Assembly: GCF_038039215.1 (NCBI RefSeq)
Contig: NZ_JBBPCL010000001.1
Coordinates: forward strand, 4,216,001-4,280,000
Reading direction: 5' to 3'
Source of the DNA: Pseudonocardia sp. T1-2H
GTDB taxonomy: Bacteria; Actinomycetota; Actinomycetes; Mycobacteriales; Pseudonocardiaceae
DNA: 64,000 nt
The notes beneath the pieces were generated by a model. The model searched no databases and was not told where the DNA came from. It saw nothing but the letters and a program-made list of their open reading frames with translations. A program made the position numbers and the translations under genes. Positions 1 to 64,000 of the stretch are shown here, one piece after another; the first letter of the stretch is position 1; each line of letters begins with the position of its first letter.

Positions 1-311
1 TCCGGCGTGACGTGGGCGAGCACCTCGGGAGCGTGCCGCCACCGCAGCCCGTGCTGCTCCAGGTCGAGCTCGGCCAGCACCGGCGAGGCCGCGCCGAGGG
101 GGTAGAAGGCGCTGGCGACGTCCGACACGAAACCCGGCACGGTGAGCTCGGCACTGCGCACCGCGCCGCCGGGGGCCGGGGACGCCTCCAGGACGACCAC
201 CCGCCAGCCCGCGTCGGCCAGGACGTTCGCGGCGACCAGCCCGTTGTGGCCGGCACCGATCACCACCGCGTCGACCGTCTCGGCACCGGAGACGGGACCG
301 GAAGCGTTCAT
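1..311 (-). CDS. FAD-dependent oxidoreductase, phytoene desaturase-like, N-terminal part
   Basis: Only the first 103 residues lie in the window; the gene runs off the left edge. A dinucleotide-binding motif VVIGAGHNGLVAA sits near residues 15-27, followed about 20 residues later by an acidic residue (VVVLEAS) that would hold the adenosine ribose, then PGGAVRSAEL, which is typical of phytoene desaturase/carotenoid isomerase-type flavoproteins. Such enzymes oxidise or isomerise polyene or other hydrophobic substrates with FAD; the substrate here cannot be told. The start at 311 is preceded by AGGAC at ribosome-binding distance. An in-frame ATG six codons upstream (329) is an alternative with no visible binding site. 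Confidence 0.8.
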   Translation of the reverse strand, partial: MNASGPVSGAETVDAVVIGAGHNGLVAANVLADAGWRVVVLEASPAPGGAVRSAELTVPGFVSDVASAFYPLGAASPVLAELDLEQHGLRWRHAPEVLAHVTP

Positions 312-438
312 GGGGACGTCCTGCGTCATGCGGCCGTATACCCCGACCAGGCCTTTTCAAGCGGGACCCGCGCGCGACGAGGCGCCCGGCGGTCCCGCTC
401 CGCGGTGCGGTGCCGGCGGTACCGGCACCGCACCGGGG

Positions 439-726
439 TCAGGAACGCGGGAGGACCCGGACCACGCTGCCGTGCGCGTCCACGACGTCGGCCGACTCGT
501 CGTCGAGCCACACCCCGTTGCTCGCGAGGTAGCGGAAGCGGTGCTCCCCCGGCGCGAGCACGACCGAGACGCTGCGGCTGCCGTTGCGCCGCGGGATCAG
601 CTCGTGCCGTCCGGGCTCCCAGGAGTTGAAGTCTCCGACGACGCTGACCGGACCGGCGGGCTCGTCGTTCGTGAGGCGAAAGGTGATCCGGTTCTTTCCA
701 CCGAAAAGCGGCGTGCGCGCGAGCAA
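439..726 (-). CDS. CBM48 / isoamylase early-set domain protein
   Basis: A 95-residue protein made almost only of the early-set fold found in the glycogen-binding domain of AMPK and at the N-terminus of isoamylases. Visible hallmarks are FRLTNDEPAGPVSVVGDFNSW (residues about 16-36) and the later APGEHRFRYLASNGVWLDDE strand pair. Small stand-alone proteins of this type are common in actinobacteria and are presumed glucan binders; no catalytic domain is present. The start is TTG with a strong GGAGG five bases upstream, which decides it. It is monocistronic between divergently placed neighbours. Function beyond the fold is not known. Confidence 0.8.
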   Translation of the reverse strand: MLARTPLFGGKNRITFRLTNDEPAGPVSVVGDFNSWEPGRHELIPRRNGSRSVSVVLAPGEHRFRYLASNGVWLDDESADVVDAHGSVVRVLPRS

Positions 727-902
727 GACGACCTCCAGAAGGACCGGGCGAAGGCCCGGACTCTACGGGCCGGCACGGGGCGCCCCGCGGGAACGACATA
801 CCCGGGACACCCGGACGGACCAACTCCCACGGACGCATCCGACCGGGCGCCGGGCCCGCCGCGGACTCGCGCGGATCGGGCCCGGCTCCGGCGATCGTCA
901 GG

Positions 903-1421
903 TCAGCGCGCGACCCTTTCCGCTCGGCGGGGCAGCACCCACTCCGGGCGGGGGAAGTGGCACGTGTACCCGTAGGGGTACCGCTCGAGGTAGTCCTGGT
1001 GCTCCGGCTCGGCCTCCCAGAACGGCCCCGCCGGAGCCACCTCGGTGACGACCGTGCCCGGCCACAGGCCGGAGGCCTCCACGTCGGCGATCGTGTCCTC
1101 CGCGACGCGGCGCTGCTCGTCGTCGAGGAAGTAGATCGCCGACCGGTACGAGGTCCCAACGTCGTTGCCCTGGCGGTTGCGCGTCGTCGGGTCGTGGATC
1201 TGGAAGAACAGCTCCAGCAGGTCCCGGTAGCTCACCACGGCCGGGTCGAAGGTGATCTCGATGGCCTCCGCGTGCGAACCGTGGTTGCGGTACGTCGCGT
1301 TCGGCGTGTCCCCGCCCGTGTAGCCCACGCGGGTGGAGACGACGCCCGGGCGCTTGCGGATGAGGTCCTGCATCCCCCAGAAGCACCCTCCGGCGAGGAT
1401 CGCCTTCTTCGAGTCGCTCAT
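903..1421 (-). CDS. msrA: Peptide-methionine (S)-S-oxide reductase MsrA
   Basis: The 172-residue protein reduces methionine-S-sulfoxide in oxidised proteins in the cytoplasm, using thioredoxin as electron donor. The family signature GGCFWG is at residues 11-16 with the catalytic Cys13; it is followed by the expected [35 protein letters not shown] segment and by YFLDDEQRR and HQDYLERYP near the end. The reading frame is open further upstream, but ATG at 1421 with GGGAGAAG just before it gives the normal family length, so it is preferred. It stands alone; the C-terminal Cys pairs of some MsrA proteins are not evident. Confidence 0.95.
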
Positions 1422-1680
1422 GTGCTTCTCCCTTCCCTGTGTCGGCAGGTGCAACAACCGGGGGCGGCTGCGGTAATCCTCCCGCCGCCACGCCGGGCCC
1501 GGCCGCAGATCCAGCGTCGGGGACGTGCCGCGGACGCGCAAGCAGCACATCGCCGTGCGACGGGCCCCTGCGGGCCGATCGACGACTCGGTAGCGTCCGG
1601 GCCGACGAGCAGGCCCGGCGGCCGGGTCCGCACCAGCGCGGTCCACCGGCGGGCCCTACGACGAGGAGTGCCCGGCCCAC

Positions 1681-2337
1681 ATGAATGACCGTTCGGCCGT
1701 GATCTTCGACTTCGGCGGGGTCGTCACCTCCTCGCCCTTCGAGGCGTTCAACCGGATGGAAGCCGAGCGCGGGTTGCCGCACGACCTGGTGCGCAGGATC
1801 AACACTGCGAACCCGGACGGCAACGCCTGGGCGCTGTTCGAGCGGGCGGAGATCGACGGGGCCCGGTTCGACACGCTCTTCGCGGAGGAGGCCCGCGCGC
1901 TGGGGTACGACCTGCCCGGGCGCGACGTCCTGGCGCTGCTCTCGGGAGACATCCGGCCGCGCACGGTGGCGGCGATCGAGTGGCTGAAGATCCACGGCTA
2001 CCGCGTCGGGTGCATCACCAACAACGTGCCGTCCGGGCACGGCGCGCAGATGTCGGCCACCGCCGAGAAGGCGGAGGCGGTCGCCGCGGTCATGGCCCGG
2101 TTCGACCACGTGGTCGAGAGCAGCAGGATCGGCATCCGCAAGCCCGATCCGCGCATCTACGCGCTGGCGTGCGAGGCGCTGGGCGTGCGCCCGCACCAGT
2201 GCGTCTACCTCGACGATCTCGGGATCAACTGCAAGCCGGCGGCCGCGCTCGGCATGCGGGCGATCAAGGTGACGGACGAGGTCCAGGCGCTCGCCGACCT
2301 GGCGGAGGCACTGGGGCTGGACCCCGGGACGTTCTAG
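1681..2337 (+). CDS. HAD-IA family hydrolase (epoxide hydrolase N-domain type)
   Basis: A 218-residue haloacid-dehalogenase-fold hydrolase. Motif I is IFDFGGVV with the nucleophile Asp10; the second Asp of the DxD motif is replaced by Gly12, as in several YihX/soluble-epoxide-hydrolase-like members. Motif II is CITNN (Thr), motif III the Lys of IRKPDPRIY, and motif IV YLDDLGINCKPA. The substrate is probably a small phosphorylated metabolite, but the sequence does not show which. GAGGAG upstream supports the ATG at 1681. It is transcribed in the same direction as the following dehydrogenase, 89 bases away. Confidence 0.85.
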   Translation: MNDRSAVIFDFGGVVTSSPFEAFNRMEAERGLPHDLVRRINTANPDGNAWALFERAEIDGARFDTLFAEEARALGYDLPGRDVLALLSGDIRPRTVAAIEWLKIHGYRVGCITNNVPSGHGAQMSATAEKAEAVAAVMARFDHVVESSRIGIRKPDPRIYALACEALGVRPHQCVYLDDLGINCKPAAALGMRAIKVTDEVQALADLAEALGLDPGTF

Positions 2338-2426
2338 TAGTCGTGTCGCAGGTTGAGAGGGAGGGCCACCGCCCCGGCGCCGTGGGGGAGAATCCGCCGA
2401 CGGCCCTTCGACCGAGGAGCACGACC

Positions 2427-5238
2427 ATGGCAGAGCCGGCCACGATGCTGCGCACCCGGATCGGCGACCGGCTCGCGTACTCCCGCGACGCGTCGCACTT
2501 CGCGCTGGTCCCGGAAGCCGTCGCCGTCCCGGCCGACGCCGCCGCGGTCGGCCGGCTCTTCGCGGACGCGGCCGCCACCGGGGTCCCGCTCGCGTTCCGC
2601 TCCGGCGGCACCAGCCTGTCCGGGCAGGCCGGCACCGACGGCATCCTGGTCGACACCCGCCGGCACTTCCGGGACGTCGAGGTCCTCGACGGCGGGGCGC
2701 GGGTCCGCGTCGGCCCGGGCGCCACCGTCCGGCAGGTCAACACCCGGCTCGCCCGGTTCGGCCGCAAGATCGGCCCGGACCCGGCCAGCGAGAGCGCCTG
2801 CACCCTCGGCGGCGTCGTCGCCAACAACTCCAGCGGCATGGCCTGCGGCACGGTCGCCAACAGCTACGCCACCCTCGACTCGCTGGTGCTCGTGCTGCCG
2901 TCCGGTACCGTCGTCGACACCGGCGCCCCGGACGCCGACGAACGCCTGCACGCCCTCGAACCGGCGCTGCACGAGGGGCTGGGCAAGCTGCGCGACCGGG
3001 TCCGCGACGACGCCGTCCTGCGGGCGCGCGTCGAGCAGCAGTTCTCGATGAAGAACACCATGGGCTACGGGCTGAACTCGCTGCTCGACCACACCCGGCC
3101 GGTCGACGTCCTCGCCCACCTGGTCGTGGGCAGCGAGGGCACGCTCGCGTTCATCGCCTCGATCGTCCTGCGGACCGTGCCGCTGCTCCCCCACGCCCGC
3201 ACCGGCCTGCTCGTCTTCGACGACCTCGCCGCCGCCACCGGCGCCCTGCCCGCCATCGTGGGCACCGACGCCACCACCATCGAGCTGCTCGACGCGACCT
3301 CGCTGCGGGTGAGCCAGGCCGACCCGCAGGCCGACGCGATGCTGCGCGGGCTTTCCGTCGACCGGCACGCCGCGCTGCTCGTCGAGTACCAGGCGCAGAC
3401 CCCCGAGGAGGCCGACGCCCTCGCCGGCTCGGCCCGGGGCGTGCTCGGGGCCCTCCCGGTGGCCGGCCCCCGCACCCTCGCCGCGGATCCCGCGGCCCGC
3501 GCCGCGCTGTGGCACATCCGCAAGGGCCTCTACGCGACCGTCGCCGGGGCGCGTCCGACCGGGACCACCGCACTGCTCGAGGACGTCGTCGTCCCCGTCC
3601 CCGCCCTGCTGCCCACCTGCGAGACGCTCACCTCGCTGTTCGCGCGGCACGGCTACGACAACGCCGTCATCTTCGGCCACGCCAAGGACGGCAACATCCA
3701 CTTCATGCTCACCGAGCGGCTCGGCGACGGCGCCCCGCTCGACCGCTTCGCCCGCTTCACCGACGACATGGTCGAGCTCGTCCTCGGCCACGGCGGATCG
3801 CTGAAGGCCGAGCACGGCACCGGCCGGATGATGGCACCGTTCGTCCGCCGCCAGTACGGCGACGAGCTCTACGCGGTCATGTGCGAGATCAAGGCCCTGT
3901 GCGACCCGCGCGGCGTGCTCAACCCCGGCGTCGTCATCGGCGACGATCCCGGCGGGCACCTACGGCACCTCAAGAGCGCACCGGCCGTCGAGGAGGAGGT
4001 GGACCGCTGCGTCGAGTGCGGCTTCTGCGAGCCGGTCTGCCCCAGCCGCGACCTCACCACCACCCCCCGGCAGCGGATCGTGCTGCGCCGGGAGATCCAG
4101 CGGGCCCGGGTCGCCGGAGACACCGCACTGCTCGCCGAGCTGGAGCGCGAGTACCGCTACGACGCCGTCGACACCTGCGCCGTCGACGGCATGTGCCAGA
4201 CCGCCTGCCCGGTCCTGATCAACACCGGCGACCTCGTCAAGCGCCTGCGCGCGGAGCAGGCCGGCCCGCTGGCGGCCCGCGGCTGGACGGCCGCCGCCCG
4301 GCACTGGGCGGGCACCACCCGCGCCGCCGCGGCGGCCCTGACCGTGGCGGGTGCCCTGCCGGACCGCGTCGTCACCACGGCGAACAGCGCCGCTCGTCGG
4401 GTGGTCGACCCCGACACGCTGCCGCTGTGGTCCCCCGAGCTGCCGGACGGCGGCCGGCCGCGGACCGACGAGCCGAGGCCCGGTGCCGACGCGGTCCTGT
4501 TCGCCTCGTGCACCGGCACGATGTTCGGCGCCACCGGCGACCGGGACGACGAGGGCGAGCCGGGTGCCGCCGCGGCGTTCGAGCGGCTGTGCGCCCGGGC
4601 GGGTGTCACGCTCACCCGGCCCGCCCGCCTGGCGTCGCTGTGCTGCGGGACCCCGTGGAAGTCCAAGGGGATGACCGCGGGCTACGCCGAGATGGCCCGT
4701 CGCGTGCTGCCCTCCCTGTGGGAGGCCACCCGGGGCGGCGAGCTGCCCGTCGTCGGCGACGCCTCGTCGTGCACGGAGGGCCTGCGGCACATGATCGAGA
4801 CCGCGGACGACGCGCGGTACGCCGCGCTGCGGGTCGTCGACGCCGTCGAGTTCACCGCCGAGCACCTGCTCGACCGGCTGGACATCACCGCTCCCCTGGA
4901 CTCGCTCGCCCTGCACCCGACCTGCTCGGCCGTCCGGATGGGCCTCACCGAGCCGCTCCGGAAGGTGGCCGCGGCGGTCGCCGCCTCGGTCACCGTGCCG
5001 GACAGCTGGGGCTGCTGCGCCTTCGCCGGGGACCGTGGGCTCCTCCACCCGGGAGCTCACCGCCGCCGCCACCCTGCCCCAGGCGACGGAGCTGGCCGGC
5101 CGGTCCTTCGACGGCTACGCGTCCTGCAACCGCACCTGCGAGCTGGGGATGACCCGCGCGACGGGCCGGCCCTACCGGCACGTCCTCGAGCTCCTCGAGC
5201 AGGCGACCCGGGATTCCGTGGTGGCGGGCGACGGCTGA
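2427..5238 (+). CDS. FAD-linked / 4Fe-4S dehydrogenase (D-lactate/D-2-hydroxyacid type), frameshifted near C-terminus
   Basis: A fused GlcD-GlcF-type enzyme of about 936 residues once the frame is restored. The N-terminal half is a PCMH FAD-binding domain (FRSGGTSLSGQ near residues 56-66) with the C-terminal FAD-oxidase cap. Around residue 527 a ferredoxin-like pair of cysteine clusters follows (CVECGFCEPVCPSRD and CAVDGMCQTACPV), then CCG domains (SLCCGTPWKSKG, WGCCAFAGDRG). It would oxidise a D-2-hydroxyacid such as D-lactate and pass electrons through Fe-S centres to the respiratory chain. At 5051-5053 one extra G shifts the frame at about residue 875. The expected ending (ELTAAAT through CNRTCELGM to stop at 5236-5238) continues in the next frame, whereas the uninterrupted frame runs nonsense to 5339. 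GAGGAG precedes the ATG. Confidence 0.88.
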
Positions 5239-5299
5239 CCAGGCGGGCGCGATCCCGGCGGGGTCCGGATAGCCCCCTCGACACCGGGAGGCGCTCCGG

Positions 5300-6415
5300 T
5301 CAGCCCAGGGTGGCGCCGAAGAGCAGCCCGAGGACGTAGGTCGCGCCCGCCGCACCGGCGCCGATGAGCAGCTGGCGGATCCCCCGTCGCCAGGGCGGCC
5401 CTCCGGAGAGCAGGCCCACCGTCGCGCCGGTCCCGAGGAGTGCGAGCCCCACCAGCACCACCGAGACCACGAAGGCCATGGGCCCGGTGAGCCCGAACAG
5501 GAAGGGCAGGATCGGCACGAGGGCACCGGAGGCGAAGAACGCGAAGCTCGACGCGGCCGCGCCGAGCGCCGTGCCCACTGCCTCGTGCTCCGGCTCGGCA
5601 GCCCCCGTGCGCAGCGGGACCGCGGGGTCGTAGGTACTCAGCATCTCCCGCGACCGGCGCACGGCCTCGTCGGCGGACAGCCCGCGTGCCCGCATGACCA
5701 GGGCGAGCTCGTTCTCGTCGAGATCGAGGTGGGGCAGCACCTGCGGGGCGTCGTGCAGGGCCGGCGCGGACGCCGCGAGCAGCTCCCGCTGCGAGCGAAC
5801 CGACACGAACTCCCCCGCCCCCATCGACAACGCGCCGGCCAGCAGCCCGGCCAGCCCGGTGAGCAGGACGCTGGTCGCCGTCACCCCGGCGCCGGCGACG
5901 CCCAGGACCAACGCCAGGTTGCTGACGAGCCCGTCGTTGGCCCCGAAGACCGCCGCCCGGAACGTCCCCGAGACGCGGGCGCGGCCCCGGGCCGCCAACC
6001 CCCGCAGCACCTCCTCGTGCACCCGCTCGTCGGCCGCCATCGCCGCGGTCGCCTCCGGGTCGGTGGCGTACGGCGAGCGACTCTCGGCCCGTTGGGCCAA
6101 CGCCAGCACGAACACCGAACCGAACCGGCGGGCCAGCAACGCGAGCAGCCGGCTGCGCAGGCTGCCGGGCGGGATCCGGCCGGGATCGTCCCCGAGCAGC
6201 CGCACCCAGTGCGCGGCGTGCCGTTCCTCGGCGCGGGCCAGCTCGAGGAGGATCTCCCGGTCCTCCCCGGTCCGGCGGCCGGCGAGGTCGCGGTACACCG
6301 CGGCCTCGGCCCGTTCGTCGGCCAGCCGTCGACGCCGGCGGCGGATCGCGGATCGCGACGCCGGGCGCCCGGGATCACCGTCGGTCCGCCGCACCGGAGA
6401 TCCCCGGTCGTCCAT
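5300..6415 (-). CDS. Membrane iron transporter with N-terminal ferritin-like domain (MbfA/VIT1 type)
   Basis: The 371-residue protein joins a ferritin/rubrerythrin-like domain (residues about 30-145, with the iron-ligand helices ELARAEERHAAHW and MAADERVHEEVL) to a CCC1/VIT1 membrane domain. The VIT1 signature FRAAVFGANDGLVSNLALVLGVAGAG starts near residue 152, and hydrophobic segments follow at the C-terminus (LVPILPFLFGLTGPMAF and later). Homologous MbfA proteins export iron and protect against iron/peroxide stress in alphaproteobacteria. The same role at the cytoplasmic membrane is inferred here. The start at 6415 has no strong binding site, so the first 30 Arg-rich residues are less certain. 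Confidence 0.87.
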   Translation of the reverse strand: MDDRGSPVRRTDGDPGRPASRSAIRRRRRRLADERAEAAVYRDLAGRRTGEDREILLELARAEERHAAHWVRLLGDDPGRIPPGSLRSRLLALLARRFGSVFVLALAQRAESRSPYATDPEATAAMAADERVHEEVLRGLAARGRARVSGTFRAAVFGANDGLVSNLALVLGVAGAGVTATSVLLTGLAGLLAGALSMGAGEFVSVRSQRELLAASAPALHDAPQVLPHLDLDENELALVMRARGLSADEAVRRSREMLSTYDPAVPLRTGAAEPEHEAVGTALGAAASSFAFFASGALVPILPFLFGLTGPMAFVVSVVLVGLALLGTGATVGLLSGGPPWRRGIRQLLIGAGAAGATYVLGLLFGATLG

Positions 6416-6491
6416 CCCGCACCGCCGTCCTCGCAGAGTGTCCTGACCCGCAGAGTGGCACGGCCGCTCGCCCGGGAAACGTCGAGGGCGG

Positions 6492-7307
6492 TCAACGCTC
6501 GTCGCTGCGCATCCGGAACCCCGCGCTCAGCTGTGCCACCCATCCGTCGAGGTGCGGCTCCGCGGGCGGATAGTGGTGGAGGACCAGCGGGTCGTGGCCG
6601 GGGACGATGTCCTCGGGGGAGTCGACGAGTCCCGGGAGGCGACGCGCGTAGGCGTCGAGGAGCTGCTCCGGATCGTGGGTGACGGCGAAGACGCGCCGCT
6701 GCTGCATGTTGGCGTAGAAGTGCGCGGCGTCCGACGCGAGGAGGAGCGGGCCCCCGGCGGTCCGGACCCGGACGACCTGGGTGCCCGCCGTGTGCCCGCC
6801 CACCAGGTGGACGCTGATGCCGGGGAAGAGCTCCTCGTCCGGACCGCAGAAGTGCACCCGCCGGCCGTGCACGAGGTGGACCAGCGCGGCGAGGTCGTCC
6901 GGGACGTAGGCGGAGGATCGTCCGGGGTCCGTCATCGCCGGGCCGACGGCGAAGTGCACCTCCCGCTCCTGGACATGGAAAGTGGCGCGGTCGAACAGGC
7001 CGAGGTTGCCGGCGTGGTCGTAGTGCAGGTGCGTGAGGACCACGTCGTCCACCTGGGACGGGTCCACGCCGACGGCGCGCAGTCCGTCCGGGACCGGCCG
7101 GGTGATCGTCCGGCCACGGAGCCGGGCCTGGTCGGGCCCGAACCCGGTGTCGACGACGACGGTGCGCTGCCGGTTGGCGACGACCCAGACGAAGTAGTCC
7201 ATCGGCATCGGCCCGTCCCACGCGCAGGGCCCGAGGAAGTTCTCCGCCGCCGTCCGGTCGACCCGCCCGTAGCGGATCGCGTGGACGTCGTAGGTGTCGT
7301 CGTTCAT
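6492..7307 (-). CDS. MBL-fold metallohydrolase, lactonase-like
   Basis: The 271-residue protein has the zinc signature LTHLHYDHAGNLG (HxHxDH), plus the downstream His of VGGHTAGTQ, the Asp of LASDAAHFYA and the His of VPGHDPLV. The architecture matches AHL-lactonase-like hydrolases that open lactone rings. It is the last gene of a leftward operon with a 3-hydroxyisobutyrate-type dehydrogenase, a carboxymuconolactone decarboxylase and a cupin. A lactone intermediate of aromatic or alicyclic breakdown is therefore a more likely substrate than a signalling molecule; this is inference. Its ATG overlaps the stop of the preceding gene (ATGA), which indicates translational coupling. Confidence 0.85.
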   Translation of the reverse strand: MNDDTYDVHAIRYGRVDRTAAENFLGPCAWDGPMPMDYFVWVVANRQRTVVVDTGFGPDQARLRGRTITRPVPDGLRAVGVDPSQVDDVVLTHLHYDHAGNLGLFDRATFHVQEREVHFAVGPAMTDPGRSSAYVPDDLAALVHLVHGRRVHFCGPDEELFPGISVHLVGGHTAGTQVVRVRTAGGPLLLASDAAHFYANMQQRRVFAVTHDPEQLLDAYARRLPGLVDSPEDIVPGHDPLVLHHYPPAEPHLDGWVAQLSAGFRMRSDER

Positions 7308-8210
7308 CCGGCGGACCCGCCGCTGTCGTCCCGCACCTCGACCCCGGCCCAGCCTTCGACGAGCCGGACGATGCTCGTGAAGTCCGAGGCCGGCCCGAGC
7401 TCGCTGCTGGCCTGCTGCCACATCTGGCGGACGGCCGAACCGACCCGGAGGGGCACCTCCAGACCGGCGGCCTCCTCGGCGAACAGCCGTAGGTCCTTCT
7501 CCATGAGCCCGGTGGCGAAGCCGTGGTCGAACGTGCGCGGCAGCACCGACCGGGGGAACTTGTCCTGGGTGGCGCTGCTGCGCCCGGATCCGGCGTTGAG
7601 GACGTCGATCATCGTCCGTGGGTCGAGGCCGGCCTTGGTACCGAGGACCATGGCTTCGGACGTGGTGGCGAGGGCGGCCGCGGAGAGGTAGTTGTTGACC
7701 AGCTTCATGGCCTGGCCGAGGCCGGGTTCGGTGCCGACGTGGAAGACGCGCCCCAGATGGGCGAGGAGCGGCTCGACGACGGCGAGGGCGTCCGCAGGGC
7801 ACGCGACCATGATCGCGAGGGTGCCCTTCGCCGCGCCGCCCGTCCCGCCGCTGACCGGGGCGTCCACCGCGACGACGTCGCGCCGGGCCAGCTCGGCGGC
7901 GACGGACCGCGCGGTGGGGGCGCCGGTCGTCGAGAAGCTCGACGAGGTGGCGGATCCGGCCGCCGGCGGCGAGGCCCTTCGCGCCGAGGACGACCTCGCG
8001 GACGATCTCCGGGGTGGGGAGGCTGGTGAGGACCAGCTCGGCCCGGTCCGCGACCTCGGCGGCCGACGCCGCGGCCCCGGCGCCCAGGGCGGTCAGGCGC
8101 TCGACCGCCCCGGGGTCGACGTCGTGGACGACGAGATCGTGACCTGCGTCGAGCAGCCGGCCGGCCATGGGCGCACCCATGCGACCCAGCCCGACGAAAC
8201 CCAGTTCCAT
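7304..8210 (-). pseudogene. NAD(P)-dependent 3-hydroxyisobutyrate-type dehydrogenase, frameshifted
   Basis: Two frames together give a complete 301-residue beta-hydroxyacid dehydrogenase. The N-terminal frame from 8210 carries the Rossmann signature GFVGLGRMGAPMA and runs to GGRIRHLVEL. The other frame carries the substrate motif DAPVSGGTGGAAKG, the catalytic Lys region GQAMKLVNNYL and the C-terminal helical domain. The switch lies at 7933-7940. On the coding strand the sequence reads GAGCTTCTCG where GAGCTCTCG would restore an uninterrupted ELSTTGAPTAR. One inserted T therefore breaks the gene inside a GAGCTC hexamer. It may be intact in the living cell. The final TGA overlaps the next ATG. 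Family members oxidise 3-hydroxyacids or tartronate semialdehyde. Confidence 0.85.
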
Positions 8211-8232
8211 GGCGGATGTCCTCCTCGACCGG

Positions 8233-8613
8233 TCAGCGGCCGTCGGCCGCGGCGATGACTTCCTGCGCGATCCGGAACCCGTCGAGGGCTGCCGGGAATC
8301 CGCAGTAGGCCGCCACCTGGACCAGGACCTCGCGGATCTCCTCCGGGGTGCAGCCGTTGCGCAGCGCTCCCCGGACGTGGGTGCGCAGCTCCTGCGGCCG
8401 GTTCAGGGCCGAGATCATCGCGATGTTGATCAGACTGCGGGTCGCGCGCTCGAGGCCGGGGCGACCCCAGACGGCGCCCCAGCAGTACTCGGTCACCAGG
8501 TCCTGCAGGGGTGCGCCGAGGTCGCCCGCGTTCGCCAGCGCCGCGTCGACGTACTCGTCGCCGACGACCTCGCGGCGGATCCGCAGGCCCTCCCGGTAGG
8601 TCTCGTCGTTCAC
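8233..8613 (-). CDS. Carboxymuconolactone decarboxylase family protein (PcaC-like)
   Basis: The 126-residue protein has the length and sequence pattern of 4-carboxymuconolactone decarboxylase. It contains the segment LVTEYCWGAVWGRPGLERATRSLINIAMISAL and the diagnostic ELRTHVRGALRNGCTPEEIREVLVQVAAYCGFPAALDGF. PcaC converts 4-carboxymuconolactone to beta-ketoadipate enol-lactone in protocatechuate degradation. Whether that is the substrate here is uncertain because no pcaB, pcaD or pcaHG is present in the window. The GTG start overlaps the stop of the cupin gene (GTGA), and GGGAGG lies just upstream. A second GTG one codon earlier is possible. Confidence 0.88.
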   Translation of the reverse strand: MNDETYREGLRIRREVVGDEYVDAALANAGDLGAPLQDLVTEYCWGAVWGRPGLERATRSLINIAMISALNRPQELRTHVRGALRNGCTPEEIREVLVQVAAYCGFPAALDGFRIAQEVIAAADGR

Positions 8614-9008
8614 CACGACGCCTCCCGAACCCCGCGCTCGTAGTCCTCGTCGCTGACCTCGTGGAGCCACTCGGTGGGTCCGAACGAGAACGCCGTGTGC
8701 GTGAGCAGGCTGTCCGGTCCGGCTCCGTGCCAGTGGATCTCGCCGCCCGGCGTCCAGACGCTCTGTCCGGAATGGAGCGCGCCGCCGTGGCCGTCGTCGC
8801 GGACGACGAAGCCCGTTCCGGCGGTCGCGAGGATGAGTTGTCCACCCTCGTGGCGGTGCCAGTAGGTGCGGGCTCCCGGGGCGAACACCACGGTGTTCGC
8901 CACCGGGTCGTCGCCGGCCGCGGAGACCGGGTCTCCCCAGACGGTGCCGGTGAAGGTGTCGGTGCGCTGCGCGGACGGGCGGCCGGCACGCGCTCGGATG
9001 AGATGCAC
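8610..9008 (-). CDS. Cupin-domain protein
   Basis: A 132-residue single-domain cupin. The first cupin motif is recognisable as ARTYWHRHEGGQLILATAGTGFV (two His and a distal Gly-rich turn) and the second as GGEIHWHGAGPDSLLTHTAF. Such small cupins often pair with carboxymuconolactone decarboxylases, where they may bind metal and act as isomerase, decarboxylase or accessory subunit. The coupling here by a GTGA overlap with the next gene supports joint action. The product is cytosolic, with no signal peptide. The exact reaction cannot be read from sequence. Confidence 0.85.
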   Translation of the reverse strand: MHLIRARAGRPSAQRTDTFTGTVWGDPVSAAGDDPVANTVVFAPGARTYWHRHEGGQLILATAGTGFVVRDDGHGGALHSGQSVWTPGGEIHWHGAGPDSLLTHTAFSFGPTEWLHEVSDEDYERGVREASW

Positions 9009-9026
9009 GGTGATCCCCGGGTTCGG

Positions 9027-10397
9027 TCAGGCGTTGGTGGTGGGCCGGGCGGCCGGCCGGCCGACGGTGCTCGGTGCCGCCCCGGTGAGGTCCGGGCCGA
9101 GGTCGCGCCACCTGGTCTCCGGCAGGACGAACCAGAGGATGACGGTGCAGACCAGGGCGACCCCGGCGATGTAGGCGGCCGGCAGGCCGACGCCCACGCC
9201 GGCCGCGGCCAGGGCGGCCGCGATCAGCGGGCCGGGACCGGCGACGACCGCGGCGCCGAGGTTGTAGCCGATGGCGCTGCCGGTCGACCGGGTGCTGGCC
9301 GGGAACAACTCGATCAGCATGACGGTGGTCGTGCTGTTGTGCATCGCCTCGAACAGGCCGAACAGCACCACGCCGAGGACCGCCACCACGGGATCGCCGG
9401 TCGCCATCAGCAGGAACGCCGGGACGGAGAACAGCGCCAGACCCGCTCCCCCGACGAGCGAGACCGGGCGGCGGCCCACACGGTCGGAGAGCGCGCCCAT
9501 CAGCGGGCAGAAGGCCGCGTAGATCACCGCGCCGACGGCCACCACGACCAGCGCGGACAGCCGCGGCATGCCCGCCGTCGTGGTCAGGAAGGTCGTGACG
9601 TAGGTCGCGATGTAGTAGAAGCCCAGGACCGTGATCGCCGAGAGGGCGAAGGAGATCGCGACGCTCCTGCCGCCGGATCGCCCGACCGCCCGGATCGGCG
9701 CCTCGACCACCGCGCCCTGCGCCTCGAGGTCCCGGAAGACCTTCGTGTCCTCGAGCTTCATGCGCATGTAGAGGCCGACGAGGGTCAGCGGGAACGCCGC
9801 CAGGAACGGCAGCCGCCAGCCCCAGCTGGTGATGTCGGCGGGAGCGACGGTGCTCTGGATGACGAGTGCGGCCGCCGCCCCGGCCGCCACCGCGAGTGCG
9901 GCGGTCGTGGGCACGATGCTCGCGGTGAGCCCGCGCCGGTGCGGCGGGGCGTTCTCGACGAGGAACGCCGCCGAGCCCGTCCACTCGCCCCCGGCGGAGA
10001 ACCCCTGTGCGCAACGCAGCAGGACCAGCAGGATCGGGGCCGCCACCCCGACCATCGCGTAGGTCGGCAACAGGGCGATGAGCGCCGTCGCGACGCCCAT
10101 CAGGACGACCGAGAGCATCAGGGCGAAGCGGCGGCCGCGCCGGTCGCCGATGGCGCCGATCACGAACCCTCCGACCGGTCGCATCAGGAACGCCACGCCG
10201 TACACCGCGAGCGTCGAGAGCAGCGACGAGGTCGGGTTGGAGCTGGGGAAGAAGTTCGCGCCGATCGCCACGGCGAAGAACCCGTAGACGGCGAAGTCGA
10301 ACCACTCCATGAAGTTGCCGATGCCCGCGGCCACGAGGCGGCGTCGTCGGTCCGGTTCCACGGGCGGCACGCCCGTGGCGTGGGGGTCGAGGGTCAT
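9027..10397 (-). CDS. MFS transporter, metabolite:H+ symporter (MHS) family
   Basis: The 456-residue inner-membrane permease has about twelve hydrophobic segments. The MHS-subfamily signatures are clear: AGIGNFMEWFDFAVYGFFA near the N-terminus, VAFLMRPVGGFVIGAIGDRRGRR for the loop 2-3 motif, LLRCAQGFSAGGEWTGSAAFL, and DRVGRRPVSLVGG in the second half. MHS permeases import organic acids such as shikimate, 4-methylmuconolactone, alpha-ketoglutarate or betaines. The neighbouring decarboxylase, cupin and lactonase-like genes suggest uptake of an aromatic acid or lactone. The ATG at 10397 is preferred because the conserved part begins shortly after it; an upstream in-frame ATG at 10439 would add 14 residues. 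Confidence 0.9.
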   Translation of the reverse strand: MTLDPHATGVPPVEPDRRRRLVAAGIGNFMEWFDFAVYGFFAVAIGANFFPSSNPTSSLLSTLAVYGVAFLMRPVGGFVIGAIGDRRGRRFALMLSVVLMGVATALIALLPTYAMVGVAAPILLVLLRCAQGFSAGGEWTGSAAFLVENAPPHRRGLTASIVPTTAALAVAAGAAAALVIQSTVAPADITSWGWRLPFLAAFPLTLVGLYMRMKLEDTKVFRDLEAQGAVVEAPIRAVGRSGGRSVAISFALSAITVLGFYYIATYVTTFLTTTAGMPRLSALVVVAVGAVIYAAFCPLMGALSDRVGRRPVSLVGGAGLALFSVPAFLLMATGDPVVAVLGVVLFGLFEAMHNSTTTVMLIELFPASTRSTGSAIGYNLGAAVVAGPGPLIAAALAAAGVGVGLPAAYIAGVALVCTVILWFVLPETRWRDLGPDLTGAAPSTVGRPAARPTTNA

Positions 10398-10479
10398 GCG
10401 GTTCACCACTTCTCTGGGATGTTCCGTGTCCGTCGGCACCGGGTCCGGCTCGCGCCCGGCCGGCGGCCGTGAGGTTCGG

Positions 10480-11730
10480 TCAGCGCTCGTACTTGTCGTG
10501 CAGGAGGTCGAGCACGGGATAGAGGTGCCCGGCGAAGCCCACCGGGTCCTCCGACATCGGGAAGTGCCCCTTGCCCGGCATCTCGACGAGGTGCCCGCCG
10601 AGGCGCGTCGCGGCCTCGCGGCTCATCTCGGTGGTAGCCGAGTAGTCGTACTCGCCGCTGAACACGTACAGCGGGCAGCCGGCCGGCTGCAGCGCCTCGG
10701 TGTGGCGCGGGAGGTCCTGCGAGTAGAAGTACGTGTCCCCCTGGTAGACCCCGGGTCCCGACTGGGCGTATCCCCAGAGCGTCTGCGCGGCCGGGCCGGC
10801 CGGGCTCGCGGGCGCGATGAGGCCCCCGACCCAGCTGGTCAGGAACCGCGAGTGGTCGACGTCGCCACGGTTGGTCCACTCGACGAACCGGGAGGGGTTA
10901 CCGAGGCCGCCCTCCAGCGCGCACACCCCGGTGAACCGGTCGCCGTGCGTGCTCGCCAGGTACAGCGCGATCGCCCCGCCCATCGAGCAGCCGGCGAGGA
11001 CCGGACGCTCGAGCTCGAGCGCGTCGACGACGGCGAGCACGGTCGCCGCATAGGTGTCCGTCGTCAGCCGGTAGGTCTCCTCCTGCCATCCCGTGGGGGG
11101 CTCGGAGCGGCCGTGCCACGGCATGTCGAAGGCGATCACCGTCCACCGCGCGGTCAGCTCGGGGTCCTCGAGGAGGTAGCGGAACTGCCGCGAGTCCGCT
11201 CCCGCGGTGTGCAGACAGAGCAGTGCGGGACCGGTACCGGCCGACTCGTGGTAGAGGCGCTGCCTGGTCCCGTCGACCTCCACGGTGAGGTACCTGCCGA
11301 CGATCGGGCTCAGCCCCAGAGGGCTCTCCGGCGGTTCCGGGTTGCGGACCGCCGCGGACGTCGTCGTCGACGCGTCGCGAAGCGCGTCCAGCACGCGGTC
11401 GACGACGACCGCGGCGCGGGCCCACACCGCACGGTCGCCGCGGACGGGCCGGGCTCCCGAGGTGGCGACCATGGCCTGGGCCGTGGTGTACCCGCGCGGC
11501 CGGGGCACGCTGCAGAACGCGGACCAGTCCGCCGCACCGACGGCGAACTCGAAGTCCCAGCTGTCGTTGATGCCGGTGACCGGCACGACGGTCGTCGCGG
11601 AGCCGTCACACCGCAGGCCGAACGCGACGTCGTCGATCTCGACCAGGCACGTCCACGCACCCGCGGGCGGCAGCCCGACGAGCAGTCCGTCCAGGTCGAG
11701 GCTCGCCGGAGCCTCCGGGCCGATCCCCAT
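10480..11730 (-). CDS. Alpha/beta hydrolase with N-terminal accessory domain
   Basis: The 416-residue protein has two parts. Residues 1 to about 150 form an unassigned domain (AGAWTCLVEIDDVAFGLRCD, FEFAVGAADWSAFCSVP) that faintly resembles SCP2-type sterol-carrier folds. The rest is an alpha/beta hydrolase with the nucleophile elbow GCSMGGA near residue 248, the oxyanion segment LCLHTAGADSRQF and the terminal His of PGKGHFPM. It is the promoter-proximal gene of the leftward operon that continues with the MHS permease, and it faces the LysR regulator. AAGGAGAAGGAC just before the ATG at 11730 fixes the start; the open frame to 11814 is not needed. The substrate may be an ester or a ring-fission product. 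Confidence 0.85.
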   Translation of the reverse strand: MGIGPEAPASLDLDGLLVGLPPAGAWTCLVEIDDVAFGLRCDGSATTVVPVTGINDSWDFEFAVGAADWSAFCSVPRPRGYTTAQAMVATSGARPVRGDRAVWARAAVVVDRVLDALRDASTTTSAAVRNPEPPESPLGLSPIVGRYLTVEVDGTRQRLYHESAGTGPALLCLHTAGADSRQFRYLLEDPELTARWTVIAFDMPWHGRSEPPTGWQEETYRLTTDTYAATVLAVVDALELERPVLAGCSMGGAIALYLASTHGDRFTGVCALEGGLGNPSRFVEWTNRGDVDHSRFLTSWVGGLIAPASPAGPAAQTLWGYAQSGPGVYQGDTYFYSQDLPRHTEALQPAGCPLYVFSGEYDYSATTEMSREAATRLGGHLVEMPGKGHFPMSEDPVGFAGHLYPVLDLLHDKYER

Positions 11731-11871
11731 GTCCTTCTCCTTCACCGATGCCAGCGCGCCGGGCGAGGCCGGAGTCCCACCGGTGCGGCCCTGCGTGGGG
11801 AGAGGATGCTTCACATAGATAAGAGACGTCCAATACAGTTATTCTCGGTTGAGCATAAGAAGGAGTTATGG
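11731..11871. promoter_or_regulatory. Divergent, unusually AT-rich control region of the LysR gene and catabolic operon
   Basis: About 60 bases (11811-11871) are strikingly AT-rich for this genome. They contain ATAA (11819-11822), TTAT (11839-11842) and ATAA (11855-11858), which give the inverted TTAT-N12-ATAA arrangement loosely expected of LysR-type sites. The two divergent genes make shared autoregulation and co-inducer control likely. No -10/-35 pair could be assigned with confidence. Confidence 0.4.
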
Positions 11872-12768
11872 ATGGAGACGCGTCAGCTGCGGCATTTCCT
11901 CGCGGTGGCGGACGTCGGAACCTTCACCGCCGCGGCCGAGCAGCTCCGGATCTCGCAGCCGGGTCTGTCGTCGTCGATCCGCATCCTCGAACACCAGCTC
12001 GGCGCCGAACTGTTCGTGCGCAGCCGCAGGCGCGCCGAACTCACCGACGCGGGCCGGGAGCTCTACGCCGGCGCCCGCCGCGCCCTGGCCACCCTGGAAG
12101 CGGTCGAGACGCAGATCCGCGGGGGGCCCGGGGTCACCAAGAGCACCCTCTACGTCGGCTCGATCCCGTCCTTCGCGGGCCTGGACCTCGCGGCCCTGAT
12201 CAGCCGGTTCACCGCCCAGAACCCGGACGTCGACGTCGCGGTGACCGTGGGGATGCCGCTGCAGCTCTTCGCGGACCTCGTCGACAACCGCCTCGAGCTG
12301 GCGTTCGTCACGATGCCGCTCGAGCCGCCCCACAACGTGAAGCTCACCCCGCTCGCGACGTACCCCATGGTCCTGGCCTGCCCGCTCGGGCACCGTCTCG
12401 CCGGCCGGGACTCCGTCGAGCTGCGCGCGCTCGCCGACGAGACCTTCGTGGACTTCGACCCCGCCCTCGCCGCCCGTCAGGTCACCGACCACGCCTTCGT
12501 CACCGCGCGGATCCCCCGGAACGTGCGCGTCACGTGCAACGAGATCGGCTCGCTCCTGGAGCTCGTCGCGCACGGTCTCGGCCTCGCGATCGTGCCCCGT
12601 CCGCTCGCCATCGCCACCCGCGTCCCCATCGCGCTGGTGCCGATCGACAACGCCTCGCTCGTCTGGACGGTGGCCGCGGCGACGCGGCCGAACGGGACCG
12701 TGTCCGACGCCGGTCAGGGGATGTGGAACCTGATCGCCGGCAACGCGAAGCCCGTCTCGGCGGGGTAG
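11872..12768 (+). CDS. LysR-family transcriptional regulator
   Basis: The 298-residue protein begins with the classical LTTR helix-turn-helix (METRQLRHFLAVADVGTFTAAAEQLRISQPGLSSSIRILEHQLGAELFVR). The co-inducer-binding domain follows from about residue 90 (LYVGSIPSFAGLDLAALISRF, LVAHGLGLAIVPR). It is divergent from the hydrolase/permease/decarboxylase operon and is very probably its activator, with a ring-derived acid or lactone as inducer. ATG at 11872 is preceded by AAGGAG; another ATG four bases upstream is out of frame. An unrelated open frame runs far upstream only because stops are rare in this GC-rich DNA. Confidence 0.93.
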   Translation: METRQLRHFLAVADVGTFTAAAEQLRISQPGLSSSIRILEHQLGAELFVRSRRRAELTDAGRELYAGARRALATLEAVETQIRGGPGVTKSTLYVGSIPSFAGLDLAALISRFTAQNPDVDVAVTVGMPLQLFADLVDNRLELAFVTMPLEPPHNVKLTPLATYPMVLACPLGHRLAGRDSVELRALADETFVDFDPALAARQVTDHAFVTARIPRNVRVTCNEIGSLLELVAHGLGLAIVPRPLAIATRVPIALVPIDNASLVWTVAAATRPNGTVSDAGQGMWNLIAGNAKPVSAG

Positions 12769-12775
12769 GCCCGCC
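12759..12775. terminator. Short hairpin at the lysR stop codon
   Basis: GGCGGG (12759-12764) pairs with CCCGCC (12770-12775) across a five-base loop and overlaps the TAG stop. It sits between two convergent genes, so it could end transcription from both sides. There is no U-tract. Confidence 0.4.
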
Positions 12776-12776
12776 T

Positions 12777-13094
12777 TCAGCCGGTCCCCGGCCGGATGTG
12801 CACCTCGCGGTCGGCGAGGGCACGGCCGGCGGCGAGGACGGCGAGGTCGAGGGCGATCCGGGCGTCGCGGAGCGCGTCCGCGACCCGGCGGGCGCCGGTG
12901 TCGTTGGCACCGTCCGCGGCCGCCGCGGAGACGGCGCCCTCCAGCGCAGCCAGCAGCGGGGCGGTGGTGTTGTGGACGGAGCGCGCGATGCCGGCCGCCT
13001 CGTCGCGCGATGTCCCCGCCCGCCTGTCGCGGTAGGCGTCGAGGGACACGGCGCCACCGGTGGGGCCCGCTGTGGCGAGGTGGAGGACGGTCAT
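12777..13094 (-). CDS. Small hypothetical protein, Ala-rich helical
   Basis: This is a 105-residue Ala-rich, predominantly helical protein without signal peptide, membrane segment or recognisable motif. The chosen ATG at 13094 begins MTVLHLATAG; the frame is open to 13232, but the extra residues look non-coding. Evidence that it is real is the GC-rich third-position pattern and its place between a convergent LysR gene and the leftward mhpB operon. No function is proposed. The binding site (GAGCAGG) is weak. Confidence 0.5.
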   Translation of the reverse strand: MTVLHLATAGPTGGAVSLDAYRDRRAGTSRDEAAGIARSVHNTTAPLLAALEGAVSAAAADGANDTGARRVADALRDARIALDLAVLAAGRALADREVHIRPGTG

Positions 13095-13238
13095 GTCGGT
13101 GGCCTGCTCTCGTGAGGAAAACCGACGTTTCGGCTGTCCGGAAGCCTGCCCGGCCTCGCCGTGACCGGGCCAGCCCGCTGTCCCTACGCGATCCTGGGGG
13201 CCAACTCCCCCACGCACATGGGTGCTGGCCACCCCGGA

Positions 13239-13520
13239 TCAGGTCGTCAGCGGCCCGAACACCGGCGTCCACGGCCACGACCGGCTCTCCACGATGACCC
13301 CGCGCCGGCTGTACGGGTCCTCGTCGATCCGTTTCCGCAGCTCCTGCTCGTCCGCGACGTCGTAGACGAGCAGCCCGCCGGAGCCGTCCCCGAACGGCCC
13401 GGCCTGGCGGACGACGCCCCGGTGCACCAACTCGCCCAGGTACTCCCGGTGCAGGGGGCGGACCTCGTCGATCAGGGTCGTGTCCTCGGTATAGCGCCAG
13501 ACCACCGCGAACAGTGCCAT
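13239..13520 (-). CDS. YciI-related protein
   Basis: The 93-residue protein has the YciI ferredoxin-like fold pattern. It starts MALFAVVWRYTED, then has VRPLHREYLGELVHRGVVRQAGPFGDGSGGLLVYDV and the DPYSRRGVIVESRSWPW ending. The His of RPLHREYL and the Asp of the DPY motif are the residues proposed as active in the family. Relatives occur in ring-cleavage operons and include chloromuconolactone-processing members, so a lactone or muconolactone intermediate is a reasonable guess. Its ATG overlaps the TGA of the hydrolase gene (TGATG), so it is the last, coupled gene of the mhpB operon. Confidence 0.85.
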   Translation of the reverse strand: MALFAVVWRYTEDTTLIDEVRPLHREYLGELVHRGVVRQAGPFGDGSGGLLVYDVADEQELRKRIDEDPYSRRGVIVESRSWPWTPVFGPLTT

Positions 13521-14380
13521 CAGTCCCGCTTCCCGGTCAGGAAGTCCACGGCGAGGGCGTTGAAGACCTCGTGCTGCTCCCACTGCGGCCAGTGCCCGGC
13601 GCCGGAGATCACCTCGAACCGCGCGTCCGGCATCTTCTCCGCCATGGCCATGCCTGCGGCCGCGGGGCCCGACGGGTCGTCGCTGGTCCAGACCACCATC
13701 GCCGGACCGGCGACGGCGGCGAGCTCCTCGTCGGTGACGAGGTTGCGCGCCCGGATCTCCGGGTCCTGCAGGCACAGCAGGTGCCGCATCGACTCGGCGA
13801 AACCGGGCCGGGCGTAGATCGTGCGCCGGATGTCGACGAGTTCCTCGGTGACCGAGGACGGGTCCGCCATCAGCCACTCCAGCCGGGCCTGGATCCGCTC
13901 GTGGCTCGGGTCGTCGGCCGCGGCCTGCGACAGGCTCCGGATCCGCTCCATCACCTCCGGGGTCGCCATCGTGCCGCCGGGCGTGTTGAGCAGCACCCGG
14001 CCGACGCGTTCCGGATGCGCGGCCGCGTACTTGAGCGCGAGCCAGCCGCCGAGCGACTCCCCGGACAGGTGCGCGCGCTCGACGTCCAGCGCGTCGAGCA
14101 GGCCGTCGAGGTGCTCGACGTAGTCCGGGAGCTCGAGGTCGCGGGTGGCGTGGGTGGTCCACCCGTGGCCCGGGTACTCGTAGGCGATCACGCGGAAGTG
14201 TTGCGAGAGCGGCACGAGGTTGTGCGCGTAGGCCTCGATGTGGCCACCGGTGCCGTGCATGAGTACGAGCGCGTCGCCCTCGCCCGCTTCCAGCACCCGC
14301 GTGCGCCACTCCCCGACCTGCACGTAGCGGACGGTGAACTCGAGCCCGGCCAACGCGGACCAGATCGACGGCCGGCTCAT
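13520..14380 (-). CDS. Alpha/beta hydrolase, meta-cleavage-product hydrolase type
   Basis: The 286-residue protein resembles the C-C bond hydrolases MhpC/BphD/HsaD that split the ring-fission product made by an extradiol dioxygenase. Visible features are the oxyanion segment VLMHGTGGHIEAY, the nucleophile elbow SGESLGGW with Ser109, the acid region VWTSDDPSG near residue 235, and the final catalytic His in GAGHWPQWE. It lies directly behind mhpB and the isochorismatase-fold gene, with four-base overlaps on both sides, exactly where such a hydrolase is expected. The product would be a 2-hydroxypenta-2,4-dienoate plus an acid. The acyl group it prefers is unknown. Confidence 0.87.
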   Translation of the reverse strand: MSRPSIWSALAGLEFTVRYVQVGEWRTRVLEAGEGDALVLMHGTGGHIEAYAHNLVPLSQHFRVIAYEYPGHGWTTHATRDLELPDYVEHLDGLLDALDVERAHLSGESLGGWLALKYAAAHPERVGRVLLNTPGGTMATPEVMERIRSLSQAAADDPSHERIQARLEWLMADPSSVTEELVDIRRTIYARPGFAESMRHLLCLQDPEIRARNLVTDEELAAVAGPAMVVWTSDDPSGPAAAGMAMAEKMPDARFEVISGAGHWPQWEQHEVFNALAVDFLTGKRD

Positions 14381-14991
14381 GCGGCCCTCACCTCGGCCTT
14401 CAGCGCGGCCAGCACGTCGGCGGCGGTGACCACCTCGCCGAGCATGCCGAGGCTAGCCAGGGACGCCTCGTGCACCTCGGGCGCGGCGGCACTGCACGCG
14501 TCGGAGACGACGATCGTGCGGTAGCCGAGGTCGCCGGCGCTGCGCGCGGTGCTCTCGACGGACATGTTGGTGGCGACCCCGGTGATCACCACGGTCTCGA
14601 CGCCCCGGCCGCGCAGGACGGTGTCCAGCTCACTGCCGACGAACCCGCTGACCCGCTGGTGGGTCACGACGATGTCGCCGTCCTGCGGCGCCAGCTCGTC
14701 GACGATCGCCGCCGCCGAGGTGCCGTCGACCAGGCATCCCTGCTGGCCCACCATGGCGAGCAGCGGGAAGTTGCCCACGAGGTCGCCGTAGCCGGGCTGG
14801 AACGCGACCCGGGTGAAGACCACCGTCGAGCCGGCCGCGCGCGCGGCCTCCTGCAGCGTCTTCGTGGTCGGCACGACGCCGCCCGCGATGGCTTGCTCGG
14901 CGAAGAACGCGCCGAACGCGCCCTCGTTCGTGATCACGTCGTTCTGGTAGTGCACCGCGATGAATGCGGTCCGGCGGGGATCGAGCTCCAT
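14377..14991 (-). CDS. Isochorismatase-fold protein lacking the usual catalytic triad
   Basis: The 204-residue protein aligns along its length with isochorismatase/nicotinamidase-type cysteine hydrolases (AFIAVHYQND, VVTHQRVSGF, DTVLRGRGVETVVITGVATNMSVESTARSAGDLGY). Each of the three catalytic positions is changed. The Asp of the first motif is His14, the Lys is His111 and the nucleophilic Cys is Ser144. Substitution-bearing subfamilies are known, and some may use other chemistry or be binding proteins. It lies between mhpB and the C-C hydrolase gene with a four-base overlap to the latter, so it should act on a pathway intermediate. Confidence 0.82.
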   Translation of the reverse strand: MELDPRRTAFIAVHYQNDVITNEGAFGAFFAEQAIAGGVVPTTKTLQEAARAAGSTVVFTRVAFQPGYGDLVGNFPLLAMVGQQGCLVDGTSAAAIVDELAPQDGDIVVTHQRVSGFVGSELDTVLRGRGVETVVITGVATNMSVESTARSAGDLGYRTIVVSDACSAAAPEVHEASLASLGMLGEVVTAADVLAALKAEVRAA

Positions 14992-15016
14992 GACGGCCTC
15001 TCTCGGGGTCGGGGTG

Positions 15017-15961
15017 TCAGGCAGGGACGGTGCGGGCCGTGGTGAGCCCGAAGCCGGCGATCCACTCGGGGATCGCCTCGTAGAAGGAGGTCTCGACGCG
15101 GTAGTCGCCCGCCGTGCCCAGCGCGGCGTAGGCGGCGATCCAGGTGCGCACCTCGTGCGAGGAGTGGCCCGCGTGCTCGACGAACCAGTCGTTGGGCCGA
15201 CTGTCGAGGCGCTCGAGGTCCCCCGAGGCGAGCAGGGCCATCAGCTCGGCGTCCCACTGCGGGTTGAGCGGCATCAGGTCCGACTCACCGGCGGCGAAGG
15301 CGGCGATCGCGCCGACGACCCGCGCCTCCCGCTGCGCGCGCTCCTCCGGCGTCGGGTTGCGCCCCGAGATCAGCCGTTCGCTCACCTCCGGCGCGGCGCC
15401 TCGCAGCTGGGGCACCGGCGGATCGTGCGACAGACCGCCGGAGCCCATCACCAGCACACGCCGGTCGAGCGACGCCGCGGCCCGGCCGACCGCGGCGCCC
15501 AGCAGCCGCGCCCTGGCCACCGGACCGAGCGGCTCGGCGACACAGTTGAGGAAGACCGGGACGACCGGGACGGCGTCGATCGCGCCGAAGAGCAGCTGCA
15601 GCGGCTGGGAGAACCCGTGGTCGACCTGCATGCGCTCGGACACCGCGATGTCCAGCCCGTCGGCCAGCACCTGCGCGGCGATGTGCCGGGCGGCCTCCGC
15701 GTCGACCGGCAGCGGGCCCTTCGGCAGCCCGTAGTCGCCGACGGACTCGGCGTCCGCGGCGATGCAGAACGGCGGCATGACCTCGTAGAAGAAGCCGTTG
15801 TAGTGGTCCGGTCCGAAGAGGACGACGAGTTCGGGGTCGTAGTCACGGATGAAGGCGCGCGCCTCGTCGAACGCGGCCGCGACCCGGGCGGAGACGTCCG
15901 CGCCCGGCTCGGCCTTGCCCATGAGCGGGGTGTGCGACGTCGTGCACAACGCAAGCGTCAT
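15017..15961 (-). CDS. mhpB: Extradiol dioxygenase MhpB (3-(2,3-dihydroxyphenyl)propionate 1,2-dioxygenase family)
   Basis: At 314 residues it has the length of Escherichia coli MhpB and shares long stretches with it, such as ELVVLFGPDHYNGFFYEVMPPFC, VDHGFSQPL, VMGSGGLSHDPPVP and EIPEWIAGFG-like endings. The two active-site histidines fall at the same numbers as in E. coli, His115 (VDHGF) and His179 (GLSHD). It is a LigB-type Fe(II) enzyme that opens a 3-substituted catechol next to the hydroxyls. The natural substrate may differ because the neighbouring genes include HpaBC and luciferase-like oxygenases, not mhpA. It is the first gene of a leftward operon and is divergent from the GntR gene. 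Confidence 0.93.
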   Translation of the reverse strand: MTLALCTTSHTPLMGKAEPGADVSARVAAAFDEARAFIRDYDPELVVLFGPDHYNGFFYEVMPPFCIAADAESVGDYGLPKGPLPVDAEAARHIAAQVLADGLDIAVSERMQVDHGFSQPLQLLFGAIDAVPVVPVFLNCVAEPLGPVARARLLGAAVGRAAASLDRRVLVMGSGGLSHDPPVPQLRGAAPEVSERLISGRNPTPEERAQREARVVGAIAAFAAGESDLMPLNPQWDAELMALLASGDLERLDSRPNDWFVEHAGHSSHEVRTWIAAYAALGTAGDYRVETSFYEAIPEWIAGFGLTTARTVPA

Positions 15962-15973
15962 CGTTGACTCCCT

Positions 15974-15987
15974 GCTAGCATTCTAGC
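15974..15987. promoter_or_regulatory. Operator-like palindrome upstream of mhpB and the GntR gene
   Basis: GCTAGCATTCTAGC is a perfect inverted repeat (GCTAG/CTAGC) around CATT. It lies 13 bases upstream of the mhpB start and 120 bases upstream of the GntR start. A further half copy, ATTCTAGG, is at 15998-16005. Near-identical elements occur in front of two more oxygenase transcription units (20174-20187 and 20265-20278), so it is a candidate binding site of the GntR protein. Confidence 0.6.
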
Positions 15988-16106
15988 GTTCCAATGGATT
16001 CTAGGGTGCGCGGACAGCCGCGGACAAGGTCCGTTGCGGGGACGACGCGGACGGGGCCGGGGCGGCGGGCCGCTGCCGTCCCGGCCGGCCCCGATAAGCT
16101 GCGAGG

Positions 16107-16850
16107 ATGGCCATGAACGGCGACGAGGGCAGCTGGCCCGGTTCGGGATTCGGCCCGGGCCGTCGGCCGAACGCGCGGGGCCTCGGCTCGCTGGTCTACG
16201 CCCAGATCAAGGAGCGGCTGCTCGAGGGCGTCTTCGCCGCGGGCGAACGGTTGCAGGTCGAGGCGCTCAAGACCGAGTTCGGAGTCAGCAAGCAACCGGT
16301 CATGGAAGCACTGCGCAGGCTCTCCGGCGAGGGTCTCGTGGAGATCATCCCGCAGGTCGGCTGCCAGGTGTGCAGCTACCCGCACCAGGAGGTCGAGGAC
16401 TTCTTCCGGCTCTTCGGCGCGATGGAGGGCACGATCACCGAGATCGCGGCCGGCCGCCGGACGGACGCCCAGCTCGACCGGCTCGCCGCCGTCGAGGGTC
16501 GGATCGACGCCCTGCGCTCGGTCGACGACCCGACGGAGCGCAGCCGCGGGTACCGGGCCCACAATCGCGCCTTCCACGGCGTCGTGCACGAGATGGCCGG
16601 GTCCCCGGTCATGGCCGTCACCGTCCAGCGGATGTGGGACCTGAGCGACTTCCTGATCAACACCAACGGCGTCCTCACCCCGCTGTCGCACGCGCTCGAG
16701 CAGCGCCATGCCGACCACGAGCAGATCCTCGAGGCGCTGCGCGTCCGCGACGGCGCGGCGGCCCGCAAGGAGACCGAGGCCCACATCATCAGCACGCTCG
16801 AGATCATCTGGGAGCCGGCGGCCCGGGCCGCCGACGGCGTCGAGCCCTGA
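16107..16850 (+). CDS. GntR-family transcriptional regulator, FadR/FCD type
   Basis: The 247-residue protein has an N-terminal winged helix (LVYAQIKERLLEGVFAAGERLQVEALKTEFGVSKQPVMEALRRLSGEGLVEIIPQVGCQV, residues about 29-92). The helical FCD effector domain follows, with the metal-ligand pattern AHNRAFHGVVHEMAG and a late His of ADHEQILEALR and EAHIISTLE. FCD regulators respond to small organic acids and usually repress catabolic operons. Its location, divergent from mhpB across a region with a perfect palindrome, makes it the likely controller of the surrounding oxygenase genes. ATG 16107 or ATG 16113 (GAGG eight bases upstream) may start it. Confidence 0.92.
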   Translation: MAMNGDEGSWPGSGFGPGRRPNARGLGSLVYAQIKERLLEGVFAAGERLQVEALKTEFGVSKQPVMEALRRLSGEGLVEIIPQVGCQVCSYPHQEVEDFFRLFGAMEGTITEIAAGRRTDAQLDRLAAVEGRIDALRSVDDPTERSRGYRAHNRAFHGVVHEMAGSPVMAVTVQRMWDLSDFLINTNGVLTPLSHALEQRHADHEQILEALRVRDGAAARKETEAHIISTLEIIWEPAARAADGVEP

Positions 16851-16861
16851 GCGTCGCGGCC

Positions 16862-17707
16862 TCACCGGAGCGCGTCGGCGAGCAGGCCGACCTGGTCCGG
16901 ATCAGCGCCGCACGGGTAGAGGACGAGCTCCTCGCAGCCCTCCCCCACAAGCCGGCACACCGTCTCCCGCACCGCTCGGGTCGTGGTCAGCGCGGTGGAC
17001 GCCAGGCTCGTGGCCGCCTCGGCAGTCACCCCGTAGTACTCCGGCAGGTACCGCTCCGCCTGCGCGGGGCCGTCCGCGCCGAGCGCGACATACCCCACCG
17101 CCAGCAGCCGCGGCTCCCCGTCGCGGCCGTGCCGCCGCCACGCCTTGCGCACCACGGCCGCCCCCTCGGCGAAGAAGCCTGTGCTCCCCGCGACCCAGCC
17201 GTCGCCGAGCCGGGCCGCGCGGTCCAGCGCCCGGGGCGAGCGGCCACCCAGGACCAGGCCGGGCCGACCACCGGGTGACACCGGCCCGATGGTCCCGGCC
17301 GGTCCTGCCGACGCCCATGTGTGCCGCAGGGCGTCGACGACGTCCTCGAGCCGCCGTCCCCGGCCGGCGAACGCCGTCCCGGTCGCCGTGTAGTCCGCCG
17401 GGCGGACGCCCACCCCCAGCCCGAGGGTGAACCGCCCCCCGGACAGCGCGTGGAGGGTCGCCGCCTGCTTGGCCAGCAGGGCCGGCTCCCGGGTCGCGCC
17501 GAGCAGCACATGGGTGGCCAGGGCGATCCGCTCGGTGACGGCCGCCGCGGCGGCCAGGGTGAGCAACGGCTCGTGGTTGGCGTAGACCACCCGGTCCAGC
17601 GCGGCGAGGCTGGAGAACCCGGCGGCCTCCGCCCGCCGCGCCCAGCCGAGGATCTGCTCGGGCCCCGCTCCGGGGACGGCGGCGGGCAGCCCCACCCCGA
17701 CGCGCAC
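16862..17707 (-). CDS. LLM-class flavin/F420-dependent oxidoreductase
   Basis: The 281-residue protein is a member of the bacterial luciferase-like superfamily. The start MRVGVGLPAAVPGAGPEQILGWARRAEAAGFSSL and the blocks ATHVLLGATREPALLAKQAATLHALSGGRFTLGLGVGVR and PGLVLGGRSPRALDRAARLGDGWV are typical of the F420-binding subgroup with a shortened C-terminus. The GTG start is 11 bases behind the stop of the upstream luciferase-like gene, so both share a transcript. It could be an F420-dependent reductase or a flavin monooxygenase; the cofactor cannot be settled by eye. Confidence 0.87.
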   Translation of the reverse strand: MRVGVGLPAAVPGAGPEQILGWARRAEAAGFSSLAALDRVVYANHEPLLTLAAAAAVTERIALATHVLLGATREPALLAKQAATLHALSGGRFTLGLGVGVRPADYTATGTAFAGRGRRLEDVVDALRHTWASAGPAGTIGPVSPGGRPGLVLGGRSPRALDRAARLGDGWVAGSTGFFAEGAAVVRKAWRRHGRDGEPRLLAVGYVALGADGPAQAERYLPEYYGVTAEAATSLASTALTTTRAVRETVCRLVGEGCEELVLYPCGADPDQVGLLADALR

Positions 17708-17717
17708 CGGTACCCGA

Positions 17718-18809
17718 TCAGTCGAGGTCGAGCGACTTCAGCGCGGGGATGACGTCCCGGCTGTAGAGCTCGTAGGAGCGCAGCGTCTGCTCCCTGGTCA
17801 GGGTGCCGAACGAGCCCCAGAAGATGATGTTGCCGCACTGCAGCGTCTCGGCCTGGGCGACGAGCTGGTCGCGCACCGTCTCGGGCGAGCCGACGCAGAC
17901 GATGCCCGCCTGCTGCAGGCCCTCCCAGCTGATCGGCCCGGAGGTGAAGGGCCGGAAGAACGACGAGTAGTACTCGTAGCCCGCCGGCACGTCGTCCAGG
18001 TCGTCGAAGATCGCGTGCTCCTTGAACAGCGCGAAGAGGTGGTCCAGCGCCGGCTCGGCGATGTCCCGCGCCTGCTCGTCGGAGTCCGCGACGAAGATGT
18101 TGCGCATCACCGCGAGCTGGTCCGCGCTCGTCGAGTTGCCGGCGTCGGCCGCGGACTTGCGGTAGCGGTCGAACATGTCCTTCGTCTCGCCGATCGGCAG
18201 GAACGTGTGGCCCATCTTGTAGCCCTTGCGGCCCGCCCACTCGACGGTCGCGGGGCTCAGGGCCGTGATCCAGACCGGCGGGTTGGGCTGCTGGATCGGG
18301 CGCGGCCAGATGCTCACGTCCTCGTAGTCCCAGAACCGCCCGTGGTGGGTGAACGTCGGGTTGTGCCACGCGGTGTGGATGAGCTCCATGCCCTCCTCGA
18401 AGCGCGGCCGGGTCTCCTCCATCGGGATGCCCTGGCGGAGGAACTCCTGCTCGTCGACACCCCGGCCCATGCCCACCTCGAGCCGGCCACCGGTGAGGTA
18501 GTCGAGCATCGCCGCCTCCTCGGCGAGCCGGCGCGGGTCGTGGAACGGGATGATGTTGGCCATCACCCCGAGCCGCATGTTCCGCGTCAGCCGCGCGATC
18601 GTCGCCACCAGCAGGTTCGGTGACGGGCTGACGTTGTAGGCGGTGAAGTGGTGCTCGCTGAAGAAGATCCCGTCGTAACCCTGCTCGTCGGCCTTGAGCC
18701 ACGACTCGAAGTGCCAGTCGTAGAGCTCCTGGCACTTCTGCGGGTCGAAGTCGGCCGGGTCCGGCGAGTGCGGATAGTTGAAGATGTCGAAGATCCAGCT
18801 CTTGACCAC
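17718..18809 (-). CDS. LLM-class flavin-dependent monooxygenase
   Basis: The 363-residue TIM-barrel protein starts MVKSWIFDIFNYPHSPDP and carries the LLM blocks GYDGIFFSEHHFTAYNVSPSPNLLVATIARLT, LGVMANIIPFHDPRRLAEEAAMLDYLTGGRLEVGMGRG and PPVWITALSPATVEWAGRKGYKMG. The EHHF pattern and the long insert after residue 270 resemble two-component flavin monooxygenases that use reduced FMN from a separate reductase. The flavin reductase at 21769-22311 could serve it. It is the middle gene of a leftward three-gene set of luciferase-like proteins. The substrate is not known. Confidence 0.9.
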   Translation of the reverse strand: MVKSWIFDIFNYPHSPDPADFDPQKCQELYDWHFESWLKADEQGYDGIFFSEHHFTAYNVSPSPNLLVATIARLTRNMRLGVMANIIPFHDPRRLAEEAAMLDYLTGGRLEVGMGRGVDEQEFLRQGIPMEETRPRFEEGMELIHTAWHNPTFTHHGRFWDYEDVSIWPRPIQQPNPPVWITALSPATVEWAGRKGYKMGHTFLPIGETKDMFDRYRKSAADAGNSTSADQLAVMRNIFVADSDEQARDIAEPALDHLFALFKEHAIFDDLDDVPAGYEYYSSFFRPFTSGPISWEGLQQAGIVCVGSPETVRDQLVAQAETLQCGNIIFWGSFGTLTREQTLRSYELYSRDVIPALKSLDLD

Positions 18810-18857
18810 GGAATGCTCCCTTGCACTCGACGAAAGGCCTGGCTCGGACGAACGGGG

Positions 18858-20132
18858 TCAGCGGGTGGGGTCGTCGGTCCACTTCGGCGTGGCGAACTCC
18901 GGGCGCAGGGTCGGCTCGAACCGGTCGAGCTTGATGCCGATCTTCGGCAGGACCTTCTCGACCAGTAGCTCGTTGCTGCGCAGCATCTTGTCGACGGGCG
19001 CGGGGCCGATGCCCATCCACAGCACGAGCAGTTCGATGCCGAACATCTCGATGGTCTTCTCGAGCTTGCGGGCCACGGTGTCGACCGAGCCGATGATCGA
19101 GTATCCGCGGTCGACCATGGTCCGGTAGTTGTTCGCGATCGGCCCCTCCTCGCCCGGGTAGCGCAGGGCCTCGTTGAACCCGAAGTGGTCGTGCCAGGCC
19201 GGCCAGATGAAGCCCAGGGCGTCCTCGCCGATCGCCATGGCCTCCTCGTCGGTGTCGGCCACGACGACCTCGCGGAAGTGCCCGACGTTCTGGCCCCAGC
19301 CGATCGACGGGTCCCGGAGCTTCGCCTCGTCGTGGTAGGCGTCGAGGCAGGCCTTCACCGTCTCCTCGATCGGGCTGAAGATGATCGGCCACCCGCCCTC
19401 GCGCGCCGCCCACCGGATGGTGTTGGGGCTGAGCGTGAAGGGCACCATCAGCTCGATCGAGGCCGGGTCCTGCAGGGTGTTCGGTGCGATGCCGATCTTC
19501 TCCACGGTGCCGTCGGCGCCCACCGTGGACGGTGCCATCTCGCGCGTCCCCGGGTGGTCCCAGGTGATCCCGCGGGGCGGCACCTGCCAGTGCCTGCCCT
19601 CGAAGGAGAACTCGCGGTTCGCCCAGAGGCCCCGCACGACCTGGTAGGCCTCCTCGAACAGCTCGCGGTTGATCGCGTCGTGCTCGGCGTACTGCGGGTC
19701 CGTCGCGTACGTCGCGACCGCGCCGTTCTTCTGGCCGATCGTGGTGACGTGCCTGCTCTGGTAGCCGCGGGCGAACCCGGCGAGCATCCGGCCCCCGCTG
19801 AAGTGGTCGAGCATGGCCAGGTCCTCGGCCACCAGCACCGGGTTGCGGGCCGGCAGGACCGTCGCCATCTGCCCGAGGCGCAGCTTCTTCGTGATCCCCG
19901 CGGCCCACGCGCCGAGCAGGATCGGGTTGTTCGACATCTCGAGGCCCTCGAGATGGAAGTGGTGCTCGGAGAAGGCCGCGAAGTCGAAGCCGAGGTCGTC
20001 GAGCTGACGCAGCACAGCGGCGTTCTCGAAGAGCGCGCGTTGGTAGAAGTTCGGATTCGCCCCGGCGTAGCCCTGCCGGTACTGCTCCGGAGTCGCCGCT
20101 GCACTGGGCAGCAGGAAGGTTCCCAACCGCAT
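18858..20132 (-). CDS. LLM-class flavin-dependent monooxygenase
   Basis: This 424-residue member is longer than its neighbours. LLM blocks are LDDLGFDFAAFSEHHFHLEGLEMSNNPILLGAWAAGITKKLRLGQMATVLPARNPVLVAEDLAMLDHFSGGRMLAGFARGYQSRHV, and later EGGWPIIFSPIEETVKACL. An extra segment at residues about 115-215 contains IGQKNGAVATYATDPQYAEHDAINRELFEEAYQ. It heads the leftward luciferase-like set and is divergent from the hpaB-like gene, with an operator-like element 42 bases upstream of its ATG. A role as oxygenase on a pathway intermediate is inferred. Confidence 0.9.
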   Translation of the reverse strand: MRLGTFLLPSAAATPEQYRQGYAGANPNFYQRALFENAAVLRQLDDLGFDFAAFSEHHFHLEGLEMSNNPILLGAWAAGITKKLRLGQMATVLPARNPVLVAEDLAMLDHFSGGRMLAGFARGYQSRHVTTIGQKNGAVATYATDPQYAEHDAINRELFEEAYQVVRGLWANREFSFEGRHWQVPPRGITWDHPGTREMAPSTVGADGTVEKIGIAPNTLQDPASIELMVPFTLSPNTIRWAAREGGWPIIFSPIEETVKACLDAYHDEAKLRDPSIGWGQNVGHFREVVVADTDEEAMAIGEDALGFIWPAWHDHFGFNEALRYPGEEGPIANNYRTMVDRGYSIIGSVDTVARKLEKTIEMFGIELLVLWMGIGPAPVDKMLRSNELLVEKVLPKIGIKLDRFEPTLRPEFATPKWTDDPTR

Positions 20133-20173
20133 TCCCGGACACCTTTCGACGCCTACGAGGCCACCGTTGGCCT

Positions 20174-20187
20174 CCTAGAATGCTTGC
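20174..20187 (-). promoter_or_regulatory. Operator-like element before the luciferase-like operon
   Basis: Read on the minus strand it is GCAAGCATTCTAGG. It matches the mhpB palindrome (GCTAGCATTCTAGC) at 12 of 14 positions. It lies 42 bases upstream of the start at 20132, in promoter position. Confidence 0.55.
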
Positions 20188-20264
20188 ATGCAACACGTGG
20201 CCTGAGTCGCCTGTCAAGGACGTGCTTGCCCGTTCGTGTGACGGGCGTTACGGTCATCAAGCAC

Positions 20265-20278
20265 GCTAGCATTCCAGT
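20265..20278 (+). promoter_or_regulatory. Operator-like element before the hpaB-like gene
   Basis: GCTAGCATTCCAGT matches the mhpB palindrome at 12 of 14 positions, including the whole first arm and CATTC core. It sits 27 bases upstream of the ATG at 20305, in the same orientation relative to its gene as the 20174 element has to its own. Confidence 0.55.
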
Positions 20279-20304
20279 TGCTCCGGCCTGAGAAGGGACC
20301 GTCG

Positions 20305-21772
20305 ATGCCCGTCCGTACCGGTGCGCAGTACGTCGAGAACCTGCAGAAACACCCCCGCGAGGTGTGGTTGCGGGGCGAGCGCGTCGACGACGTCACCACG
20401 CATCCCGCCTTGCGTCGGCCGATCGAGCAGATCGCCCGGCTCTACGACCTGCAGCACGATCCCGAGCTTCGCCCCGGTGCTCACCGCACCGGGTCCCGAC
20501 GGGGCCCGGGTCGGACGCGCGTTCCTGCCCTGCCGCACACCGGAGGACCTGGCCACGAGGCGGGCCGCGTACCGGGCGTGGGCCGAACCGACGCTGGGCC
20601 TGATGGGCCGCTCGCCGGACTTCCTGAACACCACGCTGATGGCGTTCACCGAGTCCCCCGGCGTGTTCGCCAGGCTCGGGCAGCGGTACGCGGACAACAT
20701 CGCGCGCTACTACTCCTACGTCCGCGACAACGACCTGTTCCTCACCCACGCGCTGATCACCCCGCAGACCGACCGGTCGAAGGGCGCGTCGGAGCAGCAG
20801 GAGCAGTTCCTGCACATGGGCGTGGTGTCCGAGACCGCCGAGGGACTGGTCGTCCGCGGTGCCCGGATGCTGGCGACGCTCGCCCCGATGGCCGATGAGC
20901 TGATCATCTACAGCCTGCCCGGCCTGCGCCCCGGCGACGAGCGCCACGCCGCCTGCTTCGCGATCCCGATCGACACCCCCGGCCTGCGACTGATCTCTCG
21001 CGCCCCCTTCGACGACGGCACCCGGCACCCGTTCGATCACCCGCTCTCCTCCCACTTCGAGGAGGCGGACTGCCTCGTCGTGTTCGATGACGTGCTGGTG
21101 CCGTGGGACCGGGTGTTCCTGCACGGCGACGTGGAACTGGCCAACGCCCTCTACGCCGAGACCGACCTGCGCCAGCACACCGCGCACCAGACCGGCGTCC
21201 GCGGCCTGGTCAAGCTGCAGTTCGTCACCGGGCTGGCGATGAAGCTCAGCCAGTCGGTGAAGATCGACGGCTTCCTGCACGTGCAGCAGAAGCTCGGCGA
21301 GTGCATCGCCGCCGTCGAGCAGGCGCACGCGCTGCTCGTCGCGGCCGAGGCCGAGTACGAGACCACCGCGACGGGCACGGTCCGACCCCGGTTCAACGCG
21401 CTGCAGACGCTGCGGGTGGTGCTGGCCACGCAGTACCCCAAGCTGGTCGAGGTGCTGCAGACCCTCGGCGCGGGCGGGCTGCTGATGATGCCCTCGGCCG
21501 AGGACTTCGGCTCGCCGATCGCCGACGACATCGCGCGCTACTACCGCGGCGCCGAGATGTCCGCCGTGGACCGGATCCGGCTCTACAAGCTGGCCTGGGA
21601 CCTGTGCGGCGACGCGTTCGGACAGCGCGCAGTGCAGTACGAGCGCTACTACGCCGGCGACCCGGTGCGCATCCTCGCCATGAACTACCTGGCCTACGAC
21701 AAGTCCGAGTGCTTCCGTCTGGTCGACCGGGCGCTGGCGCTCGCCGGCGATCCCGACACCCCGGCACCGTGA
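20305..21772 (+). pseudogene. 4-hydroxyphenylacetate 3-monooxygenase oxygenase subunit (HpaB-like), frameshifted
   Basis: Joined across two frames it is a 488-residue HpaB-type flavin-dependent phenol hydroxylase. The N-terminal frame begins MPVRTGAQYVENLQKHPREVWLRGERVDDV. After the shift come PDFLNTTLMAF, the QTDRSKG motif, the DCLVVFDDVLVPWDRVF block and the C-terminal helices typical of the family. The enzyme adds a hydroxyl ortho to a phenolic OH using FADH2, giving a catechol. At 20464-20470 the sequence is GAGCTTC where GAGCTC would keep one frame (ELAPVLTAPGPDG), so one extra T breaks the gene in a GAGCTC hexamer. AAGGGA before the ATG fixes the start. The stop overlaps the GTG of the reductase gene. 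Confidence 0.88.
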
Positions 21773-22311
21773 CGGCGGCCCGGCGGACGGTGGAGCCCGG
21801 CCACTTCCGGCACGCGCTCGGCCAGTTCGCCACCGGCGTCACCGTGATCACGACGACCACCGACGCGGGGCCGGTCGGCTGCACGGTGAGCGCGTTCTGC
21901 TCGCTCTCGCTCGACCCGCCGCTGGTGCTCGCCTGCCTCGGCCGGGACCGGTCGATGCACCGCGCGCTGACGTCCGCGCCGGGGTTCGGGGTCAGCATCC
22001 TCGCCTCGGACCAGGGGGTGCTCGCCCGTGACTTCGCGCGGCCGGCGGACCGGTTCGCGGGCGTCGCCCACTCCCCCGGCCGCTACGGCCCGCACCTCGA
22101 CGGCGCGATCGCCCACCTCGACTGCGCGGTGCACGAGATCCGCGACGGCGGGGACCACGTGATCGTCCTCGGCCTGGTCGACGCGGTGGCGGTGCACGCG
22201 GGCGAGCCGCTGCTCTACGCCCAGGGCGCGTTCCTCGACCTTCCCGGCCCCGACTGGGAACGCGCCGCCGCGTCCGCCCCACAGGAATGGCTGCTCTCCG
22301 CCCCCTGGTGA
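21769..22311 (+). CDS. Flavin reductase, HpaC/HsaB type
   Basis: The 180-residue protein has the flavin-reductase-like split barrel: FRHALGQFATGVTVITTTTDAGPVGCTVSAFCSLSLDPPLVLACLGRDRSMHRAL, FGVSILASDQGVLARDFARPADRFAG and DGAIAHLDCAVHEIRDGGDHVIVLGLVDAVAVHAGEPLLYAQGAFLDL. It reduces FMN or FAD with NAD(P)H and supplies it to the adjacent HpaB-like oxygenase and possibly to the luciferase-like enzymes. GTG at 21769 overlaps the hpaB stop (GTGA), so the pair is translated together. No signal peptide is present. Confidence 0.92.
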   Translation: MTAARRTVEPGHFRHALGQFATGVTVITTTTDAGPVGCTVSAFCSLSLDPPLVLACLGRDRSMHRALTSAPGFGVSILASDQGVLARDFARPADRFAGVAHSPGRYGPHLDGAIAHLDCAVHEIRDGGDHVIVLGLVDAVAVHAGEPLLYAQGAFLDLPGPDWERAAASAPQEWLLSAPW

Positions 22312-22348
22312 GCCGCTCGCACGCCTCTCTACTGCAAAGGAGCAGTTG

Positions 22349-23422
22349 ATGGAGTTCTTCATCGGCACATGCGCCAAGATCGACCAGGTCGGCATCGTCA
22401 AGCAGGCCGAGGACACCGGGGTCACGCACTTCGGTGTCGGCGAGGGGCCGCTGCTGTTCAGCGACCCCTACCAGTACCTGGCGCTCGCCGCCCGGGAGAC
22501 GTCCACGATCAACCTCGGCACCTGGGTCACCAACCCGCTGACCCGCATCCCCGCCGTGACGGCCAACTCGCACGCCACGCTGAACGCCCTCGCCCCCGGC
22601 CGCACCTTCCTCGGCATCGGCACGGCGAACAACGCGCTGCGCTCGATGGGCCACAGCCCGGCGAGCATCGCCCAGCTCGACGACGCGCTCCGGGTCACCA
22701 CCGGCCTGCTCGCAGGCCAGCGGGTCACCGAGAAGTGGCGCGGCAGGGAGCGCGAGCTGGAGTTCCTCGACAAGGACGGCAGCTGGTACAACCTCGACGA
22801 CCCGGTCCCGGTGTGGATGGCGGCCGGTGGCCCGCGCGGCATCAAGGTGGCCGCCCGCTACGCGGACTACGTGGCCTACTGCCTCGGGCCGGACCCCGAG
22901 ATGATCAAACTGGTGCGCCGGGAGCTGGACAAGGCGGTCGCCGACGCCGGCCGGCCGCCCGGTTCGGTCAAGCTCGTCGCGGTGAGCTGGTTCTACCAGC
23001 TGCGCAACGGCGAGACCTGGGAGGACGGCGTCGACCACGGCTTCGCCTCCGGCCCGATCAGCTCGTGCCTGACCAACATCGGGTTCATGCGCGAGCACGC
23101 CGCCGAGCTCGACCCCTCGATCGTCGAGGCCAGCGCGACGGCGGCCACCGCCTACCTGGGCGACCCGAACGCCGCCGAGCAACCGCACTACCTCGACACC
23201 TGGTCGAAGTACCAGAAGGGGCTCGACGACTCGCACCGGCCGCTGATCACCAAGCAGCTGTGCGACTACTGGTGCCTCTACGGCTCCCCCGACGAGATCT
23301 GGGAGAAGGCCCAGGGCATGCTCGAGGCGGGCGTGGACATGCTGAGCGTGTTCCTGTCGAACCCGTTCACCGCGGAGCGGGACATCGCGGACATCGGAAC
23401 GTCGATTCTCGCGCGCGGGTAG
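22349..23422 (+). CDS. LLM-class flavin-dependent oxidoreductase
   Basis: The 357-residue TIM-barrel member starts MEFFIGTCAKIDQVGIVKQAEDTGVTHFGVGEGPLLFSDPYQYLALAARETSTINLGTWVTNPLTRIPAVTANSHATLNALAPGRTFLGIGTANNALRSMG, which resembles F420-dependent 5,10-methylenetetrahydromethanopterin-reductase-like proteins. The WMAAGGPRGIKVAARYADYV block is also present. AAAGGAG six bases before the ATG at 22349 decides that start over a TTG one codon earlier. It follows the flavin reductase by 37 bases and is probably co-transcribed with the HpaBC-type pair. The substrate is unknown. Confidence 0.9.
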   Translation: MEFFIGTCAKIDQVGIVKQAEDTGVTHFGVGEGPLLFSDPYQYLALAARETSTINLGTWVTNPLTRIPAVTANSHATLNALAPGRTFLGIGTANNALRSMGHSPASIAQLDDALRVTTGLLAGQRVTEKWRGRERELEFLDKDGSWYNLDDPVPVWMAAGGPRGIKVAARYADYVAYCLGPDPEMIKLVRRELDKAVADAGRPPGSVKLVAVSWFYQLRNGETWEDGVDHGFASGPISSCLTNIGFMREHAAELDPSIVEASATAATAYLGDPNAAEQPHYLDTWSKYQKGLDDSHRPLITKQLCDYWCLYGSPDEIWEKAQGMLEAGVDMLSVFLSNPFTAERDIADIGTSILARG

Positions 23423-23630
23423 CTCGCCCGGCGATCGGCCGGCGTCCGGGAGCCCGCCATCGCGGCCTCGACACCGACCGGTCGCCGCAGCACCTGCTGC
23501 GGTCGTTTCGCCGGGCGGTGTCGCTCGACGGGGCCACCCAGCACGACCGGGCGACGAGCCCGCGCCACCGCGACTCGATACGGCCGCCCCTGCCTCCTCG
23601 GCGCCGGGCCCGGGGCGATCGGGGCTCCCG

Positions 23631-24821
23631 TCACCCCTGGAGGTCGCGAAGCCGCTTCTCGATCTCCTCGCGGAGCCGGTCGAGGCCTTCGCCCGTCGCC
23701 GCGGAAACGGGGACCGACCCCGGGTAGGCACGCTCCAGCGCGGCGACCCGGTCGGGTGCGGCGAGGTCGATCTTGTTGAGGGCGAGCAGCTCGGGCCGGT
23801 GCGCGGCGTCGATCTCGTGCAGGACGCCCCGCACCGTCGTGATCTGGTCGATGGCGTCCGGGGCGGAGGCGTCGACGACGTGCAGGACGAGGTCGGCGGT
23901 GGCGATCTCGTCGAGGGTGGACCGGAACGCGTCGACGAGCTGGTGGGGCAGGTGCCGGACGAAGCCGACGGTGTCGATGAGGGTGGCGGTGGTGCCGTCC
24001 GGGAGGCGGGTGCGGCGCACCAGCGGGTCGAGCGTCGCGAACAGGGCGTCCTCGACCAGCGCGTCCGCCGTGGCGAGCCGGTTGAGCAGCGAGGACTTGC
24101 CCGCGTTCGTGTAGCCGGTGATGGCCACCGACGGGATCCGGTTGCGGGCACGGCGGGCCCGGGTGGTCTCCCGGCGCCGCGCCAGGCGGCCGATCTGGTC
24201 GCGCAGCACGGACATCCGCTGCCGCAACCGCCGGCGCTGGGTCTCCAGGCGCTGTTCGCCCGGGCCGCGGACGCCGATGCCGGCGCCGCCCGCCACCCGG
24301 CCGCCGCCGACCCGGGACAGGCCCTGTCCGCCGCCGCGCAGCCTGGGCAGCTGGTAGGCCAGCTGGGCGAGCTCGACCTGGGCCTTGCCCTCACGGGAGT
24401 GCGCGTGCTCGGCGAAGATGTCCAGGATCAGGGCGGTCCGGTCGGCGACCCGCACCCCCGTGCGGTCCTCGAGCCCGCGGACCTGGGCCGGGGTCGGCTC
24501 GCCGTCGACGATCACCAGGTCCGCCGCCTCCTGCTCCACCAGCCGGGCGAGCTCCTCGACCTTCCCGGACCCCAGGTAGGTCGCGGGATCGGGAGACCGG
24601 CGGGTCTGGGTGAGCTCGCCGACGACCGCGAGCCCGTCGGTCTCGGCGAGGCGGGCCAGCTCGGCGAGGGAGGGGTCTCCGTCGTCGTCGCCGTCGGTAC
24701 CCGGACGGGGCCCGGCCGGGCGGAGCGCCAGCAGGACCGCGCGAGGGGGCTCGGTCCGGATCTCGCCGGCCTCCCCGCCGTCGGACCCGGTCCGCTGTCC
24801 CAGGAGCCAGGTTCCGGGCAT
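23631..24821 (-). CDS. hflX: GTPase HflX
   Basis: The 396-residue ribosome-associated GTPase rescues or splits stalled and heat-damaged ribosomes. The N-terminal HflX domain contains DPATYLGSGKVEEL, the Gly-rich linker RGGGQGLSRVGGGRVAGGAGIGVRGPGEQRLETQRR, and a long Arg-rich coiled segment. The G domain follows with G1 GYTNAGKSSLLN (about residue 235), G3 DTVGFVRHLP, and G4 NKIDL. The start at 24821 gives the usual length. It faces the leftward hemerythrin gene across a strong hairpin, so the two are separately transcribed although in the same direction. Confidence 0.95.
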   Translation of the reverse strand: MPGTWLLGQRTGSDGGEAGEIRTEPPRAVLLALRPAGPRPGTDGDDDGDPSLAELARLAETDGLAVVGELTQTRRSPDPATYLGSGKVEELARLVEQEAADLVIVDGEPTPAQVRGLEDRTGVRVADRTALILDIFAEHAHSREGKAQVELAQLAYQLPRLRGGGQGLSRVGGGRVAGGAGIGVRGPGEQRLETQRRRLRQRMSVLRDQIGRLARRRETTRARRARNRIPSVAITGYTNAGKSSLLNRLATADALVEDALFATLDPLVRRTRLPDGTTATLIDTVGFVRHLPHQLVDAFRSTLDEIATADLVLHVVDASAPDAIDQITTVRGVLHEIDAAHRPELLALNKIDLAAPDRVAALERAYPGSVPVSAATGEGLDRLREEIEKRLRDLQG

Positions 24822-24917
24822 CAGCGTCTTCTCCTCCTGGTGTGGACTCCTCAGACCGGGCGGCTACCCCGTCGCGCGAGCGTGATGCGCCGACGCGGCG
24901 GCTTTGCGTCCGGCGCC

Positions 24918-24947
24918 GCCCGCCCGGGTCGACGGGCCCGGGCGGGC
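24918..24947. terminator. Strong GC-rich hairpin between hemerythrin and hflX genes
   Basis: An 11-base perfect inverted repeat (GCCCGCCCGGG at 24918-24928, CCCGGGCGGGC at 24937-24947) with an eight-base loop starts 14 bases beyond the hemerythrin stop. There is no U-tract, which is common for actinobacterial terminators. It would insulate hflX from the upstream gene. Confidence 0.65.
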
Positions 24948-24960
24948 TGCGCGGTGGACG

Positions 24961-25524
24961 TCAGCCCGTGTCGCGGCCGGTGAGCTTGTCCCGCAGCCGA
25001 TCCACCATCCCGACGCCGGGCCCGACGACCTTGTGGAAGAGCTCGTTGTTCGGTGCATTGGGGTGCGGCCGGGTCGGCGCGATCTTCTTCGCCGTGTCCA
25101 CCTTCTCCCGGAGCTCGACGAGCTTGTCGCGCGGAACGGACTCGCGCAGCCGCGGGAACTGCTCCGTCTCCTCGGCGTTCGCGTGGTGTCGGAGCGTCTC
25201 GGTCATGTCCCGGACCAGGGTCTCGAACCGGGCGTCGGCCGGGTCGGCCCCCTCGAGCTGCTTCATGATCTTCTCGAGCTGCTTGTGCTCCTCGGCGTCG
25301 TGCTCCACGGTCCGCTCGCCGTCGGGCAGGTGTTCCTTCATCATCGGGTAGACGTACATCTCCTCCGCAACCGAGTGCCGGACCACCTCAGCGATCACGG
25401 TGTCCGCGAGGTCCCGCTTCTCGGCGGGGTCGCTGCTGTTCGCGATCCGCCCAAGCAGCTCGAGCGCCTCGCGGTGGTCCGTCGTCAGCTCGTCGATGAC
25501 ATCGATCTGGGTGGGCTGTGCCAC
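24961..25524 (-). CDS. Hemerythrin HHE-domain protein
   Basis: The 187-residue protein carries an HHE cation-binding domain in its N-terminal 150 residues: ELTTDHREALELLGRIANS, EVVRHSVAEEMYVYPMMKEHL, EHDAEEHKQLEKIMKQLE and LRHHANAEETEQFPRL supply the His/Glu diiron ligands. Such proteins sense or buffer oxygen, NO or iron. The frame has an ATG at 25539, but AAGGAGG lies inside its first codons, six bases before GTG at 25524. The GTG (MAQPTQIDVIDEL) is therefore the better start. A sigma-B-like promoter is visible at 25578-25602. It forms a stress block with the DUF1360 and DUF3040 genes. Confidence 0.9.
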   Translation of the reverse strand: MAQPTQIDVIDELTTDHREALELLGRIANSSDPAEKRDLADTVIAEVVRHSVAEEMYVYPMMKEHLPDGERTVEHDAEEHKQLEKIMKQLEGADPADARFETLVRDMTETLRHHANAEETEQFPRLRESVPRDKLVELREKVDTAKKIAPTRPHPNAPNNELFHKVVGPGVGMVDRLRDKLTGRDTG

Positions 25525-25577
25525 GATGGCCTCCTTCATGGCGGGTCCGCCCCGGTCGTTCCGGGGGTGTCGGCGTC

Positions 25578-25602
25578 CTACCCACGCAGTGACGGCCCAA
25601 CC
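25578..25602 (-). promoter_or_regulatory. Candidate sigma-B-type promoter of the hemerythrin gene
   Basis: On the minus strand GGTT is followed after 15 bases by GGGTAG, which fits the actinobacterial stress-sigma pattern GNNT-N14-16-GGGTA. It lies 54 bases upstream of the GTG start. Confidence 0.45.
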
Positions 25603-25655
25603 ACCGCCGGGCGTCCGGGTGGGGTGCGCCGGCCCTGTGGCGCGGGCCGTTCGTC

Positions 25656-26177
25656 TCACGCCGACTGCTGGGCCCGGGCGTACGCCAGGTGCAGGAAGTC
25701 CGCTCCGGTCAGCGCGGTGAACGCGCCCATCACGAAGCGGGTGTGCCGCGGGGCGAAGACGAGCCCCACGGCGAACCCGGTGGCGATCCACAGGTCCAGG
25801 CAGAACGGGCAGGTGATCAGCTCGCCGATGCTGTGCCGCAACCCGTTCGCGGTGCGCACCTCCTCCATCACCTCCGCGGGTCCGCCCGTCCCCGAGTACT
25901 CGGTGAACGGGGCGCGCAGGGGGCTGGTCACGGCGTCCTTGGTGAGGGTGCGCGACAACTTGTGGGTGCCGGCGGCCATCAGCAGCAGGTCGCGGCCGTC
26001 GAGGCCGGACGGCAGGCGGCGTCCCGTCGCCGCGGCCAGCCCGGCAGCGCCGGCGACGAGGGCGGCGAACACCGCCATCACCAGGACGTACCCGGTCAAC
26101 GGGCGCTCCTCGCCCTGGCGGTAGAGGTCCGCCTCGGCCCGGGCGCCCGCGGTCAGTTTGTGCACGGTCTCGGACAT
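25656..26177 (-). CDS. DUF1360 membrane protein
   Basis: The 173-residue integral membrane protein has hydrophobic segments at about residues 29-52 (GYVLVMAVFAALVAGAAGLAAA), 65-70, and 125-165. The DUF1360 core LLLMAAGTHKLSRTLTKDAVTSPLRAPFTEY and GELITCPFCLDLWIATG, with the CPFC motif in a membrane segment, is complete. The function of the family is unknown; it is found in sporulation or stress settings in many Gram-positive bacteria. AAAGGAA seven bases before the ATG fixes the start. GGGT-N14-GGGTAC upstream resembles a stress promoter shared in style with both neighbours. Confidence 0.9.
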   Translation of the reverse strand: MSETVHKLTAGARAEADLYRQGEERPLTGYVLVMAVFAALVAGAAGLAAATGRRLPSGLDGRDLLLMAAGTHKLSRTLTKDAVTSPLRAPFTEYSGTGGPAEVMEEVRTANGLRHSIGELITCPFCLDLWIATGFAVGLVFAPRHTRFVMGAFTALTGADFLHLAYARAQQSA

Positions 26178-26202
26178 CGGAATTCCTTTCATCGGGGCCC
26201 GC

Positions 26203-26226
26203 GTACCCGTTCCGCCCCCTTGACCC
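26203..26226 (-). promoter_or_regulatory. Candidate sigma-B-type promoter of the DUF1360 gene
   Basis: On the minus strand GGGT, 14 bases, GGGTAC. It begins 26 bases upstream of the ATG at 26177 and matches GNNT-N14-16-GGGTA. Confidence 0.45.
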
Positions 26227-26294
26227 GCCGCCGACCGGCGGCTACCCGCCCCGGCCCACTCCTGCCGCCGGGACGGGCAATCCCCCGCCCGAGG

Positions 26295-26319
26295 GGATGC
26301 CCGCCGTCTCGTGGGGTAG
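26295..26319 (+). promoter_or_regulatory. Candidate sigma-B-type promoter of the DUF3040 gene
   Basis: GGAT (26295-26298), 15 bases, GGGTAG (26314-26319), ending 30 bases before the GTG at 26350. It matches the same pattern as the two leftward elements nearby. Confidence 0.45.
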
Positions 26320-26349
26320 CTCAAGCGCTATCAGGAGAGGGGAAGCAGT

Positions 26350-26694
26350 GTGCTCAGCGGTGACGAGAGGCGCGCGCTCAGAGACATCGAGCAACGCATG
26401 GAACGTGACGACCCGGGCCTGGCCCGCCAACTGGCGCGCCTCGCTCCAGAGAAGCCGCAGGCCGAGCCCGTCAGCGCGGCCGCTGCCCCGCCGCCGTCCG
26501 GGCCGCCGCGCGGTGGCGACGGCGGCTCCGACCGGTACGCGGAGCTGCTGGGTGCCGGGGTGCTCATCCTGGTGGGCACCGTCGGCATCCTCGCCGGCGT
26601 GACGACGATGGCGCTGAGCACCTTCCTCTGGGGTGCCGCCGCCGGAACGCTCGGCGGTCTGTGGTGGGCGTCGGCCCGTCGATCACGACGCTAG
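26350..26694 (+). CDS. DUF3040-type small membrane protein
   Basis: The 114-residue protein has a charged N-terminal helix LSGDERRALRDIEQRMERDDPGLARQLARL, the hallmark of DUF3040. A Pro/Gly-rich linker follows, then two membrane helices (LLGAGVLILVGTVGILAGV and STFLWGAAAGTLGGLWWAS), and it ends in an Arg cluster. The cytoplasmic helix resembles those found in many actinobacterial stress and cell-envelope proteins, but no biochemical role is established. GTG start with AGGGGAAG upstream. It is divergent from the DUF1360 gene. Confidence 0.83.
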   Translation: MLSGDERRALRDIEQRMERDDPGLARQLARLAPEKPQAEPVSAAAAPPPSGPPRGGDGGSDRYAELLGAGVLILVGTVGILAGVTTMALSTFLWGAAAGTLGGLWWASARRSRR

Positions 26695-26761
26695 GGCCGG
26701 ACCGACGGCGACCCCCCGTGACGGCGGGAGCGTGCCGCTCGTCCTCCCCGGCGCGAGAGCC

Positions 26762-27700
26762 TCAGCCGAGGCGGCGGACTCGGTCGAGGATCTCGGTGAG
26801 CACCGCGTCGGTGTCGGCGTCCAGCGCCACGTGCACGGCCGGGCCCGCCGCCTCCGGACGGCCGTCCGGGATCGTCGCCCCGCGGGCCGGCCCGAGATCG
26901 CAAGCCACCCGGATAGGCATCGACGTCGTCCGCAAGGTCCCGGGGAGGATCGCCTCCAGCACCGCCAGCGCGTCGTGCAACGCCACCGCGTCCACGCCGT
27001 AGCGCTCCCGGAACGCCGCGCGGTAGAGCTCCAGAACTCCTGCCAGCGTGGCGCACCGGGGTCCGCTCGCGGCCAGCGCGTCGAGCCACGTCGCATCGGC
27101 CAGGCAGCGCATGGTGAGGTCCAGCGGCACCAACGTCACCGGGACCTCCGGCTGGGTGAGCACCCGGTGCGCGGCCTCGGGGTCCGCCGAGACGTTGAAC
27201 TCGGCGCGGCCTCGGGTGTTGCCCGCCCCGAGTGAGCCCGCCATCGCCACGATGCGGCTGATCCGGGGCACCAGCTCGGGATGTACCGCCAGTAGCAGCG
27301 CCACGTTGGTCAGGGGCCCGATCGTCGCGATCGTCACCGGTTCGGTGGCCTCCGCCAGCACGTCGCACATCAACGCGACCGCGCTCCGCGGGTCCGCGGC
27401 GACGGGGGCCGGGAAGTCCGCGGACCGCATGCCCAGGCAGTCGACGCCGTGCCACTCCGGCGCCCACTCGTCCTGCAGGTGGACGAGCGACCTCGCCGCC
27501 CCCGCCGCGACGGGCACGTCGGTGCGTCCGGCGAGCGCGAGCACGCGCCGGGCGTTGAGGAACGTCTTCTCGATCTCGACGTTGCCGAACGGGACGGTCA
27601 CCGCCCGCACGTCCGCCTCGGGACTCTGCATCGCGAGGACCAGCGCCACCGCATCGTCCACGCCCGGGTCGGTGTCGATGATCAGCGGGATGCGCGGCAT
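26762..27700 (-). CDS. Inosine-uridine preferring nucleoside hydrolase family protein
   Basis: The 312-residue cytosolic enzyme cleaves the N-glycosidic bond of ribonucleosides. The calcium-binding hallmark DTDPGVDDA is at residues 9-17. TIGPLTNVALLLAVHPELVPRISRIVAMAGSLGAGNTRGRAEFNVSADPEAAHRVL provides the second Asp and Asn ligands, and VALHDALAVLEAILP gives the last Asp/His. Length and motif order are those of the CU-NH/RihB-type group. It is convergent with the DUF3040 gene. The base preferred cannot be read from sequence. Confidence 0.92.
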   Translation of the reverse strand: MPRIPLIIDTDPGVDDAVALVLAMQSPEADVRAVTVPFGNVEIEKTFLNARRVLALAGRTDVPVAAGAARSLVHLQDEWAPEWHGVDCLGMRSADFPAPVAADPRSAVALMCDVLAEATEPVTIATIGPLTNVALLLAVHPELVPRISRIVAMAGSLGAGNTRGRAEFNVSADPEAAHRVLTQPEVPVTLVPLDLTMRCLADATWLDALAASGPRCATLAGVLELYRAAFRERYGVDAVALHDALAVLEAILPGTLRTTSMPIRVACDLGPARGATIPDGRPEAAGPAVHVALDADTDAVLTEILDRVRRLG

Positions 27701-27793
27701 CGGGTCGTGCTCTCCTTCGTCCGGTTCGCACTCCCCGGGAACTTTATGGCAGCACGGGAGACGGCCGCGGAGCGGTCGGCGGGACCGGGCGGA

Positions 27794-27994
27794 TCAGGTC
27801 GGCAAGTCGGGCCCGGCGTCACCCCGCCATTCGCCGCTCACACCGGAGTCGGGCCCGCCTTCCTTCGGCCGCCCCTCCTTCTCGGACTCCTCGGTCTCGC
27901 CACCGTCCCCCTCGTCCCCGGCGACGGCGAGGGCGTCGACGTGGTCCTCGTGCAGCGGGGACGCCGGTTCCGGCTCGGTCGGGTCATCGGCCAT
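27794..27994 (-). CDS. Small acidic hypothetical protein
   Basis: This is a 66-residue, strongly acidic, probably disordered protein (MADDPTEPEPASPLHEDHVDALAVAGDEGDGGETEESEKEG). No membrane segment or domain is seen. Its codon pattern and composition fit a real gene, and such acidic short proteins are frequent in actinobacteria. No clear ribosome-binding site is visible. It is divergent from the PRC-barrel-like gene. Confidence 0.5.
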   Translation of the reverse strand: MADDPTEPEPASPLHEDHVDALAVAGDEGDGGETEESEKEGRPKEGGPDSGVSGEWRGDAGPDLPT

Positions 27995-28126
27995 GGCCGG
28001 GATTCTGCTCGCCCGGAACGCGCCGCCAACCGGCCTCCTCCGGACGGGACCCGGCCTGGCGGACCGAGCGGACCGGCCGCGGTTGGCCGTCCCATGACGG
28101 TGCGCACGCGGGCCGGCGTTCCCAGG

Positions 28127-28531
28127 ATGTCGGGCGTGGAGCGCGACGACGTGGGACCGGGTGTGCGCGGGGAGGTGGCGGGCCTCGGACGTCCGATCGC
28201 CTACCTCGCCCTCGCCGAGGGCACTCCCGTCCTCGACCCGGACCGTCGCCGGGTCGGGGTGGTCGACCACGTGGTCGCCGACGTCGACCTCGACCTCTTT
28301 CACGGTGTCGTCGTGCACACGCACCCGCTGCCCGGAGCGCACCGCTACGCCGATCGCGACCAGATCGCCGGGCTCCACGAGCGCGCGGTGCTGCTGGCGG
28401 TCGGGGTCGACGACCTGCACGAGCCCACCGAACCCGGTCCTCCGCCCCGGGACGACCACCCCCGCGGGCCCGAGACCCCGCTCGAGGCCGGGCTGCGCCG
28501 CGCCTGGGACTGGATCACCGGCCGGCGCTGA
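28127..28531 (+). CDS. PRC-barrel-like domain protein
   Basis: The 134-residue protein contains EGTPVLDPDRRRVGVVDHVVADVDLDLFHGVVVHTHPLPGAHRYADRDQIAGLHERAVLLAV, which has the strand pattern of a PRC barrel (a small beta-barrel used in RNA metabolism and photosynthetic reaction centres). The C-terminus is Pro-rich and ends in a short amphipathic helix (GLRRAWDWITGRR). It is followed 15 bases later by a DUF2267 gene, so they form an operon. ATG 28127 or ATG 28094 may be the start; neither has a good binding site. Confidence 0.7.
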   Translation: MSGVERDDVGPGVRGEVAGLGRPIAYLALAEGTPVLDPDRRRVGVVDHVVADVDLDLFHGVVVHTHPLPGAHRYADRDQIAGLHERAVLLAVGVDDLHEPTEPGPPPRDDHPRGPETPLEAGLRRAWDWITGRR

Positions 28532-28546
28532 CGCAGGAGGAGCCCG

Positions 28547-29314
28547 ATGGACCATCAGCAGTTCCTGACCATGGTCGCCCAGATCGCCGAGGTCGACCCG
28601 GACACCGCCGAGCGCGCGTCCGAGGCCGTCCTCACGGTGCTGGGACGGCACGTGACCCGCGGCGAGGCCGCCGACGTGCTGCGGCGCCTCCCTCCGGAGC
28701 TGCAGGCGTTCGCCTGGTCGCCCGGCAGCCCGGAGTCCTTCCCGCCGGAGGAGTTCCTGCGCCGGGTCGGCGAGCAGGAGGGCACCGATCCGGTCACCGC
28801 CGAGCGGCACACCCGGGCCGTGTTCATCGCGTTGCGGCAGGCCATCGGCGACGACGAGTACGCCGACGTCCGCGCCCAGCTCGGGAGGCACTACGACGCC
28901 CTGCTGGACGCGGAGACGTTCGTGCCGTCCGTCGACGCCGTGGTCCGCGCGGTCGCCGCGAAGAGCGGGCTCGACCAGGACGCCGCGCGGAGGCTGACCG
29001 AGGCGGTGCTCGAGACGCTCGCGGAACGCATCGCCCCCGGCGACTCCGACGACCTCGCGACCCGGCTGCCGGTGGCCCTGCACCCCCCGCTGCACCGCGG
29101 CCGCGACGCCGACGACCAGTCCCGCCGGATGGGACTCGAAGAGTTCGTCCAGCGCGTCGCCCGGCGGGCCGACCTGCCGCTGGGCGTCGCGGTACGCCTC
29201 ACCCCTGCGGTGTTCGCCGTGCTGCGCACCATCGTCGGTGACGAGTTCTTCGACATCACCGTGCAGCTGCCGGACGACTACCGCCCGCTGCTCGGCACCG
29301 CCCGGACCGGCTGA
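28547..29314 (+). CDS. DUF2267 protein with tandem domains
   Basis: The 255-residue protein holds two copies of the DUF2267 helical domain (residues about 1-120 and 125-250). Each begins with a segment like FLTMVAQIAEVDPDTAERASEAVLTVLGRHVTRGEAADVLRRLP or VVRAVAAKSGLDQDAARRLTEAVLETLAERIAPGDSDDLATRLP, and each includes a PEEFLRRV/LEEFVQRVA element. The family is common in stress islands next to USP, Hsp20 and DUF2382 genes, but its molecular role is unknown. CAGGAGGAG upstream fixes the ATG. Confidence 0.88.
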   Translation: MDHQQFLTMVAQIAEVDPDTAERASEAVLTVLGRHVTRGEAADVLRRLPPELQAFAWSPGSPESFPPEEFLRRVGEQEGTDPVTAERHTRAVFIALRQAIGDDEYADVRAQLGRHYDALLDAETFVPSVDAVVRAVAAKSGLDQDAARRLTEAVLETLAERIAPGDSDDLATRLPVALHPPLHRGRDADDQSRRMGLEEFVQRVARRADLPLGVAVRLTPAVFAVLRTIVGDEFFDITVQLPDDYRPLLGTARTG

Positions 29315-29328
29315 GGAGAGGAGGGGCC

Positions 29329-29955
29329 GTGTTCCCACGCATCGATCGGGTGGTCACCGTCGCGACGGTCGCGGGTGACGACGGTCCGCGGGTGGAGACC
29401 ACCACGTGGCTGCTCGGCGACGAGGAGCAGGTCCTCGTGGTCGACGCCGCGCACGACGCCGCGCCGATCCGCGCCGCGGTCGGCGACCGGCGGGTGGTCG
29501 GGGTCGCGTGCACGCACGCGCACCGCAACCACGCGGACCAGGCGGTGGCACTGGCCGACGCGGTCGGGGCGCCGACCATGGTGAACGAGGACGATCGGTC
29601 CCTGTGGGACGAGATCCACCCCGACCACGGACCCGACGAGGACCTCGCGCACGAGGAGGAGATCGCCGTCGCGCACGTCCAGGTCCGGGTGCTGCACACC
29701 CCGGGCCACACGCCCGGCTCGGTGTGCCTGTACGTGCCCGCACTCGACGTCGTGTTCACCGGCGACATGCTGCTCAAGGGCGGCCCGCTGCGCGTGGACC
29801 GGACGGTGAGCCGGTACCCGCCGATCGCCCGGTCGCTGCGCGAAAGGGTGCTGGGGCTCCCGCCGCAGACGCGCGTCCTGCCCGGGCACGGGGACGAGAC
29901 GACGATCGGCGACGAGCGCGACCTGCCGGAACTCGTGCCGCCGCTGGAGCCCTGA
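29329..29955 (+). CDS. MBL-fold hydrolase with altered metal motif
   Basis: The 208-residue protein has the metallo-beta-lactamase fold of the glyoxalase-II/persulfide-dioxygenase group: CTHAHRNHAD at residues 61-70, LHTPGHTPGSVCLY, VFTGDMLLKGGP and LPGHGDETTIGDE. In the first motif the usual HxHxDH is HAHRNH, so the aspartate that binds the second metal is Asn67, which suggests one-metal chemistry. GTG start with GAGGAGGGG upstream. It is 14 bases behind the DUF2267 gene and belongs to the same stress operon. It could handle a thioester or persulfide; this is inference. Confidence 0.85.
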   Translation: MFPRIDRVVTVATVAGDDGPRVETTTWLLGDEEQVLVVDAAHDAAPIRAAVGDRRVVGVACTHAHRNHADQAVALADAVGAPTMVNEDDRSLWDEIHPDHGPDEDLAHEEEIAVAHVQVRVLHTPGHTPGSVCLYVPALDVVFTGDMLLKGGPLRVDRTVSRYPPIARSLRERVLGLPPQTRVLPGHGDETTIGDERDLPELVPPLEP

Positions 29956-30045
29956 CGGGACCGACCTCCGAGGGCCAACGGCGGCGCGGCACCTGGGCTC
30001 GCCGGACCGGTGACCGGCGGGGCCACCACGAGCAGCATGGTCGGC

Positions 30046-30621
30046 ATGTCTGCGAGCAGAGCCGCCGCCCCACCGGTCCGTGTCCCGCGCGGCGCCACCC
30101 CCGAGGGGGACGGCATCGTCGTCGGTGCCGGGGCGGTGGACGTCGAGGCCTACATCGACTTCGGTTGTCCCTTCTGCAAGCAGTTCGAGCTGATGGCGGG
30201 GCCGACCCTGGACCGGCTGCTCGAGGACCGGATCATCAGCTTCGTCCGCCACCCGATGGACTTCCTCGACGCGGTCTCCACCACCGAGTACTCGACGCGC
30301 GCCGCGGCGGCCTCGGGGGCGGCCTCGGACGCGGGCAAGTTCCACCAGTACGCCCGGACCCTGTTCGAGTACCAGCCGCCCGAGGGCGGGCCCGGCCTCA
30401 CCGACGGGCAGCTCGTCGAACTCGGTCAGACGATCGGCATCACCGACCCCCAGTTCCCCGAGACGATCCGGCAGGGCACCTATCTGCCCTGGCCGCCGTT
30501 CGTCACCCAGCGGGCCACCGAGCGCGGCGTGGCGGGGACGCCGAGCGTCTTCGTGCGCGGCGTCGCGGTGCCGGCCCGGCCGGGTCCGATCCTGGCCGCG
30601 GTCGAGGCCGCGCTCGCCTGA
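30046..30621 (+). CDS. DsbA-family thioredoxin-fold protein
   Basis: The protein of about 191 residues has a thioredoxin fold with the CPFC active site in VEAYIDFGCPFCKQFELM, a helical insertion, and the cis-Pro region GVAGTPSVFVRGVAVPA. It resembles DsbA/FrnE-like or MSMEG-type cytosolic oxidoreductases; no signal peptide is visible. It would oxidise, reduce or isomerise thiols, or act in mycothiol metabolism. The start is uncertain: ATG 30046, ATG 30037 and GTG 30010 are all in frame without a strong binding site. Confidence 0.85.
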   Translation: MSASRAAAPPVRVPRGATPEGDGIVVGAGAVDVEAYIDFGCPFCKQFELMAGPTLDRLLEDRIISFVRHPMDFLDAVSTTEYSTRAAAASGAASDAGKFHQYARTLFEYQPPEGGPGLTDGQLVELGQTIGITDPQFPETIRQGTYLPWPPFVTQRATERGVAGTPSVFVRGVAVPARPGPILAAVEAALA

Positions 30622-30666
30622 GCGGCACCGAGAGGTTCCCTCGTCGATCCCCGTCGGGAGGTTCCC

Positions 30667-30864
30667 GTGCGACCGCACGACATGCAGGCTTTCGAGGAGG
30701 CCCGCAGCCACGCCTACCGGCTGCTCGGCGATGTCCACGACCTGCTCGACGCGGACTTCTCGCCGGGGACGGCGCCGACCGGGCTGGCCGCCGCCGCGCT
30801 CACGGAGGCGCTGCGGCACATCGACTCGGCCGAGGACGCGCTGGACCGGGCAGGGCTCGGGTGA
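30667..30864 (+). CDS. Small helical hypothetical protein
   Basis: The 65-residue protein (starts MRPHDMQAFEEARSHAYRLLGDVHDLLDADF) is mainly helical, without membrane segment or known motif. GGGAGG five bases before the GTG start is a good ribosome-binding site. It lies in a run of rightward stress genes between the DsbA-like and USP genes. Confidence 0.6.
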   Translation: MRPHDMQAFEEARSHAYRLLGDVHDLLDADFSPGTAPTGLAAAALTEALRHIDSAEDALDRAGLG

Positions 30865-30979
30865 GCCTGCGACCGTCCTGCCGGGCCGAGTCGCCGACGC
30901 CGGGTTCGCCCGTACAGGTCGACGCACCGCCGGACCGTGAACGCCACCGTTGCCCGGGAACCGGCGGAAGGAGCTGGCG

Positions 30980-31480
30980 ATGGCATCGGGACCGGCGGTG
31001 ATCGGGTTCGACGGGACCCCCGCGGCGGAGCGGGCGCTGCGCCAGGCGGGAGAACTGCTCGCCCCGCGCCCGGCGCTCGTGGTGGTCGTCGTCGAGGAGG
31101 GCGAGGCGTTCGGGACGGCGGTGGCCCCGGTGTTCGCCGCCGGGCTCCCGGTCACCGAGGTGGAGATCCGCAACGCGCTGCTGGCCGAGGAGGAGGTGGT
31201 GCAGCAGGCGAAGCGACTGGCGCAGAAGGGCGTCGTCCTCGCCCGGGAGGCGGGGCTCAAGGCCGTCGGCCTCGCCGTCGCCGACGACCTCCCGATCGCG
31301 ACGACCCTGCTCCGGGTGGCCGAGGAGCAGGACGCGCCGGTGGTCGTGGTCGGGGCGCACCGGCGCGGGGCCCTCGCCGAGCTGCTCGTCGGCAGCACGA
31401 CGAAGGACCTGCTCAAGCGGGCCACGATCCCCGTGCTGGTGGTCCGCGAACCGGACGACGACGAGCGCGCGAACGGCTGA
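30980..31480 (+). CDS. Universal stress protein family
   Basis: The 166-residue single-domain USP has the first strand VIGFDGTPAAERALRQA with the conserved Asp, the region PIATTLLRVAEEQDAPVVVVGAHRRGALAELLVGSTTKDLLKRATIPVLVV, and the ATP-binding pattern GAHRRG-x9-GSTTKDL (G-2x-G-9x-GS/T type). USPs bind ATP and help survival in growth arrest or low oxygen. AAGGAG eight bases before the ATG decides the start. It is followed 49 bases later by zwf. Confidence 0.9.
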   Translation: MASGPAVIGFDGTPAAERALRQAGELLAPRPALVVVVVEEGEAFGTAVAPVFAAGLPVTEVEIRNALLAEEEVVQQAKRLAQKGVVLAREAGLKAVGLAVADDLPIATTLLRVAEEQDAPVVVVGAHRRGALAELLVGSTTKDLLKRATIPVLVVREPDDDERANG

Positions 31481-31529
31481 GGTCCGCGTCCCCGCGCGGC
31501 ACGCGTCGATCACCGAGGAAAGGTCGTGC

Positions 31530-32993
31530 ATGCACACCGAGACGATGTCGCCCGGGTCCTCGCCCGCCCGGCCTGCCGACGACCTGGATCGGCCGGGCCC
31601 TCATGTCCTCGTCGTGCTGGGCGCGACCGGTGACCTGGCGCGACGCAAGCTGTTCCCGGCGTTGTTCCGGCTATGGCAGCTCGACCTGCTGCCCCACGAG
31701 TTCCGCATCGTCTGCTCCGGTCGAGAGGCTCCCGACACCTCGGACACGTTCGTGGCGACGATCCAGGCGGCGCTGGAGCTCCACCGGGGCACCGTGATCG
31801 ATCCCGCTGGGTGGCGGGAGTTCGCCGAGCGGATCAGCTTCGTGGCGACCTCGGAGGACGGCGGCACCGAGCTCGGCCGGGCGGTGTCGGCCGCGGTCGA
31901 GGAGCTGGGCCGCGATGCCGCGTGCCTGTACTACCTGGCTGTTCCCCCGTCGGCCACGGAGTCCGTCGTGCGGATGATCGGCGGGTTCGGGGTGAACGAG
32001 TCGGCCAAGGTGGTGCTGGAGAAGCCGTTCGGCACGGACCTGGAGTCCGCCAGGAAGCTCAACGCCACGCTGCACGAGGTCTTCGACGAGCGGCAGATCT
32101 ACCGGATCGATCACTTCCTCGGCAAGGAGGCCGTGCAGAACATCCTGGCCCTGCGCTTCGCCAACGGTCTGTTCGCGTCGGTGTGGAACCACCGGCACGT
32201 CTGCTACGTGCAGATCGACGTGCCGGAGGAGCTCGACATCCAGGGCCGGGCCGGGTTCATGGAGTCCACCGGGACGTTCCGGGACATGATCTCGACCCAC
32301 CTGTTCCAGCTGCTCGGCTTCGTGGCGCTGGACCCACCGTCGCGGCTGGAGGCCGAATTCCTGAACCAGGAGATCACCAAGGTCTTCCGCTCGTTCCGCC
32401 CCCTCGATCCCGACCGGGTCGTCTTCGGCCAGTACGAGGGGTACCGCGACGAGGCAGGGGTGGACACGTCCTCGACCGTCGAGACGTTCGTCGCGATGGA
32501 GGTCTACGTCGACGACTGGCGCTGGATCGGGGTCCCCTTCTACCTGCGGACGGGCAAGGCGCTCGCCGAGAGCCGGCGCACGATCACGATCGGGTTCAAG
32601 CAGCCCCCGCTCAAGGTGTTCCCCGGGGACGTCGACGACGCCTGCAACGAGCTGATCCTCGAGCTCACCGACGACCCGCGGGTCTTCACCGACGTCCGGT
32701 CCAAGGTGCCCGGCCCCCGGCTCACGCTCGGTCGCGCCCGGATGCGGGTCGACCTGATCGAGGCGTTCCCCGGCGCGGAGCCGCTCGAGGCCTACGAGCG
32801 CCTGCTGCTCGACGTGATGCGCGGAGACCCGACGCTGTTCATCAGCACCGAGCAGGTCGAGTTGCTGTGGCAGCTGTGCGACCCGCTGCTGCGGGACCCG
32901 CCGAAGCCGAGGACCTATCCGCGCGGGTCGTGGGGGCCGAGCGAGGCCCTGCGCATCCCGGGCGAGAGCGGCTGGCGGTTGCCGGACTCGTAG
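31530..32993 (+). CDS. zwf: Glucose-6-phosphate dehydrogenase
   Basis: The 487-residue enzyme oxidises glucose-6-phosphate to 6-phosphogluconolactone with NADP or NAD in the cytosol. The nucleotide-binding motif GATGDLARRKL is near residues 31-41, the EKPFG motif near 166, and the active-site signature RIDHFLGKE is at residues 192-200. Next to USP, Hsp20 and a release-factor-like gene it looks like a second, stress-linked copy (no opcA or tkt/tal neighbours), supplying NADPH or F420H2-linked reducing power; this is inference. The start has GAGGAAAGG upstream. A hairpin follows the stop. Confidence 0.94.
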   Translation: MHTETMSPGSSPARPADDLDRPGPHVLVVLGATGDLARRKLFPALFRLWQLDLLPHEFRIVCSGREAPDTSDTFVATIQAALELHRGTVIDPAGWREFAERISFVATSEDGGTELGRAVSAAVEELGRDAACLYYLAVPPSATESVVRMIGGFGVNESAKVVLEKPFGTDLESARKLNATLHEVFDERQIYRIDHFLGKEAVQNILALRFANGLFASVWNHRHVCYVQIDVPEELDIQGRAGFMESTGTFRDMISTHLFQLLGFVALDPPSRLEAEFLNQEITKVFRSFRPLDPDRVVFGQYEGYRDEAGVDTSSTVETFVAMEVYVDDWRWIGVPFYLRTGKALAESRRTITIGFKQPPLKVFPGDVDDACNELILELTDDPRVFTDVRSKVPGPRLTLGRARMRVDLIEAFPGAEPLEAYERLLLDVMRGDPTLFISTEQVELLWQLCDPLLRDPPKPRTYPRGSWGPSEALRIPGESGWRLPDS

Positions 32994-33017
32994 GGAGCCG
33001 GGGAGCCCCGTCCTCGG

Positions 33018-33045
33018 CCTGCCGGGACGACCGGGGCCCGGCAGG
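33018..33045 (+). terminator. Hairpin downstream of zwf
   Basis: CCTGCCGGG (33018-33026) and CCCGGCAGG (33037-33045) are a perfect nine-base inverted repeat with a ten-base loop, 25 bases after the zwf stop. There is no U-tract. Confidence 0.55.
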
Positions 33046-33174
33046 TCGGCCACGCCGGGCCGATCAGCCCGCCCCGCTCCGCTGGCACCGTAGGTTCCGC
33101 CGGCAGGGAGCCGGCCACCGAGCCGTACGCGCTGACGACCATCCCCCCGGGCCGGTCAGCAGAGGAGGACCGCG

Positions 33175-34315
33175 ATGCTGGAGGTCGAGACGGTCGATCG
33201 GATCCTGCGCCTGCACGGTGACGGGCTGCCGATACTGAGCGTGTACGTGAAGTACGACCCCGACGACCGCAGGGCCTTCCCGAGCCGGGTGGACGAGCAG
33301 CTGCACGACGTGCGGCTGCTCATCAAGGACCCTGCGCTGACCCGGGACGCCCGGTTGTCCCTGCGCACCGACGTGGAGCGCATCGCGGAGGCTGCGAAGG
33401 TGGAGCGCCTGCACCCGCAGGCGGTCGCGTTCTTCTCCTGCTCCGGACGGGACGTGTTCGAGGACGTCGAGCTGCCGCGACCGGTGCACGACCGGAACGT
33501 GACCGACGAGACGGCGTGGGTCCGACCGCTCGTGGCCGTCCTCGACGAGTACCACCGCTGCCGGGTCGTGGTGGTCGACCGCGGGATCGCCCGGTTCTTC
33601 GACCTCTACCAGGACGAGATGGCGGAGCTCGGCGCACCGATCCGGGACCGAACGCTGCGCAAGCCCGACTACGCGGCCGGGATGCGGGAGCACACCACCC
33701 ACAACAAGGCCGAGCTCCTGGCGAAACGCCACTACCGCGCGGTGGCCGAGCGGCTGGACGAGCAGGCCCGGCGCCACGAGTTCGACATCGTCGCCGTCGG
33801 CGGCCACGAGCACGAGGTCGCGGAGTTCCTCGGCCACCTTTCCCGGGACGTGCGGGAGCGCGTGGCGGGGACGTTCTCCGTGCACCCCCGCGAGGACGAC
33901 CTCGGGACGATCCGCGACCGCGCCGGGGAGGTGGTGGAGCGCTACGAGCGGGCGGAGGAGCGGCGGCTCGTGGCCGAGACCCTCGAGCGGCACGCGGCGG
34001 GCGGGCTCGCGGTCGTCGGGCTGCCGGACTGCCTGTGGGCCGGCGCCACCGCCGCCGTCGGGCAGCTACTCGTCCAGGAGGAGGTCGTGCAGCCGGGCGT
34101 GGTCTGCGACACGGACGGCTACCTGGCGGTCGAGGGCGAGCAGTGCCCGGTGTGCGGGCGGGCTCCGCCCCACGCCGGACGTCGTCGACGAGCTCGTCCA
34201 GGCCGTCATCGACGAGGGCGGGGGCGTCGAGCACGTCGCGGCGGACACCCCGTTGCGCGAGCACGTCACCGCCGCCACGCTCCGCTTCCCCCTGCCCGCA
34301 CGCCCGGCCGGCTGA
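33175..34315 (+). CDS. Bacterial eRF1-like (baeRF/Vms1-type) protein, frameshifted near C-terminus
   Basis: The restored protein has about 379 residues and resembles the bacterial release-factor-1-like family (Rv2629-type, in the hypoxia regulon of Mycobacterium tuberculosis). Segments include LPILSVYVKYDPDDRRAFPSRVDEQL, VVVVDRGIARFFDLYQDEM, HNKAELLAKRHYRAVAERLDEQARRHEFDIVAVGGHEHEV and a late zinc-type QCPVCGR. One surplus base (or a two-base loss) between 34157 and 34172 shifts the frame. The expected TPDVVDELVQAVIDEGGGVEHV ending lies one frame over and stops at 34313-34315, while the unbroken frame continues as Arg-rich nonsense. AGAGGAGGA before the ATG fixes the start. A role in ribosome rescue is inferred. 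Confidence 0.82.
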
Positions 34316-34330
34316 CCCGCAGGAGGCTCC

Positions 34331-34912
34331 GTGACCGCCCCGGCCCGCGACGTGACCGCCCCTGCCCGTCTCCATATCGTCGTCGAGACGCCGGCGGATG
34401 CCAGCCTCGAGGTGCTGACCCAGGTCTTCCGGCGGCTCGGCGAGAGCCTCGCGCTGGCCGAGACGCGCTCCGGCATCGTCGGCTGCCCCCGGTGCGGCCG
34501 GCGCAACCGGGTGCCGGCCGCCGGGACGGGGGTGCCGGTGTGCGGGAGCTGCCGGCACGCGCTGCCCTGGATCGCCGCCGCGCGCGACGAAGACTTCGCG
34601 CCGGTCGCCGAGCAGGCGTCGGTGCCCGTGCTCGTGGTCGTGTGGGCGCGCTGGTGCGGGCTCAGCTGGCTGGCGCGGCCGGCCCTCGAGCGGTTGGCGC
34701 TGACCCGCCCGGGCGAGCTCAAGCTGGTGGAGGTGGACGTGGTCGCGGCGCCCCAGGAGACACAGCGGTTCGCGGTACGCGGCGTCCCGACGCTCCTGGT
34801 CCTGCGCCGCGGGGAGCTCGTCGACCACCGCTACGCCGTCGCGCCCGCCGCCGAGCTGCGGGACTGGGTGGACGCGGCACTGCCGGGCGCGCACGTCGAC
34901 GGGAGGGCGTGA
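34331..34912 (+). CDS. Thioredoxin-like protein with zinc ribbon and WCGLS site
   Basis: The 193-residue protein carries a zinc ribbon of Trx2/TrxC style (Cys52, Cys55, Cys71, Cys74 in CPRCGRR and VCGSCRHALPW), followed by a thioredoxin domain. The active site reads WCGLS (108-112), so the resolving Cys of WCGPC is missing while the first Cys109 stays. VRGVPTLLVLRRGEL gives the cis-Pro loop. It cannot run a normal dithiol cycle; mixed-disulfide trapping or mycothiol-dependent monothiol chemistry is possible. An extra N-terminal 45 residues are unassigned. GTG start with AGGAGG. It follows the baeRF gene by 15 bases. Confidence 0.85.
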   Translation: MTAPARDVTAPARLHIVVETPADASLEVLTQVFRRLGESLALAETRSGIVGCPRCGRRNRVPAAGTGVPVCGSCRHALPWIAAARDEDFAPVAEQASVPVLVVVWARWCGLSWLARPALERLALTRPGELKLVEVDVVAAPQETQRFAVRGVPTLLVLRRGELVDHRYAVAPAAELRDWVDAALPGAHVDGRA

Positions 34913-34946
34913 CCGAGCAGGTTCCGCCACGCTGCTGGTCCGGTGT

Positions 34947-34963
34947 TCCGGCCGGTGGCCGGA
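34947..34963. terminator. Convergent-gene hairpin
   Basis: TCCGGCC (34947-34953) pairs with GGCCGGA (34957-34963) around a three-base loop. It lies between the stop of the thioredoxin-like gene and the stop of the leftward small gene, so it may serve both strands. Confidence 0.45.
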
Positions 34964-34966
34964 GCC

Positions 34967-35197
34967 TCAGCCTTGGCTCGCGCCGCTCCCGTCCCGCCCG
35001 CCGCTCGCGCGCTCGTGGGCGAGCAGCAGACGGCCGGCGAACCACACGAGGGTCCGACCCGACGTGTCGACGCCCGGCATCAGGCGCAGCGACTCGTAGG
35101 CGGTCTCGACGCAGCGCACCAGGAGGAGCCGCTCCCGCTCGATGGCGGCCGCGACCTCCTCGGTCTCGGCGAAGGGGTCCTGGCGGGTCGCAGTCAT
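34967..35197 (-). CDS. Small hypothetical protein
   Basis: The 76-residue, mostly helical soluble protein (starts MTATRQDPFAETEEVAAAIERERLLLVRCVETAYESLRLMPGV) has no recognised domain. AAAGG upstream of ATG 35197 supports the start; the open frame further upstream is not needed. It is convergent with the thioredoxin-like gene. Confidence 0.6.
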   Translation of the reverse strand: MTATRQDPFAETEEVAAAIERERLLLVRCVETAYESLRLMPGVDTSGRTLVWFAGRLLLAHERASGGRDGSGASQG

Positions 35198-35533
35198 GGG
35201 TATCGCCTTTGCGGAGAGTGGGTCGGGCGGGCAGGACGATCGTCGACCGCGGCGCGCCCGTCCGCACGGTTCCGGTGGGACGAAGACCGCCGCCGCGAGT
35301 CGGCCCGACGGGGCAGGATTCCGTGGCCGTCGTCCCTCCCCCGCCGGCGTCACGCGCGACGAGCCGAAGGACGGGGCGCCGGGGCCCGGTGCGTCGAAGA
35401 GCGGCGTCCGCCCGTCCCGGCGGGGCAGTCCCGGCACCCCACGTCGCCCTCCCAGGCCCAAGCCGCGGTCGCGCTCGCGGTCGCATCATCCCTGGTGTGT
35501 AGGGGCGCGTCGCGTGCCCTCGGGAGGTTCGTC
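35198..35533. other. Gene-free stretch between divergent small gene and hdeD-like gene
   Basis: These 336 bases separate two divergent genes and must contain both promoters. GC content is as high as in coding DNA. No clear -10/-35 pair, palindrome or RNA element was recognised. Confidence 0.5.
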
Positions 35534-36121
35534 ATGAAGCTGAAGAACTCGGCCCCGCCGCTGATCGACGATCCGGTGACCGACCCGCTGGTGCGGGGGG
35601 TCACCGCGGCCCGGACGGTCCTCGTCGTCCGGGCCGTCCTGGCGGTGGCCTTCGGACTCGTCGCGCTGTTGTGGCCCGACCTGACGGTGCTGGCCCTGGC
35701 CATCGCGTTCGGGATCTACGCGATTCTCGAGGGCGTGGCGAGCGTGGTCGACGCGGTCCGGAACCGCGGGCGGTCACGCTGGTGGTGGGGTCTGTTGAGC
35801 GGACTCGCAGGCATCGCCGCCGGAGTGCTGGCGCTCCTCTGGCCGAGCATCACCGTGATCGTCCTCGCCGTCGTCGTGGGCATCTGGGCCCTGGTGACGG
35901 GGGCGGCCGAGATCGGAACGGCGTTCCGGTTGCGGAGGGCGGGCGGCCGCGTCTGGCTGCTCGCGCTGGCCGGCGTCCTCGCGGTGGTCGCGGGGATCCT
36001 CATCCTGCTCCAGCCGGCGATCAGCGCGATCGGGCTGACGGTGCTGCTCGGGGCGTTCGCGGTGGTCTACGGCGTGACGCTCGCGGTGCTCGCCGTGACT
36101 CTCCGCCCCGCGGTTCCGTGA
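35534..36121 (+). CDS. HdeD/DUF308 family membrane protein
   Basis: The 195-residue protein has six hydrophobic segments in three repeated hairpins. Each has the HdeD motif of a helix followed by LLWPDLTVLALAIAFGIYAILEG, LLWPSITVIVLAVVVGIWALVTGAAEIG or LLQPAISAIGLTVLLGAFAVVYG. HdeD is linked to acid resistance in E. coli, and the wider family to membrane stress. GGGAGG before ATG 35534 fixes the start. The stop overlaps the GTG of the next gene, so the two are coupled. Confidence 0.9.
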   Translation: MKLKNSAPPLIDDPVTDPLVRGVTAARTVLVVRAVLAVAFGLVALLWPDLTVLALAIAFGIYAILEGVASVVDAVRNRGRSRWWWGLLSGLAGIAAGVLALLWPSITVIVLAVVVGIWALVTGAAEIGTAFRLRRAGGRVWLLALAGVLAVVAGILILLQPAISAIGLTVLLGAFAVVYGVTLAVLAVTLRPAVP

Positions 36122-36711
36122 CGGAGCCGGGCGGTCCGGTCTCGGTCTTCCGGCTGGACCCCGAGCTGGTCGACGCCGTCGTCAGCGGCGACGCCGACCC
36201 GCAGGCCGTCGCCGCGCTCGCCGACCAGGTGGCCACCGTGCTGCCGTGGCACGCCTCTCTGCCGCCTGACATCGCCGGGCACCTGACCCGGCTCGTCCGG
36301 CACCTCGGCGGGGACGACGCCCTGCTCGGCTGGCTCGACGAGCATCCGGGCCGGCCGCGCGCGGCGGCGCGGCTCTACCGGCTGATCGGGCTCCTCGACG
36401 GGCTCAGCGGCTCGAGCGCGGTCATCACCGCGCTGCGCGAGCTGCGCGAGCGCACGCCGTACCCGCCAGGGCTCGAAGGCTACCTCGTGCCCGACACCGA
36501 CTCGTCGACGCTGGGCTCCCTCGCCCAACAGATCGAGTCGCTGCTCGGCGACGGCCGCCCGGGCGAGGCCGTGGCGCTCTCGCTCGCCACGATCGACGCG
36601 CTGCGCGACGTGGCGCCGCGCGCCGTCGAGCTCGACCCGGAGCTCCAGGGTCTGGACACGCTGCTGGAGCAGGTCCGGCGTGGGATCGAGGAGGCCGGGG
36701 AGACCGGCTGA
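36118..36711 (+). CDS. Hypothetical helical protein coupled to hdeD
   Basis: The 197-residue, Leu/Ala-rich soluble protein has no membrane segment and no domain I can name (segments AVVSGDADPQAVAALADQVATVL and GWLDEHPGRPRAAARLYRLIGLLDGL). The GTG start overlaps the hdeD stop (GTGA), which argues that it is translated. The even helix pattern and absence of catalytic motifs suggest a binding or scaffolding role, but this is not established. Confidence 0.7.
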   Translation: MTEPGGPVSVFRLDPELVDAVVSGDADPQAVAALADQVATVLPWHASLPPDIAGHLTRLVRHLGGDDALLGWLDEHPGRPRAAARLYRLIGLLDGLSGSSAVITALRELRERTPYPPGLEGYLVPDTDSSTLGSLAQQIESLLGDGRPGEAVALSLATIDALRDVAPRAVELDPELQGLDTLLEQVRRGIEEAGETG

Positions 36712-36752
36712 GAAGTCTCGACCCGGCGGGGTGAGCGGCCTCGCGGACGTTC

Positions 36753-36764
36753 GTCCCGCGGGAC
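36753..36764. repeat. Perfect 12-base palindrome upstream of hsp20
   Basis: GTCCCGCGGGAC is fully self-complementary and lies 99 bases upstream of the Hsp20 start. It could be an operator for this gene. Its arm order (GTCCC...GGGAC) is opposite to that of a DosR box, so no regulator is proposed. Confidence 0.35.
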
Positions 36765-36862
36765 CGGTTCGACGACGGCGCCTGCGCTGCCATCGTGAAC
36801 CGCCGGTCCGGGCACCCCGGGGCGCCGGAGACCGCACCACCGATCCGCGCTGGGAGAGCACG

Positions 36863-37351
36863 ATGACACTGATGCGATTCGACCCGTTCCGCGAACTCGA
36901 CCGCCTGGCCGAGCAGGCGCTCGCCGTCGGGGCGAGGGCGACGCGCAGCATGCCGATGGAGGCGCTGCGCCGGGGCGAGGAGTTCCTCGTGTTCCTCGAC
37001 CTGCCGGGTGTCCAGCGCGACGACGTCGACGTGACGGTGGAGCGCAACGTCGTCTCGATCCGGGCCCGCCGGGTCCCGCAGCGCCAGGAGGACGACGAGG
37101 TGATCGTCGACGAGCGGCCGTACGGGGAGTTCGCCCGCCAGCTGTTCCTCGGGGAGAACCTCGACCCCAGCGGCCTGACGGCCGACATGGACAACGGCGT
37201 GCTGATCATGCGCATCCCGGTCAGCGAGGCGAGCAAGCCGCGCCGGGTGTCGCTGGGCTCGTCCGAGACCTCGCAGGAGATCGCGGGGTCGATGGAGGGG
37301 GACCGCACCTCCACCTCCACGTCCGAGAACGCCACCAAGACGAGCTCGTAG
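36863..37351 (+). CDS. Hsp20/alpha-crystallin small heat-shock protein
   Basis: The 162-residue ATP-independent chaperone has the start MTLMRFDPFRELDRLAEQ found in actinobacterial Hsp18 proteins. An alpha-crystallin domain follows (EEFLVFLDLPGVQRDDVDVTVERNVVSIRARR, and GEFARQLFLGENLDPSGLTADMDNGVLIMRIPV), with a Ser/Thr-rich tail. It holds unfolding proteins as oligomers in the cytosol. GGGAGAG before ATG fixes the start. It precedes the DUF1931 gene by 87 bases and is probably co-transcribed. Confidence 0.93.
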   Translation: MTLMRFDPFRELDRLAEQALAVGARATRSMPMEALRRGEEFLVFLDLPGVQRDDVDVTVERNVVSIRARRVPQRQEDDEVIVDERPYGEFARQLFLGENLDPSGLTADMDNGVLIMRIPVSEASKPRRVSLGSSETSQEIAGSMEGDRTSTSTSENATKTSS

Positions 37352-37376
37352 CCGGCCGTCCTCCGGGAGCCCTGCC

Positions 37377-37442
37377 ATGACCGAGGACCCGCGCACCGGC
37401 AGCGCGGCCGACCGAGCGACGAGGGTGGAGGCGACGGCATGA
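37377..37442 (+). CDS. Possible 21-codon leader ORF before the DUF1931 gene
   Basis: An ATG at 37377, with GGGAG seven bases upstream, opens a 21-residue frame (MTEDPRTGSAADRATRVEAT-). Its TGA overlaps the ATG of the next gene. The layout is that of a coupled leader peptide, but the short length gives little coding evidence. Confidence 0.3.
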   Translation: MTEDPRTGSAADRATRVEATA

Positions 37443-37891
37443 CCCGTCCGTCGGGGATACCGGTGTTCGAGCGCTTCTTCCGGTCGGTGGGGCGCGTCGA
37501 CATCGACAAGGACGACGTGCGCCGGTACAGGCGCTTCGTCGACGACAAGATCGACGACATCGCGATCGCCGGGCGCAACTCCGCGAAGTGGAACGGGCGG
37601 GACGTGATCGCCCCTCAGGACCTGCCGATCACGAAGGGCCTGCAGGAGCGCATGCGCGACTTCGACAAGGTCGACGTGGCCGACGAGGTCCGGGAGCTGC
37701 TGCGTCAGTCGATGCGCACGCCCCCGGCGGACGTCACGTTCGCCGAGGACACCGTGGAGATGCTGCCGGAGGTGTTCGGAGGGTTGAGCGTCGCGCTGGC
37801 CCGGTCGTTCCGGGTGCTGGACCCGAACCTGTCCAACCCGGCGACCGAGCACTGGGACCGGGCCTTCGAGTTGTTCGACCTGATCTACTGA
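37439..37891 (+). CDS. DUF1931 histone-fold family protein
   Basis: The 150-residue protein belongs to DUF1931, a family whose solved member (Aquifex Aq_328) has a tandem histone-like fold. Recognisable parts are PVFERFFRSVGRVDIDKDDVRRYRRFVDDKIDDIAIAGRNSAKWNGRDVIAPQDLPITKGLQERMRDF and LPEVFGGLSVALARSFRVLDPNLSNPATEHWDRAFELFDLIY. DNA binding or compaction under stress is possible but unproven. GGTGGAGG supports the start, which overlaps the leader ORF stop. It sits behind hsp20 in a stress setting. Confidence 0.88.
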   Translation: MTRPSGIPVFERFFRSVGRVDIDKDDVRRYRRFVDDKIDDIAIAGRNSAKWNGRDVIAPQDLPITKGLQERMRDFDKVDVADEVRELLRQSMRTPPADVTFAEDTVEMLPEVFGGLSVALARSFRVLDPNLSNPATEHWDRAFELFDLIY

Positions 37892-37971
37892 CCGCCCGGG
37901 CTCGAGGGCCTCGTACCGGCCGACGTTAGGGTGGCGGCGTGGGCGCGGGTGGACGACGGAGCTGAAGGCAG

Positions 37972-38427
37972 GTGCTCCTGCTGTTGACCGTCGTCCTCGG
38001 TGTGGTGGTCATGCACTCGCCCGTCGCGGGCCCCGCCGCCCTGCCCGCCACCGACCCGATGTCGACCGGGCCGATGTCGCCGGAGCCCATGGCGGCCGCG
38101 CCGATGCCCCTGGACCAGGGGCCGCCCGGCGTCCTCACGAAGGGCACGGGCCTCGCCTCCGTCGTGGACCCGCACCTGTTCGGTACGCAGGACGGGTCTC
38201 CCGGCGGCCATGACTCGATGCCGGCGGGCGCGCTGCACGAGCTGATGCACCTGTGCCTGGCCGTGCTCGCCGGGCTCGTCGTGCTCGGGCTCGTGGGCCT
38301 GGCCTTCCTGCTCCACCGGCCGACCCGCTCGGCCGCCGCTCTCCTCTCAGCCCCTGTCCTCGCCCCGCCCGGGCCGCCGCCGCGGACGGCGGTTCGTCTG
38401 GCCCAACTCTGCGTGCTGCGGAACTGA
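37972..38427 (+). CDS. DUF6153-like Met/His-rich membrane protein
   Basis: The 151-residue protein has an N-terminal membrane helix (VLLLLTVVLGVVVMHSPVAG), an external Met/Pro-rich segment (DPMSTGPMSPEPMAAAPMPL) and a second helix (LMHLCLAVLAGLVVLGLVGLAFLL) preceded by HDSMPAGALHELMHL. The Met- and His-containing outer loop suggests copper or other soft-metal handling; this is inference. GTG at 37972 is the first possible start, after an in-frame TGA. It is followed by the DUF305 lipoprotein gene, and the two often occur as a pair. Confidence 0.75.
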   Translation: MLLLLTVVLGVVVMHSPVAGPAALPATDPMSTGPMSPEPMAAAPMPLDQGPPGVLTKGTGLASVVDPHLFGTQDGSPGGHDSMPAGALHELMHLCLAVLAGLVVLGLVGLAFLLHRPTRSAAALLSAPVLAPPGPPPRTAVRLAQLCVLRN

Positions 38428-38489
38428 GTCGACCAGCGCGATCCGCTGGCTCGATTCGCTGACGCACGTCCGCGGAGGAGTACACGCAC

Positions 38490-39125
38490 GTGAACCGCAC
38501 ATCCGTCCTCGGCATGCTCGCCGCCGCCTCGACCGCCGTCGTCCTCGTCGGCTGCAGCAACTCCGAGACACCCTCCACCAGCACCGTCACCGCGACCCCG
38601 GCCACCGTGGCCGCTCCGTCCGGGAGCGGGTCGACGTCGGCCTCCTCGGTCCACGACGACGCCGACGTCGCCTTCGCGCAGGGCATGATCCCCCACGACA
38701 GCCAGGCCGTGGACATGGCGGGACTCGCCGCGGACCGGGCCGGCAACGACCGGGTGAAGCAGCTCGCGGCCGCCGTCGAGATCGCCCAGGGACCGGAGAT
38801 CGAGCAGCTGCGCGGCTTCCTGGCGGCCTGGGGGCAGCCGGAAGCCCCTGCCGGGACGGACCACGCCGGCGTGGGCCACAGCAGCACGGGTGGGAGCGGG
38901 ATGATGACCGACGCCCAGATGCAGCAGCTTCGGCAGGCCCGGGGCGCGGACTTCGACCGCATGTTCCTGCAGATGATGACCGCGCACCACGAGGGCGCCG
39001 TCGAGATGGCCCGGACCGAGCTCGCCGGCGGCCGGAATGCCGAGGCGAAGGCGCTCGCCCAGAAGATCATCGACGAGCAGCAGGCCGAGATCACCACGAT
39101 GGCGAACCTGCTGAGCACCCTGTGA
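38490..39125 (+). CDS. DUF305 lipoprotein
   Basis: The 211-residue exported lipoprotein has a signal peptide with lipobox LVGC, so Cys22 is the lipidated residue. The DUF305 domain has two repeats with the signatures DADVAFAQGMIPHDSQAVDMAGLA and DFDRMFLQMMTAHHEGAVEMARTEL, rich in His and Met that could bind a metal. The protein would sit on the outer face of the membrane. The family is ferritin-like in fold and often linked to copper stress genes. GTG start. A strong hairpin follows the stop at once. Confidence 0.92.
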   Translation: MNRTSVLGMLAAASTAVVLVGCSNSETPSTSTVTATPATVAAPSGSGSTSASSVHDDADVAFAQGMIPHDSQAVDMAGLAADRAGNDRVKQLAAAVEIAQGPEIEQLRGFLAAWGQPEAPAGTDHAGVGHSSTGGSGMMTDAQMQQLRQARGADFDRMFLQMMTAHHEGAVEMARTELAGGRNAEAKALAQKIIDEQQAEITTMANLLSTL

Positions 39126-39128
39126 TCC

Positions 39129-39165
39129 CGGGGCGGGGTGGTCGGTCCCGGGCCGCCCACCCCGC
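39129..39165 (+). terminator. Strong hairpin after the DUF305 gene
   Basis: GGGCGGGGTGG (39129-39139) and CCACCCCGCCC (39155-39165) form an 11-base perfect stem with a 15-base loop, starting four bases after the stop. There is no U-tract. Confidence 0.6.
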
Positions 39166-39359
39166 CCGCACGGGCTCGCGCACTCACCCGGGGTCGGCCG
39201 GATCCGCGTACCGCATGCCGCTCTACGTCAACGCCGCCTGGGGCCGACGACCGCGGAGCGTCCCACCGGCGGAGAGTGACCGCTCACAGACCGCCGGGTC
39301 GGCCGGGCACGTCATGGCACCGTGGAGTGCACGAGTTCCCCGTCTGAAAGCAGCTCCCC

Positions 39360-39680
39360 GTGTTCGAATCCTCGCCCGAGCGGGCGGTCGCCCGCCCGTC
39401 CCGCACGACTCCCCGCGAGACCCCCGCGGTCACCTTCGAGGAATGGCTGGTGACCCAGACCGACGCGCCCCGCCCGCGTCGCACGATCGCGCAGCTCGCC
39501 CTCGACCGTCGGCTGCACGAGGTGGACTTCGGTGCCCGCGTCGTCCGGGCGGAGTTCCGCCGCATGCTCGACGACTTCGAGGCCGCCACCCGTGGACTGC
39601 CGGTCCTCAGCACGCCGTTGCCCTTCCGGTCCGCACGCCAGGGCCGCCGCCCGGCCCTCGACCTCCCCGGGCAGGACTGA
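39360..39680 (+). CDS. Hypothetical protein
   Basis: This is a 106-residue basic soluble protein with GTG start. The central part FEEWLVTQTDAPRPRRTIAQLALDRRLHEVDFGARVVRAEFRRMLDDFEAATRGLPVLSTPLPF looks like folded helical protein, while both ends are Arg/Pro-rich. No domain is recognised. It lies alone after the DUF305 terminator; CAGCTCCCC before the GTG is not a good binding site. Confidence 0.5.
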   Translation: MFESSPERAVARPSRTTPRETPAVTFEEWLVTQTDAPRPRRTIAQLALDRRLHEVDFGARVVRAEFRRMLDDFEAATRGLPVLSTPLPFRSARQGRRPALDLPGQD

Positions 39681-39782
39681 CCCACCCGACGACCGTCCCG
39701 CCGCGTCCCGGGCCGCCGCCGGGCCGGGACCGCGGCGCGGGTACGCCGGTCGCCCCGCACGACCGGCACGTGGGAGGGGCGG

Positions 39783-40373
39783 CTACGACGGCATCGTCAG
39801 CTCGAACAGGGCCAGTTCCATCTCGTGGACCTCCGACGCCGCCTGCCCGTCGGGCACCGCACCACGTGCGGCGACGAGCGCCTCGTACCCCGTGAACGCC
39901 TCGAAGCTCTGCACGACGCCGTTCTCGCGGTCGACCATCCCCAGGATCATCGCGGCCCCGTCGAGCGCCGAGAACGCCGGCACCGCGTCGGCCAGGAAGG
40001 ACGAGGCCGCCGTGTCGAGGTCCGCTGTCGGCTCAAAGCGGGTCACCCGGGCCCAGAGGTCGCCGGGACGATCGGGGCGGTGGCCGTCCATGCCGATCAC
40101 CTCGAAGCGCTCGACCGTCGTCTCGCCGGAGCCGATCTCCCGCCCGGCCGAGGCCCGCCTGGCGACGACGGCCTGATGGCTCGCGTCGAGCGACGCCCGG
40201 TCGTCCCAGCACGTCAGGACGGCGGCCCGCCCCGACGATCGGTCCACACCCATGACCAGTCCGAGGCTGCCCTTCATCTTGCTCGTGAAGGGCAGGACCT
40301 CGTCCCGGACGAAGACGATCCCTGCGTCGACGCGCTCGGGGTCGCCGCGGAAGACGGTGACGCGTAACCACAT
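39783..40373 (-). CDS. Tandem ABM-like (antibiotic biosynthesis monooxygenase fold) protein
   Basis: The 196-residue protein contains two ferredoxin-like halves. The first is MWLRVTVFRGDPERVDAGIVFVRDEVLPFTSKMKGSLGLVMGVDRSSGRAAVLTCWDDRASLDAS. The second is LWARVTRFEPTADLDTAASSFLADAVPAFSALDGAAMILGMVDRENGVVQSFEAFTGYEAL. This spacing of the dimeric alpha/beta-barrel fold is seen in ABM and stress-responsive A/B barrel proteins. No catalytic residue is evident, so a haem or small-molecule-binding role is as likely as enzymatic activity. It is divergent from the patatin gene. Confidence 0.72.
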   Translation of the reverse strand: MWLRVTVFRGDPERVDAGIVFVRDEVLPFTSKMKGSLGLVMGVDRSSGRAAVLTCWDDRASLDASHQAVVARRASAGREIGSGETTVERFEVIGMDGHRPDRPGDLWARVTRFEPTADLDTAASSFLADAVPAFSALDGAAMILGMVDRENGVVQSFEAFTGYEALVAARGAVPDGQAASEVHEMELALFELTMPS

Positions 40374-40493
40374 GATCCGACCGCCCTCGTACGCCGGCCA
40401 GGTCGTGCCTGGCCGTGGGCTGCTCAGGGTCTCCCGACACTCTCGAAGTGGCAACACGCGGTTCGCCCACCGGCCGGCTGGCAGCATGAGGTC

Positions 40494-41351
40494 GTGGGCA
40501 CCACCGGCGGTACGGCGATCGTCCTGGGCGGGGGCGGCGTGCTCGGCGCCGTCCAGGCGGGCATGCTCCGCGCACTGCTCGAGTTCGGTGTGCGCCCGGA
40601 CCTGGTCGTGGGCACCTCGGTCGGAGCACTCAACGGAGCGGTACTCGCGGCGCTGCCCCCGGACGAGGTGGCCGACCGGCTCGAGGCGCTGTGGCTCTCC
40701 CCCGAGGCGGAGAGCCTGTTCGCGGCGGGGACGGTACGACGCCTGCGAACTCTCGCGCACAGCGGCGTGGCCGCCCACTCCCCCGAACCGCTGAGGCGGG
40801 CGGCGAGCACGGTTCTGGGCGGACGGCGGATCGAGGACCTCCCCGTGCGCTTCACCTGTTGCGCCGCGAGCATCGAGGACGCCGCGGAGCACTGGTTCGA
40901 ACACGGCCCGGCCGTCGACGCCGTGCTCGCCTCGGCCGCGGTACCGGGCCTGCTCCCACCTGCGCTCGTCGACGGGCGCCACTACCTCGACGGCGGCCTG
41001 GTCAACAGCATCCCCTTGGGCCGCGCGGTGGAACTGGGCGCCGAGCGGGTATTCGTCCTGCACGTCGGCCGTGTCGATCAGCCGCTGCGACCGCCGAGGC
41101 GGCCTTGGGAGGTGGGGCTCGTGGCCTTCGAGATCGCCCGTCGACACCGCTACGCGCGCGATCTCGCCGCCGTGCCCGAGGGCGTCGAGGTGCACGTACT
41201 ACCGGCAGGGGAGGGCGGCGCGCCACGGTGGGACAGCCGCGCCGCCCTGCGCTACCGCGCCGCGGCCGCCTCCGCCGGTCGGATCGACGCCGCCTACCGG
41301 GCGTCGAAGGACTATCTGCGGTCCTGTCTCGGGGCCGGAGGCCGCCGGTGA
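40494..41351 (+). CDS. Patatin-like phospholipase (RssA type)
   Basis: The 285-residue protein is a Ser-Asp dyad lipid acyl hydrolase. The oxyanion motif GGGGVLGA is at residues 12-19, the nucleophile elbow GTSVG at about 40-44 (Ser42), and the catalytic Asp in LDGGLVNSIPLGRA. It is cytosolic or peripheral to the membrane. The stop overlaps the GTG of the acyltransferase gene (GTGA), so the pair probably remodels the same lipid pool. GTG start at 40494. Confidence 0.9.
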   Translation: MGTTGGTAIVLGGGGVLGAVQAGMLRALLEFGVRPDLVVGTSVGALNGAVLAALPPDEVADRLEALWLSPEAESLFAAGTVRRLRTLAHSGVAAHSPEPLRRAASTVLGGRRIEDLPVRFTCCAASIEDAAEHWFEHGPAVDAVLASAAVPGLLPPALVDGRHYLDGGLVNSIPLGRAVELGAERVFVLHVGRVDQPLRPPRRPWEVGLVAFEIARRHRYARDLAAVPEGVEVHVLPAGEGGAPRWDSRAALRYRAAAASAGRIDAAYRASKDYLRSCLGAGGRR

Positions 41352-42352
41352 GACTGCCCCCACGCTGGGTGCGGCGGCTGGTCCTCGCTCCTGCCGTGGT
41401 CGTCGCGACCGTCGCGGTGCTGACGACCTTGCCGCTGTGGCTCCTGGTCGCCGGGGCGCTGTCGCCGTTCCTCCCCGGCCGGTTCCGCGCGGTACGCGTG
41501 CTGTGGGTCGCGGTCGTCGCACTGGTCATGGAGAGCGTCGTGCTCTGTGCACTGCTCGGGCTCTGGCTCGCCGCCGGGTTCGGCCTCGCACTGCGCACCC
41601 CGCTGCTGCAGTACCTGCACTACCGGCTCGTGGGCTGGTACCTCCGCACGCTCTACCGGGAAGCGGCCCGGGTGCTCCGGCTACGGGTCGAGATCGAGGG
41701 ACCGGACCCCGACGAGTACCTCGACCGGCCCCTTCTCGTGTTCTGCCGGCACGCCGGACCCGGGGACTCCTTCCTGCTCGTCCACGCATTGGTGAACTGG
41801 TACGCGCGAGAACCGCGGATCGTCCTGACCGAGCGGCTGCAGTGGGACCCGGCGCTCGACGTGATGCTCAACCGGCTGCCCAACCGGTTCCTCCCCGCCG
41901 GCGGCGGCGCGCGACTCGAACGCCGGATCTCCGAACTGGCGACCGCGCTGGATCACAACGACGCCTTCGTGATCTTCCCCGAAGGCGGGAACTTCACCGA
42001 ACGCCGGCGAACCGCCGGCATCGCCCGGCTGCGGGCGCGCGGACTGGAGCGCATGGCCCGCCGCTCGGAGGCGATGCGCCACGTCCTGCCGCCACGCCCC
42101 GGCGGTGTCACCGCCGCACTGGCGGCCGCCCCCGACGCCGACATCGTGTGGGTCGCCCACGCCGGCCTGGACCACCTCTTCACCGTGGCCGACATCTGGC
42201 GCGCGCTCCCCCTCGACTCCACCGTGCACATGCGGTGGTGGCGGGTGCCGGCCTCCGACGTGCCTCGCGGCGAGGACGGCCAGGTGGAGTGGCTCTATCG
42301 ATGGTGGGAACGGATCGACCAGTGGGTGGACACCCACGGACAGCCGTCCTGA
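41348..42352 (+). CDS. PlsC-like 1-acylglycerol-3-phosphate acyltransferase family membrane protein
   Basis: The 334-residue protein has hydrophobic N-terminal segments (LVLAPAVVVATVAVLTTLPLWLLVAGAL, VLWVAVVALVMESVVLCALLGLWLAAGFG) followed by an acyltransferase domain. The HX4D motif is RHAGPGD, the acceptor motif FPEGG in AFVIFPEGGNF, and a later VWVAHAGLDHLF. It transfers an acyl group, probably to lysophosphatidate or a related glycerolipid, at the membrane. It is translationally coupled to the patatin gene upstream. The FPEGG form replaces the usual FPEGT. Confidence 0.87.
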   Translation: MRLPPRWVRRLVLAPAVVVATVAVLTTLPLWLLVAGALSPFLPGRFRAVRVLWVAVVALVMESVVLCALLGLWLAAGFGLALRTPLLQYLHYRLVGWYLRTLYREAARVLRLRVEIEGPDPDEYLDRPLLVFCRHAGPGDSFLLVHALVNWYAREPRIVLTERLQWDPALDVMLNRLPNRFLPAGGGARLERRISELATALDHNDAFVIFPEGGNFTERRRTAGIARLRARGLERMARRSEAMRHVLPPRPGGVTAALAAAPDADIVWVAHAGLDHLFTVADIWRALPLDSTVHMRWWRVPASDVPRGEDGQVEWLYRWWERIDQWVDTHGQPS

Positions 42353-42364
42353 GGATCGATAAAG

Positions 42365-42679
42365 CTAGGCGCGCCGCGACGCGTCGTTGCCGCGCCGCGC
42401 CTCCTCGAGCTGGCCCTCCAGCACGACGATGCGGCAGGCGGCGTTCAGGGCCACGCCCTCGTCGAGCAGTTCGCGGACCCGAGCGGCGAGCCGGAGCTCG
42501 TGGCGGGTGTAGCGGCGGTGCCCGCCGGAGGAACGCTGCGGGGCGAGCAGTTTCGCCTCGTCCAGGCTGCGCAGGAACCCGGGGGTGGTGCCGAGCATCT
42601 CGGCCGCCCGCCCCATCGTGTAGGCGGGGTAGTGCTCGTCGTCGAACTTGTCGGCCGCGGTCGGCGGGCCTTGATCCAT
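42365..42679 (-). CDS. MerR-family transcriptional regulator
   Basis: The 104-residue protein holds only the winged-helix MerR domain and a short coiled dimerisation helix: YTMGRAAEMLGTTPGFLRSLDEAKLLAPQRSSGGHRRYTRHELRLAARVRELLDEGVALNAACRIVVLEGQLEEA. The HRRYT wing is typical of HspR-like members. No effector domain or metal-binding Cys is present. GGAGG five bases before the ATG fixes the start. A 13-base perfect hairpin (42697-42725) lies in its leader, and an inverted repeat (42729-42751) further up is a possible own operator. Confidence 0.9.
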   Translation of the reverse strand: MDQGPPTAADKFDDEHYPAYTMGRAAEMLGTTPGFLRSLDEAKLLAPQRSSGGHRRYTRHELRLAARVRELLDEGVALNAACRIVVLEGQLEEARRGNDASRRA

Positions 42680-42696
42680 GGAGCCTCCACGAACGA

Positions 42697-42725
42697 GGGG
42701 CCCGGTGCAACGTGCACCGGGCCCC
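42697..42725. repeat. 13-base perfect inverted repeat in the merR-like leader
   Basis: GGGGCCCGGTGCA (42697-42709) and its exact complement (42713-42725) are separated by three bases. In the leftward mRNA the stem would end about ten bases before the GGAGG of the MerR gene, so it could affect translation or act as an attenuator. As DNA it could be a dimeric binding site. Confidence 0.6.
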
Positions 42726-42728
42726 AAG

Positions 42729-42751
42729 GGTTGACATTCACACCATCAACC
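42729..42751. promoter_or_regulatory. Possible MerR operator (GGTTGA-N11-TCAACC)
   Basis: GGTTGA (42729-42734) and TCAACC (42746-42751) form a dyad with 11 bases between them, upstream of the merR-like gene. MerR proteins bind such spaced dyads inside promoters, so autoregulation is plausible. Confidence 0.4.
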
Positions 42752-43097
42752 GACGCTGACGTCGGTCTTCTCGATCCGCCGGACAATGTCCCGCGGCTGT
42801 CGCATCCACGCAGTAACTGAAGATCACCTTCCGTTCCGACGAGATTGCGGTGCCCGCCCGGCCTCGACGACCGTCACGAGCGATCGGACAGTGTGGGTTC
42901 CCTCCTCCTCGGTCGAGCTCTCTCCACGAACGTCGAGATGTTGTTCGTGACAGGGAGAAGGCTACCGCCGATGATCTGCGAATGTCTAGCCCAGCCGGGA
43001 CAGATTTTCGAGGCTGGAACGGGGAAGTCGCTGCGGGCCGATGCCCCCCGGGTCCGGCATCGAGGATGATGACGGAACCTGATCGAAGGAGCACCGC

Positions 43098-44123
43098 GTG
43101 CCCGTGCCGTCCGAACCGTTGGCGAAGCTCGGCTTCCTCACCATCGGCTCGTTCGACGGCGACGATCCCGGACCCGGCCACGAGACGACGCTGCAGGTCA
43201 TCGAGCTGGGCGAGCGGCTCGGCTTCGACAGCGCCTGGGTCCGCCACCGGCACCTGCAGTACGGCATCTCCTCCCCCGTCGCGGTGCTGGCAGCCGCCAC
43301 CCAGCGCACCCGGCGGATCGAGCTCGGTACGGCGGTGATCCCGCTCGGCTGGGAGAACCCGCTTCGCCTCGCCGAGGACCTCGCCACGGTCGACGTCCTG
43401 TCCGGCGGGCGGCTCAACCCCGGCGTCAGCGTGGGTCCCCCCATGCGCTTCGCCGACGTCCGGGAGGCGCTGTACCCCGACACCGCCGACGCCGAGGACT
43501 TCAGCCACGAGCGCGTCTCCCGGCTGCTCCGGCTGGTCGGCGGCGAGCCGGCGAGCAGATTCCGGGGAACCGTAGGGATCGAGGAGTTCTCCGACCGGGT
43601 GGAGCCCCACTCGCCGGGGCTGCGCAACCGGATGTGGTACGGCGCCGCCAGCCTCGGCTCGGCCCGCCGCACCGGCGAGCACGGCATGAACCTCCTGACC
43701 AGCAGCGTGGTCAAGGCCGAGGGACCGGGAACCTTCGCGGAGATCCAGGCATCCCACATCGCGGCGTTCCGGGCGGCCCACCCCGACGGCGCGGACGCCC
43801 GGGTCTCGCAGGGGCTGGTCGTCATCCCCACCGACAGCGCCACCGCGGCCCAGCGGGCGAGGTACCGGGCCTACGCCGAAGCCCGCACCCCGCGGACGGC
43901 GGAACCCCAGGGACCACAGCGGCTGTTGTTCGCCCGAGACATCGTGGGCTCCTCCGCGCAGATCGCGGAGGAGCTCTACGCGCACGCCGGGTTCCAGCAG
44001 GTGCGCGAGGTCGTGTTCGCCTTGCCCTTCAGCTTCGCCCCCGACGACTACCTGCAGATCCTCACCGACCTCGCGACCCACCTGGGCCCGGCCCTGGGAT
44101 GGAAGCCGTCGGCCGCGACGTGA
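43098..44123 (+). CDS. LLM-class flavin-dependent oxidoreductase
   Basis: The 341-residue luciferase-like protein has the blocks LAKLGFLTIGSFDGDDPG, ERLGFDSAWVRHRHLQYGISSPVAVLAAATQRTRRIELGTAVIPLGWENPLRLAEDLATVDVLSGGRLNPGVSVGPP and MWYGAASLGSARRTGEHGMNLL. The AWVRHRHL form differs from the usual AEHH(F) and resembles members assigned to sulfonate or nitrilotriacetate-like monooxygenases. GTG start with GAAGGAG upstream. It is transcribed alone. Confidence 0.88.
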   Translation: MPVPSEPLAKLGFLTIGSFDGDDPGPGHETTLQVIELGERLGFDSAWVRHRHLQYGISSPVAVLAAATQRTRRIELGTAVIPLGWENPLRLAEDLATVDVLSGGRLNPGVSVGPPMRFADVREALYPDTADAEDFSHERVSRLLRLVGGEPASRFRGTVGIEEFSDRVEPHSPGLRNRMWYGAASLGSARRTGEHGMNLLTSSVVKAEGPGTFAEIQASHIAAFRAAHPDGADARVSQGLVVIPTDSATAAQRARYRAYAEARTPRTAEPQGPQRLLFARDIVGSSAQIAEELYAHAGFQQVREVVFALPFSFAPDDYLQILTDLATHLGPALGWKPSAAT

Positions 44124-44301
44124 ACGGTGCGGAGCACCCCTGACGAGGCCCCTCACGGAGGAGCACGGCCGTGGGGTCTCCGGCTGCGGGCAGATAGCCG
44201 ATGTGGGCGGCGCGTTCGGCGCCCGGGAGGTCGATGCCCTTGGCGGGCGGGACCACCCGCAACGGCGGGGGCGCGGAGGTGGCCGGGGCGGTCGAGGTCA
44301 C
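44062..44301 (-). CDS. Possible small protein coupled to the DoxX-like gene
   Basis: A 79-residue frame starts at GTG 44301, overlapping the DoxX-like stop (GTGA), and ends inside the 3' end of the luciferase-like gene on the other strand. The first 55 residues (GIDLPGAERAAHIGYLPAAGDPTAVLLREG) look coding, while the tail lies antisense to the neighbour and may be a read-through artefact or a truncation. No family is recognised. Confidence 0.35.
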   Translation of the reverse strand: MTSTAPATSAPPPLRVVPPAKGIDLPGAERAAHIGYLPAAGDPTAVLLREGPRQGCSAPFTSRPTASIPGPGPGGSRGR

Positions 44302-44747
44302 GGGGTACGCGTCCGGGGGCCACGGTGGTCGAACGCGACGGCCAGGCGGGCGAGGGCGAGCGCGCCGACGAACAGCCCGAAGTCGCGCAGGGCGACGTCG
44401 AAGAAGTCGCCGAGGAGCAACAGGTCGACGATGATCCCGGCCAACCAGAGCGCGACGACGTAGCCACCGACCCGCGGCAGCACCGCGACCAGCAGCCCGG
44501 CGAGGATCTCCACGACCCCGACCGCGAGCATCGCCTGGTGCGCGGACCCGGGAAGGAGCGCGTCGACCTGCGGGGCCAGGTAGCGCTCCCAGCCGGTGAG
44601 CAGCCCGAAGAACTTGTCCAGCCCGAAGACCACCGGCGCCACGGTGAACACGGTTCGCAGCAGCAGGAACGCCTGCCGGGCCGCCGGGACGGAGCTGATG
44701 CGGGGGTTGCCGAGAGCCGGAGCGGGTGGGTCGCGGTGAGTGGTCAT
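44298..44747 (-). CDS. DoxX-like membrane protein
   Basis: The 149-residue protein has four hydrophobic helices in DoxX arrangement: LLRTVFTVAPVVFGLDKFFGLL, AMLAVGVVEILAGLLVAVLP, GYVVALWLAGIIVDLLLLG and FGLFVGALALARLAVAFD. DoxX relatives associate with thiosulfate oxidation or membrane redox protection. GGGAGAG before ATG 44747 supports the start. It is divergent from a Cys-rich HTH regulator, which probably controls it through the nested inverted repeats between them. Confidence 0.82.
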   Translation of the reverse strand: MTTHRDPPAPALGNPRISSVPAARQAFLLLRTVFTVAPVVFGLDKFFGLLTGWERYLAPQVDALLPGSAHQAMLAVGVVEILAGLLVAVLPRVGGYVVALWLAGIIVDLLLLGDFFDVALRDFGLFVGALALARLAVAFDHRGPRTRTP

Positions 44748-44757
44748 GGTCTCTCCC

Positions 44758-44805
44758 GGTTCTAAAGGACGATAGCGTGGACGCTAGAACCTCGACCCTC
44801 TTTAG
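44758..44805. promoter_or_regulatory. Nested inverted repeats between doxX-like gene and HTH regulator
   Basis: GGTTCTA (44758-44764) mirrors TAGAACC (44785-44791), TAGCG (44773-44777) mirrors CGCTA (44782-44786), and CTAAAG (44762-44767) mirrors CTTTAG (44800-44805). The stretch is AT-richer than its surroundings and lies in the 91-base divergent gap. It is a likely operator/promoter for both genes. Confidence 0.5.
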
Positions 44806-44838
44806 TCAATGAAACTGTCCGTTAGAAGGTGCAGATCG

Positions 44839-45522
44839 ATGGACGACTTCGTCTCGCAGGTCAACGGCGTCGGCGCGCTCGCCGAACCGGCCCGGCGCGC
44901 GCTGTATCTCTACGTGGCCGGGCAGTCGGAGCCGGTGAGCCGGGACCGCGCCGCCGAGGGCGTCGACCTGCCTCGGCACACCGCCAAGTTCCACCTCGAC
45001 AAGCTGGTCGAGGAGGGACTGCTCGACACGGAGTTCCGGCGCCTGTCGGGGCGACGCGGCCCTGGCGCGGGGCGTCCGACGAAGCTCTACCGGCGCTCCA
45101 CGCGGCAGGTGACGGTGACACTCCCGGAACGGCACTACGACCTGGCGGGCCAGATCCTCGCCGACGGCGTCGACACCGCCGCCGGCGAGGGCACGCCGGT
45201 CCTGGACGCCGTTCGCCGGGCGGCGGCCGCCGCGGGGCGCCGCCTCGCGCAGTCCCGGCGCACGGGGGCCTCCGCCGCGGCGACGCCCGACGACGCCCTG
45301 ACGACCCTGGCCGCCCTCGGATACGAACCTCGCCCGCAGGGGGACACCACGGTGCTGGCGAACTGCCCGTTCCACGCGCTGGCCCGCGAGCACACCGCAC
45401 TCGTGTGCGGCATGAACCTGCAGCTCATCGAGGCGATGCTCGACGAGCTCGGCAACCCTCGGGTGCAGGCCCGGCTCGACCCGGCCCCCGGGCGGTGCTG
45501 CGTGACGCTGACCCGCGAGTGA
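44839..45522 (+). CDS. SufR-like helix-turn-helix regulator with C-terminal cysteines
   Basis: The 227-residue protein has an ArsR/SufR-type winged helix (residues about 8-80: GVGALAEPARRALYLYVAGQSEPVSRDRAAEGVDLPRHTAKFHLDKLVEEGLL, then GRPTKLYRRS). The C-terminal domain carries the conserved cysteines of SufR-like sensors, NCPFHALAREHTALVCGMNLQ and GRCCVTL. These probably hold an Fe-S cluster, making it a redox or iron sensor. GAAGGTG precedes ATG 44839; an earlier in-frame ATG at 44809 would run through the operator. It is divergent from the DoxX-like gene. Confidence 0.88.
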   Translation: MDDFVSQVNGVGALAEPARRALYLYVAGQSEPVSRDRAAEGVDLPRHTAKFHLDKLVEEGLLDTEFRRLSGRRGPGAGRPTKLYRRSTRQVTVTLPERHYDLAGQILADGVDTAAGEGTPVLDAVRRAAAAAGRRLAQSRRTGASAAATPDDALTTLAALGYEPRPQGDTTVLANCPFHALAREHTALVCGMNLQLIEAMLDELGNPRVQARLDPAPGRCCVTLTRE

Positions 45523-45544
45523 CGACCACGCTCTCCGTGGCCGG

Positions 45545-45937
45545 TCAGATCCGGCGCACCCCGCCCGCCCCGCGGATCTGCATCCCCGGCCTGCGCCCGT
45601 GCACGGTGAGGTAGGTGAGACCGTCGGTACCGGTGGTGAAGCCGCGGGTCGAGCCGCGCGGCAGCCACACCACCGCGCCCGGGAGGAGCGGCCGCGCGCC
45701 GCCCTCGGTGTCCATCGTCGCGCTGCCGGCGACGACCACCATGAGGACGTCGAGATCGGGTTCGGCATGCGCCTCGATGACCGTGCCAGCAGGCAGGTTC
45801 AGGACGTTGGCGTCCAGCTGCCGTCCGGGCTCGGCGAGCCGCCACACCACCCCCGCCGGAACGGCCGTGTTGTCGGCGATGGTGGGCTGCATGTCGTGCA
45901 GCACGCGTGGGACGTTCTGGGTCACCGTCCTACGCAT
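45545..45937 (-). CDS. Cupin-domain protein
   Basis: The 130-residue small cupin has segments LPAGTVIEAHAEPDLDVLMVVVAGSATMDTEGGARPLLPGAVVWLPRGSTRGFTTGTDGLTYLTVHGRRPG, corresponding to the two cupin motifs with only a partial set of metal ligands. It could bind a small ligand and need not be catalytic. It is convergent with the SufR-like gene, 22 bases apart, and lies next to a slipin gene transcribed the same way but separated by 46 bases. Confidence 0.78.
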   Translation of the reverse strand: MRRTVTQNVPRVLHDMQPTIADNTAVPAGVVWRLAEPGRQLDANVLNLPAGTVIEAHAEPDLDVLMVVVAGSATMDTEGGARPLLPGAVVWLPRGSTRGFTTGTDGLTYLTVHGRRPGMQIRGAGGVRRI

Positions 45938-45983
45938 ACCAGGCCTCGGACCTCTGCCCGTCGGCGTGGGCCGGGTTCACGCG

Positions 45984-46937
45984 TCACGAGCCGTTCTTCG
46001 CCGGGGCGGCCGGCCCCGAGCGGAGCTGCGCGATCGTCTCCGCGATCTGGCCGGCGGCCCTGACGACGTCCGCCGCCGCGGTCTCCCCCACCGGCCGACC
46101 CTCCGGCACGCCATCGGGCCTCACGGGAACGAGGGCGTTCCCGTCGGCGTTCGAGGCCGCGCCGCCAGGGGCACCGCCCGGGGGTGTGGCCCGTTCGAGA
46201 AAGCGGAGCAGCTCGACGGGGAAGGGCAGCACGAGGGTCGAGTTCTTCTCGGCCGCGACCTCGACGACCGTCTGCAGCAGCCGCAGCTGCAGCGCGGCCG
46301 GATGCGCGGCCATCACCTCGGCCGCCTCGGCCAGCTGCTTGGAGGCCTGCAGCTCCCCCTCGGCGGTGATCACCCGGGACCGTCGCTCGCGCTCGGCCTC
46401 GGCCTGCCGCGACATCGACCGTTTCATCGACTCGGGCAGCACGACGTCCTTGATCTCGACGCGGTCGATGTGCACCCCCCAACCGACGGCCGGATTGTCG
46501 AGCATCAGCTCGAGTCCCTGGTTGAGGCGTTCGCGGTTGGACAGCAGGTCGTCGAGCTCGCTCTTGCCGATGATCGACCGCAGCGACGCCTGGGCGACCT
46601 GCAGGATCGCGGACCCGTAGTCCTGGACGTCGACCGCGACGCGGATCGGGTCGACGACGCGGTAGTAGACGACGGCGTCGACGCGCACGGTGACGTTGTC
46701 GGACGTGATGCCGTCCTGGGCGGGGATCGGCAGCGTGACGATCTGCAGGTTGACCTTCTGCATCCGGTCCGCGATCGGCACGAGCACGGCGAAGCCGGGA
46801 CCGCGGGTCTGCGGCTGGACCCGCCCGAACCGGAACACCACGCCCCGTTCGAACTGCTGGACGACCCGCATGCTCGTCGCCGCGCCGACGAGCAGGCAGA
46901 GGACTCCACTGGCGATGAGGACCCAGAGAACGAACAT
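45984..46937 (-). CDS. Slipin/stomatin-like SPFH-domain protein
   Basis: The 317-residue membrane-anchored protein has one N-terminal helix (VLWVLIASGVLCLLVGAAT) and an SPFH domain: VVQQFERGVVFRFGRVQPQTRGPGFAVLVPIADRMQKVNLQIVTLPIPAQDGITSDNVTVRVDAVVYYRVVDP and DDLLSNRERLNQGLELMLDNPAVGWGVHIDRVEIKDVVLPESMKRSMSRQAEAERERRSRVITAEGE. Slipins form ring or raft-like scaffolds and often partner with NfeD proteases; no nfeD is adjacent. GGAGG before ATG 46937 fixes the start. It is divergent from a marR gene. Confidence 0.92.
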   Translation of the reverse strand: MFVLWVLIASGVLCLLVGAATSMRVVQQFERGVVFRFGRVQPQTRGPGFAVLVPIADRMQKVNLQIVTLPIPAQDGITSDNVTVRVDAVVYYRVVDPIRVAVDVQDYGSAILQVAQASLRSIIGKSELDDLLSNRERLNQGLELMLDNPAVGWGVHIDRVEIKDVVLPESMKRSMSRQAEAERERRSRVITAEGELQASKQLAEAAEVMAAHPAALQLRLLQTVVEVAAEKNSTLVLPFPVELLRFLERATPPGGAPGGAASNADGNALVPVRPDGVPEGRPVGETAAADVVRAAGQIAETIAQLRSGPAAPAKNGS

Positions 46938-46969
46938 CACGCCTCCTGGCGTCTATGATGTCGGCTTTG

Positions 46970-46984
46970 TATCGTAACGCGATA
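46970..46984. promoter_or_regulatory. MarR-type palindrome between slipin and marR-like genes
   Basis: TATCG-TAACG-CGATA is a perfect five-base dyad in a locally AT-rich patch, 33 bases upstream of the slipin start. MarR proteins often repress the divergent pair across such a site. Its position also argues that the marR coding region begins downstream of it. Confidence 0.5.
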
Positions 46985-47041
46985 GAAGTCGTCCGGGAAG
47001 CCCCGCAGCCCCCCAGGCCCGGCACATGGTCTGATGACGGC

Positions 47042-47479
47042 GTGACGGTGCAGGACAACGGCTCGCCGATATCGAGACCGCTGACGAAGCAGGACTTCGA
47101 GGCCCTGGCACGGTTCCGCTTCGGCATCCGCCGGTATCTCCGGTTCAGCGAGGAGACGGTTCGCGGCCACGGGCTGACCCCTCAGCAGTACCAGCTCCTG
47201 CTGGCCCTGAAGGGCTTTCCCGGCCGCGAGTGGGCGACCGTCGGGGAGCTGGCCGAGCGGTTGCAGCTGCGCCACCACAGCACCGTCGAACTGGTCAACC
47301 GGGCCCAGGGTCAGGAGCTGGTGGACAGGGCCGCGCATCCGGACGACGCCCGCGTCGTCCGGGTGGTTCTGACCCCCCAGGGCGAACAGGTGCTCGGGGA
47401 GCGCAGTGCACTGCACCGCGACGAGCTCAGCCGGATGCGCACCGTCCTCGCTCCGCCGTTGTGGCAGGAGCCCGGATAG
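47042..47479 (+). CDS. MarR-family transcriptional regulator
   Basis: The protein of about 145 residues has the MarR winged helix: FRFGIRRYLRFSEETVRGHGLTPQQYQLLLALKGFPGREWATVGELAERLQLRHHSTVELVNRAQGQELVDRAAHPDDARVVRVVLTPQGEQVL, with the DDAR wing motif. The frame is open to an ATG at 46955, but that would place the TATCG-CGATA operator inside the gene. GTG at 47042 (VTVQDNGSP) gives a normal family length and is preferred, though no ribosome-binding site is visible. It probably controls itself and the slipin gene. Confidence 0.85.
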   Translation: MTVQDNGSPISRPLTKQDFEALARFRFGIRRYLRFSEETVRGHGLTPQQYQLLLALKGFPGREWATVGELAERLQLRHHSTVELVNRAQGQELVDRAAHPDDARVVRVVLTPQGEQVLGERSALHRDELSRMRTVLAPPLWQEPG

Positions 47480-47577
47480 CGTCACCGGGCCGGCGGTTCG
47501 GCGGCAGGCACCCCTGGCCTCGCGGCGTCCCTGCCGCCTTTTCGACGCCGGATCCGCGCACAGCCCGGGCGGCCGTC

Positions 47578-47742
47578 GTGGCCGGGGTACTCGTCGCCGC
47601 CGTCGTGTTCGTCGTGACCCTGTTGTGGGCGACGCTCACCGGGAACGCCGAGCCGGAAACGGTCGGCGCCGAATGGCTGTCCCGAGCGCCGGCTCGATTC
47701 GGTCGCGCCATGCTGCAGATCGTCGGCGCCCCGCGAGGCTGA
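47578..47742 (+). CDS. Possible small single-helix membrane protein
   Basis: A 54-residue frame starts GTG at 47578 and has one clear membrane helix (AGVLVAAVVFVVTLLWATLTG) followed by an amphipathic tail. There is no strong binding site. It could be a short protein gene downstream of marR or an accident of GC-rich DNA. Confidence 0.3.
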   Translation: MAGVLVAAVVFVVTLLWATLTGNAEPETVGAEWLSRAPARFGRAMLQIVGAPRG

Positions 47743-47779
47743 TGCGCAGCTCGTCGCGAACGTTCCCGTGGACGGGGGG

Positions 47780-48019
47780 TCAGCCCTGCGCGGGAGGACG
47801 GTAGCTGGTCGAGATGCGCTGGATCCGCTCGAGCATGTCGTTGCTCGGGAAGCCGGACTCGGCGGCCTTGTCGATCAGCACCTGCACGTAGTCGGGGACC
47901 ATCTCGACCGGGATCGACTCCTCGATGAGGTCGAGCTGCTCCCTGCTCGGATAGGGGTCCGCACGGACCTTTTCCAGAAGGAACTGCACGAACGACGACC
48001 TGGGCTCGTCTGACGTCAT
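47780..48019 (-). CDS. Small hypothetical protein
   Basis: The 79-residue acidic helical protein (MTSDEPRSSFVQFLLEKVRADPYPSREQLDLIEESIPVEMVPDYVQVLIDKAAESGFPSNDMLERIQRI) has three helix-like segments, no Cys and no membrane part. CGGGAG before the ATG is a reasonable binding site. Sequence texture is that of a folded protein; no domain name is assigned. Confidence 0.68.
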   Translation of the reverse strand: MTSDEPRSSFVQFLLEKVRADPYPSREQLDLIEESIPVEMVPDYVQVLIDKAAESGFPSNDMLERIQRISTSYRPPAQG

Positions 48020-48133
48020 TGCCGCGCTCCCGTCGGTGGTCGTTTCGGCCGGCCCCGACGGTGGAGTACCCGGCAGGGCGACGAACTACGCGGGCCGAGG
48101 GAAAGGAATGGTTCGGCCCCCGTCCGACCCCGG

Positions 48134-48310
48134 ATGCGGCTTTCGTCGGTGATCGTGACCGACATTCCGGTATTCCACGAGATGGCCGGGGACGCCGCCC
48201 TCGTCATGCCCACCGGTGACCCCGCCGGATACGTCGCCGCGGTTCGCGCCCTCGACGCTCCCGAGGAGTGGGCCTGCCGCTCGGCCGCCGCGGCCGCCCG
48301 GGGCCGGCGC
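48134..48310 (+). pseudogene. Glycosyltransferase C-terminal remnant
   Basis: The frame reads SSVIVTDIPVFHEMAGDAALVMPTGDPAGYVAAVRALDAPEEW, which matches the nucleotide-sugar-binding end of GT4/GT1 family glycosyltransferases (SDIPVFREVAGDAA...PDALAAA). No upstream domain exists, and the frame then dissolves into Arg-rich nonsense. It is a gene fragment left by deletion or transfer, directly followed by an ApbE fragment. Confidence 0.65.
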
Positions 48311-48338
48311 GCGACTCTTACCTTCTCGCCGCGGCGGT

Positions 48339-48797
48339 CGGCTCGACCCCTCCGGCGTCGTGAAGGGCTGGGCCGCCGACCGGGCCGCCGCCCACCTCGC
48401 GCAGCTGCCGGACACCGACTTCTGCCTCTCCGCCGGCGGCGACCTGACCTGCCGCACCCTCAACCCCGACGACCCGCCCTGGCGGATCGGCATCGAGGAC
48501 CCGCACGACCCGCGCCGCCTCGTCGCCGTGGTCCCCGTCCACACCGGCGCCGTCGCCACTTCCGGCACCGCCCGGCGCGGCGCCCACGTCCTCGACGCAC
48601 GCACCGGGCGGGCCCCGTCCGGGATCGCCTCCGTCACCGTCATCGGCACGTCACTGACCGACGTCGACATCGACGCCACCGCCGCCTTCGCCCGCGGCCC
48701 CGACGCCGCTCGCTGGCTCGACGTCCGCGGCCGGACCGCGCTCATCGTCCGCACCGACGGATCCACCGTGCTCCTCTCCCACACCGGCGACGGCTGA
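48339..48797 (+). pseudogene. FAD:protein FMN transferase (ApbE) C-terminal remnant
   Basis: About 152 residues from RLDPSGVVKGWAADRAAAHLAQLPDTDFCLSAGGDLTCR through TGAVATSGTARRGAHVLDARTGRAPSGIASVTVIG to the stop correspond to the second half of ApbE, including the metal/flavin-binding DARTGRAP segment and the final T of SLTDVDIDATA. The N-terminal half is absent. The frame is open only to 48216 and is fused there to glycosyltransferase-derived sequence. It is therefore a truncated gene, unless a chimeric product is made. Confidence 0.72.
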
Positions 48798-48914
48798 CCG
48801 TGCCGGGCGAGCCGGCGCCTCCACGACGGGCTCCCGACGAAGGATCCTCCGCCGGGGTCGGCGCCCCGCCTGCAAAGCCCGAATCGTGGGCGTCCGGTGG
48901 GGTAACCGCTGACG

Positions 48915-49970
48915 ATGAGCTCTCTCACCGACCCTACGGCCACCTCGACCGAGCGTGTGCCGCTGTCCGTCCTCGATCTGGCCCCCGTCTCGAGCGGCCA
49001 GGACGTCGCCGAGGCACTCGAGAACACCACCCGGCTCGCCCGGACCGTGGACGACCTCGGATACCAGCGCTTCTGGCTCGCCGAGCACCACAACAGCGAC
49101 ACCTTCGCGAGCTCCGCCACGGCGCTGCTCATCGAACGGGTGGCGTCGGCGACGTCCCGGATGCGCGTCGGGTCCGGTGGCATCATGTTGCCCAACCACG
49201 CGCCGCTCACCGTCGCCGAGCAGTTCGGGACGCTCGCCACTCTGCACCCCGGGCGCATCGACCTGGGCCTCGGCCGGGCGCCGGGCACCGACCCGCGGAC
49301 CGCCCGGGCGCTGCGCCGCGGCGCCGCGAACACCGACAGCTTCCCGCAGGACGTGCGGACGTTGGCCGGGTACCTGGCGCCGGCCGGGTCGGACCGGAGC
49401 CCGGTGCGGGCGATCCCCGGGGAGGGCACCGAGGTCCCGCTGTGGATGCTGGGCTCGTCCGTGGCGAGCGCGGAGCTGGCGGGACGGCTCGGGCTCCCCT
49501 ACGCGTTCGCGAGCCACTTCGCGCCGTACCAGCTCGACGAGGCCCTCGCCGTGTACCGCGCGAACTTCGACCCCTCCGGCCCGCTCGCGTCCGTCGACCG
49601 GCCGACGGTGATGGCCGGGGTCAACGTCATGATCGCCGGCGACCAGGAGAGCGCGGAGTCGTTGTTCACCACCATCCAGCAGATGTTCCTGCGGCTCGCC
49701 TCCGGTGCCCCGGCGCCACTGGACCCGCCGCTGCCGGAGCTGCGGAGCATGCTCGACGCCCAGCAGGCCGCGGCCATGGACGGCCCGCTCGGGGTCTCCT
49801 TCGTCGGCACCCCGGACGTGGTGCGCGACGGCCTGGACGAGTTCGTCGCCCGGACCGGAGCCGATGAGCTGCTGGTCGTCACCTACGCGCACGATCCGGT
49901 CGCACGCCGACACTCCTACGAGCTGCTCGCGGACGCCTGGGGGCTCCCCGGGCAGAACGCCGCGGCCTGA
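48915..49970 (+). CDS. LLM-class flavin-dependent oxidoreductase (MsnO8/YhbW type)
   Basis: The 351-residue protein belongs to the group defined by an N-terminal [111 protein letters not shown] block, seen in YhbW-like luciferase family proteins. The second half has [31 protein letters not shown]. No substrate is known. It follows the ApbE remnant by 117 bases and stands alone. Confidence 0.92.
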
Positions 49971-50113
49971 GGCGCCGCCGTCGACCCGCGATTCCCGGCC
50001 TCTCCGCCACGTTCCGAGGCTGCGCGGTGTGCGCTCCCACGAGCGGTGAATCTCCGGATACCGGCCGGGGTATCCCTCCGAGCAGCGATCGACAACAGGG
50101 ATAGGGAGAGAAG

Positions 50114-50302
50114 ATGCAGGACCTCACCGCCGTCGCGCCCCCGCCGCACGGCACCGAACCACCGCTTCCCGATCCGCCGATCCCGCCCGGTCCGGACCCG
50201 CAGCCACCCGGTCCCGGGCCGCTCCCGGGCCCGCCGCCCAGCCCGATCCCACCGCCCGGACCACTGCCCCCGATACCACCTGATCCAGGTCCTGTTCCGT
50301 GA
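50114..50302 (+). CDS. Proline-rich 62-residue protein
   Basis: Thirty-two of 62 residues are proline, in short PPP, PGP and PLPPIPP units, with three PPP stops that would need elongation factor P. The start MQDLTAVAPPPHGTEPPLPDP is preceded by AGGGAGAG at ideal distance, which supports real translation. No signal peptide or membrane segment is present. It is either a cytosolic spacer-like peptide or the remains of a Pro-rich wall protein. It has no clear partner gene. Confidence 0.55.
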   Translation: MQDLTAVAPPPHGTEPPLPDPPIPPGPDPQPPGPGPLPGPPPSPIPPPGPLPPIPPDPGPVP

Positions 50303-50385
50303 TCGCCACCCGCGGCGGGTGAGCGAGCGGCGAAGGGTGACGCGGTCGGCGCACGGATCCCCGGCCCGGTGCCGGTGGAGCGCCG

Positions 50386-51402
50386 TCAGGCCGGGGAGGC
50401 GGCCCGCGGAGCCTGGACCATGAGCGCCTGCAGGCGGTCGGCGACCGTGCTCGCGGGGGCCGCCGCGACGAGGTAGCGCTGGGTGCCGTCGGGTGCGGCG
50501 GTCCAGGTGTTCGCCCCGTCCGGGGCGACGGTGTTGCGCCCCGCCCCGCTCAGCTCGAACAGCCCCGCCGTCCCCTTCGCGGCGACGTGGACCGCGGTCT
50601 GGTCCCAGCTTGCGCGATCGACCCCGGCGCCGGCGTAGATCTCGTAGGCCCGGCGCACGGGATTCGTCGTGGGCGTCTGTGCCAGCGTGGATCCGGTCTG
50701 GATCTCGACGCCGATCTCGAATCCGCTGAAGATCACCGGGGTCGGCCAGTCGTTGACGACCCGGACCGCGGCGGACGGATCCATGAGGAAGTTCGACTCC
50801 CTGCCCTGCGGGTACCGGCCGCCCATCAGGACGAGCCTGCCGACCTTCCGGGCGACGAGCTGGCGCCCGGTGAGCGAGCTGACCGCGTCGGCCGGGGAGT
50901 CGAGCAGGTTCGCCAGGTTCGTCTCCGCGCCGATGGCCGCGATGACGACGCCGTGGTCGGGCTGGGCGGCGAGCAGCCGTCGGTAGAGCCCGACGGCTTC
51001 GGGGGCCCGCGCGCCGTCCTTCAGGTCGTTGGGGAACTCGCGCGCCAGCGGTTGTGCGTAGTCGTCCGCGGCGACGCTGTCGTCGACGGGCTGGTGGGCC
51101 CCCACCGGGACGTCCCCGTGCCCGTACCAGGTGTTGATCGCATCGACGGCGGGGGCGCCCCACCGGCTCCGCGAGTTCACCATGACCGCGAGCAGCCTGA
51201 CGTCTCCCTGGTCCTGCAGCGCGTGGGCGACTGCGAGGGCGCCCGCGTCGTCGGCGTCGCTGAACAGGTCGGTGTCGACGATCAACGGAACCGGGGCACC
51301 CGTCGGGGCCGCGGCGCCGGCCGGCCCGGTACCGGTGAGCATCAGGGTGGATACGCCGATCGCGACGGCGAGGACACCGGTGATCCGTCGTCTTCTGGTC
51401 AC
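50386..51402 (-). CDS. Secreted nucleoside hydrolase-like protein
   Basis: The 338-residue protein has an N-terminal signal peptide (MTRRRRITGVLAVAIGVSTLMLTGTGPAGAAA), so it is exported. The mature part is of the inosine/uridine nucleoside hydrolase fold: VPLIVDTDLFSDADDAGALAVAHAL holds the Asp cluster, VVIAAIGAETNLANLLDSP the middle Asn, and VGRLVLMGGRYPQGRESNFLMDP the second ligand set. DTDLFSDADD departs from the canonical DTDPGxDD. It may salvage extracellular nucleosides. GTG start at 51402. It is unrelated in location to the cytosolic copy at 26762. Confidence 0.87.
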   Translation of the reverse strand: MTRRRRITGVLAVAIGVSTLMLTGTGPAGAAAPTGAPVPLIVDTDLFSDADDAGALAVAHALQDQGDVRLLAVMVNSRSRWGAPAVDAINTWYGHGDVPVGAHQPVDDSVAADDYAQPLAREFPNDLKDGARAPEAVGLYRRLLAAQPDHGVVIAAIGAETNLANLLDSPADAVSSLTGRQLVARKVGRLVLMGGRYPQGRESNFLMDPSAAVRVVNDWPTPVIFSGFEIGVEIQTGSTLAQTPTTNPVRRAYEIYAGAGVDRASWDQTAVHVAAKGTAGLFELSGAGRNTVAPDGANTWTAAPDGTQRYLVAAAPASTVADRLQALMVQAPRAASPA

Positions 51403-51525
51403 GTCGCCGCCCCCTCGTCCTCGGGCGCACCATCATCGGGGTGATCCCGGTCCGGCGCAACGAGCCGCGTCGATCGCCTCGCCCCGACCCGCCGCTTCCG
51501 TGCCTCTCCGGCGTTCGGGCACCGC

Positions 51526-52560
51526 TCAGGACGCGAACGCCGGGATGACCTCCTTCGCGAACAACCGTGCCGAGGACATCGCCTGGTCCCGGGTGATGCC
51601 CGGGAGCTGCGTCCAGCACTGCATCTCGGTCACGCCGAGCTCGTCCCGCAGCCGCGTGACGTGCGCGACCGCGTCGTCCGGGGTGCCGATGATGTAGCGG
51701 TCCTTGAAGGTCTCGAAACTGACGGTGTCCGCGTCCGCGATGACGCTGCCGTCGTCGGCCCGCAGAACCCGCTCGCCCGACGCCGACTTCTTGCCGTAGA
51801 GCTCGCGGAACAGGTGGGTCACGGCGGGGGCCGCGATCTCCTCCGCCTTCTCGCGGGTCTCGGCGATGAACCCGCCCCGCATCACCGGGCGCTCGGCCGG
51901 GACGTACCCGACGTCGGCGGCGGCCGCGTCGTAGGCGGCGAGGTGTTCCGCCAGCTCGGCGAAGCCGTGCCGGGGCGAGCACACCAGCGGGCAGCGACGC
52001 TCGGCCGCCTTGCGCAGCAGCTTCGGCCCGGACACGCCGTACCAGATCGGCGGGTGCGGTGCCTGCACCGGCTTCGGGGAGAGCCGTGTCTCCGGGACGT
52101 GCACGAACCGCCCGTCCATGCTGAACGTCTCCTGCGTCCACGCCGCCTGGAGCACGTCCAGGTACTCCTCGAAGCGGCTGGCGCGGTCGTCGTAGGACAC
52201 CTGCAGGCCGGCGAACTCCTCCCGCACGTAGCCGGGCGCCACGCCGAGCGTGAACCGCCCGCCGGAGAGGTTGTCCAGCACGGCCACGTCCTCGGCGAGC
52301 TTCACCGGGTTGTACAGCGGCGCCAGCAGCACGTTGGTGCCCAGCGTGATCCGGTTCGTGACGGCCGCGGCGGCCGCCAGCACCATGAGCGGGCTCGGGT
52401 TGTGCCCGTCCGCCTGGAAGTGGTGCTCGGTCACCTGCAGGGAGTCGTAGCCCAGGTCCTCGACCTCGGGGGCGACCTGCACGAAGTCCTGGACGGCGTC
52501 CGCCCACGTCATCCCGCTCCCGGCGGGGGTCACCATGCCGAACACCATTCCGAAACGCAC
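51526..52560 (-). CDS. LLM-class flavin-dependent oxidoreductase
   Basis: The 344-residue luciferase-like protein has LGYDSLQVTEHHFQADGHNPSPLMVLAAAAAVTNRITLGTNVLLAPLYNPVKLAEDVAVLDNLSGGRFTLGVAPGYVREEFAGLQV and PPIWYGVSGPKLLRKAAERRCPLVCS. The TEHHF motif and the GYV(R)EEF stretch are typical of alkanal-monooxygenase-like enzymes. AGGAGG before GTG 52560 fixes the start. It is divergent from the pxp operon. Confidence 0.9.
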   Translation of the reverse strand: MRFGMVFGMVTPAGSGMTWADAVQDFVQVAPEVEDLGYDSLQVTEHHFQADGHNPSPLMVLAAAAAVTNRITLGTNVLLAPLYNPVKLAEDVAVLDNLSGGRFTLGVAPGYVREEFAGLQVSYDDRASRFEEYLDVLQAAWTQETFSMDGRFVHVPETRLSPKPVQAPHPPIWYGVSGPKLLRKAAERRCPLVCSPRHGFAELAEHLAAYDAAAADVGYVPAERPVMRGGFIAETREKAEEIAAPAVTHLFRELYGKKSASGERVLRADDGSVIADADTVSFETFKDRYIIGTPDDAVAHVTRLRDELGVTEMQCWTQLPGITRDQAMSSARLFAKEVIPAFAS

Positions 52561-52755
52561 GGTCGGCCTCCTGTCGTCCTCGTCCCGTCTCCGGGTGCGG
52601 CCCACCCTCCGGGCAGGGCCGGGGCGGCGCCACTGGCGGATACGCAGTGTGCGCCGCGGCGAATTGGGGAATCCGCGATTGCCCTGCTCATCGACGTGAG
52701 GCAGCCTTCGGCATCGTCCGACCACCTCCTCGGCGCATCTCCGGAAGGAGCCAGC

Positions 52756-53544
52756 ATGACGGACCACCAGGCCCTGCGGGCCGTGGACATCAACTGCGAC
52801 ATCGGCGAGGGCTTCGGCAACTGGACCATGGGCGCCGACGCGGAGATCATGCCCCTGATCACGACCGCGAACGTCGCCTGCGGCTTCCACGCCGGCGATC
52901 CGGTGATCATGGGTCGCACCGTCGAGCTGGCCGACCAGCACGGCGTCGTCGTGGGCGCGCACCCCGGGTACCAGGACCTGATGGGCTTCGGCCGGCGCCC
53001 GATACCGCTCGCCCCCGAGGAGGTCGCGGCCATCGTGACGTACCAGGTGGGGGCGCTGACCGGATTCCTCCGGGCGCGGGACATGCCGCTCAACCACGTG
53101 AAGCCGCACGGCGCGCTCTACGCGTACCTGCGCGACAACGCCGAGGCCGGCGCCGCCGCCGCGGGCGCGGTCCACCGACTCGCGCCGGAGGCGAAGGTCT
53201 ACTGGCCCGCCCCGACGACGGGCGCGGTGTTCTGCGAGGAGCTCGCGGAGCTGGGCCACGAGGTCATCGGCGAGATCTACCCCGACCTCAGCTACTCCCC
53301 CGACGGCCACCTGGTGATCCAGAAGCAGAAGCTCCGCACGGACGTCGCGTTCGCGGCGTCGCAGGTCAAGCGCTTCCTGACCGAGGGCGTCGTGGAGGCG
53401 GAGGACGGCACCCTGCTGCCGCGCGAGGCGCGCAGCGTGTGCATCCACTCGGACGGGCCCAACGCGGTCGACGTCGCGCTGGCCGTCCGCACCGCGATCA
53501 CCGAGTCCGGCGCGACCATCGCGGCCGTCGGGACCGACGCGTGA
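52756..53544 (+). CDS. pxpA: 5-oxoprolinase subunit PxpA (LamB/YcsF family)
   Basis: The 262-residue protein carries the LamB/YcsF hallmark at its start, DINCDIGEGFGNWTMGADAEIMPLITTANVACGFHAGDPVIM, and HVKPHGALY, both typical of PxpA. In E. coli PxpABC forms the ATP-dependent 5-oxoproline (pyroglutamate) hydrolase. Here the operon also encodes biotin carboxylase and carrier, so the substrate may be another lactam or carboxylated compound. GAAGGAG before ATG fixes the start. The stop overlaps the GTG of pxpB (GTGA). Confidence 0.92.
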   Translation: MTDHQALRAVDINCDIGEGFGNWTMGADAEIMPLITTANVACGFHAGDPVIMGRTVELADQHGVVVGAHPGYQDLMGFGRRPIPLAPEEVAAIVTYQVGALTGFLRARDMPLNHVKPHGALYAYLRDNAEAGAAAAGAVHRLAPEAKVYWPAPTTGAVFCEELAELGHEVIGEIYPDLSYSPDGHLVIQKQKLRTDVAFAASQVKRFLTEGVVEAEDGTLLPREARSVCIHSDGPNAVDVALAVRTAITESGATIAAVGTDA

Positions 53545-54456
53545 CGGCGGCGGCCCGCCCCGAGCTGGCTCCCGGGCCCGACGGCAGCCTCTACACCTTC
53601 GGTGGCGACGAGTGGATCGTCGCGCAGCTGTCGGAGTCGATGAGCCTGCGGGCCAACCTCCGCGCCCAGGCCGTCACGCGGCGGCTGGCGGAGCTGGCCC
53701 TGCCCGGCGTCGTCGAGATCTGTCCGTCGAACGCGGCCTACATGGTGCGGATCGACCCGGACGTCGTGCACCCGCGGGCCATGCTCGAGCGGCTGAAGGA
53801 GCTTGCCGAGGAGGTCGGGGAAGCCGAGGACTTCGTCCTGCAGACCCGCATCGTGGACGTCCCGGTGCTGTTCCGGGACGAGTGGACGCACGAGACCGTG
53901 ATGCGCTTCCGCGACCGGCACCAGACTCCGGACCGCACGGACCTGGAGTTCGCGGCAGAGGCTCAACGGCTACCCCGACACGGACTCCTTCATCGCCGCG
54001 ATGGTCGGCGCCCCGTTCATCGTCTCCATGATCGGGTTCGTCCCGGCCGTGCCCTGGGGCTACCAGCTGGTGCCCGCCGACCGGCAGATCGAGGTGCCGA
54101 AGTACGTCCGCCCGCGCACCTTCACCCCGGAGCGCGCCTTCGGCTGGGGCGGCGGCTTCTCCGCGATCTACCCGGTCGACGGCGCCGGCGGCTACCAGCT
54201 GTTCGGGATCTGCCCGGGGCCGATCGTCGACCCGGCGCAGCGGCTCGCGGACTTCCGCGAGCAGTTCACCTTCCCGCGTCCCGGCGACATCTTCCGGTAC
54301 CGCGCGATCGAGCGCGCCGAGTACGACGCCGTCCGCGCGACCGTCGAGGACGGCACCTTCCGGTACCGGCAACGCGAGGTCGAGTTCGTCCCGCACGACT
54401 GGTTCGCCGACCCGGACGGCACCGTCCGACGGCTGGAGGGAGTGCTCGATGCTTAA
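53541..54456 (+). pseudogene. pxpB: 5-oxoprolinase subunit PxpB (KipI-like), frameshifted
   Basis: Joined across one frameshift it is 304 residues. The N-terminal frame (YTFGGDEWIVAQLSESMSLRANLRAQAVTRRLAELALPGVVEICPSNAAYMVRIDPDVVHPRAMLERLK) is followed in the next frame by GYPDTDSFIAAMVGAPFIVSMIGFVPAVPWGYQL, the GGFSAIYPVDGAGGYQLFGICPGPIVDP block and the C-terminus to 54456. At 53958-53964 the sequence is GAGGCTC, where GAGCTC would give an unbroken EFAAELNGYPDTD. One surplus G thus breaks the gene in a GAGCTC hexamer. The GTG start is coupled to pxpA, and the 3' end overlaps pxpC by eight bases. PxpB and PxpC form the catalytic pair. Confidence 0.88.
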
Positions 54457-55423
54457 GGTCCACCGCCCCGGCCTGATGACCACCGTGCAGGACGCCGGCA
54501 GGATCGGCGGTTACCACCTGGGCATGCCGCCCTCGGGCGCCATGGACCGGTTCTCCTTCTCGGTGGCGAACCTGCTGGTCGGCAACACCGACGAGCACGC
54601 GACGCTGGAGTGCACCTATCTCGGCCCGGAGATCGAGTTCACCGAACCCGCGCACATCGCCGTCACCGGCGCGGACATGCCGCTGAAGATCAACGGAGAG
54701 CCCGCCGACGGCTGGACCTGCCACGCGGTTTCCCCGGGCGACGTCGTGTCGTTCGACTTCCTCAAGGCGGGTGCCCGCGCCTACCTCGCCGTCTCCGGCG
54801 GGATCGACGTGCCGCCGGTGCTCGGCAGCCGCTCGACCTACACCCTGACCGGCACCGGCGGGCTCGACGGCCGCGCGCTGCGGGAGGGCGACGAGCTCAA
54901 GACCGGTGCCGCGGCCACCTCCGCCGCCGCGGGCGCGAACGTGCCCGAGGAGCTGCGGCCCGTGCACCCCTCACAGGTGGAGCTGCGAGTGGTGGTGGGC
55001 CTGGCCAGCTACCGGCTGGTCCCGGAGAGCCTGGCCGCCTTCCTCACCACGGACTGGCGGGTCACCCCGGACGCGAACCGGGTGGGCTACCGCTACCGCG
55101 GCGGCGCCATCGAGTTCGTCGACCGCACACCGCCGGCGGGCGCCGGGAGCGACCCGGCCAACGTCGTCGACATCGGCTATCCCGTCGGGTCGATCCAGGT
55201 CCCGGGCGGTTCAGAGCCGATCGCCCTGCTGCACGACGCCGTGACGGCCGGCGGGTACGCGACGATCGCCACGATCATCAGCGCGGACCTCGGGCGGGCA
55301 GGCCAGTCCAGGACCAACGACGTCACCCGGTTCGTCGAGGTCACCCTCGACGAGGCCCTGACGGCCCGCCACGAGCTCGCTGCCCGGCTCGCCCGCGTCC
55401 GCGAGGCGCTCGGCGCCGGTTGA
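54449..55423 (+). CDS. pxpC: 5-oxoprolinase subunit PxpC (biotin-dependent carboxyltransferase family)
   Basis: The 324-residue protein starts MLKVHRPGLMTTVQDAGRIGGYHLGMPPSGAMDRFSFSVANLLVGN, the family signature of PxpC/KipA/urea-carboxylase C-domain proteins, and has ISADLGRAGQSRTNDVTRFVEVTLDEAL near the end. It works with PxpB and, given the two biotin-enzyme genes that follow, may act as a carboxyltransferase. It overlaps the pxpB 3' end by eight bases and is 31 bases ahead of the carrier gene. It is unbroken. Confidence 0.92.
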   Translation: MLKVHRPGLMTTVQDAGRIGGYHLGMPPSGAMDRFSFSVANLLVGNTDEHATLECTYLGPEIEFTEPAHIAVTGADMPLKINGEPADGWTCHAVSPGDVVSFDFLKAGARAYLAVSGGIDVPPVLGSRSTYTLTGTGGLDGRALREGDELKTGAAATSAAAGANVPEELRPVHPSQVELRVVVGLASYRLVPESLAAFLTTDWRVTPDANRVGYRYRGGAIEFVDRTPPAGAGSDPANVVDIGYPVGSIQVPGGSEPIALLHDAVTAGGYATIATIISADLGRAGQSRTNDVTRFVEVTLDEALTARHELAARLARVREALGAG

Positions 55424-55454
55424 CCCCCCACCCGCGCATCCCCGAGGAGGCCCC

Positions 55455-55694
55455 ATGCCCGAGCACATCGTCCACGCCCCGTTCCCCGGCGTGTTCTACC
55501 GGCGCCCCGACCCGCAGTCACCGCCCTTCGTCAACGAGTCGGACACCGTCGCCTCCGGCTCGGTGGTCGGGCTGATCGAGGTGATGAAGATGTTCCAGGA
55601 GATCCGGTCCGAGGCCGACGGCACCGTGGCCGAGTTCCTGGTCGAGAACGAGGCGGCGGTCGACGCGGGCCAGCCGCTGATGCGGCTCACCTGA
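55455..55694 (+). CDS. Biotin carboxyl carrier protein
   Basis: The 79-residue protein consists of a single biotinyl domain with the EVMKM motif, so Lys45 carries biotin. The strands VHAPFPGVFYRRPDP and VASGSVVGLIEVMKMFQEIRSEADGTVAEFLVENEAAVDAGQPLMRLT fit the flattened barrel. It lacks the usual Ala/Pro-rich N-terminal arm of AccB, so it is a minimal carrier dedicated to the neighbouring carboxylase. The last base of its stop is the first base of the biotin carboxylase start (TGATG). Confidence 0.93.
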   Translation: MPEHIVHAPFPGVFYRRPDPQSPPFVNESDTVASGSVVGLIEVMKMFQEIRSEADGTVAEFLVENEAAVDAGQPLMRLT

Positions 55695-57052
55695 TGGGCG
55701 CGGCCTCCCTCCCCCGGAAGGTCCTGGTCGCCAACCGTGGCGAGATCGCGGTGCGGGTGATCCGGGCCTGTCAGGACCTCGGCATCACCGCCGTCGCCGT
55801 GCACTCCGAGGCCGACGCCGACGCGCTGCACGTCGCCCTCGCCGACGAGGCGGTCGCGATCGGCCCGGCGCCGGCGCGCAGCAGCTACCTGGACGTCGGG
55901 CGGATCGTCGACGCCGCCCGCACCGCCGGGTGCGACGCCGTCCACCCGGGCTACGGCTTCCTGTCCGAGAACCCTGCGCTCCCGAGGGCTCTCGCGGAGG
56001 CGGGGATCGCGTTCGTGGGCCCCTCGGCCGAGGTGATCGAGCAGGTCGGGGACAAGGTGGCCGCCCGCGGTGCGGCGAAGGCCGCCGCCGTCCCGGTCGT
56101 GCCCGGCAGCGACCGGCTCGACACCGCCGAGGAGGCCGTCGGCTTCGCCACGGACGTGGGGTTCCCGGTCCTGCTCAAGGCGGCGGCGGGGGGCGGCGGC
56201 CGCGGGATCCGCCGCGTCGACGAGCCCGACGAGCTGGCCACGGCCTTTGCCGAGGCGTCCCGGGAGGCGGAGGCGGCCTTCGGCGACGGCGGCGTGTTCG
56301 TGGAGAAGTGCATCATCGACGCCCGGCACGTCGAGGTGCAGATCCTCGCCGACGCGCACGGCGCGGTGGTGCACCTGGGCGAACGGGAGTGCTCGCTGCA
56401 GCGCCGCCGGCAGAAGCTGGTGGAGGAGAGCCCGGCGCCGGGGCTGCCCGCGGGGCTGCGCAAGGAGCTCGGCGCGGCGGCCGTCCGGCTCGCCACCGAG
56501 GTCGGGTACCGCGGCGCGGGCACGGTCGAGTTCCTGGTCGACCCGCACACCTGGAGCTTCTACTTCATCGAGGTCAACGCGCGGATCCAGGTCGAGCACG
56601 GGGTGACCGAGCTCGTCACCGGCGTCGACCTCGTCGTCGAGCAGCTCCGGATCGCGGGCGGCCTCCCGCTCCCGCTGGCCCAGGACGAGATCTCCTGGTC
56701 CGGCGCGGCGATCGAGTTCCGGATCAACGCCGAGGATCCCGAGCGCGGGTTCTTCCCGTCGCCGGGCCGGCTCACGCTGCTCCGGCTGCCCGCGGGGCCC
56801 GGCGTGCGGGTGGACACCGGGTTCGAGACGGGCCGCAGCATCCCGCCCTACTACGACTCGCTCATCGCCAAGGTGATGGTGTGGGGCTCGGACCGGGAGC
56901 AGGCGCTGGCCCGGGCCCGCCGCGCGCTGGCCGAGCTGGCGGTGGACGGGGTGGCCAGCACGGCTCCGTTGCATCGCAGGATCGTCGGCTGGGACGCCTT
57001 CCGTGGCGGGCAGTTCCACACCGGTTCGCTGGAACGGTTCCTGGCGGGCTGA
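55694..57052 (+). CDS. accC: Biotin carboxylase subunit
   Basis: The 452-residue ATP-grasp enzyme carboxylates biotin on the carrier. Seen are VLVANRGEIAVRVIRACQDLGI at the N-terminus, HPGYGFLSENPAL, the ATP-lid GGGGRGIRRV, the ERECSLQRRRQK motif, and FIEVNARIQVEHGVTELVTGVDLVVEQLRIA, where the usual NxRLQVEHPVTE reads NARIQVEHGVTE. It forms, with the carrier and PxpBC, an unusual carboxylase set. Its stop lies three bases from the stop of the convergent pucR gene. Confidence 0.94.
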   Translation: MGAASLPRKVLVANRGEIAVRVIRACQDLGITAVAVHSEADADALHVALADEAVAIGPAPARSSYLDVGRIVDAARTAGCDAVHPGYGFLSENPALPRALAEAGIAFVGPSAEVIEQVGDKVAARGAAKAAAVPVVPGSDRLDTAEEAVGFATDVGFPVLLKAAAGGGGRGIRRVDEPDELATAFAEASREAEAAFGDGGVFVEKCIIDARHVEVQILADAHGAVVHLGERECSLQRRRQKLVEESPAPGLPAGLRKELGAAAVRLATEVGYRGAGTVEFLVDPHTWSFYFIEVNARIQVEHGVTELVTGVDLVVEQLRIAGGLPLPLAQDEISWSGAAIEFRINAEDPERGFFPSPGRLTLLRLPAGPGVRVDTGFETGRSIPPYYDSLIAKVMVWGSDREQALARARRALAELAVDGVASTAPLHRRIVGWDAFRGGQFHTGSLERFLAG

Positions 57053-57055
57053 GGG

Positions 57056-58605
57056 TCAGGCCGCCCCGGCCGTCTCCCCCGGAACCGCCGCCGGAGCCGC
57101 GTCGCGCAGCATCAACGCGACGTAGATCTCGGCCAACCTGGGCGCCGAGTGCAGGTCGAAGCCGAGCAGCGTCCGCACCCGGTTCAGCCGGTGGCGGACG
57201 CTGTTCTCGTGCACGTGCAGCGCCCGGGCCGTCGCCGGCACGTTCAGCGAGGTCCGCAGGTAGACCCGCAGGGTGTCCAGCAGGTGGTCGTGCCCCTCGA
57301 GCGGGCGCAGGACGTCGAGCACCCGTTCGCGCACGGACTCCACCCCCGCGGTCAGCACCAGCCACTCCATGAGGCCCAGGTCGCCGTAGCGGACCACGGC
57401 CGGGCCGTCGCCGCCCGGTACCGCGGAGAGCGCCGCACAGGAGAAGGCGACCATCGCGTCGTCGTAGGAGGTCCGGACGCCGTCCGGGCCGCCCGCGGGG
57501 CGGCCGACGCCGAGCGGCTCGGCGCCGGCCGCCCGGCCCACCTCGGCGAGCAGACCGTCGTCGACGTCCGCCGGCAGGCGCAGCACGAGCATGCCCTGCC
57601 GGCAGGTCAGCAGGTGCGGGACGCGCGAGCGGTTGAGCAGGTCCTCGACGGGGGCCGGGGACGCGTCCGTCCTGCCCACCGCGACGACGCCGGGCGTCGC
57701 GAGGTCGACGCCCAGTTCGGCCGCGCGGTCCTCGCTGTCGAGGATGCGCGGGTCGCGGACGCGTTCCGCCAGGGGCCGCAGGAGTCGTCGAGGAGCTCAC
57801 CGCGAGCCGAGCGACGCAGCCCGCTCCGTCGCCCGCGCACGCCGAGCAGCCCGTCGAGCAGCCGCCCGGTGACGGTGAGGGCCCGCAGGATCAGTGGGAC
57901 GGCCAGCGAGCCCCGGGACACCTCGAGGATCACCCACGCGACCACCGCGCCGTCGACCTCGACGGCCGTGGCGAAGAGCCCGTCCGCCACGATCTGGACC
58001 GGCGGCGCCGAGAGGGGCAGCTCCCGGAGCCGTTCCCAACGCTCTGCGGTGTCCGCCGCAGAGGTGGAGCTGTAGAGGACGGTCCCGTCGGAGCGGTGCA
58101 GCGAGGCCTCGCAGCGCAGCAGCCTGGCCAGGCTCGCGACGAGGGCCCGCTCCGGGTCGGGGTCCCCGAGCGCCTGGACGAGCGTGTCGGTGATGGACGC
58201 GGACCGGCGGAGGGTCTGCAGGTCCCGGGCCACGAGATCCGCATCGACCATGCGGACGATGTCCCGGAACGGGGTCTCCTCGGGTACGGCGAACAGCGGC
58301 AGCCCGTGCCGCTCCGCCTCCTGGACGATCGCGCGGGGGACCGTCTCGAACGCGATGCCGGTGCCGAAGCCGAGCGCGACCACCCCGTTGCCGGCGAGCT
58401 CGGCGACGAGCGCCCGCTGCGCGGCGACGTTGCGCCGCAGCCGCATGCCCGTGGTGAGGACGATCCACTGCGGCGGGACCCAGCGTGAGGGGTTCTCCGT
58501 CTCGATGGCGTGGGCGCCGAGCACCACACGCCGCCGTTCGTCGTCGCCACTGACCAGCAGTTCCAGCTTGAAGTCCGGGTGCGCCAGGACGTCGCCGAGA
58601 ATCAT
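57056..58605 (-). pseudogene. PucR-family transcriptional regulator, frameshifted
   Basis: Restored over one frameshift it is about 516 residues. The N-terminal frame from 58605 starts MILGDVLAHPDFKLELLVSGDDERRRVVLGAHAIETENPSRWVPPQWIVLTTG, a classical PucR sensor domain. The C-terminal frame ends in the PucR helix-turn-helix LRTSLNVPATARALHVHENSVRHRLNRVRTLLGFDL. Between them, at 57782-57786 (plus strand), GAGTC stands where GAGCTC would restore LDELLRPLAERV. One base is missing in a GAGCTC hexamer; an intact GAGCTC lies nine bases away. GGAGGTGG precedes the ATG. It probably activates the pxp or aminotransferase genes in response to a nitrogenous catabolite. Confidence 0.88.
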
Positions 58606-58920
58606 CGCCCACCTCCGCCTCGCGAGATCACGGCGTTGACGAAAACACAGAGCGGTTGCCGCGGTGTTGCGGAATCCACCAGGAGTGCCTGACGGTTCAG
58701 AAGTGACGCACGAGATCACCCGGCGGGGTCTGCGCCGTCCCCGTCGAGGAGCGCGTTCGGCCGCGGGCAGTGTCGGCACAGAATCCCCCGGTGGCCATCG
58801 TCGATTCCCCGATTCCCCGCTCCCGCGTTGTCGTTTCCCCTCACCACCGGGCGCGGCCGCGCACCTACGGTCCAGGGGACCACCACCAGCGCGACGCACG
58901 AGCCCACCGGAGGGACATAA
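58606..58920. other. Divergent gap between pucR and the aminotransferase gene
   Basis: These 315 bases hold the promoters of two divergent genes. A TTGACG box at 58636-58641 is visible but without a convincing -10 partner. No palindrome stood out. The right end has GGAGGGA, the binding site of the aminotransferase GTG. Confidence 0.45.
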
Positions 58921-60183
58921 GTGCACGACCCCGCCGACCATCCCCTCTGGCACCCGTTCGCCGCCATGGACCGGGTCCGCCACCAACGGACGGTGATCTC
59001 CCGCGCCGAGGACGTCTGGGTCTTCGACGACACCGGGAAGCGGTACCTCGACGGCACCGCGGCCCTCTGGTACTCGAACGTCGGCCACGGTCGCCGCGAG
59101 ATCATCGACGCCGTCCGCGACCAGCTGGACACGCTCGACGCCTACCAGGTCTTCAACGACTTCGCGAACGAGCCGGCCCTGCGGCTGGCCGGGGAGCTCG
59201 CCGAGCGGGCGCCCATGGACGGCGCGAAGATCTTCTTCACCAGCGGTGGCGGGGACTCCATCGACACCGCCGCCAAGATGGTCCGCGCCTACTTCGCCGC
59301 GATCGGGCAGCCGGACCGCACGATCCTGCTCCACCGCGAACACAGCTATCACGGCACGCACGGGCTGGGCACCTCGCTGGCGGGCATCCCCGGCAACCGG
59401 GTCGCGCCGCCCTTCGTCCCCGACGTCGTCCAGACCGCTTGGAACGACGCCGAGATGCTCGAGGAGACCATCCGCGAGCTCGGCGCGGAGCGGGTGGCCG
59501 CCTTCTTCTGCGAGCCGGTCATCGGCGCCGGCGGCGTGCTCCCGCCACCGCCCGGATACCTCGAGGCGGCAGCGGAGGTGTGCGCACGGCACGGCGTGCT
59601 GTTCGTCGCCGATGCCGTCATCTGCGGGTTCGGCCGGCTGGGCAACTGGTTCGGCATCGAGCGGTTCGGGGTGCGCCCGGACCTGGTGGTGTTCGCGAAG
59701 GGCGTCACGTCCGGATACCAGCCGCTCGGCGGGGTCGTCGTGTCCGGGCACGTCGCCGAGCCCTTCTGGGATCGCCCCGGCCAGGTGTTCAAGCACGGCC
59801 AGACCTACTCCGGACACCCGGTCGCCTGCGCCGCCGCACTCGCCACCATCGGGGTGTTGGAGCGCGACGGGCTGCTGGAGCGGGCACGGCAGACGGAGGA
59901 GACCCTCGCCCAGGTCCTGAAGGGCCTGGCCGACCACCCGCTCGTCGACCATGTGCGGGCGGGAACGGGCGTGCTGGGGGCCCTCGAGCTCGACGCGCGG
60001 CAGGTCGCCGCCCGCCCCGACCTGCCGGCCGTGCTGTTCGCGGCGATCCGGGAACGAGGCGTCCTCGTCCGTCCCATGGGGTCCTCGCTCGGCTTCTCCC
60101 CGCCCCTCACCGTCACCGACGAGCACCTGGACCTGATGGCCGATGCCGTGCGGATCGGACTCGACTCCGTCGGGGTCGGCTGA
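58921..60183 (+). CDS. Class III (omega) aminotransferase
   Basis: The 420-residue PLP enzyme of the beta-alanine/pyruvate or diamine transaminase group. The N-terminus HPLWHPFAAMDRVRHQRTVISRAEDVWVFDDTGKRYLDGTAALWYSNVGHGR is characteristic. The PLP lysine is Lys260 in VVFAKGVTSGYQPLGG, with the Asp/Gly region LFVADAVICGFGRLG before it. It moves an amino group between an omega-amino acid or amine and pyruvate or 2-oxoglutarate. GTG start with GGAGGGA. Placed behind pucR, it may belong to the same nitrogen-compound pathway as pxpABC. Confidence 0.93.
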   Translation: MHDPADHPLWHPFAAMDRVRHQRTVISRAEDVWVFDDTGKRYLDGTAALWYSNVGHGRREIIDAVRDQLDTLDAYQVFNDFANEPALRLAGELAERAPMDGAKIFFTSGGGDSIDTAAKMVRAYFAAIGQPDRTILLHREHSYHGTHGLGTSLAGIPGNRVAPPFVPDVVQTAWNDAEMLEETIRELGAERVAAFFCEPVIGAGGVLPPPPGYLEAAAEVCARHGVLFVADAVICGFGRLGNWFGIERFGVRPDLVVFAKGVTSGYQPLGGVVVSGHVAEPFWDRPGQVFKHGQTYSGHPVACAAALATIGVLERDGLLERARQTEETLAQVLKGLADHPLVDHVRAGTGVLGALELDARQVAARPDLPAVLFAAIRERGVLVRPMGSSLGFSPPLTVTDEHLDLMADAVRIGLDSVGVG

Positions 60184-60252
60184 GCGGTCGGTTTGACGGG
60201 GGGCGTCGCGCCCAGGTCGGGCGGATCCGGGTGCACCGGAGGGCGGCCCCGG

Positions 60253-61305
60253 CTATCCCCGGCGGTTCGGCGGGGCGAGTTCCGCGCGCAGCAGGCGCGC
60301 CGCACCCGCCATGGCGCGCATCTTGCCCTCCGCGCCGGCCCGGGGCAGGTACTTCATCCCGCAGTCGGTGGCGATGACGACCTGCCCGGGTGGGATCCGG
60401 TCGAACGCCCGACGGGTCCGCTCGGCCACGACCTCGGGTGTCTCGACGTCCGGCGTGGACAGGTCGACGACCCCGAGGATGATCGTCTTGTCGGTGAGGT
60501 CGGACAGTACGCCGAGGTCCAACCCGGACTGGGCGGTCTCGATGGAGATCTGGTCGACCGGGCACCCGGCCAGCTCGGGCAGGAACGAGTAGCCCTCGGG
60601 GCGCTCGTGGATGATCGCGGCGTAGCCGAAGCAGAGGTGCACCGCGGTGGTCCCGGTGACGCCGTCGAGCGCGGCGTTCAGGGCGGCCAGGCCGTAGGCG
60701 CGGGCGGCGTCGGGACGGGCCTGCATGTAGGGCTCGTCGATCTGCACGATGTCCGCGCCGGCGGCGAACAGGTCGCGGATCTCGGCGTTGACCGCCGCGG
60801 CGTAGCCCATCGCCGCGGCCTCGGCGTCGGGGTAGTGGTCGTTCTGCGCCTGCTGGCTCATGGTGAACGGACCCGGCACGGTCATCTTGATCGTCCGGTC
60901 GGTGTGGCGGCGCAGGAACCGCAGGTCGTCGACCTCGATCGGGCGCGGGCGCCGGATCGGGCCGGTGATGCGCGGGACCGGGTTGGGATGGCCGCTGCGG
61001 TCCCGCGCGGTGCCCGGGTTGTCGATGTCGACGCCGTCGAGGGCGGTGGCGAAGTGGTTGGAGTAGCTCTCCCGGCGGATCTCCCCGTCGGTGATGATGT
61101 CCAGCCCCGCGTCCTCCTGGGCCCGGATCGCGAGCAGGGTGGCGTCGTCCTGGGCCTGGGCGAGGTACTCGGGGTCGACGCGCCACAGTTCCTGCGCCCG
61201 TACCCGGGGCGGGAACCGGCCGGCGAGCTTGGCGCGGTCGATCAGCCAGTCGGGCTGGGCGTAGCTGCCGACCAGGGACGTCGGCAGCAGCGGCGACGGT
61301 GACAC
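60253..61305 (-). CDS. Cobalamin-independent methionine synthase II-like protein
   Basis: The 350-residue protein is the C-terminal MetE domain as a free-standing unit: LPTSLVGSYAQPDWL, AIRAQEDAGLDIITDGEIRRESYSNHFA, ADIVQIDEPYMQARPDAA, VHLCFGYAAI and DLGVLSDLTDKTIILGVVDLSTPDVETPEVVAERTR. Zinc ligands of MetE appear as the His/Cys of VHLCFGYA and the late Cys of VIATDCGMKYLP. Such proteins in ring-cleavage operons may transfer methyl or other C1 groups or be lyases; methionine synthesis is less likely here. GTG start. It is last in the leftward ligAB operon. Confidence 0.87.
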   Translation of the reverse strand: MSPSPLLPTSLVGSYAQPDWLIDRAKLAGRFPPRVRAQELWRVDPEYLAQAQDDATLLAIRAQEDAGLDIITDGEIRRESYSNHFATALDGVDIDNPGTARDRSGHPNPVPRITGPIRRPRPIEVDDLRFLRRHTDRTIKMTVPGPFTMSQQAQNDHYPDAEAAAMGYAAAVNAEIRDLFAAGADIVQIDEPYMQARPDAARAYGLAALNAALDGVTGTTAVHLCFGYAAIIHERPEGYSFLPELAGCPVDQISIETAQSGLDLGVLSDLTDKTIILGVVDLSTPDVETPEVVAERTRRAFDRIPPGQVVIATDCGMKYLPRAGAEGKMRAMAGAARLLRAELAPPNRRG

Positions 61306-61325
61306 GGAGAACCTCCAGGGGCCGT

Positions 61326-62279
61326 TCAGGGCACGAGCACGATCCGGCCGGCGGCGGCTCCGGAGGCCTGGCGCTGCCAGGCCGCGGCGACGTCGTCGAG
61401 CGGCACGATCTCGTGGGCGACGGTGAGCGTGCCGCGGGCGGCATGCTCGGCGACGATCGTGAGGGCAGCACTGCGTTGCTCGGGGGTGAGCGCGTTGTTG
61501 GTGTAGCCCAGCAGCCGCAGCGACCGGCTGCGCAGGGTGGAGGAGTCGATCGGGCAGGTCTCCGCCGCCGAGCTGCCCAGGTGGACCAGCCGCCCGCCCG
61601 GGCGCAGCGTCCGGGCCGCGGCGGCGGCAGGCACCCCGAACAGCGGGTCGAGCACCAGGTCCACGGGGCCGTCGCAGGCCGCCTCGAACCGGGCGGCCAG
61701 CTCGACGACGTCATCGGTGTCGAGGGCGACGACCGCGTCGGCCCCGGCCTGCTTCGCCCGATCCTGCCCGGCGGCCGAGCGGGCGCCCGCGACCACCCGG
61801 CTGGCCCCGCCGGCACGCGCGAGCTGCACGGCGGCCTGTCCGACCACTCCCCCCGCGCCGAGCACGAGCACCTGCTCCCCCGTGGTCAGCTCGCCACGCC
61901 ACGTGAGCGCCATGTGCGCAGCTACGGCCGAGAGCCCCAGCGCTGCGACGAGCACCGGGTCCGCACCGTCGGGCAGCGGGACGAGATCGGCTCGCGGGAC
62001 CGCGGCGAGTGCGGCCATGCTGCCGTCGCCGGGCCGCATCCCGGCCGTCGTGGGGAACCACACCGGCCAGCCGTCCACCGTGCCGACTCCCTGCACGCCG
62101 GGCACGTACGGCGTCTGCGGGACGCCGAAGTAGGACGTCCCGGTCGCGCACAGCAGGTCGAGCGGAGTGATCGGCGCGGCGGCCATCTCGACCAGCACCT
62201 GCTCCGCTGTGGCCTGCGGCGGTTCCCGGTCGACCACCGTGGGCGGCCGGCCGGGCGTCTCGATCACGGCGGCGCGCAT
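61326..62279 (-). CDS. Zinc-independent quinone-oxidoreductase-like MDR protein
   Basis: The 317-residue medium-chain reductase has the NADPH-binding motif GEQVLVLGAGGVVGQAAVQLARAGGASRVVAGARS (about residues 135-168) and an N-terminal GroES-like fold with APITPLDLLCATGTSYFGVPQTPYVPGVQGVGTV. The zinc Cys set of alcohol dehydrogenases is missing, so it is of the QOR type that reduces quinones or enones. Codons start at ATG 62279, three bases after the ligA stop region, so it belongs to the ligAB operon. It may reduce an unsaturated ring-fission product. Confidence 0.88.
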   Translation of the reverse strand: MRAAVIETPGRPPTVVDREPPQATAEQVLVEMAAAPITPLDLLCATGTSYFGVPQTPYVPGVQGVGTVDGWPVWFPTTAGMRPGDGSMAALAAVPRADLVPLPDGADPVLVAALGLSAVAAHMALTWRGELTTGEQVLVLGAGGVVGQAAVQLARAGGASRVVAGARSAAGQDRAKQAGADAVVALDTDDVVELAARFEAACDGPVDLVLDPLFGVPAAAAARTLRPGGRLVHLGSSAAETCPIDSSTLRSRSLRLLGYTNNALTPEQRSAALTIVAEHAARGTLTVAHEIVPLDDVAAAWQRQASGAAAGRIVLVP

Positions 62280-62281
62280 GG

Positions 62282-62644
62282 TCAGGTGGCGATGTCGGGG
62301 TAGGGCAGCGAGAAGTGCGAGAGCCGCTGCGCGTACTCCTTCTGGAATCCGAGCGGCTCGGCGTGGTCCCGTTCGAACATCGCGATGAACAGCGTCAGCG
62401 TCAGGAACGGGTGCGCGCCGAGCTCGAACAGCGCCGGATAGTCGTGCCCGGCGAGCGCGGCCCGCTCGCGGTCGTCGAAGCGCAGCCAGGTGCTGGACTC
62501 GCCGTCGTGGCAGTTGAGGATGCGGTTGGCCTGCTCGGCCTCCCACCACGCGACGGTTCCCGCGGGGTCCTCGCGGTAGCGCTCGACCAGCTCCGGGTCC
62601 CGGTCCACGGTGAACAGGAACTTGTCCAACAGGTACCTGCTCAC
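62282..62644 (-). CDS. LigA-like small subunit of an extradiol dioxygenase
   Basis: The 120-residue helical protein resembles the alpha subunit of protocatechuate 4,5-dioxygenase: LLDKFLFTVDRDPELVERYREDPAGTVAWWEAEQANRILNCHD, LTLTLFIAMFERDHAEPLGFQKEYAQRL. It covers the active site of the LigB partner. GTG at 62644 overlaps the ligB stop (GTGA), so the two are made together. It is somewhat diverged in the middle part. Confidence 0.85.
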   Translation of the reverse strand: MSRYLLDKFLFTVDRDPELVERYREDPAGTVAWWEAEQANRILNCHDGESSTWLRFDDRERAALAGHDYPALFELGAHPFLTLTLFIAMFERDHAEPLGFQKEYAQRLSHFSLPYPDIAT

Positions 62645-63504
62645 CGGCCGGCTCCGTTCGGGTACCAGGTGAAGTAGGCCTCCATGGTGTGGAACAGGTC
62701 GTAGGTGTCGACGTAGTCGGCCTTCCGCCCCTCCCCCGCCACGCCCATCATCAGCATGAAGTCCATGAACCCGTGGGTGGCGTTGCCCGGGGCGTGCAGG
62801 CTGTCCAGGCTCACCTCGGCCAGGCAGCCCTCGATGTCCCCCGACGAGATCCACTCGACCGCCTTCTGGTCGAACTGCGGGTCCGGGCCGTGCGGGCCGA
62901 ACTGCCGCGGCCCGCCCAGCTCCAGCGACAGGTGCCCGGTACCGATCACCGCGACCCGCTGGTCCGACGGCCAGGACTCGATCAGCTGCCGGATCGTCCG
63001 TCCCAACTGGACGAACCGCTTCGGTTGCGGCAGTGGCGGAGCGAAGATGTTGGTGTAGACCGGCACGATCGGCAGGTCGTTCTGGGGGCGCAACGTGATG
63101 ATCGGGCACGTGATCGAGTGGTCGATCCGCAGCTCGTTGGAGAACGCCAGGTCGAACCCGGCGTCCAGGCCTTCGCGCAACACGTACGCCGAGAGGTCCT
63201 CCTGACCCTTGAGCACCATCCTCGGCAGCCCGAACTCGCGCTCCTCGTTGTAGAAGTTCGCGTCGTAGAACGGGGCCTTGCCCACCAGGAACTGCGGCAT
63301 GTTGTCCAGCCACAGCTGGTGGAAGTGGTCGGATCCGACCATTACCAGCACGTCCGGGCGGGCGCGCGTCAGCGTCTCCCGGAACGCCTCCACCTTGCGC
63401 ACCCACTCGTCGGCGAACGGCGGCCGGTCCTCGCCGGTCGACGTGCTGGCGCGGTGGTAGAAGGGATGGTGGGTGGACGCGATCACCGCGACCAGCTCAG
63501 CCAT
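62641..63504 (-). CDS. LigB-family extradiol ring-cleavage dioxygenase
   Basis: The 287-residue Fe(II) dioxygenase has the LigB elements VIASTHHPFYHRAS (first iron His pair), MVGSDHFHQLWLDNMPQFLVGKAPF, ELRIDHSITCPIITLRP and VIGTGHLSLELGG, which resemble protocatechuate 4,5-dioxygenase beta and gallate/2-aminophenol-type dioxygenases. With LigA and a quinone-oxidoreductase-like enzyme it should open a 1,2-diol aromatic such as protocatechuate or gallate. The start at 63504 overlaps the upstream gene by eight bases. Confidence 0.9.
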   Translation of the reverse strand: MAELVAVIASTHHPFYHRASTSTGEDRPPFADEWVRKVEAFRETLTRARPDVLVMVGSDHFHQLWLDNMPQFLVGKAPFYDANFYNEEREFGLPRMVLKGQEDLSAYVLREGLDAGFDLAFSNELRIDHSITCPIITLRPQNDLPIVPVYTNIFAPPLPQPKRFVQLGRTIRQLIESWPSDQRVAVIGTGHLSLELGGPRQFGPHGPDPQFDQKAVEWISSGDIEGCLAEVSLDSLHAPGNATHGFMDFMLMMGVAGEGRKADYVDTYDLFHTMEAYFTWYPNGAGR

Positions 63505-64000
63505 GCGGACCTCCGTCGGTGTACGGCTCGGGAGCGACGGACCGGTTGTTCAGATCCACCGACAGGAAGATCTCGTTGCCCACAGGCCGGCGCAGCTCCT
63601 CGGCGAGCTGCCCGATCAGGCCGGCCGTGCGGGCGAGCAGGGCGAACCCGCGCAGCAGCTCCAGCGGCAGGCCGAGGTCGGCCAGCGCGGCCCCGCACAC
63701 CCCCGCGCCGTTGAGCGGCAGGGTCTTGCCCAGCACCTGCGGGTGGACCCGGCCGATCGCGGCGAACAGCGACAGGTGCGGCCCGAACAGGCCCTCCTCC
63801 GCGGCGATCTGCATCAGCCGCGGGGTGCGGGGATCGCCCTCCTTGTGCACGTGGTGGCCCAGCCCGGGGACGAACCGCTTCGCCTCCCGCTCCGCCTGCA
63901 CCGTCGCCAGCGCGAGGGCGTCCCAGCCCTCGTCCTCGTCCGGCAGCTCGCCGTCGACCGAGGTGAGCACGTCGTGCAGGAACCGGCCGCAGTCCTCGGT
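63497..64000 (-). CDS. Citryl-CoA lyase / citrate-synthase-fold protein, C-terminal part
   Basis: The last 167 residues are in the window; the gene runs off the right edge. The citrate-synthase fold is shown by FVPGLGHHVHKEGDPRTPRLMQIA (active-site His motif) and by LPLNGAGVCGAALADLGLPLELLRGFALLARTAGLIGQLAEELRRP with the second active-site region. Such small members cleave citryl-CoA or a related 3-hydroxy-3-carboxy-acyl-CoA, or condense it. It overlaps ligB by eight bases and so leads the ligAB operon, where it may process a C-C bond in the later ring-derived acid. Confidence 0.85.
   Translation of the reverse strand, partial: TEDCGRFLHDVLTSVDGELPDEDEGWDALALATVQAEREAKRFVPGLGHHVHKEGDPRTPRLMQIAAEEGLFGPHLSLFAAIGRVHPQVLGKTLPLNGAGVCGAALADLGLPLELLRGFALLARTAGLIGQLAEELRRPVGNEIFLSVDLNNRSVAPEPYTDGGPHG

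Follow-up and report, generated by a model that had tools for sequence, protein, structure and literature searches.

Why should the frameshifts in one stretch of a bacterial genome gather at a single hexamer? The window analyzed here is a 64,000-nucleotide stretch of Pseudonocardia sp. T1-2H (positions 4216001-4280000 within a 7.0-Mb, three-contig genome) with a GC content of 73%. The original prediction placed five gene-breaking one-base indels of this window in or beside GAGCTC and considered such a pattern unexpected under random gene decay. It offered two explanations: base-calling error at a SacI-like methylated site, or a hotspot of real mutation linked to restriction-modification. We assign a probability of roughly 0.87 to the reading that these frameshifts are modification-linked base-calling errors at GAGCTC in a long-read assembly.

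Frameshift sites and related features. Positions are those of the window, except for the methyltransferase gene.
Feature	Position	Strand	Gene or remark
Site 1: extra G/C directly before GAGCTC	5051-5058	+	FAD/Fe-S dehydrogenase gene (about 2445-5238)
Site 2: GAAGCTC (gene strand: GAGCTTC), main error form	7934-7940	-	3-hydroxyisobutyrate-dehydrogenase-type gene (7304-8210)
Site 3: GAGCTTC, main error form	20464-20470	+	hpaB-like gene (20305-21772)
Site 4: GAGGCTC, minor insertion form	53958-53964	+	gene labeled pxpB in the original prediction (53541-54448)
Site 5: GAGTC (gene strand: GACTC), loss of one base in GAGCTC context	57782-57786	-	pucR (57056-58605)
Further +1 frameshift, not at GAGCTC	34144-34178	+	from the frameshift scan
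Intact GAGCTC, example beside the pucR site	57793-57798		one of the intact window copies
SacI-like C5-cytosine methyltransferase	1588564-1589619 of the window's contig		PF00145 match

At each of the five sites, coding log-odds and homologues agree on a one-base indel, and every string lies where it had been placed, site 2 at exactly the seven positions listed. Site 1 is a +1 shift with a coding log-odds of 11.9, and six of six aligned relatives are one base shorter directly before AGCTC or AGCTG. The +1 shift at site 2 (log-odds 19.1) was also called by a Viterbi scan, and the two pieces of its gene match HIBADH positions 1-79 and 90-286. The break point of site 3 (+1, 11.7) is spanned by an intact 488-aa protein that is 99% identical, a database entry without stated source; the closest named relatives of the window HpaB are Pseudonocardia proteins (89-93% identity). 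At site 4 (+1, 20.3), each of the 10 distinct relatives in the alignment is shorter by a net one base, and of the two closest, G010 has GAGCTC and G012 has GAGCTG. Site 5 is a -1 shift (15.7), and an intact 516-aa protein of 98% identity has Asp-Glu-Leu where the window is without a base. The Viterbi scan missed one site, hpaB, where it truncated the gene, and called the other four. Counting the additional +1 shift in the table as a sixth, five of the six window frameshifts are at GAGCTC.

The coding log-odds and the frame-change calls both come from a codon-periodic Markov model, for which 1.6 Mb of this genome served as training set; the genome-wide counts cover 1.6 Mb sampled out of the 7.0 Mb. 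The Viterbi scan called 257 frame changes in this sample, of which 130 resembled natural gene overlaps and were removed, retaining 57 insertions and 70 deletions. Overlap-like shifts were likewise removed in other genomes (Amycolatopsis sp. 2-2, 46/61; G012, 15/18; G010, 8/11; G002, 7/12). On removal of one base, 40 of the 57 insertions return to GAGCTC against 2.84 by chance (41 against 3.42 with alternative padding), the chance level being that 5-6% of matched random coding stretches become GAGCTC when one base is removed. GAGCTTC/GAAGCTC occurs 365 times, and this single form makes up 32 of the filtered insertions, where about 0.4 would be expected. Three relatives together have none of 46 GAGCTTC sites at insertions. 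The GAGCTTC insertions recur in all four 400-kb blocks of the sample (7, 6, 9 and 10; chance at most 0.09 in each). Without the overlap filter, the number of GAGCTTC sites varies with the frameshift penalty chosen, from 38 at -10, 37 at -14 and 32 at -18 to 20 at -24 and 0 at -30. Other one-insertion forms of GAGCTC account for 10 of the remaining 25 insertions (chance 1.7). Sites 1 and 4 of the window belong to these rarer forms.

A scan of all positions, independent of the frame-change calls, gave the same motif. Among 7-mers with at least four hits, GAGCTTC tops the ranking for insertions (38/365 sites, log10 p = -39.6). When forms of the type NNNCT(T)N are compared with the doubled T collapsed, GAGCTC yields 38/365 and all other hexamers pooled yield 80/17,596. 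The genome-wide effect is exact to the hexamer and limited to insertions, and it has the character of a long-read consensus error class, with the insertions concentrated on one short motif. The effect is also partial, as had been claimed, because most GAGCTC sites are intact (61 copies in the window; most of 1,210 sites in the 1.6 Mb). Which sites are affected depends on the flank. With the motif oriented as GAGCTTC, C or T comes next in 29 of the 32 events, compared with about 27% at intact sites; the second flank position is C in 81% of events versus 28% of intact sites. Such dependence beyond the palindrome would fit multi-base reading in a pore more readily than damage to the methylated base.

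Tabulating the frameshifts of the 1.6 Mb against hexamer context, as the original prediction had proposed, thus gives enrichment at GAGCTC for the insertions and not for the deletions. Forms of GAGCTC lacking one base are found at 12 of the 70 deletions, against 12.0 by chance. Treating all five window indels as one GAGCTC class is therefore supported for the four insertions and not for the pucR deletion, which is real relative to its homologue and may be separate from the insertion class. Of the 70 deletions, 26 have a G/C run of five as the longest in their interval, where chance would give 2.6; for longest runs of four to six the number is 53, against 15.2 by chance. Contraction of G/C runs is described as a usual nanopore fault in the accessible text of PMC11649196, and most -1 shifts here would be ordinary homopolymer contractions.

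The interrupted reading frames look like single genes. Of the 32 GAGCTTC events, 10 were searched with both pieces and 20 with the longer piece alone, so that the search covered 30. In nine of the ten, the two pieces align to consecutive portions of a single family: GroEL (2-187 and 190-539 of 541), RibBA (12-151 and 154-406), AroB (181-490 and 499-541 of a fused profile), CydC, amine oxidase, HIBADH, acetaldehyde dehydrogenase, R2-like oxidase and RecQ. The pieces of the tenth, a DUF418 protein, match two parts with a gap between them. The interrupted aroB encodes the single AroB of the genome, and RibBA has further copies. The interrupted genes are probably intact in the DNA of the cell.

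A methyltransferase for GAGCTC was among the features to be looked for, and the genome encodes one C5-methyltransferase (a single PF00145 protein, 175 bits), which is SacI-like by homology. The methyltransferase families searched were PF00145, PF01555 and PF02384, the last two without a match in the genome. The enzyme shares 72-73% identity with a protein named 'Modification methylase SacI' and 71% with a relative (L121) encoded beside an RE_SacI gene. It has the C5 domain with the PPC and ENV motifs, which we take to be the catalytic motifs of C5-methyltransferases and which are invariant in nine sequences. Its target-recognition region, the bounds of which were set by our choice, resembles the RE_SacI-paired type, with 70% identity to L121 and 42-59% to nine others of its neighbour cluster. 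These results concern the presence and relationships of the enzyme; its specificity would be GAGCTC, judging from homology and the error motif. A complete SacI restriction-modification system is absent in that RE_SacI (PF09566) has no match in this genome, while the same search was positive in the genomes that carry L121 and L161. The gene beside the methyltransferase encodes instead an MTaX1 protein, a putative nuclease; for a relative of this protein, a PD-(D/E)XK nuclease fold is predicted. Related methyltransferases are paired with EcoRV-type proteins at 18 loci. Named plasmid relatives carry no specificity labels among the best 15 of 140 records.

We compared stretches of other genomes that encode related enzymes. 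Amycolatopsis sp. 2-2 has a methyltransferase that is 88% identical, and 15 of 61 frame changes in 400 kb were retained after filtering. Seven of its 10 insertions are at GAGCTTC (7/120 sites, 0.058 expected). Among its five deletions, one falls in a G/C run of at least four, so that the homopolymer signature is absent in this stretch of an assembly whose platform is unstated; a literature search listed no paper naming this strain among its matches. Two further genomes, G004 and G025, encode methyltransferases of 67-68% identity, in both cases with an MTaX1 neighbour. Their assemblies are cleaner (0 and 2 shifts after filtering, with 200 kb scanned per genome), and none of the 69 GAGCTTC sites in these two stretches is at an insertion, where about six would be expected at the rate of this genome (32/365; probability of zero about 0.002). 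The error thus repeats together with the enzyme and is absent in cleaner assemblies, the latter with more distant enzymes.

The observations above would be accounted for as follows. The SacI-like enzyme would methylate GAGCTC in the DNA of the cell, presumably as 5mC. The modified cytosine, usually followed by a pyrimidine and C, would give one base too many in the pore, so that GAGCTC would be read as GAGCTTC (GAAGCTC on the opposite strand). The extra base would survive in the consensus where most reads agree, leaving a gene that looks broken in DNA that is intact. The assembly platform would be long-read and most likely nanopore. As far as can be judged from sequence, the first of the two explanations originally offered is thus favored by the motif genome-wide, the SacI-like enzyme and the repeat in a second genome. 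Points that weigh on the other side are the lack of enrichment among GAGCTC deletions, the missing RE_SacI with MTaX1 or EcoRV-type proteins as partners, the homopolymer signature that Amycolatopsis does not show, and the large share of GAGCTC sites left intact.

The second of those explanations, in which one-base insertions arise in the living cell at methylated or enzyme-cut GAGCTC, would also predict the exact motif dependence, and the methyltransferase does lie beside a putative nuclease gene. Such a hotspot should act regardless of assembly quality, yet G004 and G025, with related enzymes and MTaX1, have no GAGCTTC site at an insertion; this argues strongly, though not with finality given their more distant enzymes, against it. 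The only aroB of the genome and a groEL gene are among those interrupted, near-identical intact HpaB and PucR proteins exist, and the error depends on bases outside the palindrome. We therefore regard a hotspot as distinctly improbable. Slightly less so, but improbable all the same, is a base-calling error that affects a wider methylated motif, for example GRGCYC (BanII type), with GAGCTC as its most error-prone member. GRGCYC is already known as a 5mC motif in an actinobacterium, Propionibacterium freudenreichii, according to the accessible text of PMC11649196. Among the 57 insertions, however, the other members GAGCCC (11 against 7.1 by chance) and GGGCCC (6 against 5.0) show no clear excess, by which BanII-type modification was rejected, and the 71%-identical relative of the enzyme adjoins an RE_SacI gene.

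The effect of the 3' pyrimidine flank would suit a weakness of the pore or caller at GAGCTCYC without any modification. This we hold to be very improbable: none of the stretches examined in five other genomes (G002, G004, G010, G012 and G025; platforms unstated) shows the GAGCTTC error, and the sole other genome that shows it carries a close homologue of the enzyme. Ordinary gene decay with a coincidental link to the motif might be entertained from the five window cases, which are few, but the 7-mer scan and the share of insertions that revert to GAGCTC rule out chance, and the pattern repeats in Amycolatopsis. Its probability is practically nil, in agreement with what had been claimed from the window.

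Modification-linked base-calling errors at GAGCTC, the reading we prefer, would be a new instance of an effect that is known in kind. Modification-mediated nanopore errors at GCAGC and GCTGG, counted as mismatches, are reported for Listeria in the work on Modpolish (PMC10687267). In the accessible text of that report, as here, systematic errors at short motifs are tied to the modification system of a lineage and the motif is recovered from the errors; the present case differs in that the motif is GAGCTC, the error is a one-base insertion (the T of GAGCTTC), and the source is a finished assembly without reads. Native nanopore assemblies of P. freudenreichii are described as having 114-126 differences in two strains with GRGCYC and 2 in a strain without the motif (PMC11649196). 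That species resembles ours in being a high-GC actinobacterium with a C5 motif that includes GAGCTC; its motif is broader, and the accessible text of that paper does not tie the errors to GAGCTC. A limited literature search, judged mainly from the matches listed, found no report of nanopore errors at GAGCTC. The additions of the present analysis are the repeat in a second genome and the enzyme assignment.

M.SacI is described as a C5 enzyme acting on GAGCTC (PMC4725820, accessible text). The system described here is like the SacI system in its related C5-methyltransferase and unlike it in having an MTaX1 protein as neighbour where RE_SacI is missing. We consider it somewhat better than an even chance that the frameshifts of a finished assembly by themselves reveal which sequence its methyltransferase recognizes, and so assign GAGCTC to an actinobacterial C5 family that pairs with three endonuclease types. 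These types are RE_SacI, the EcoRV-type PF09233, and MTaX1 plus PD-(D/E)XK. If the GAGCTC assignment is true, the MTaX1 protein would represent a novel type of restriction endonuclease for GAGCTC. Errors that reveal a methylated motif in this way would offer a cheap and testable assignment of specificity for the enzyme family and its uncharacterised MTaX1 neighbour.

Public 'complete' genomes may hold many false pseudogenes at methylated motifs, to the detriment of annotation and metabolic inference, as for aroB, groEL and one ribBA copy in this genome. Extrapolated from the 32 called sites in 1.6 Mb, the 7.0-Mb genome would contain about 140 GAGCTTC errors.

The sole aroB of Pseudonocardia sp. 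T1-2H and a groEL gene, both interrupted at GAAGCTC, are probably false pseudogenes. The GAGCTTC insertion error is repeated in the public complete genome of Amycolatopsis sp. 2-2 (NZ_CP127173.1; 1.3-1.7 Mb, L169-L188). In the 1.6 Mb sampled of the T1-2H genome, most −1 frameshifts lie at G/C runs of four to six.

Features of Pseudonocardia sp. T1-2H (G000:C1, contig NZ_JBBPCL010000001.1; L, loci)
Feature	Position	Context
MTaX1 protein gene	L011 134-1417 (G000:C1 about 1587218-1588501)	immediately upstream of C5-methyltransferase
aroB	G000:C1:2970724 (L065)	sole copy; broken at GAAGCTC
groEL gene	G000:C1:5973367 (L090)	broken at GAAGCTC
+1 shift	window 34144-34178	away from GAGCTC

The MTaX1 protein, a relative of which has a predicted PD-(D/E)XK fold at its C-terminus, is a candidate new GAGCTC endonuclease. 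Across loci L112-L168, three endonuclease types (RE_SacI, EcoRV-type and MTaX1) accompany one methyltransferase family.
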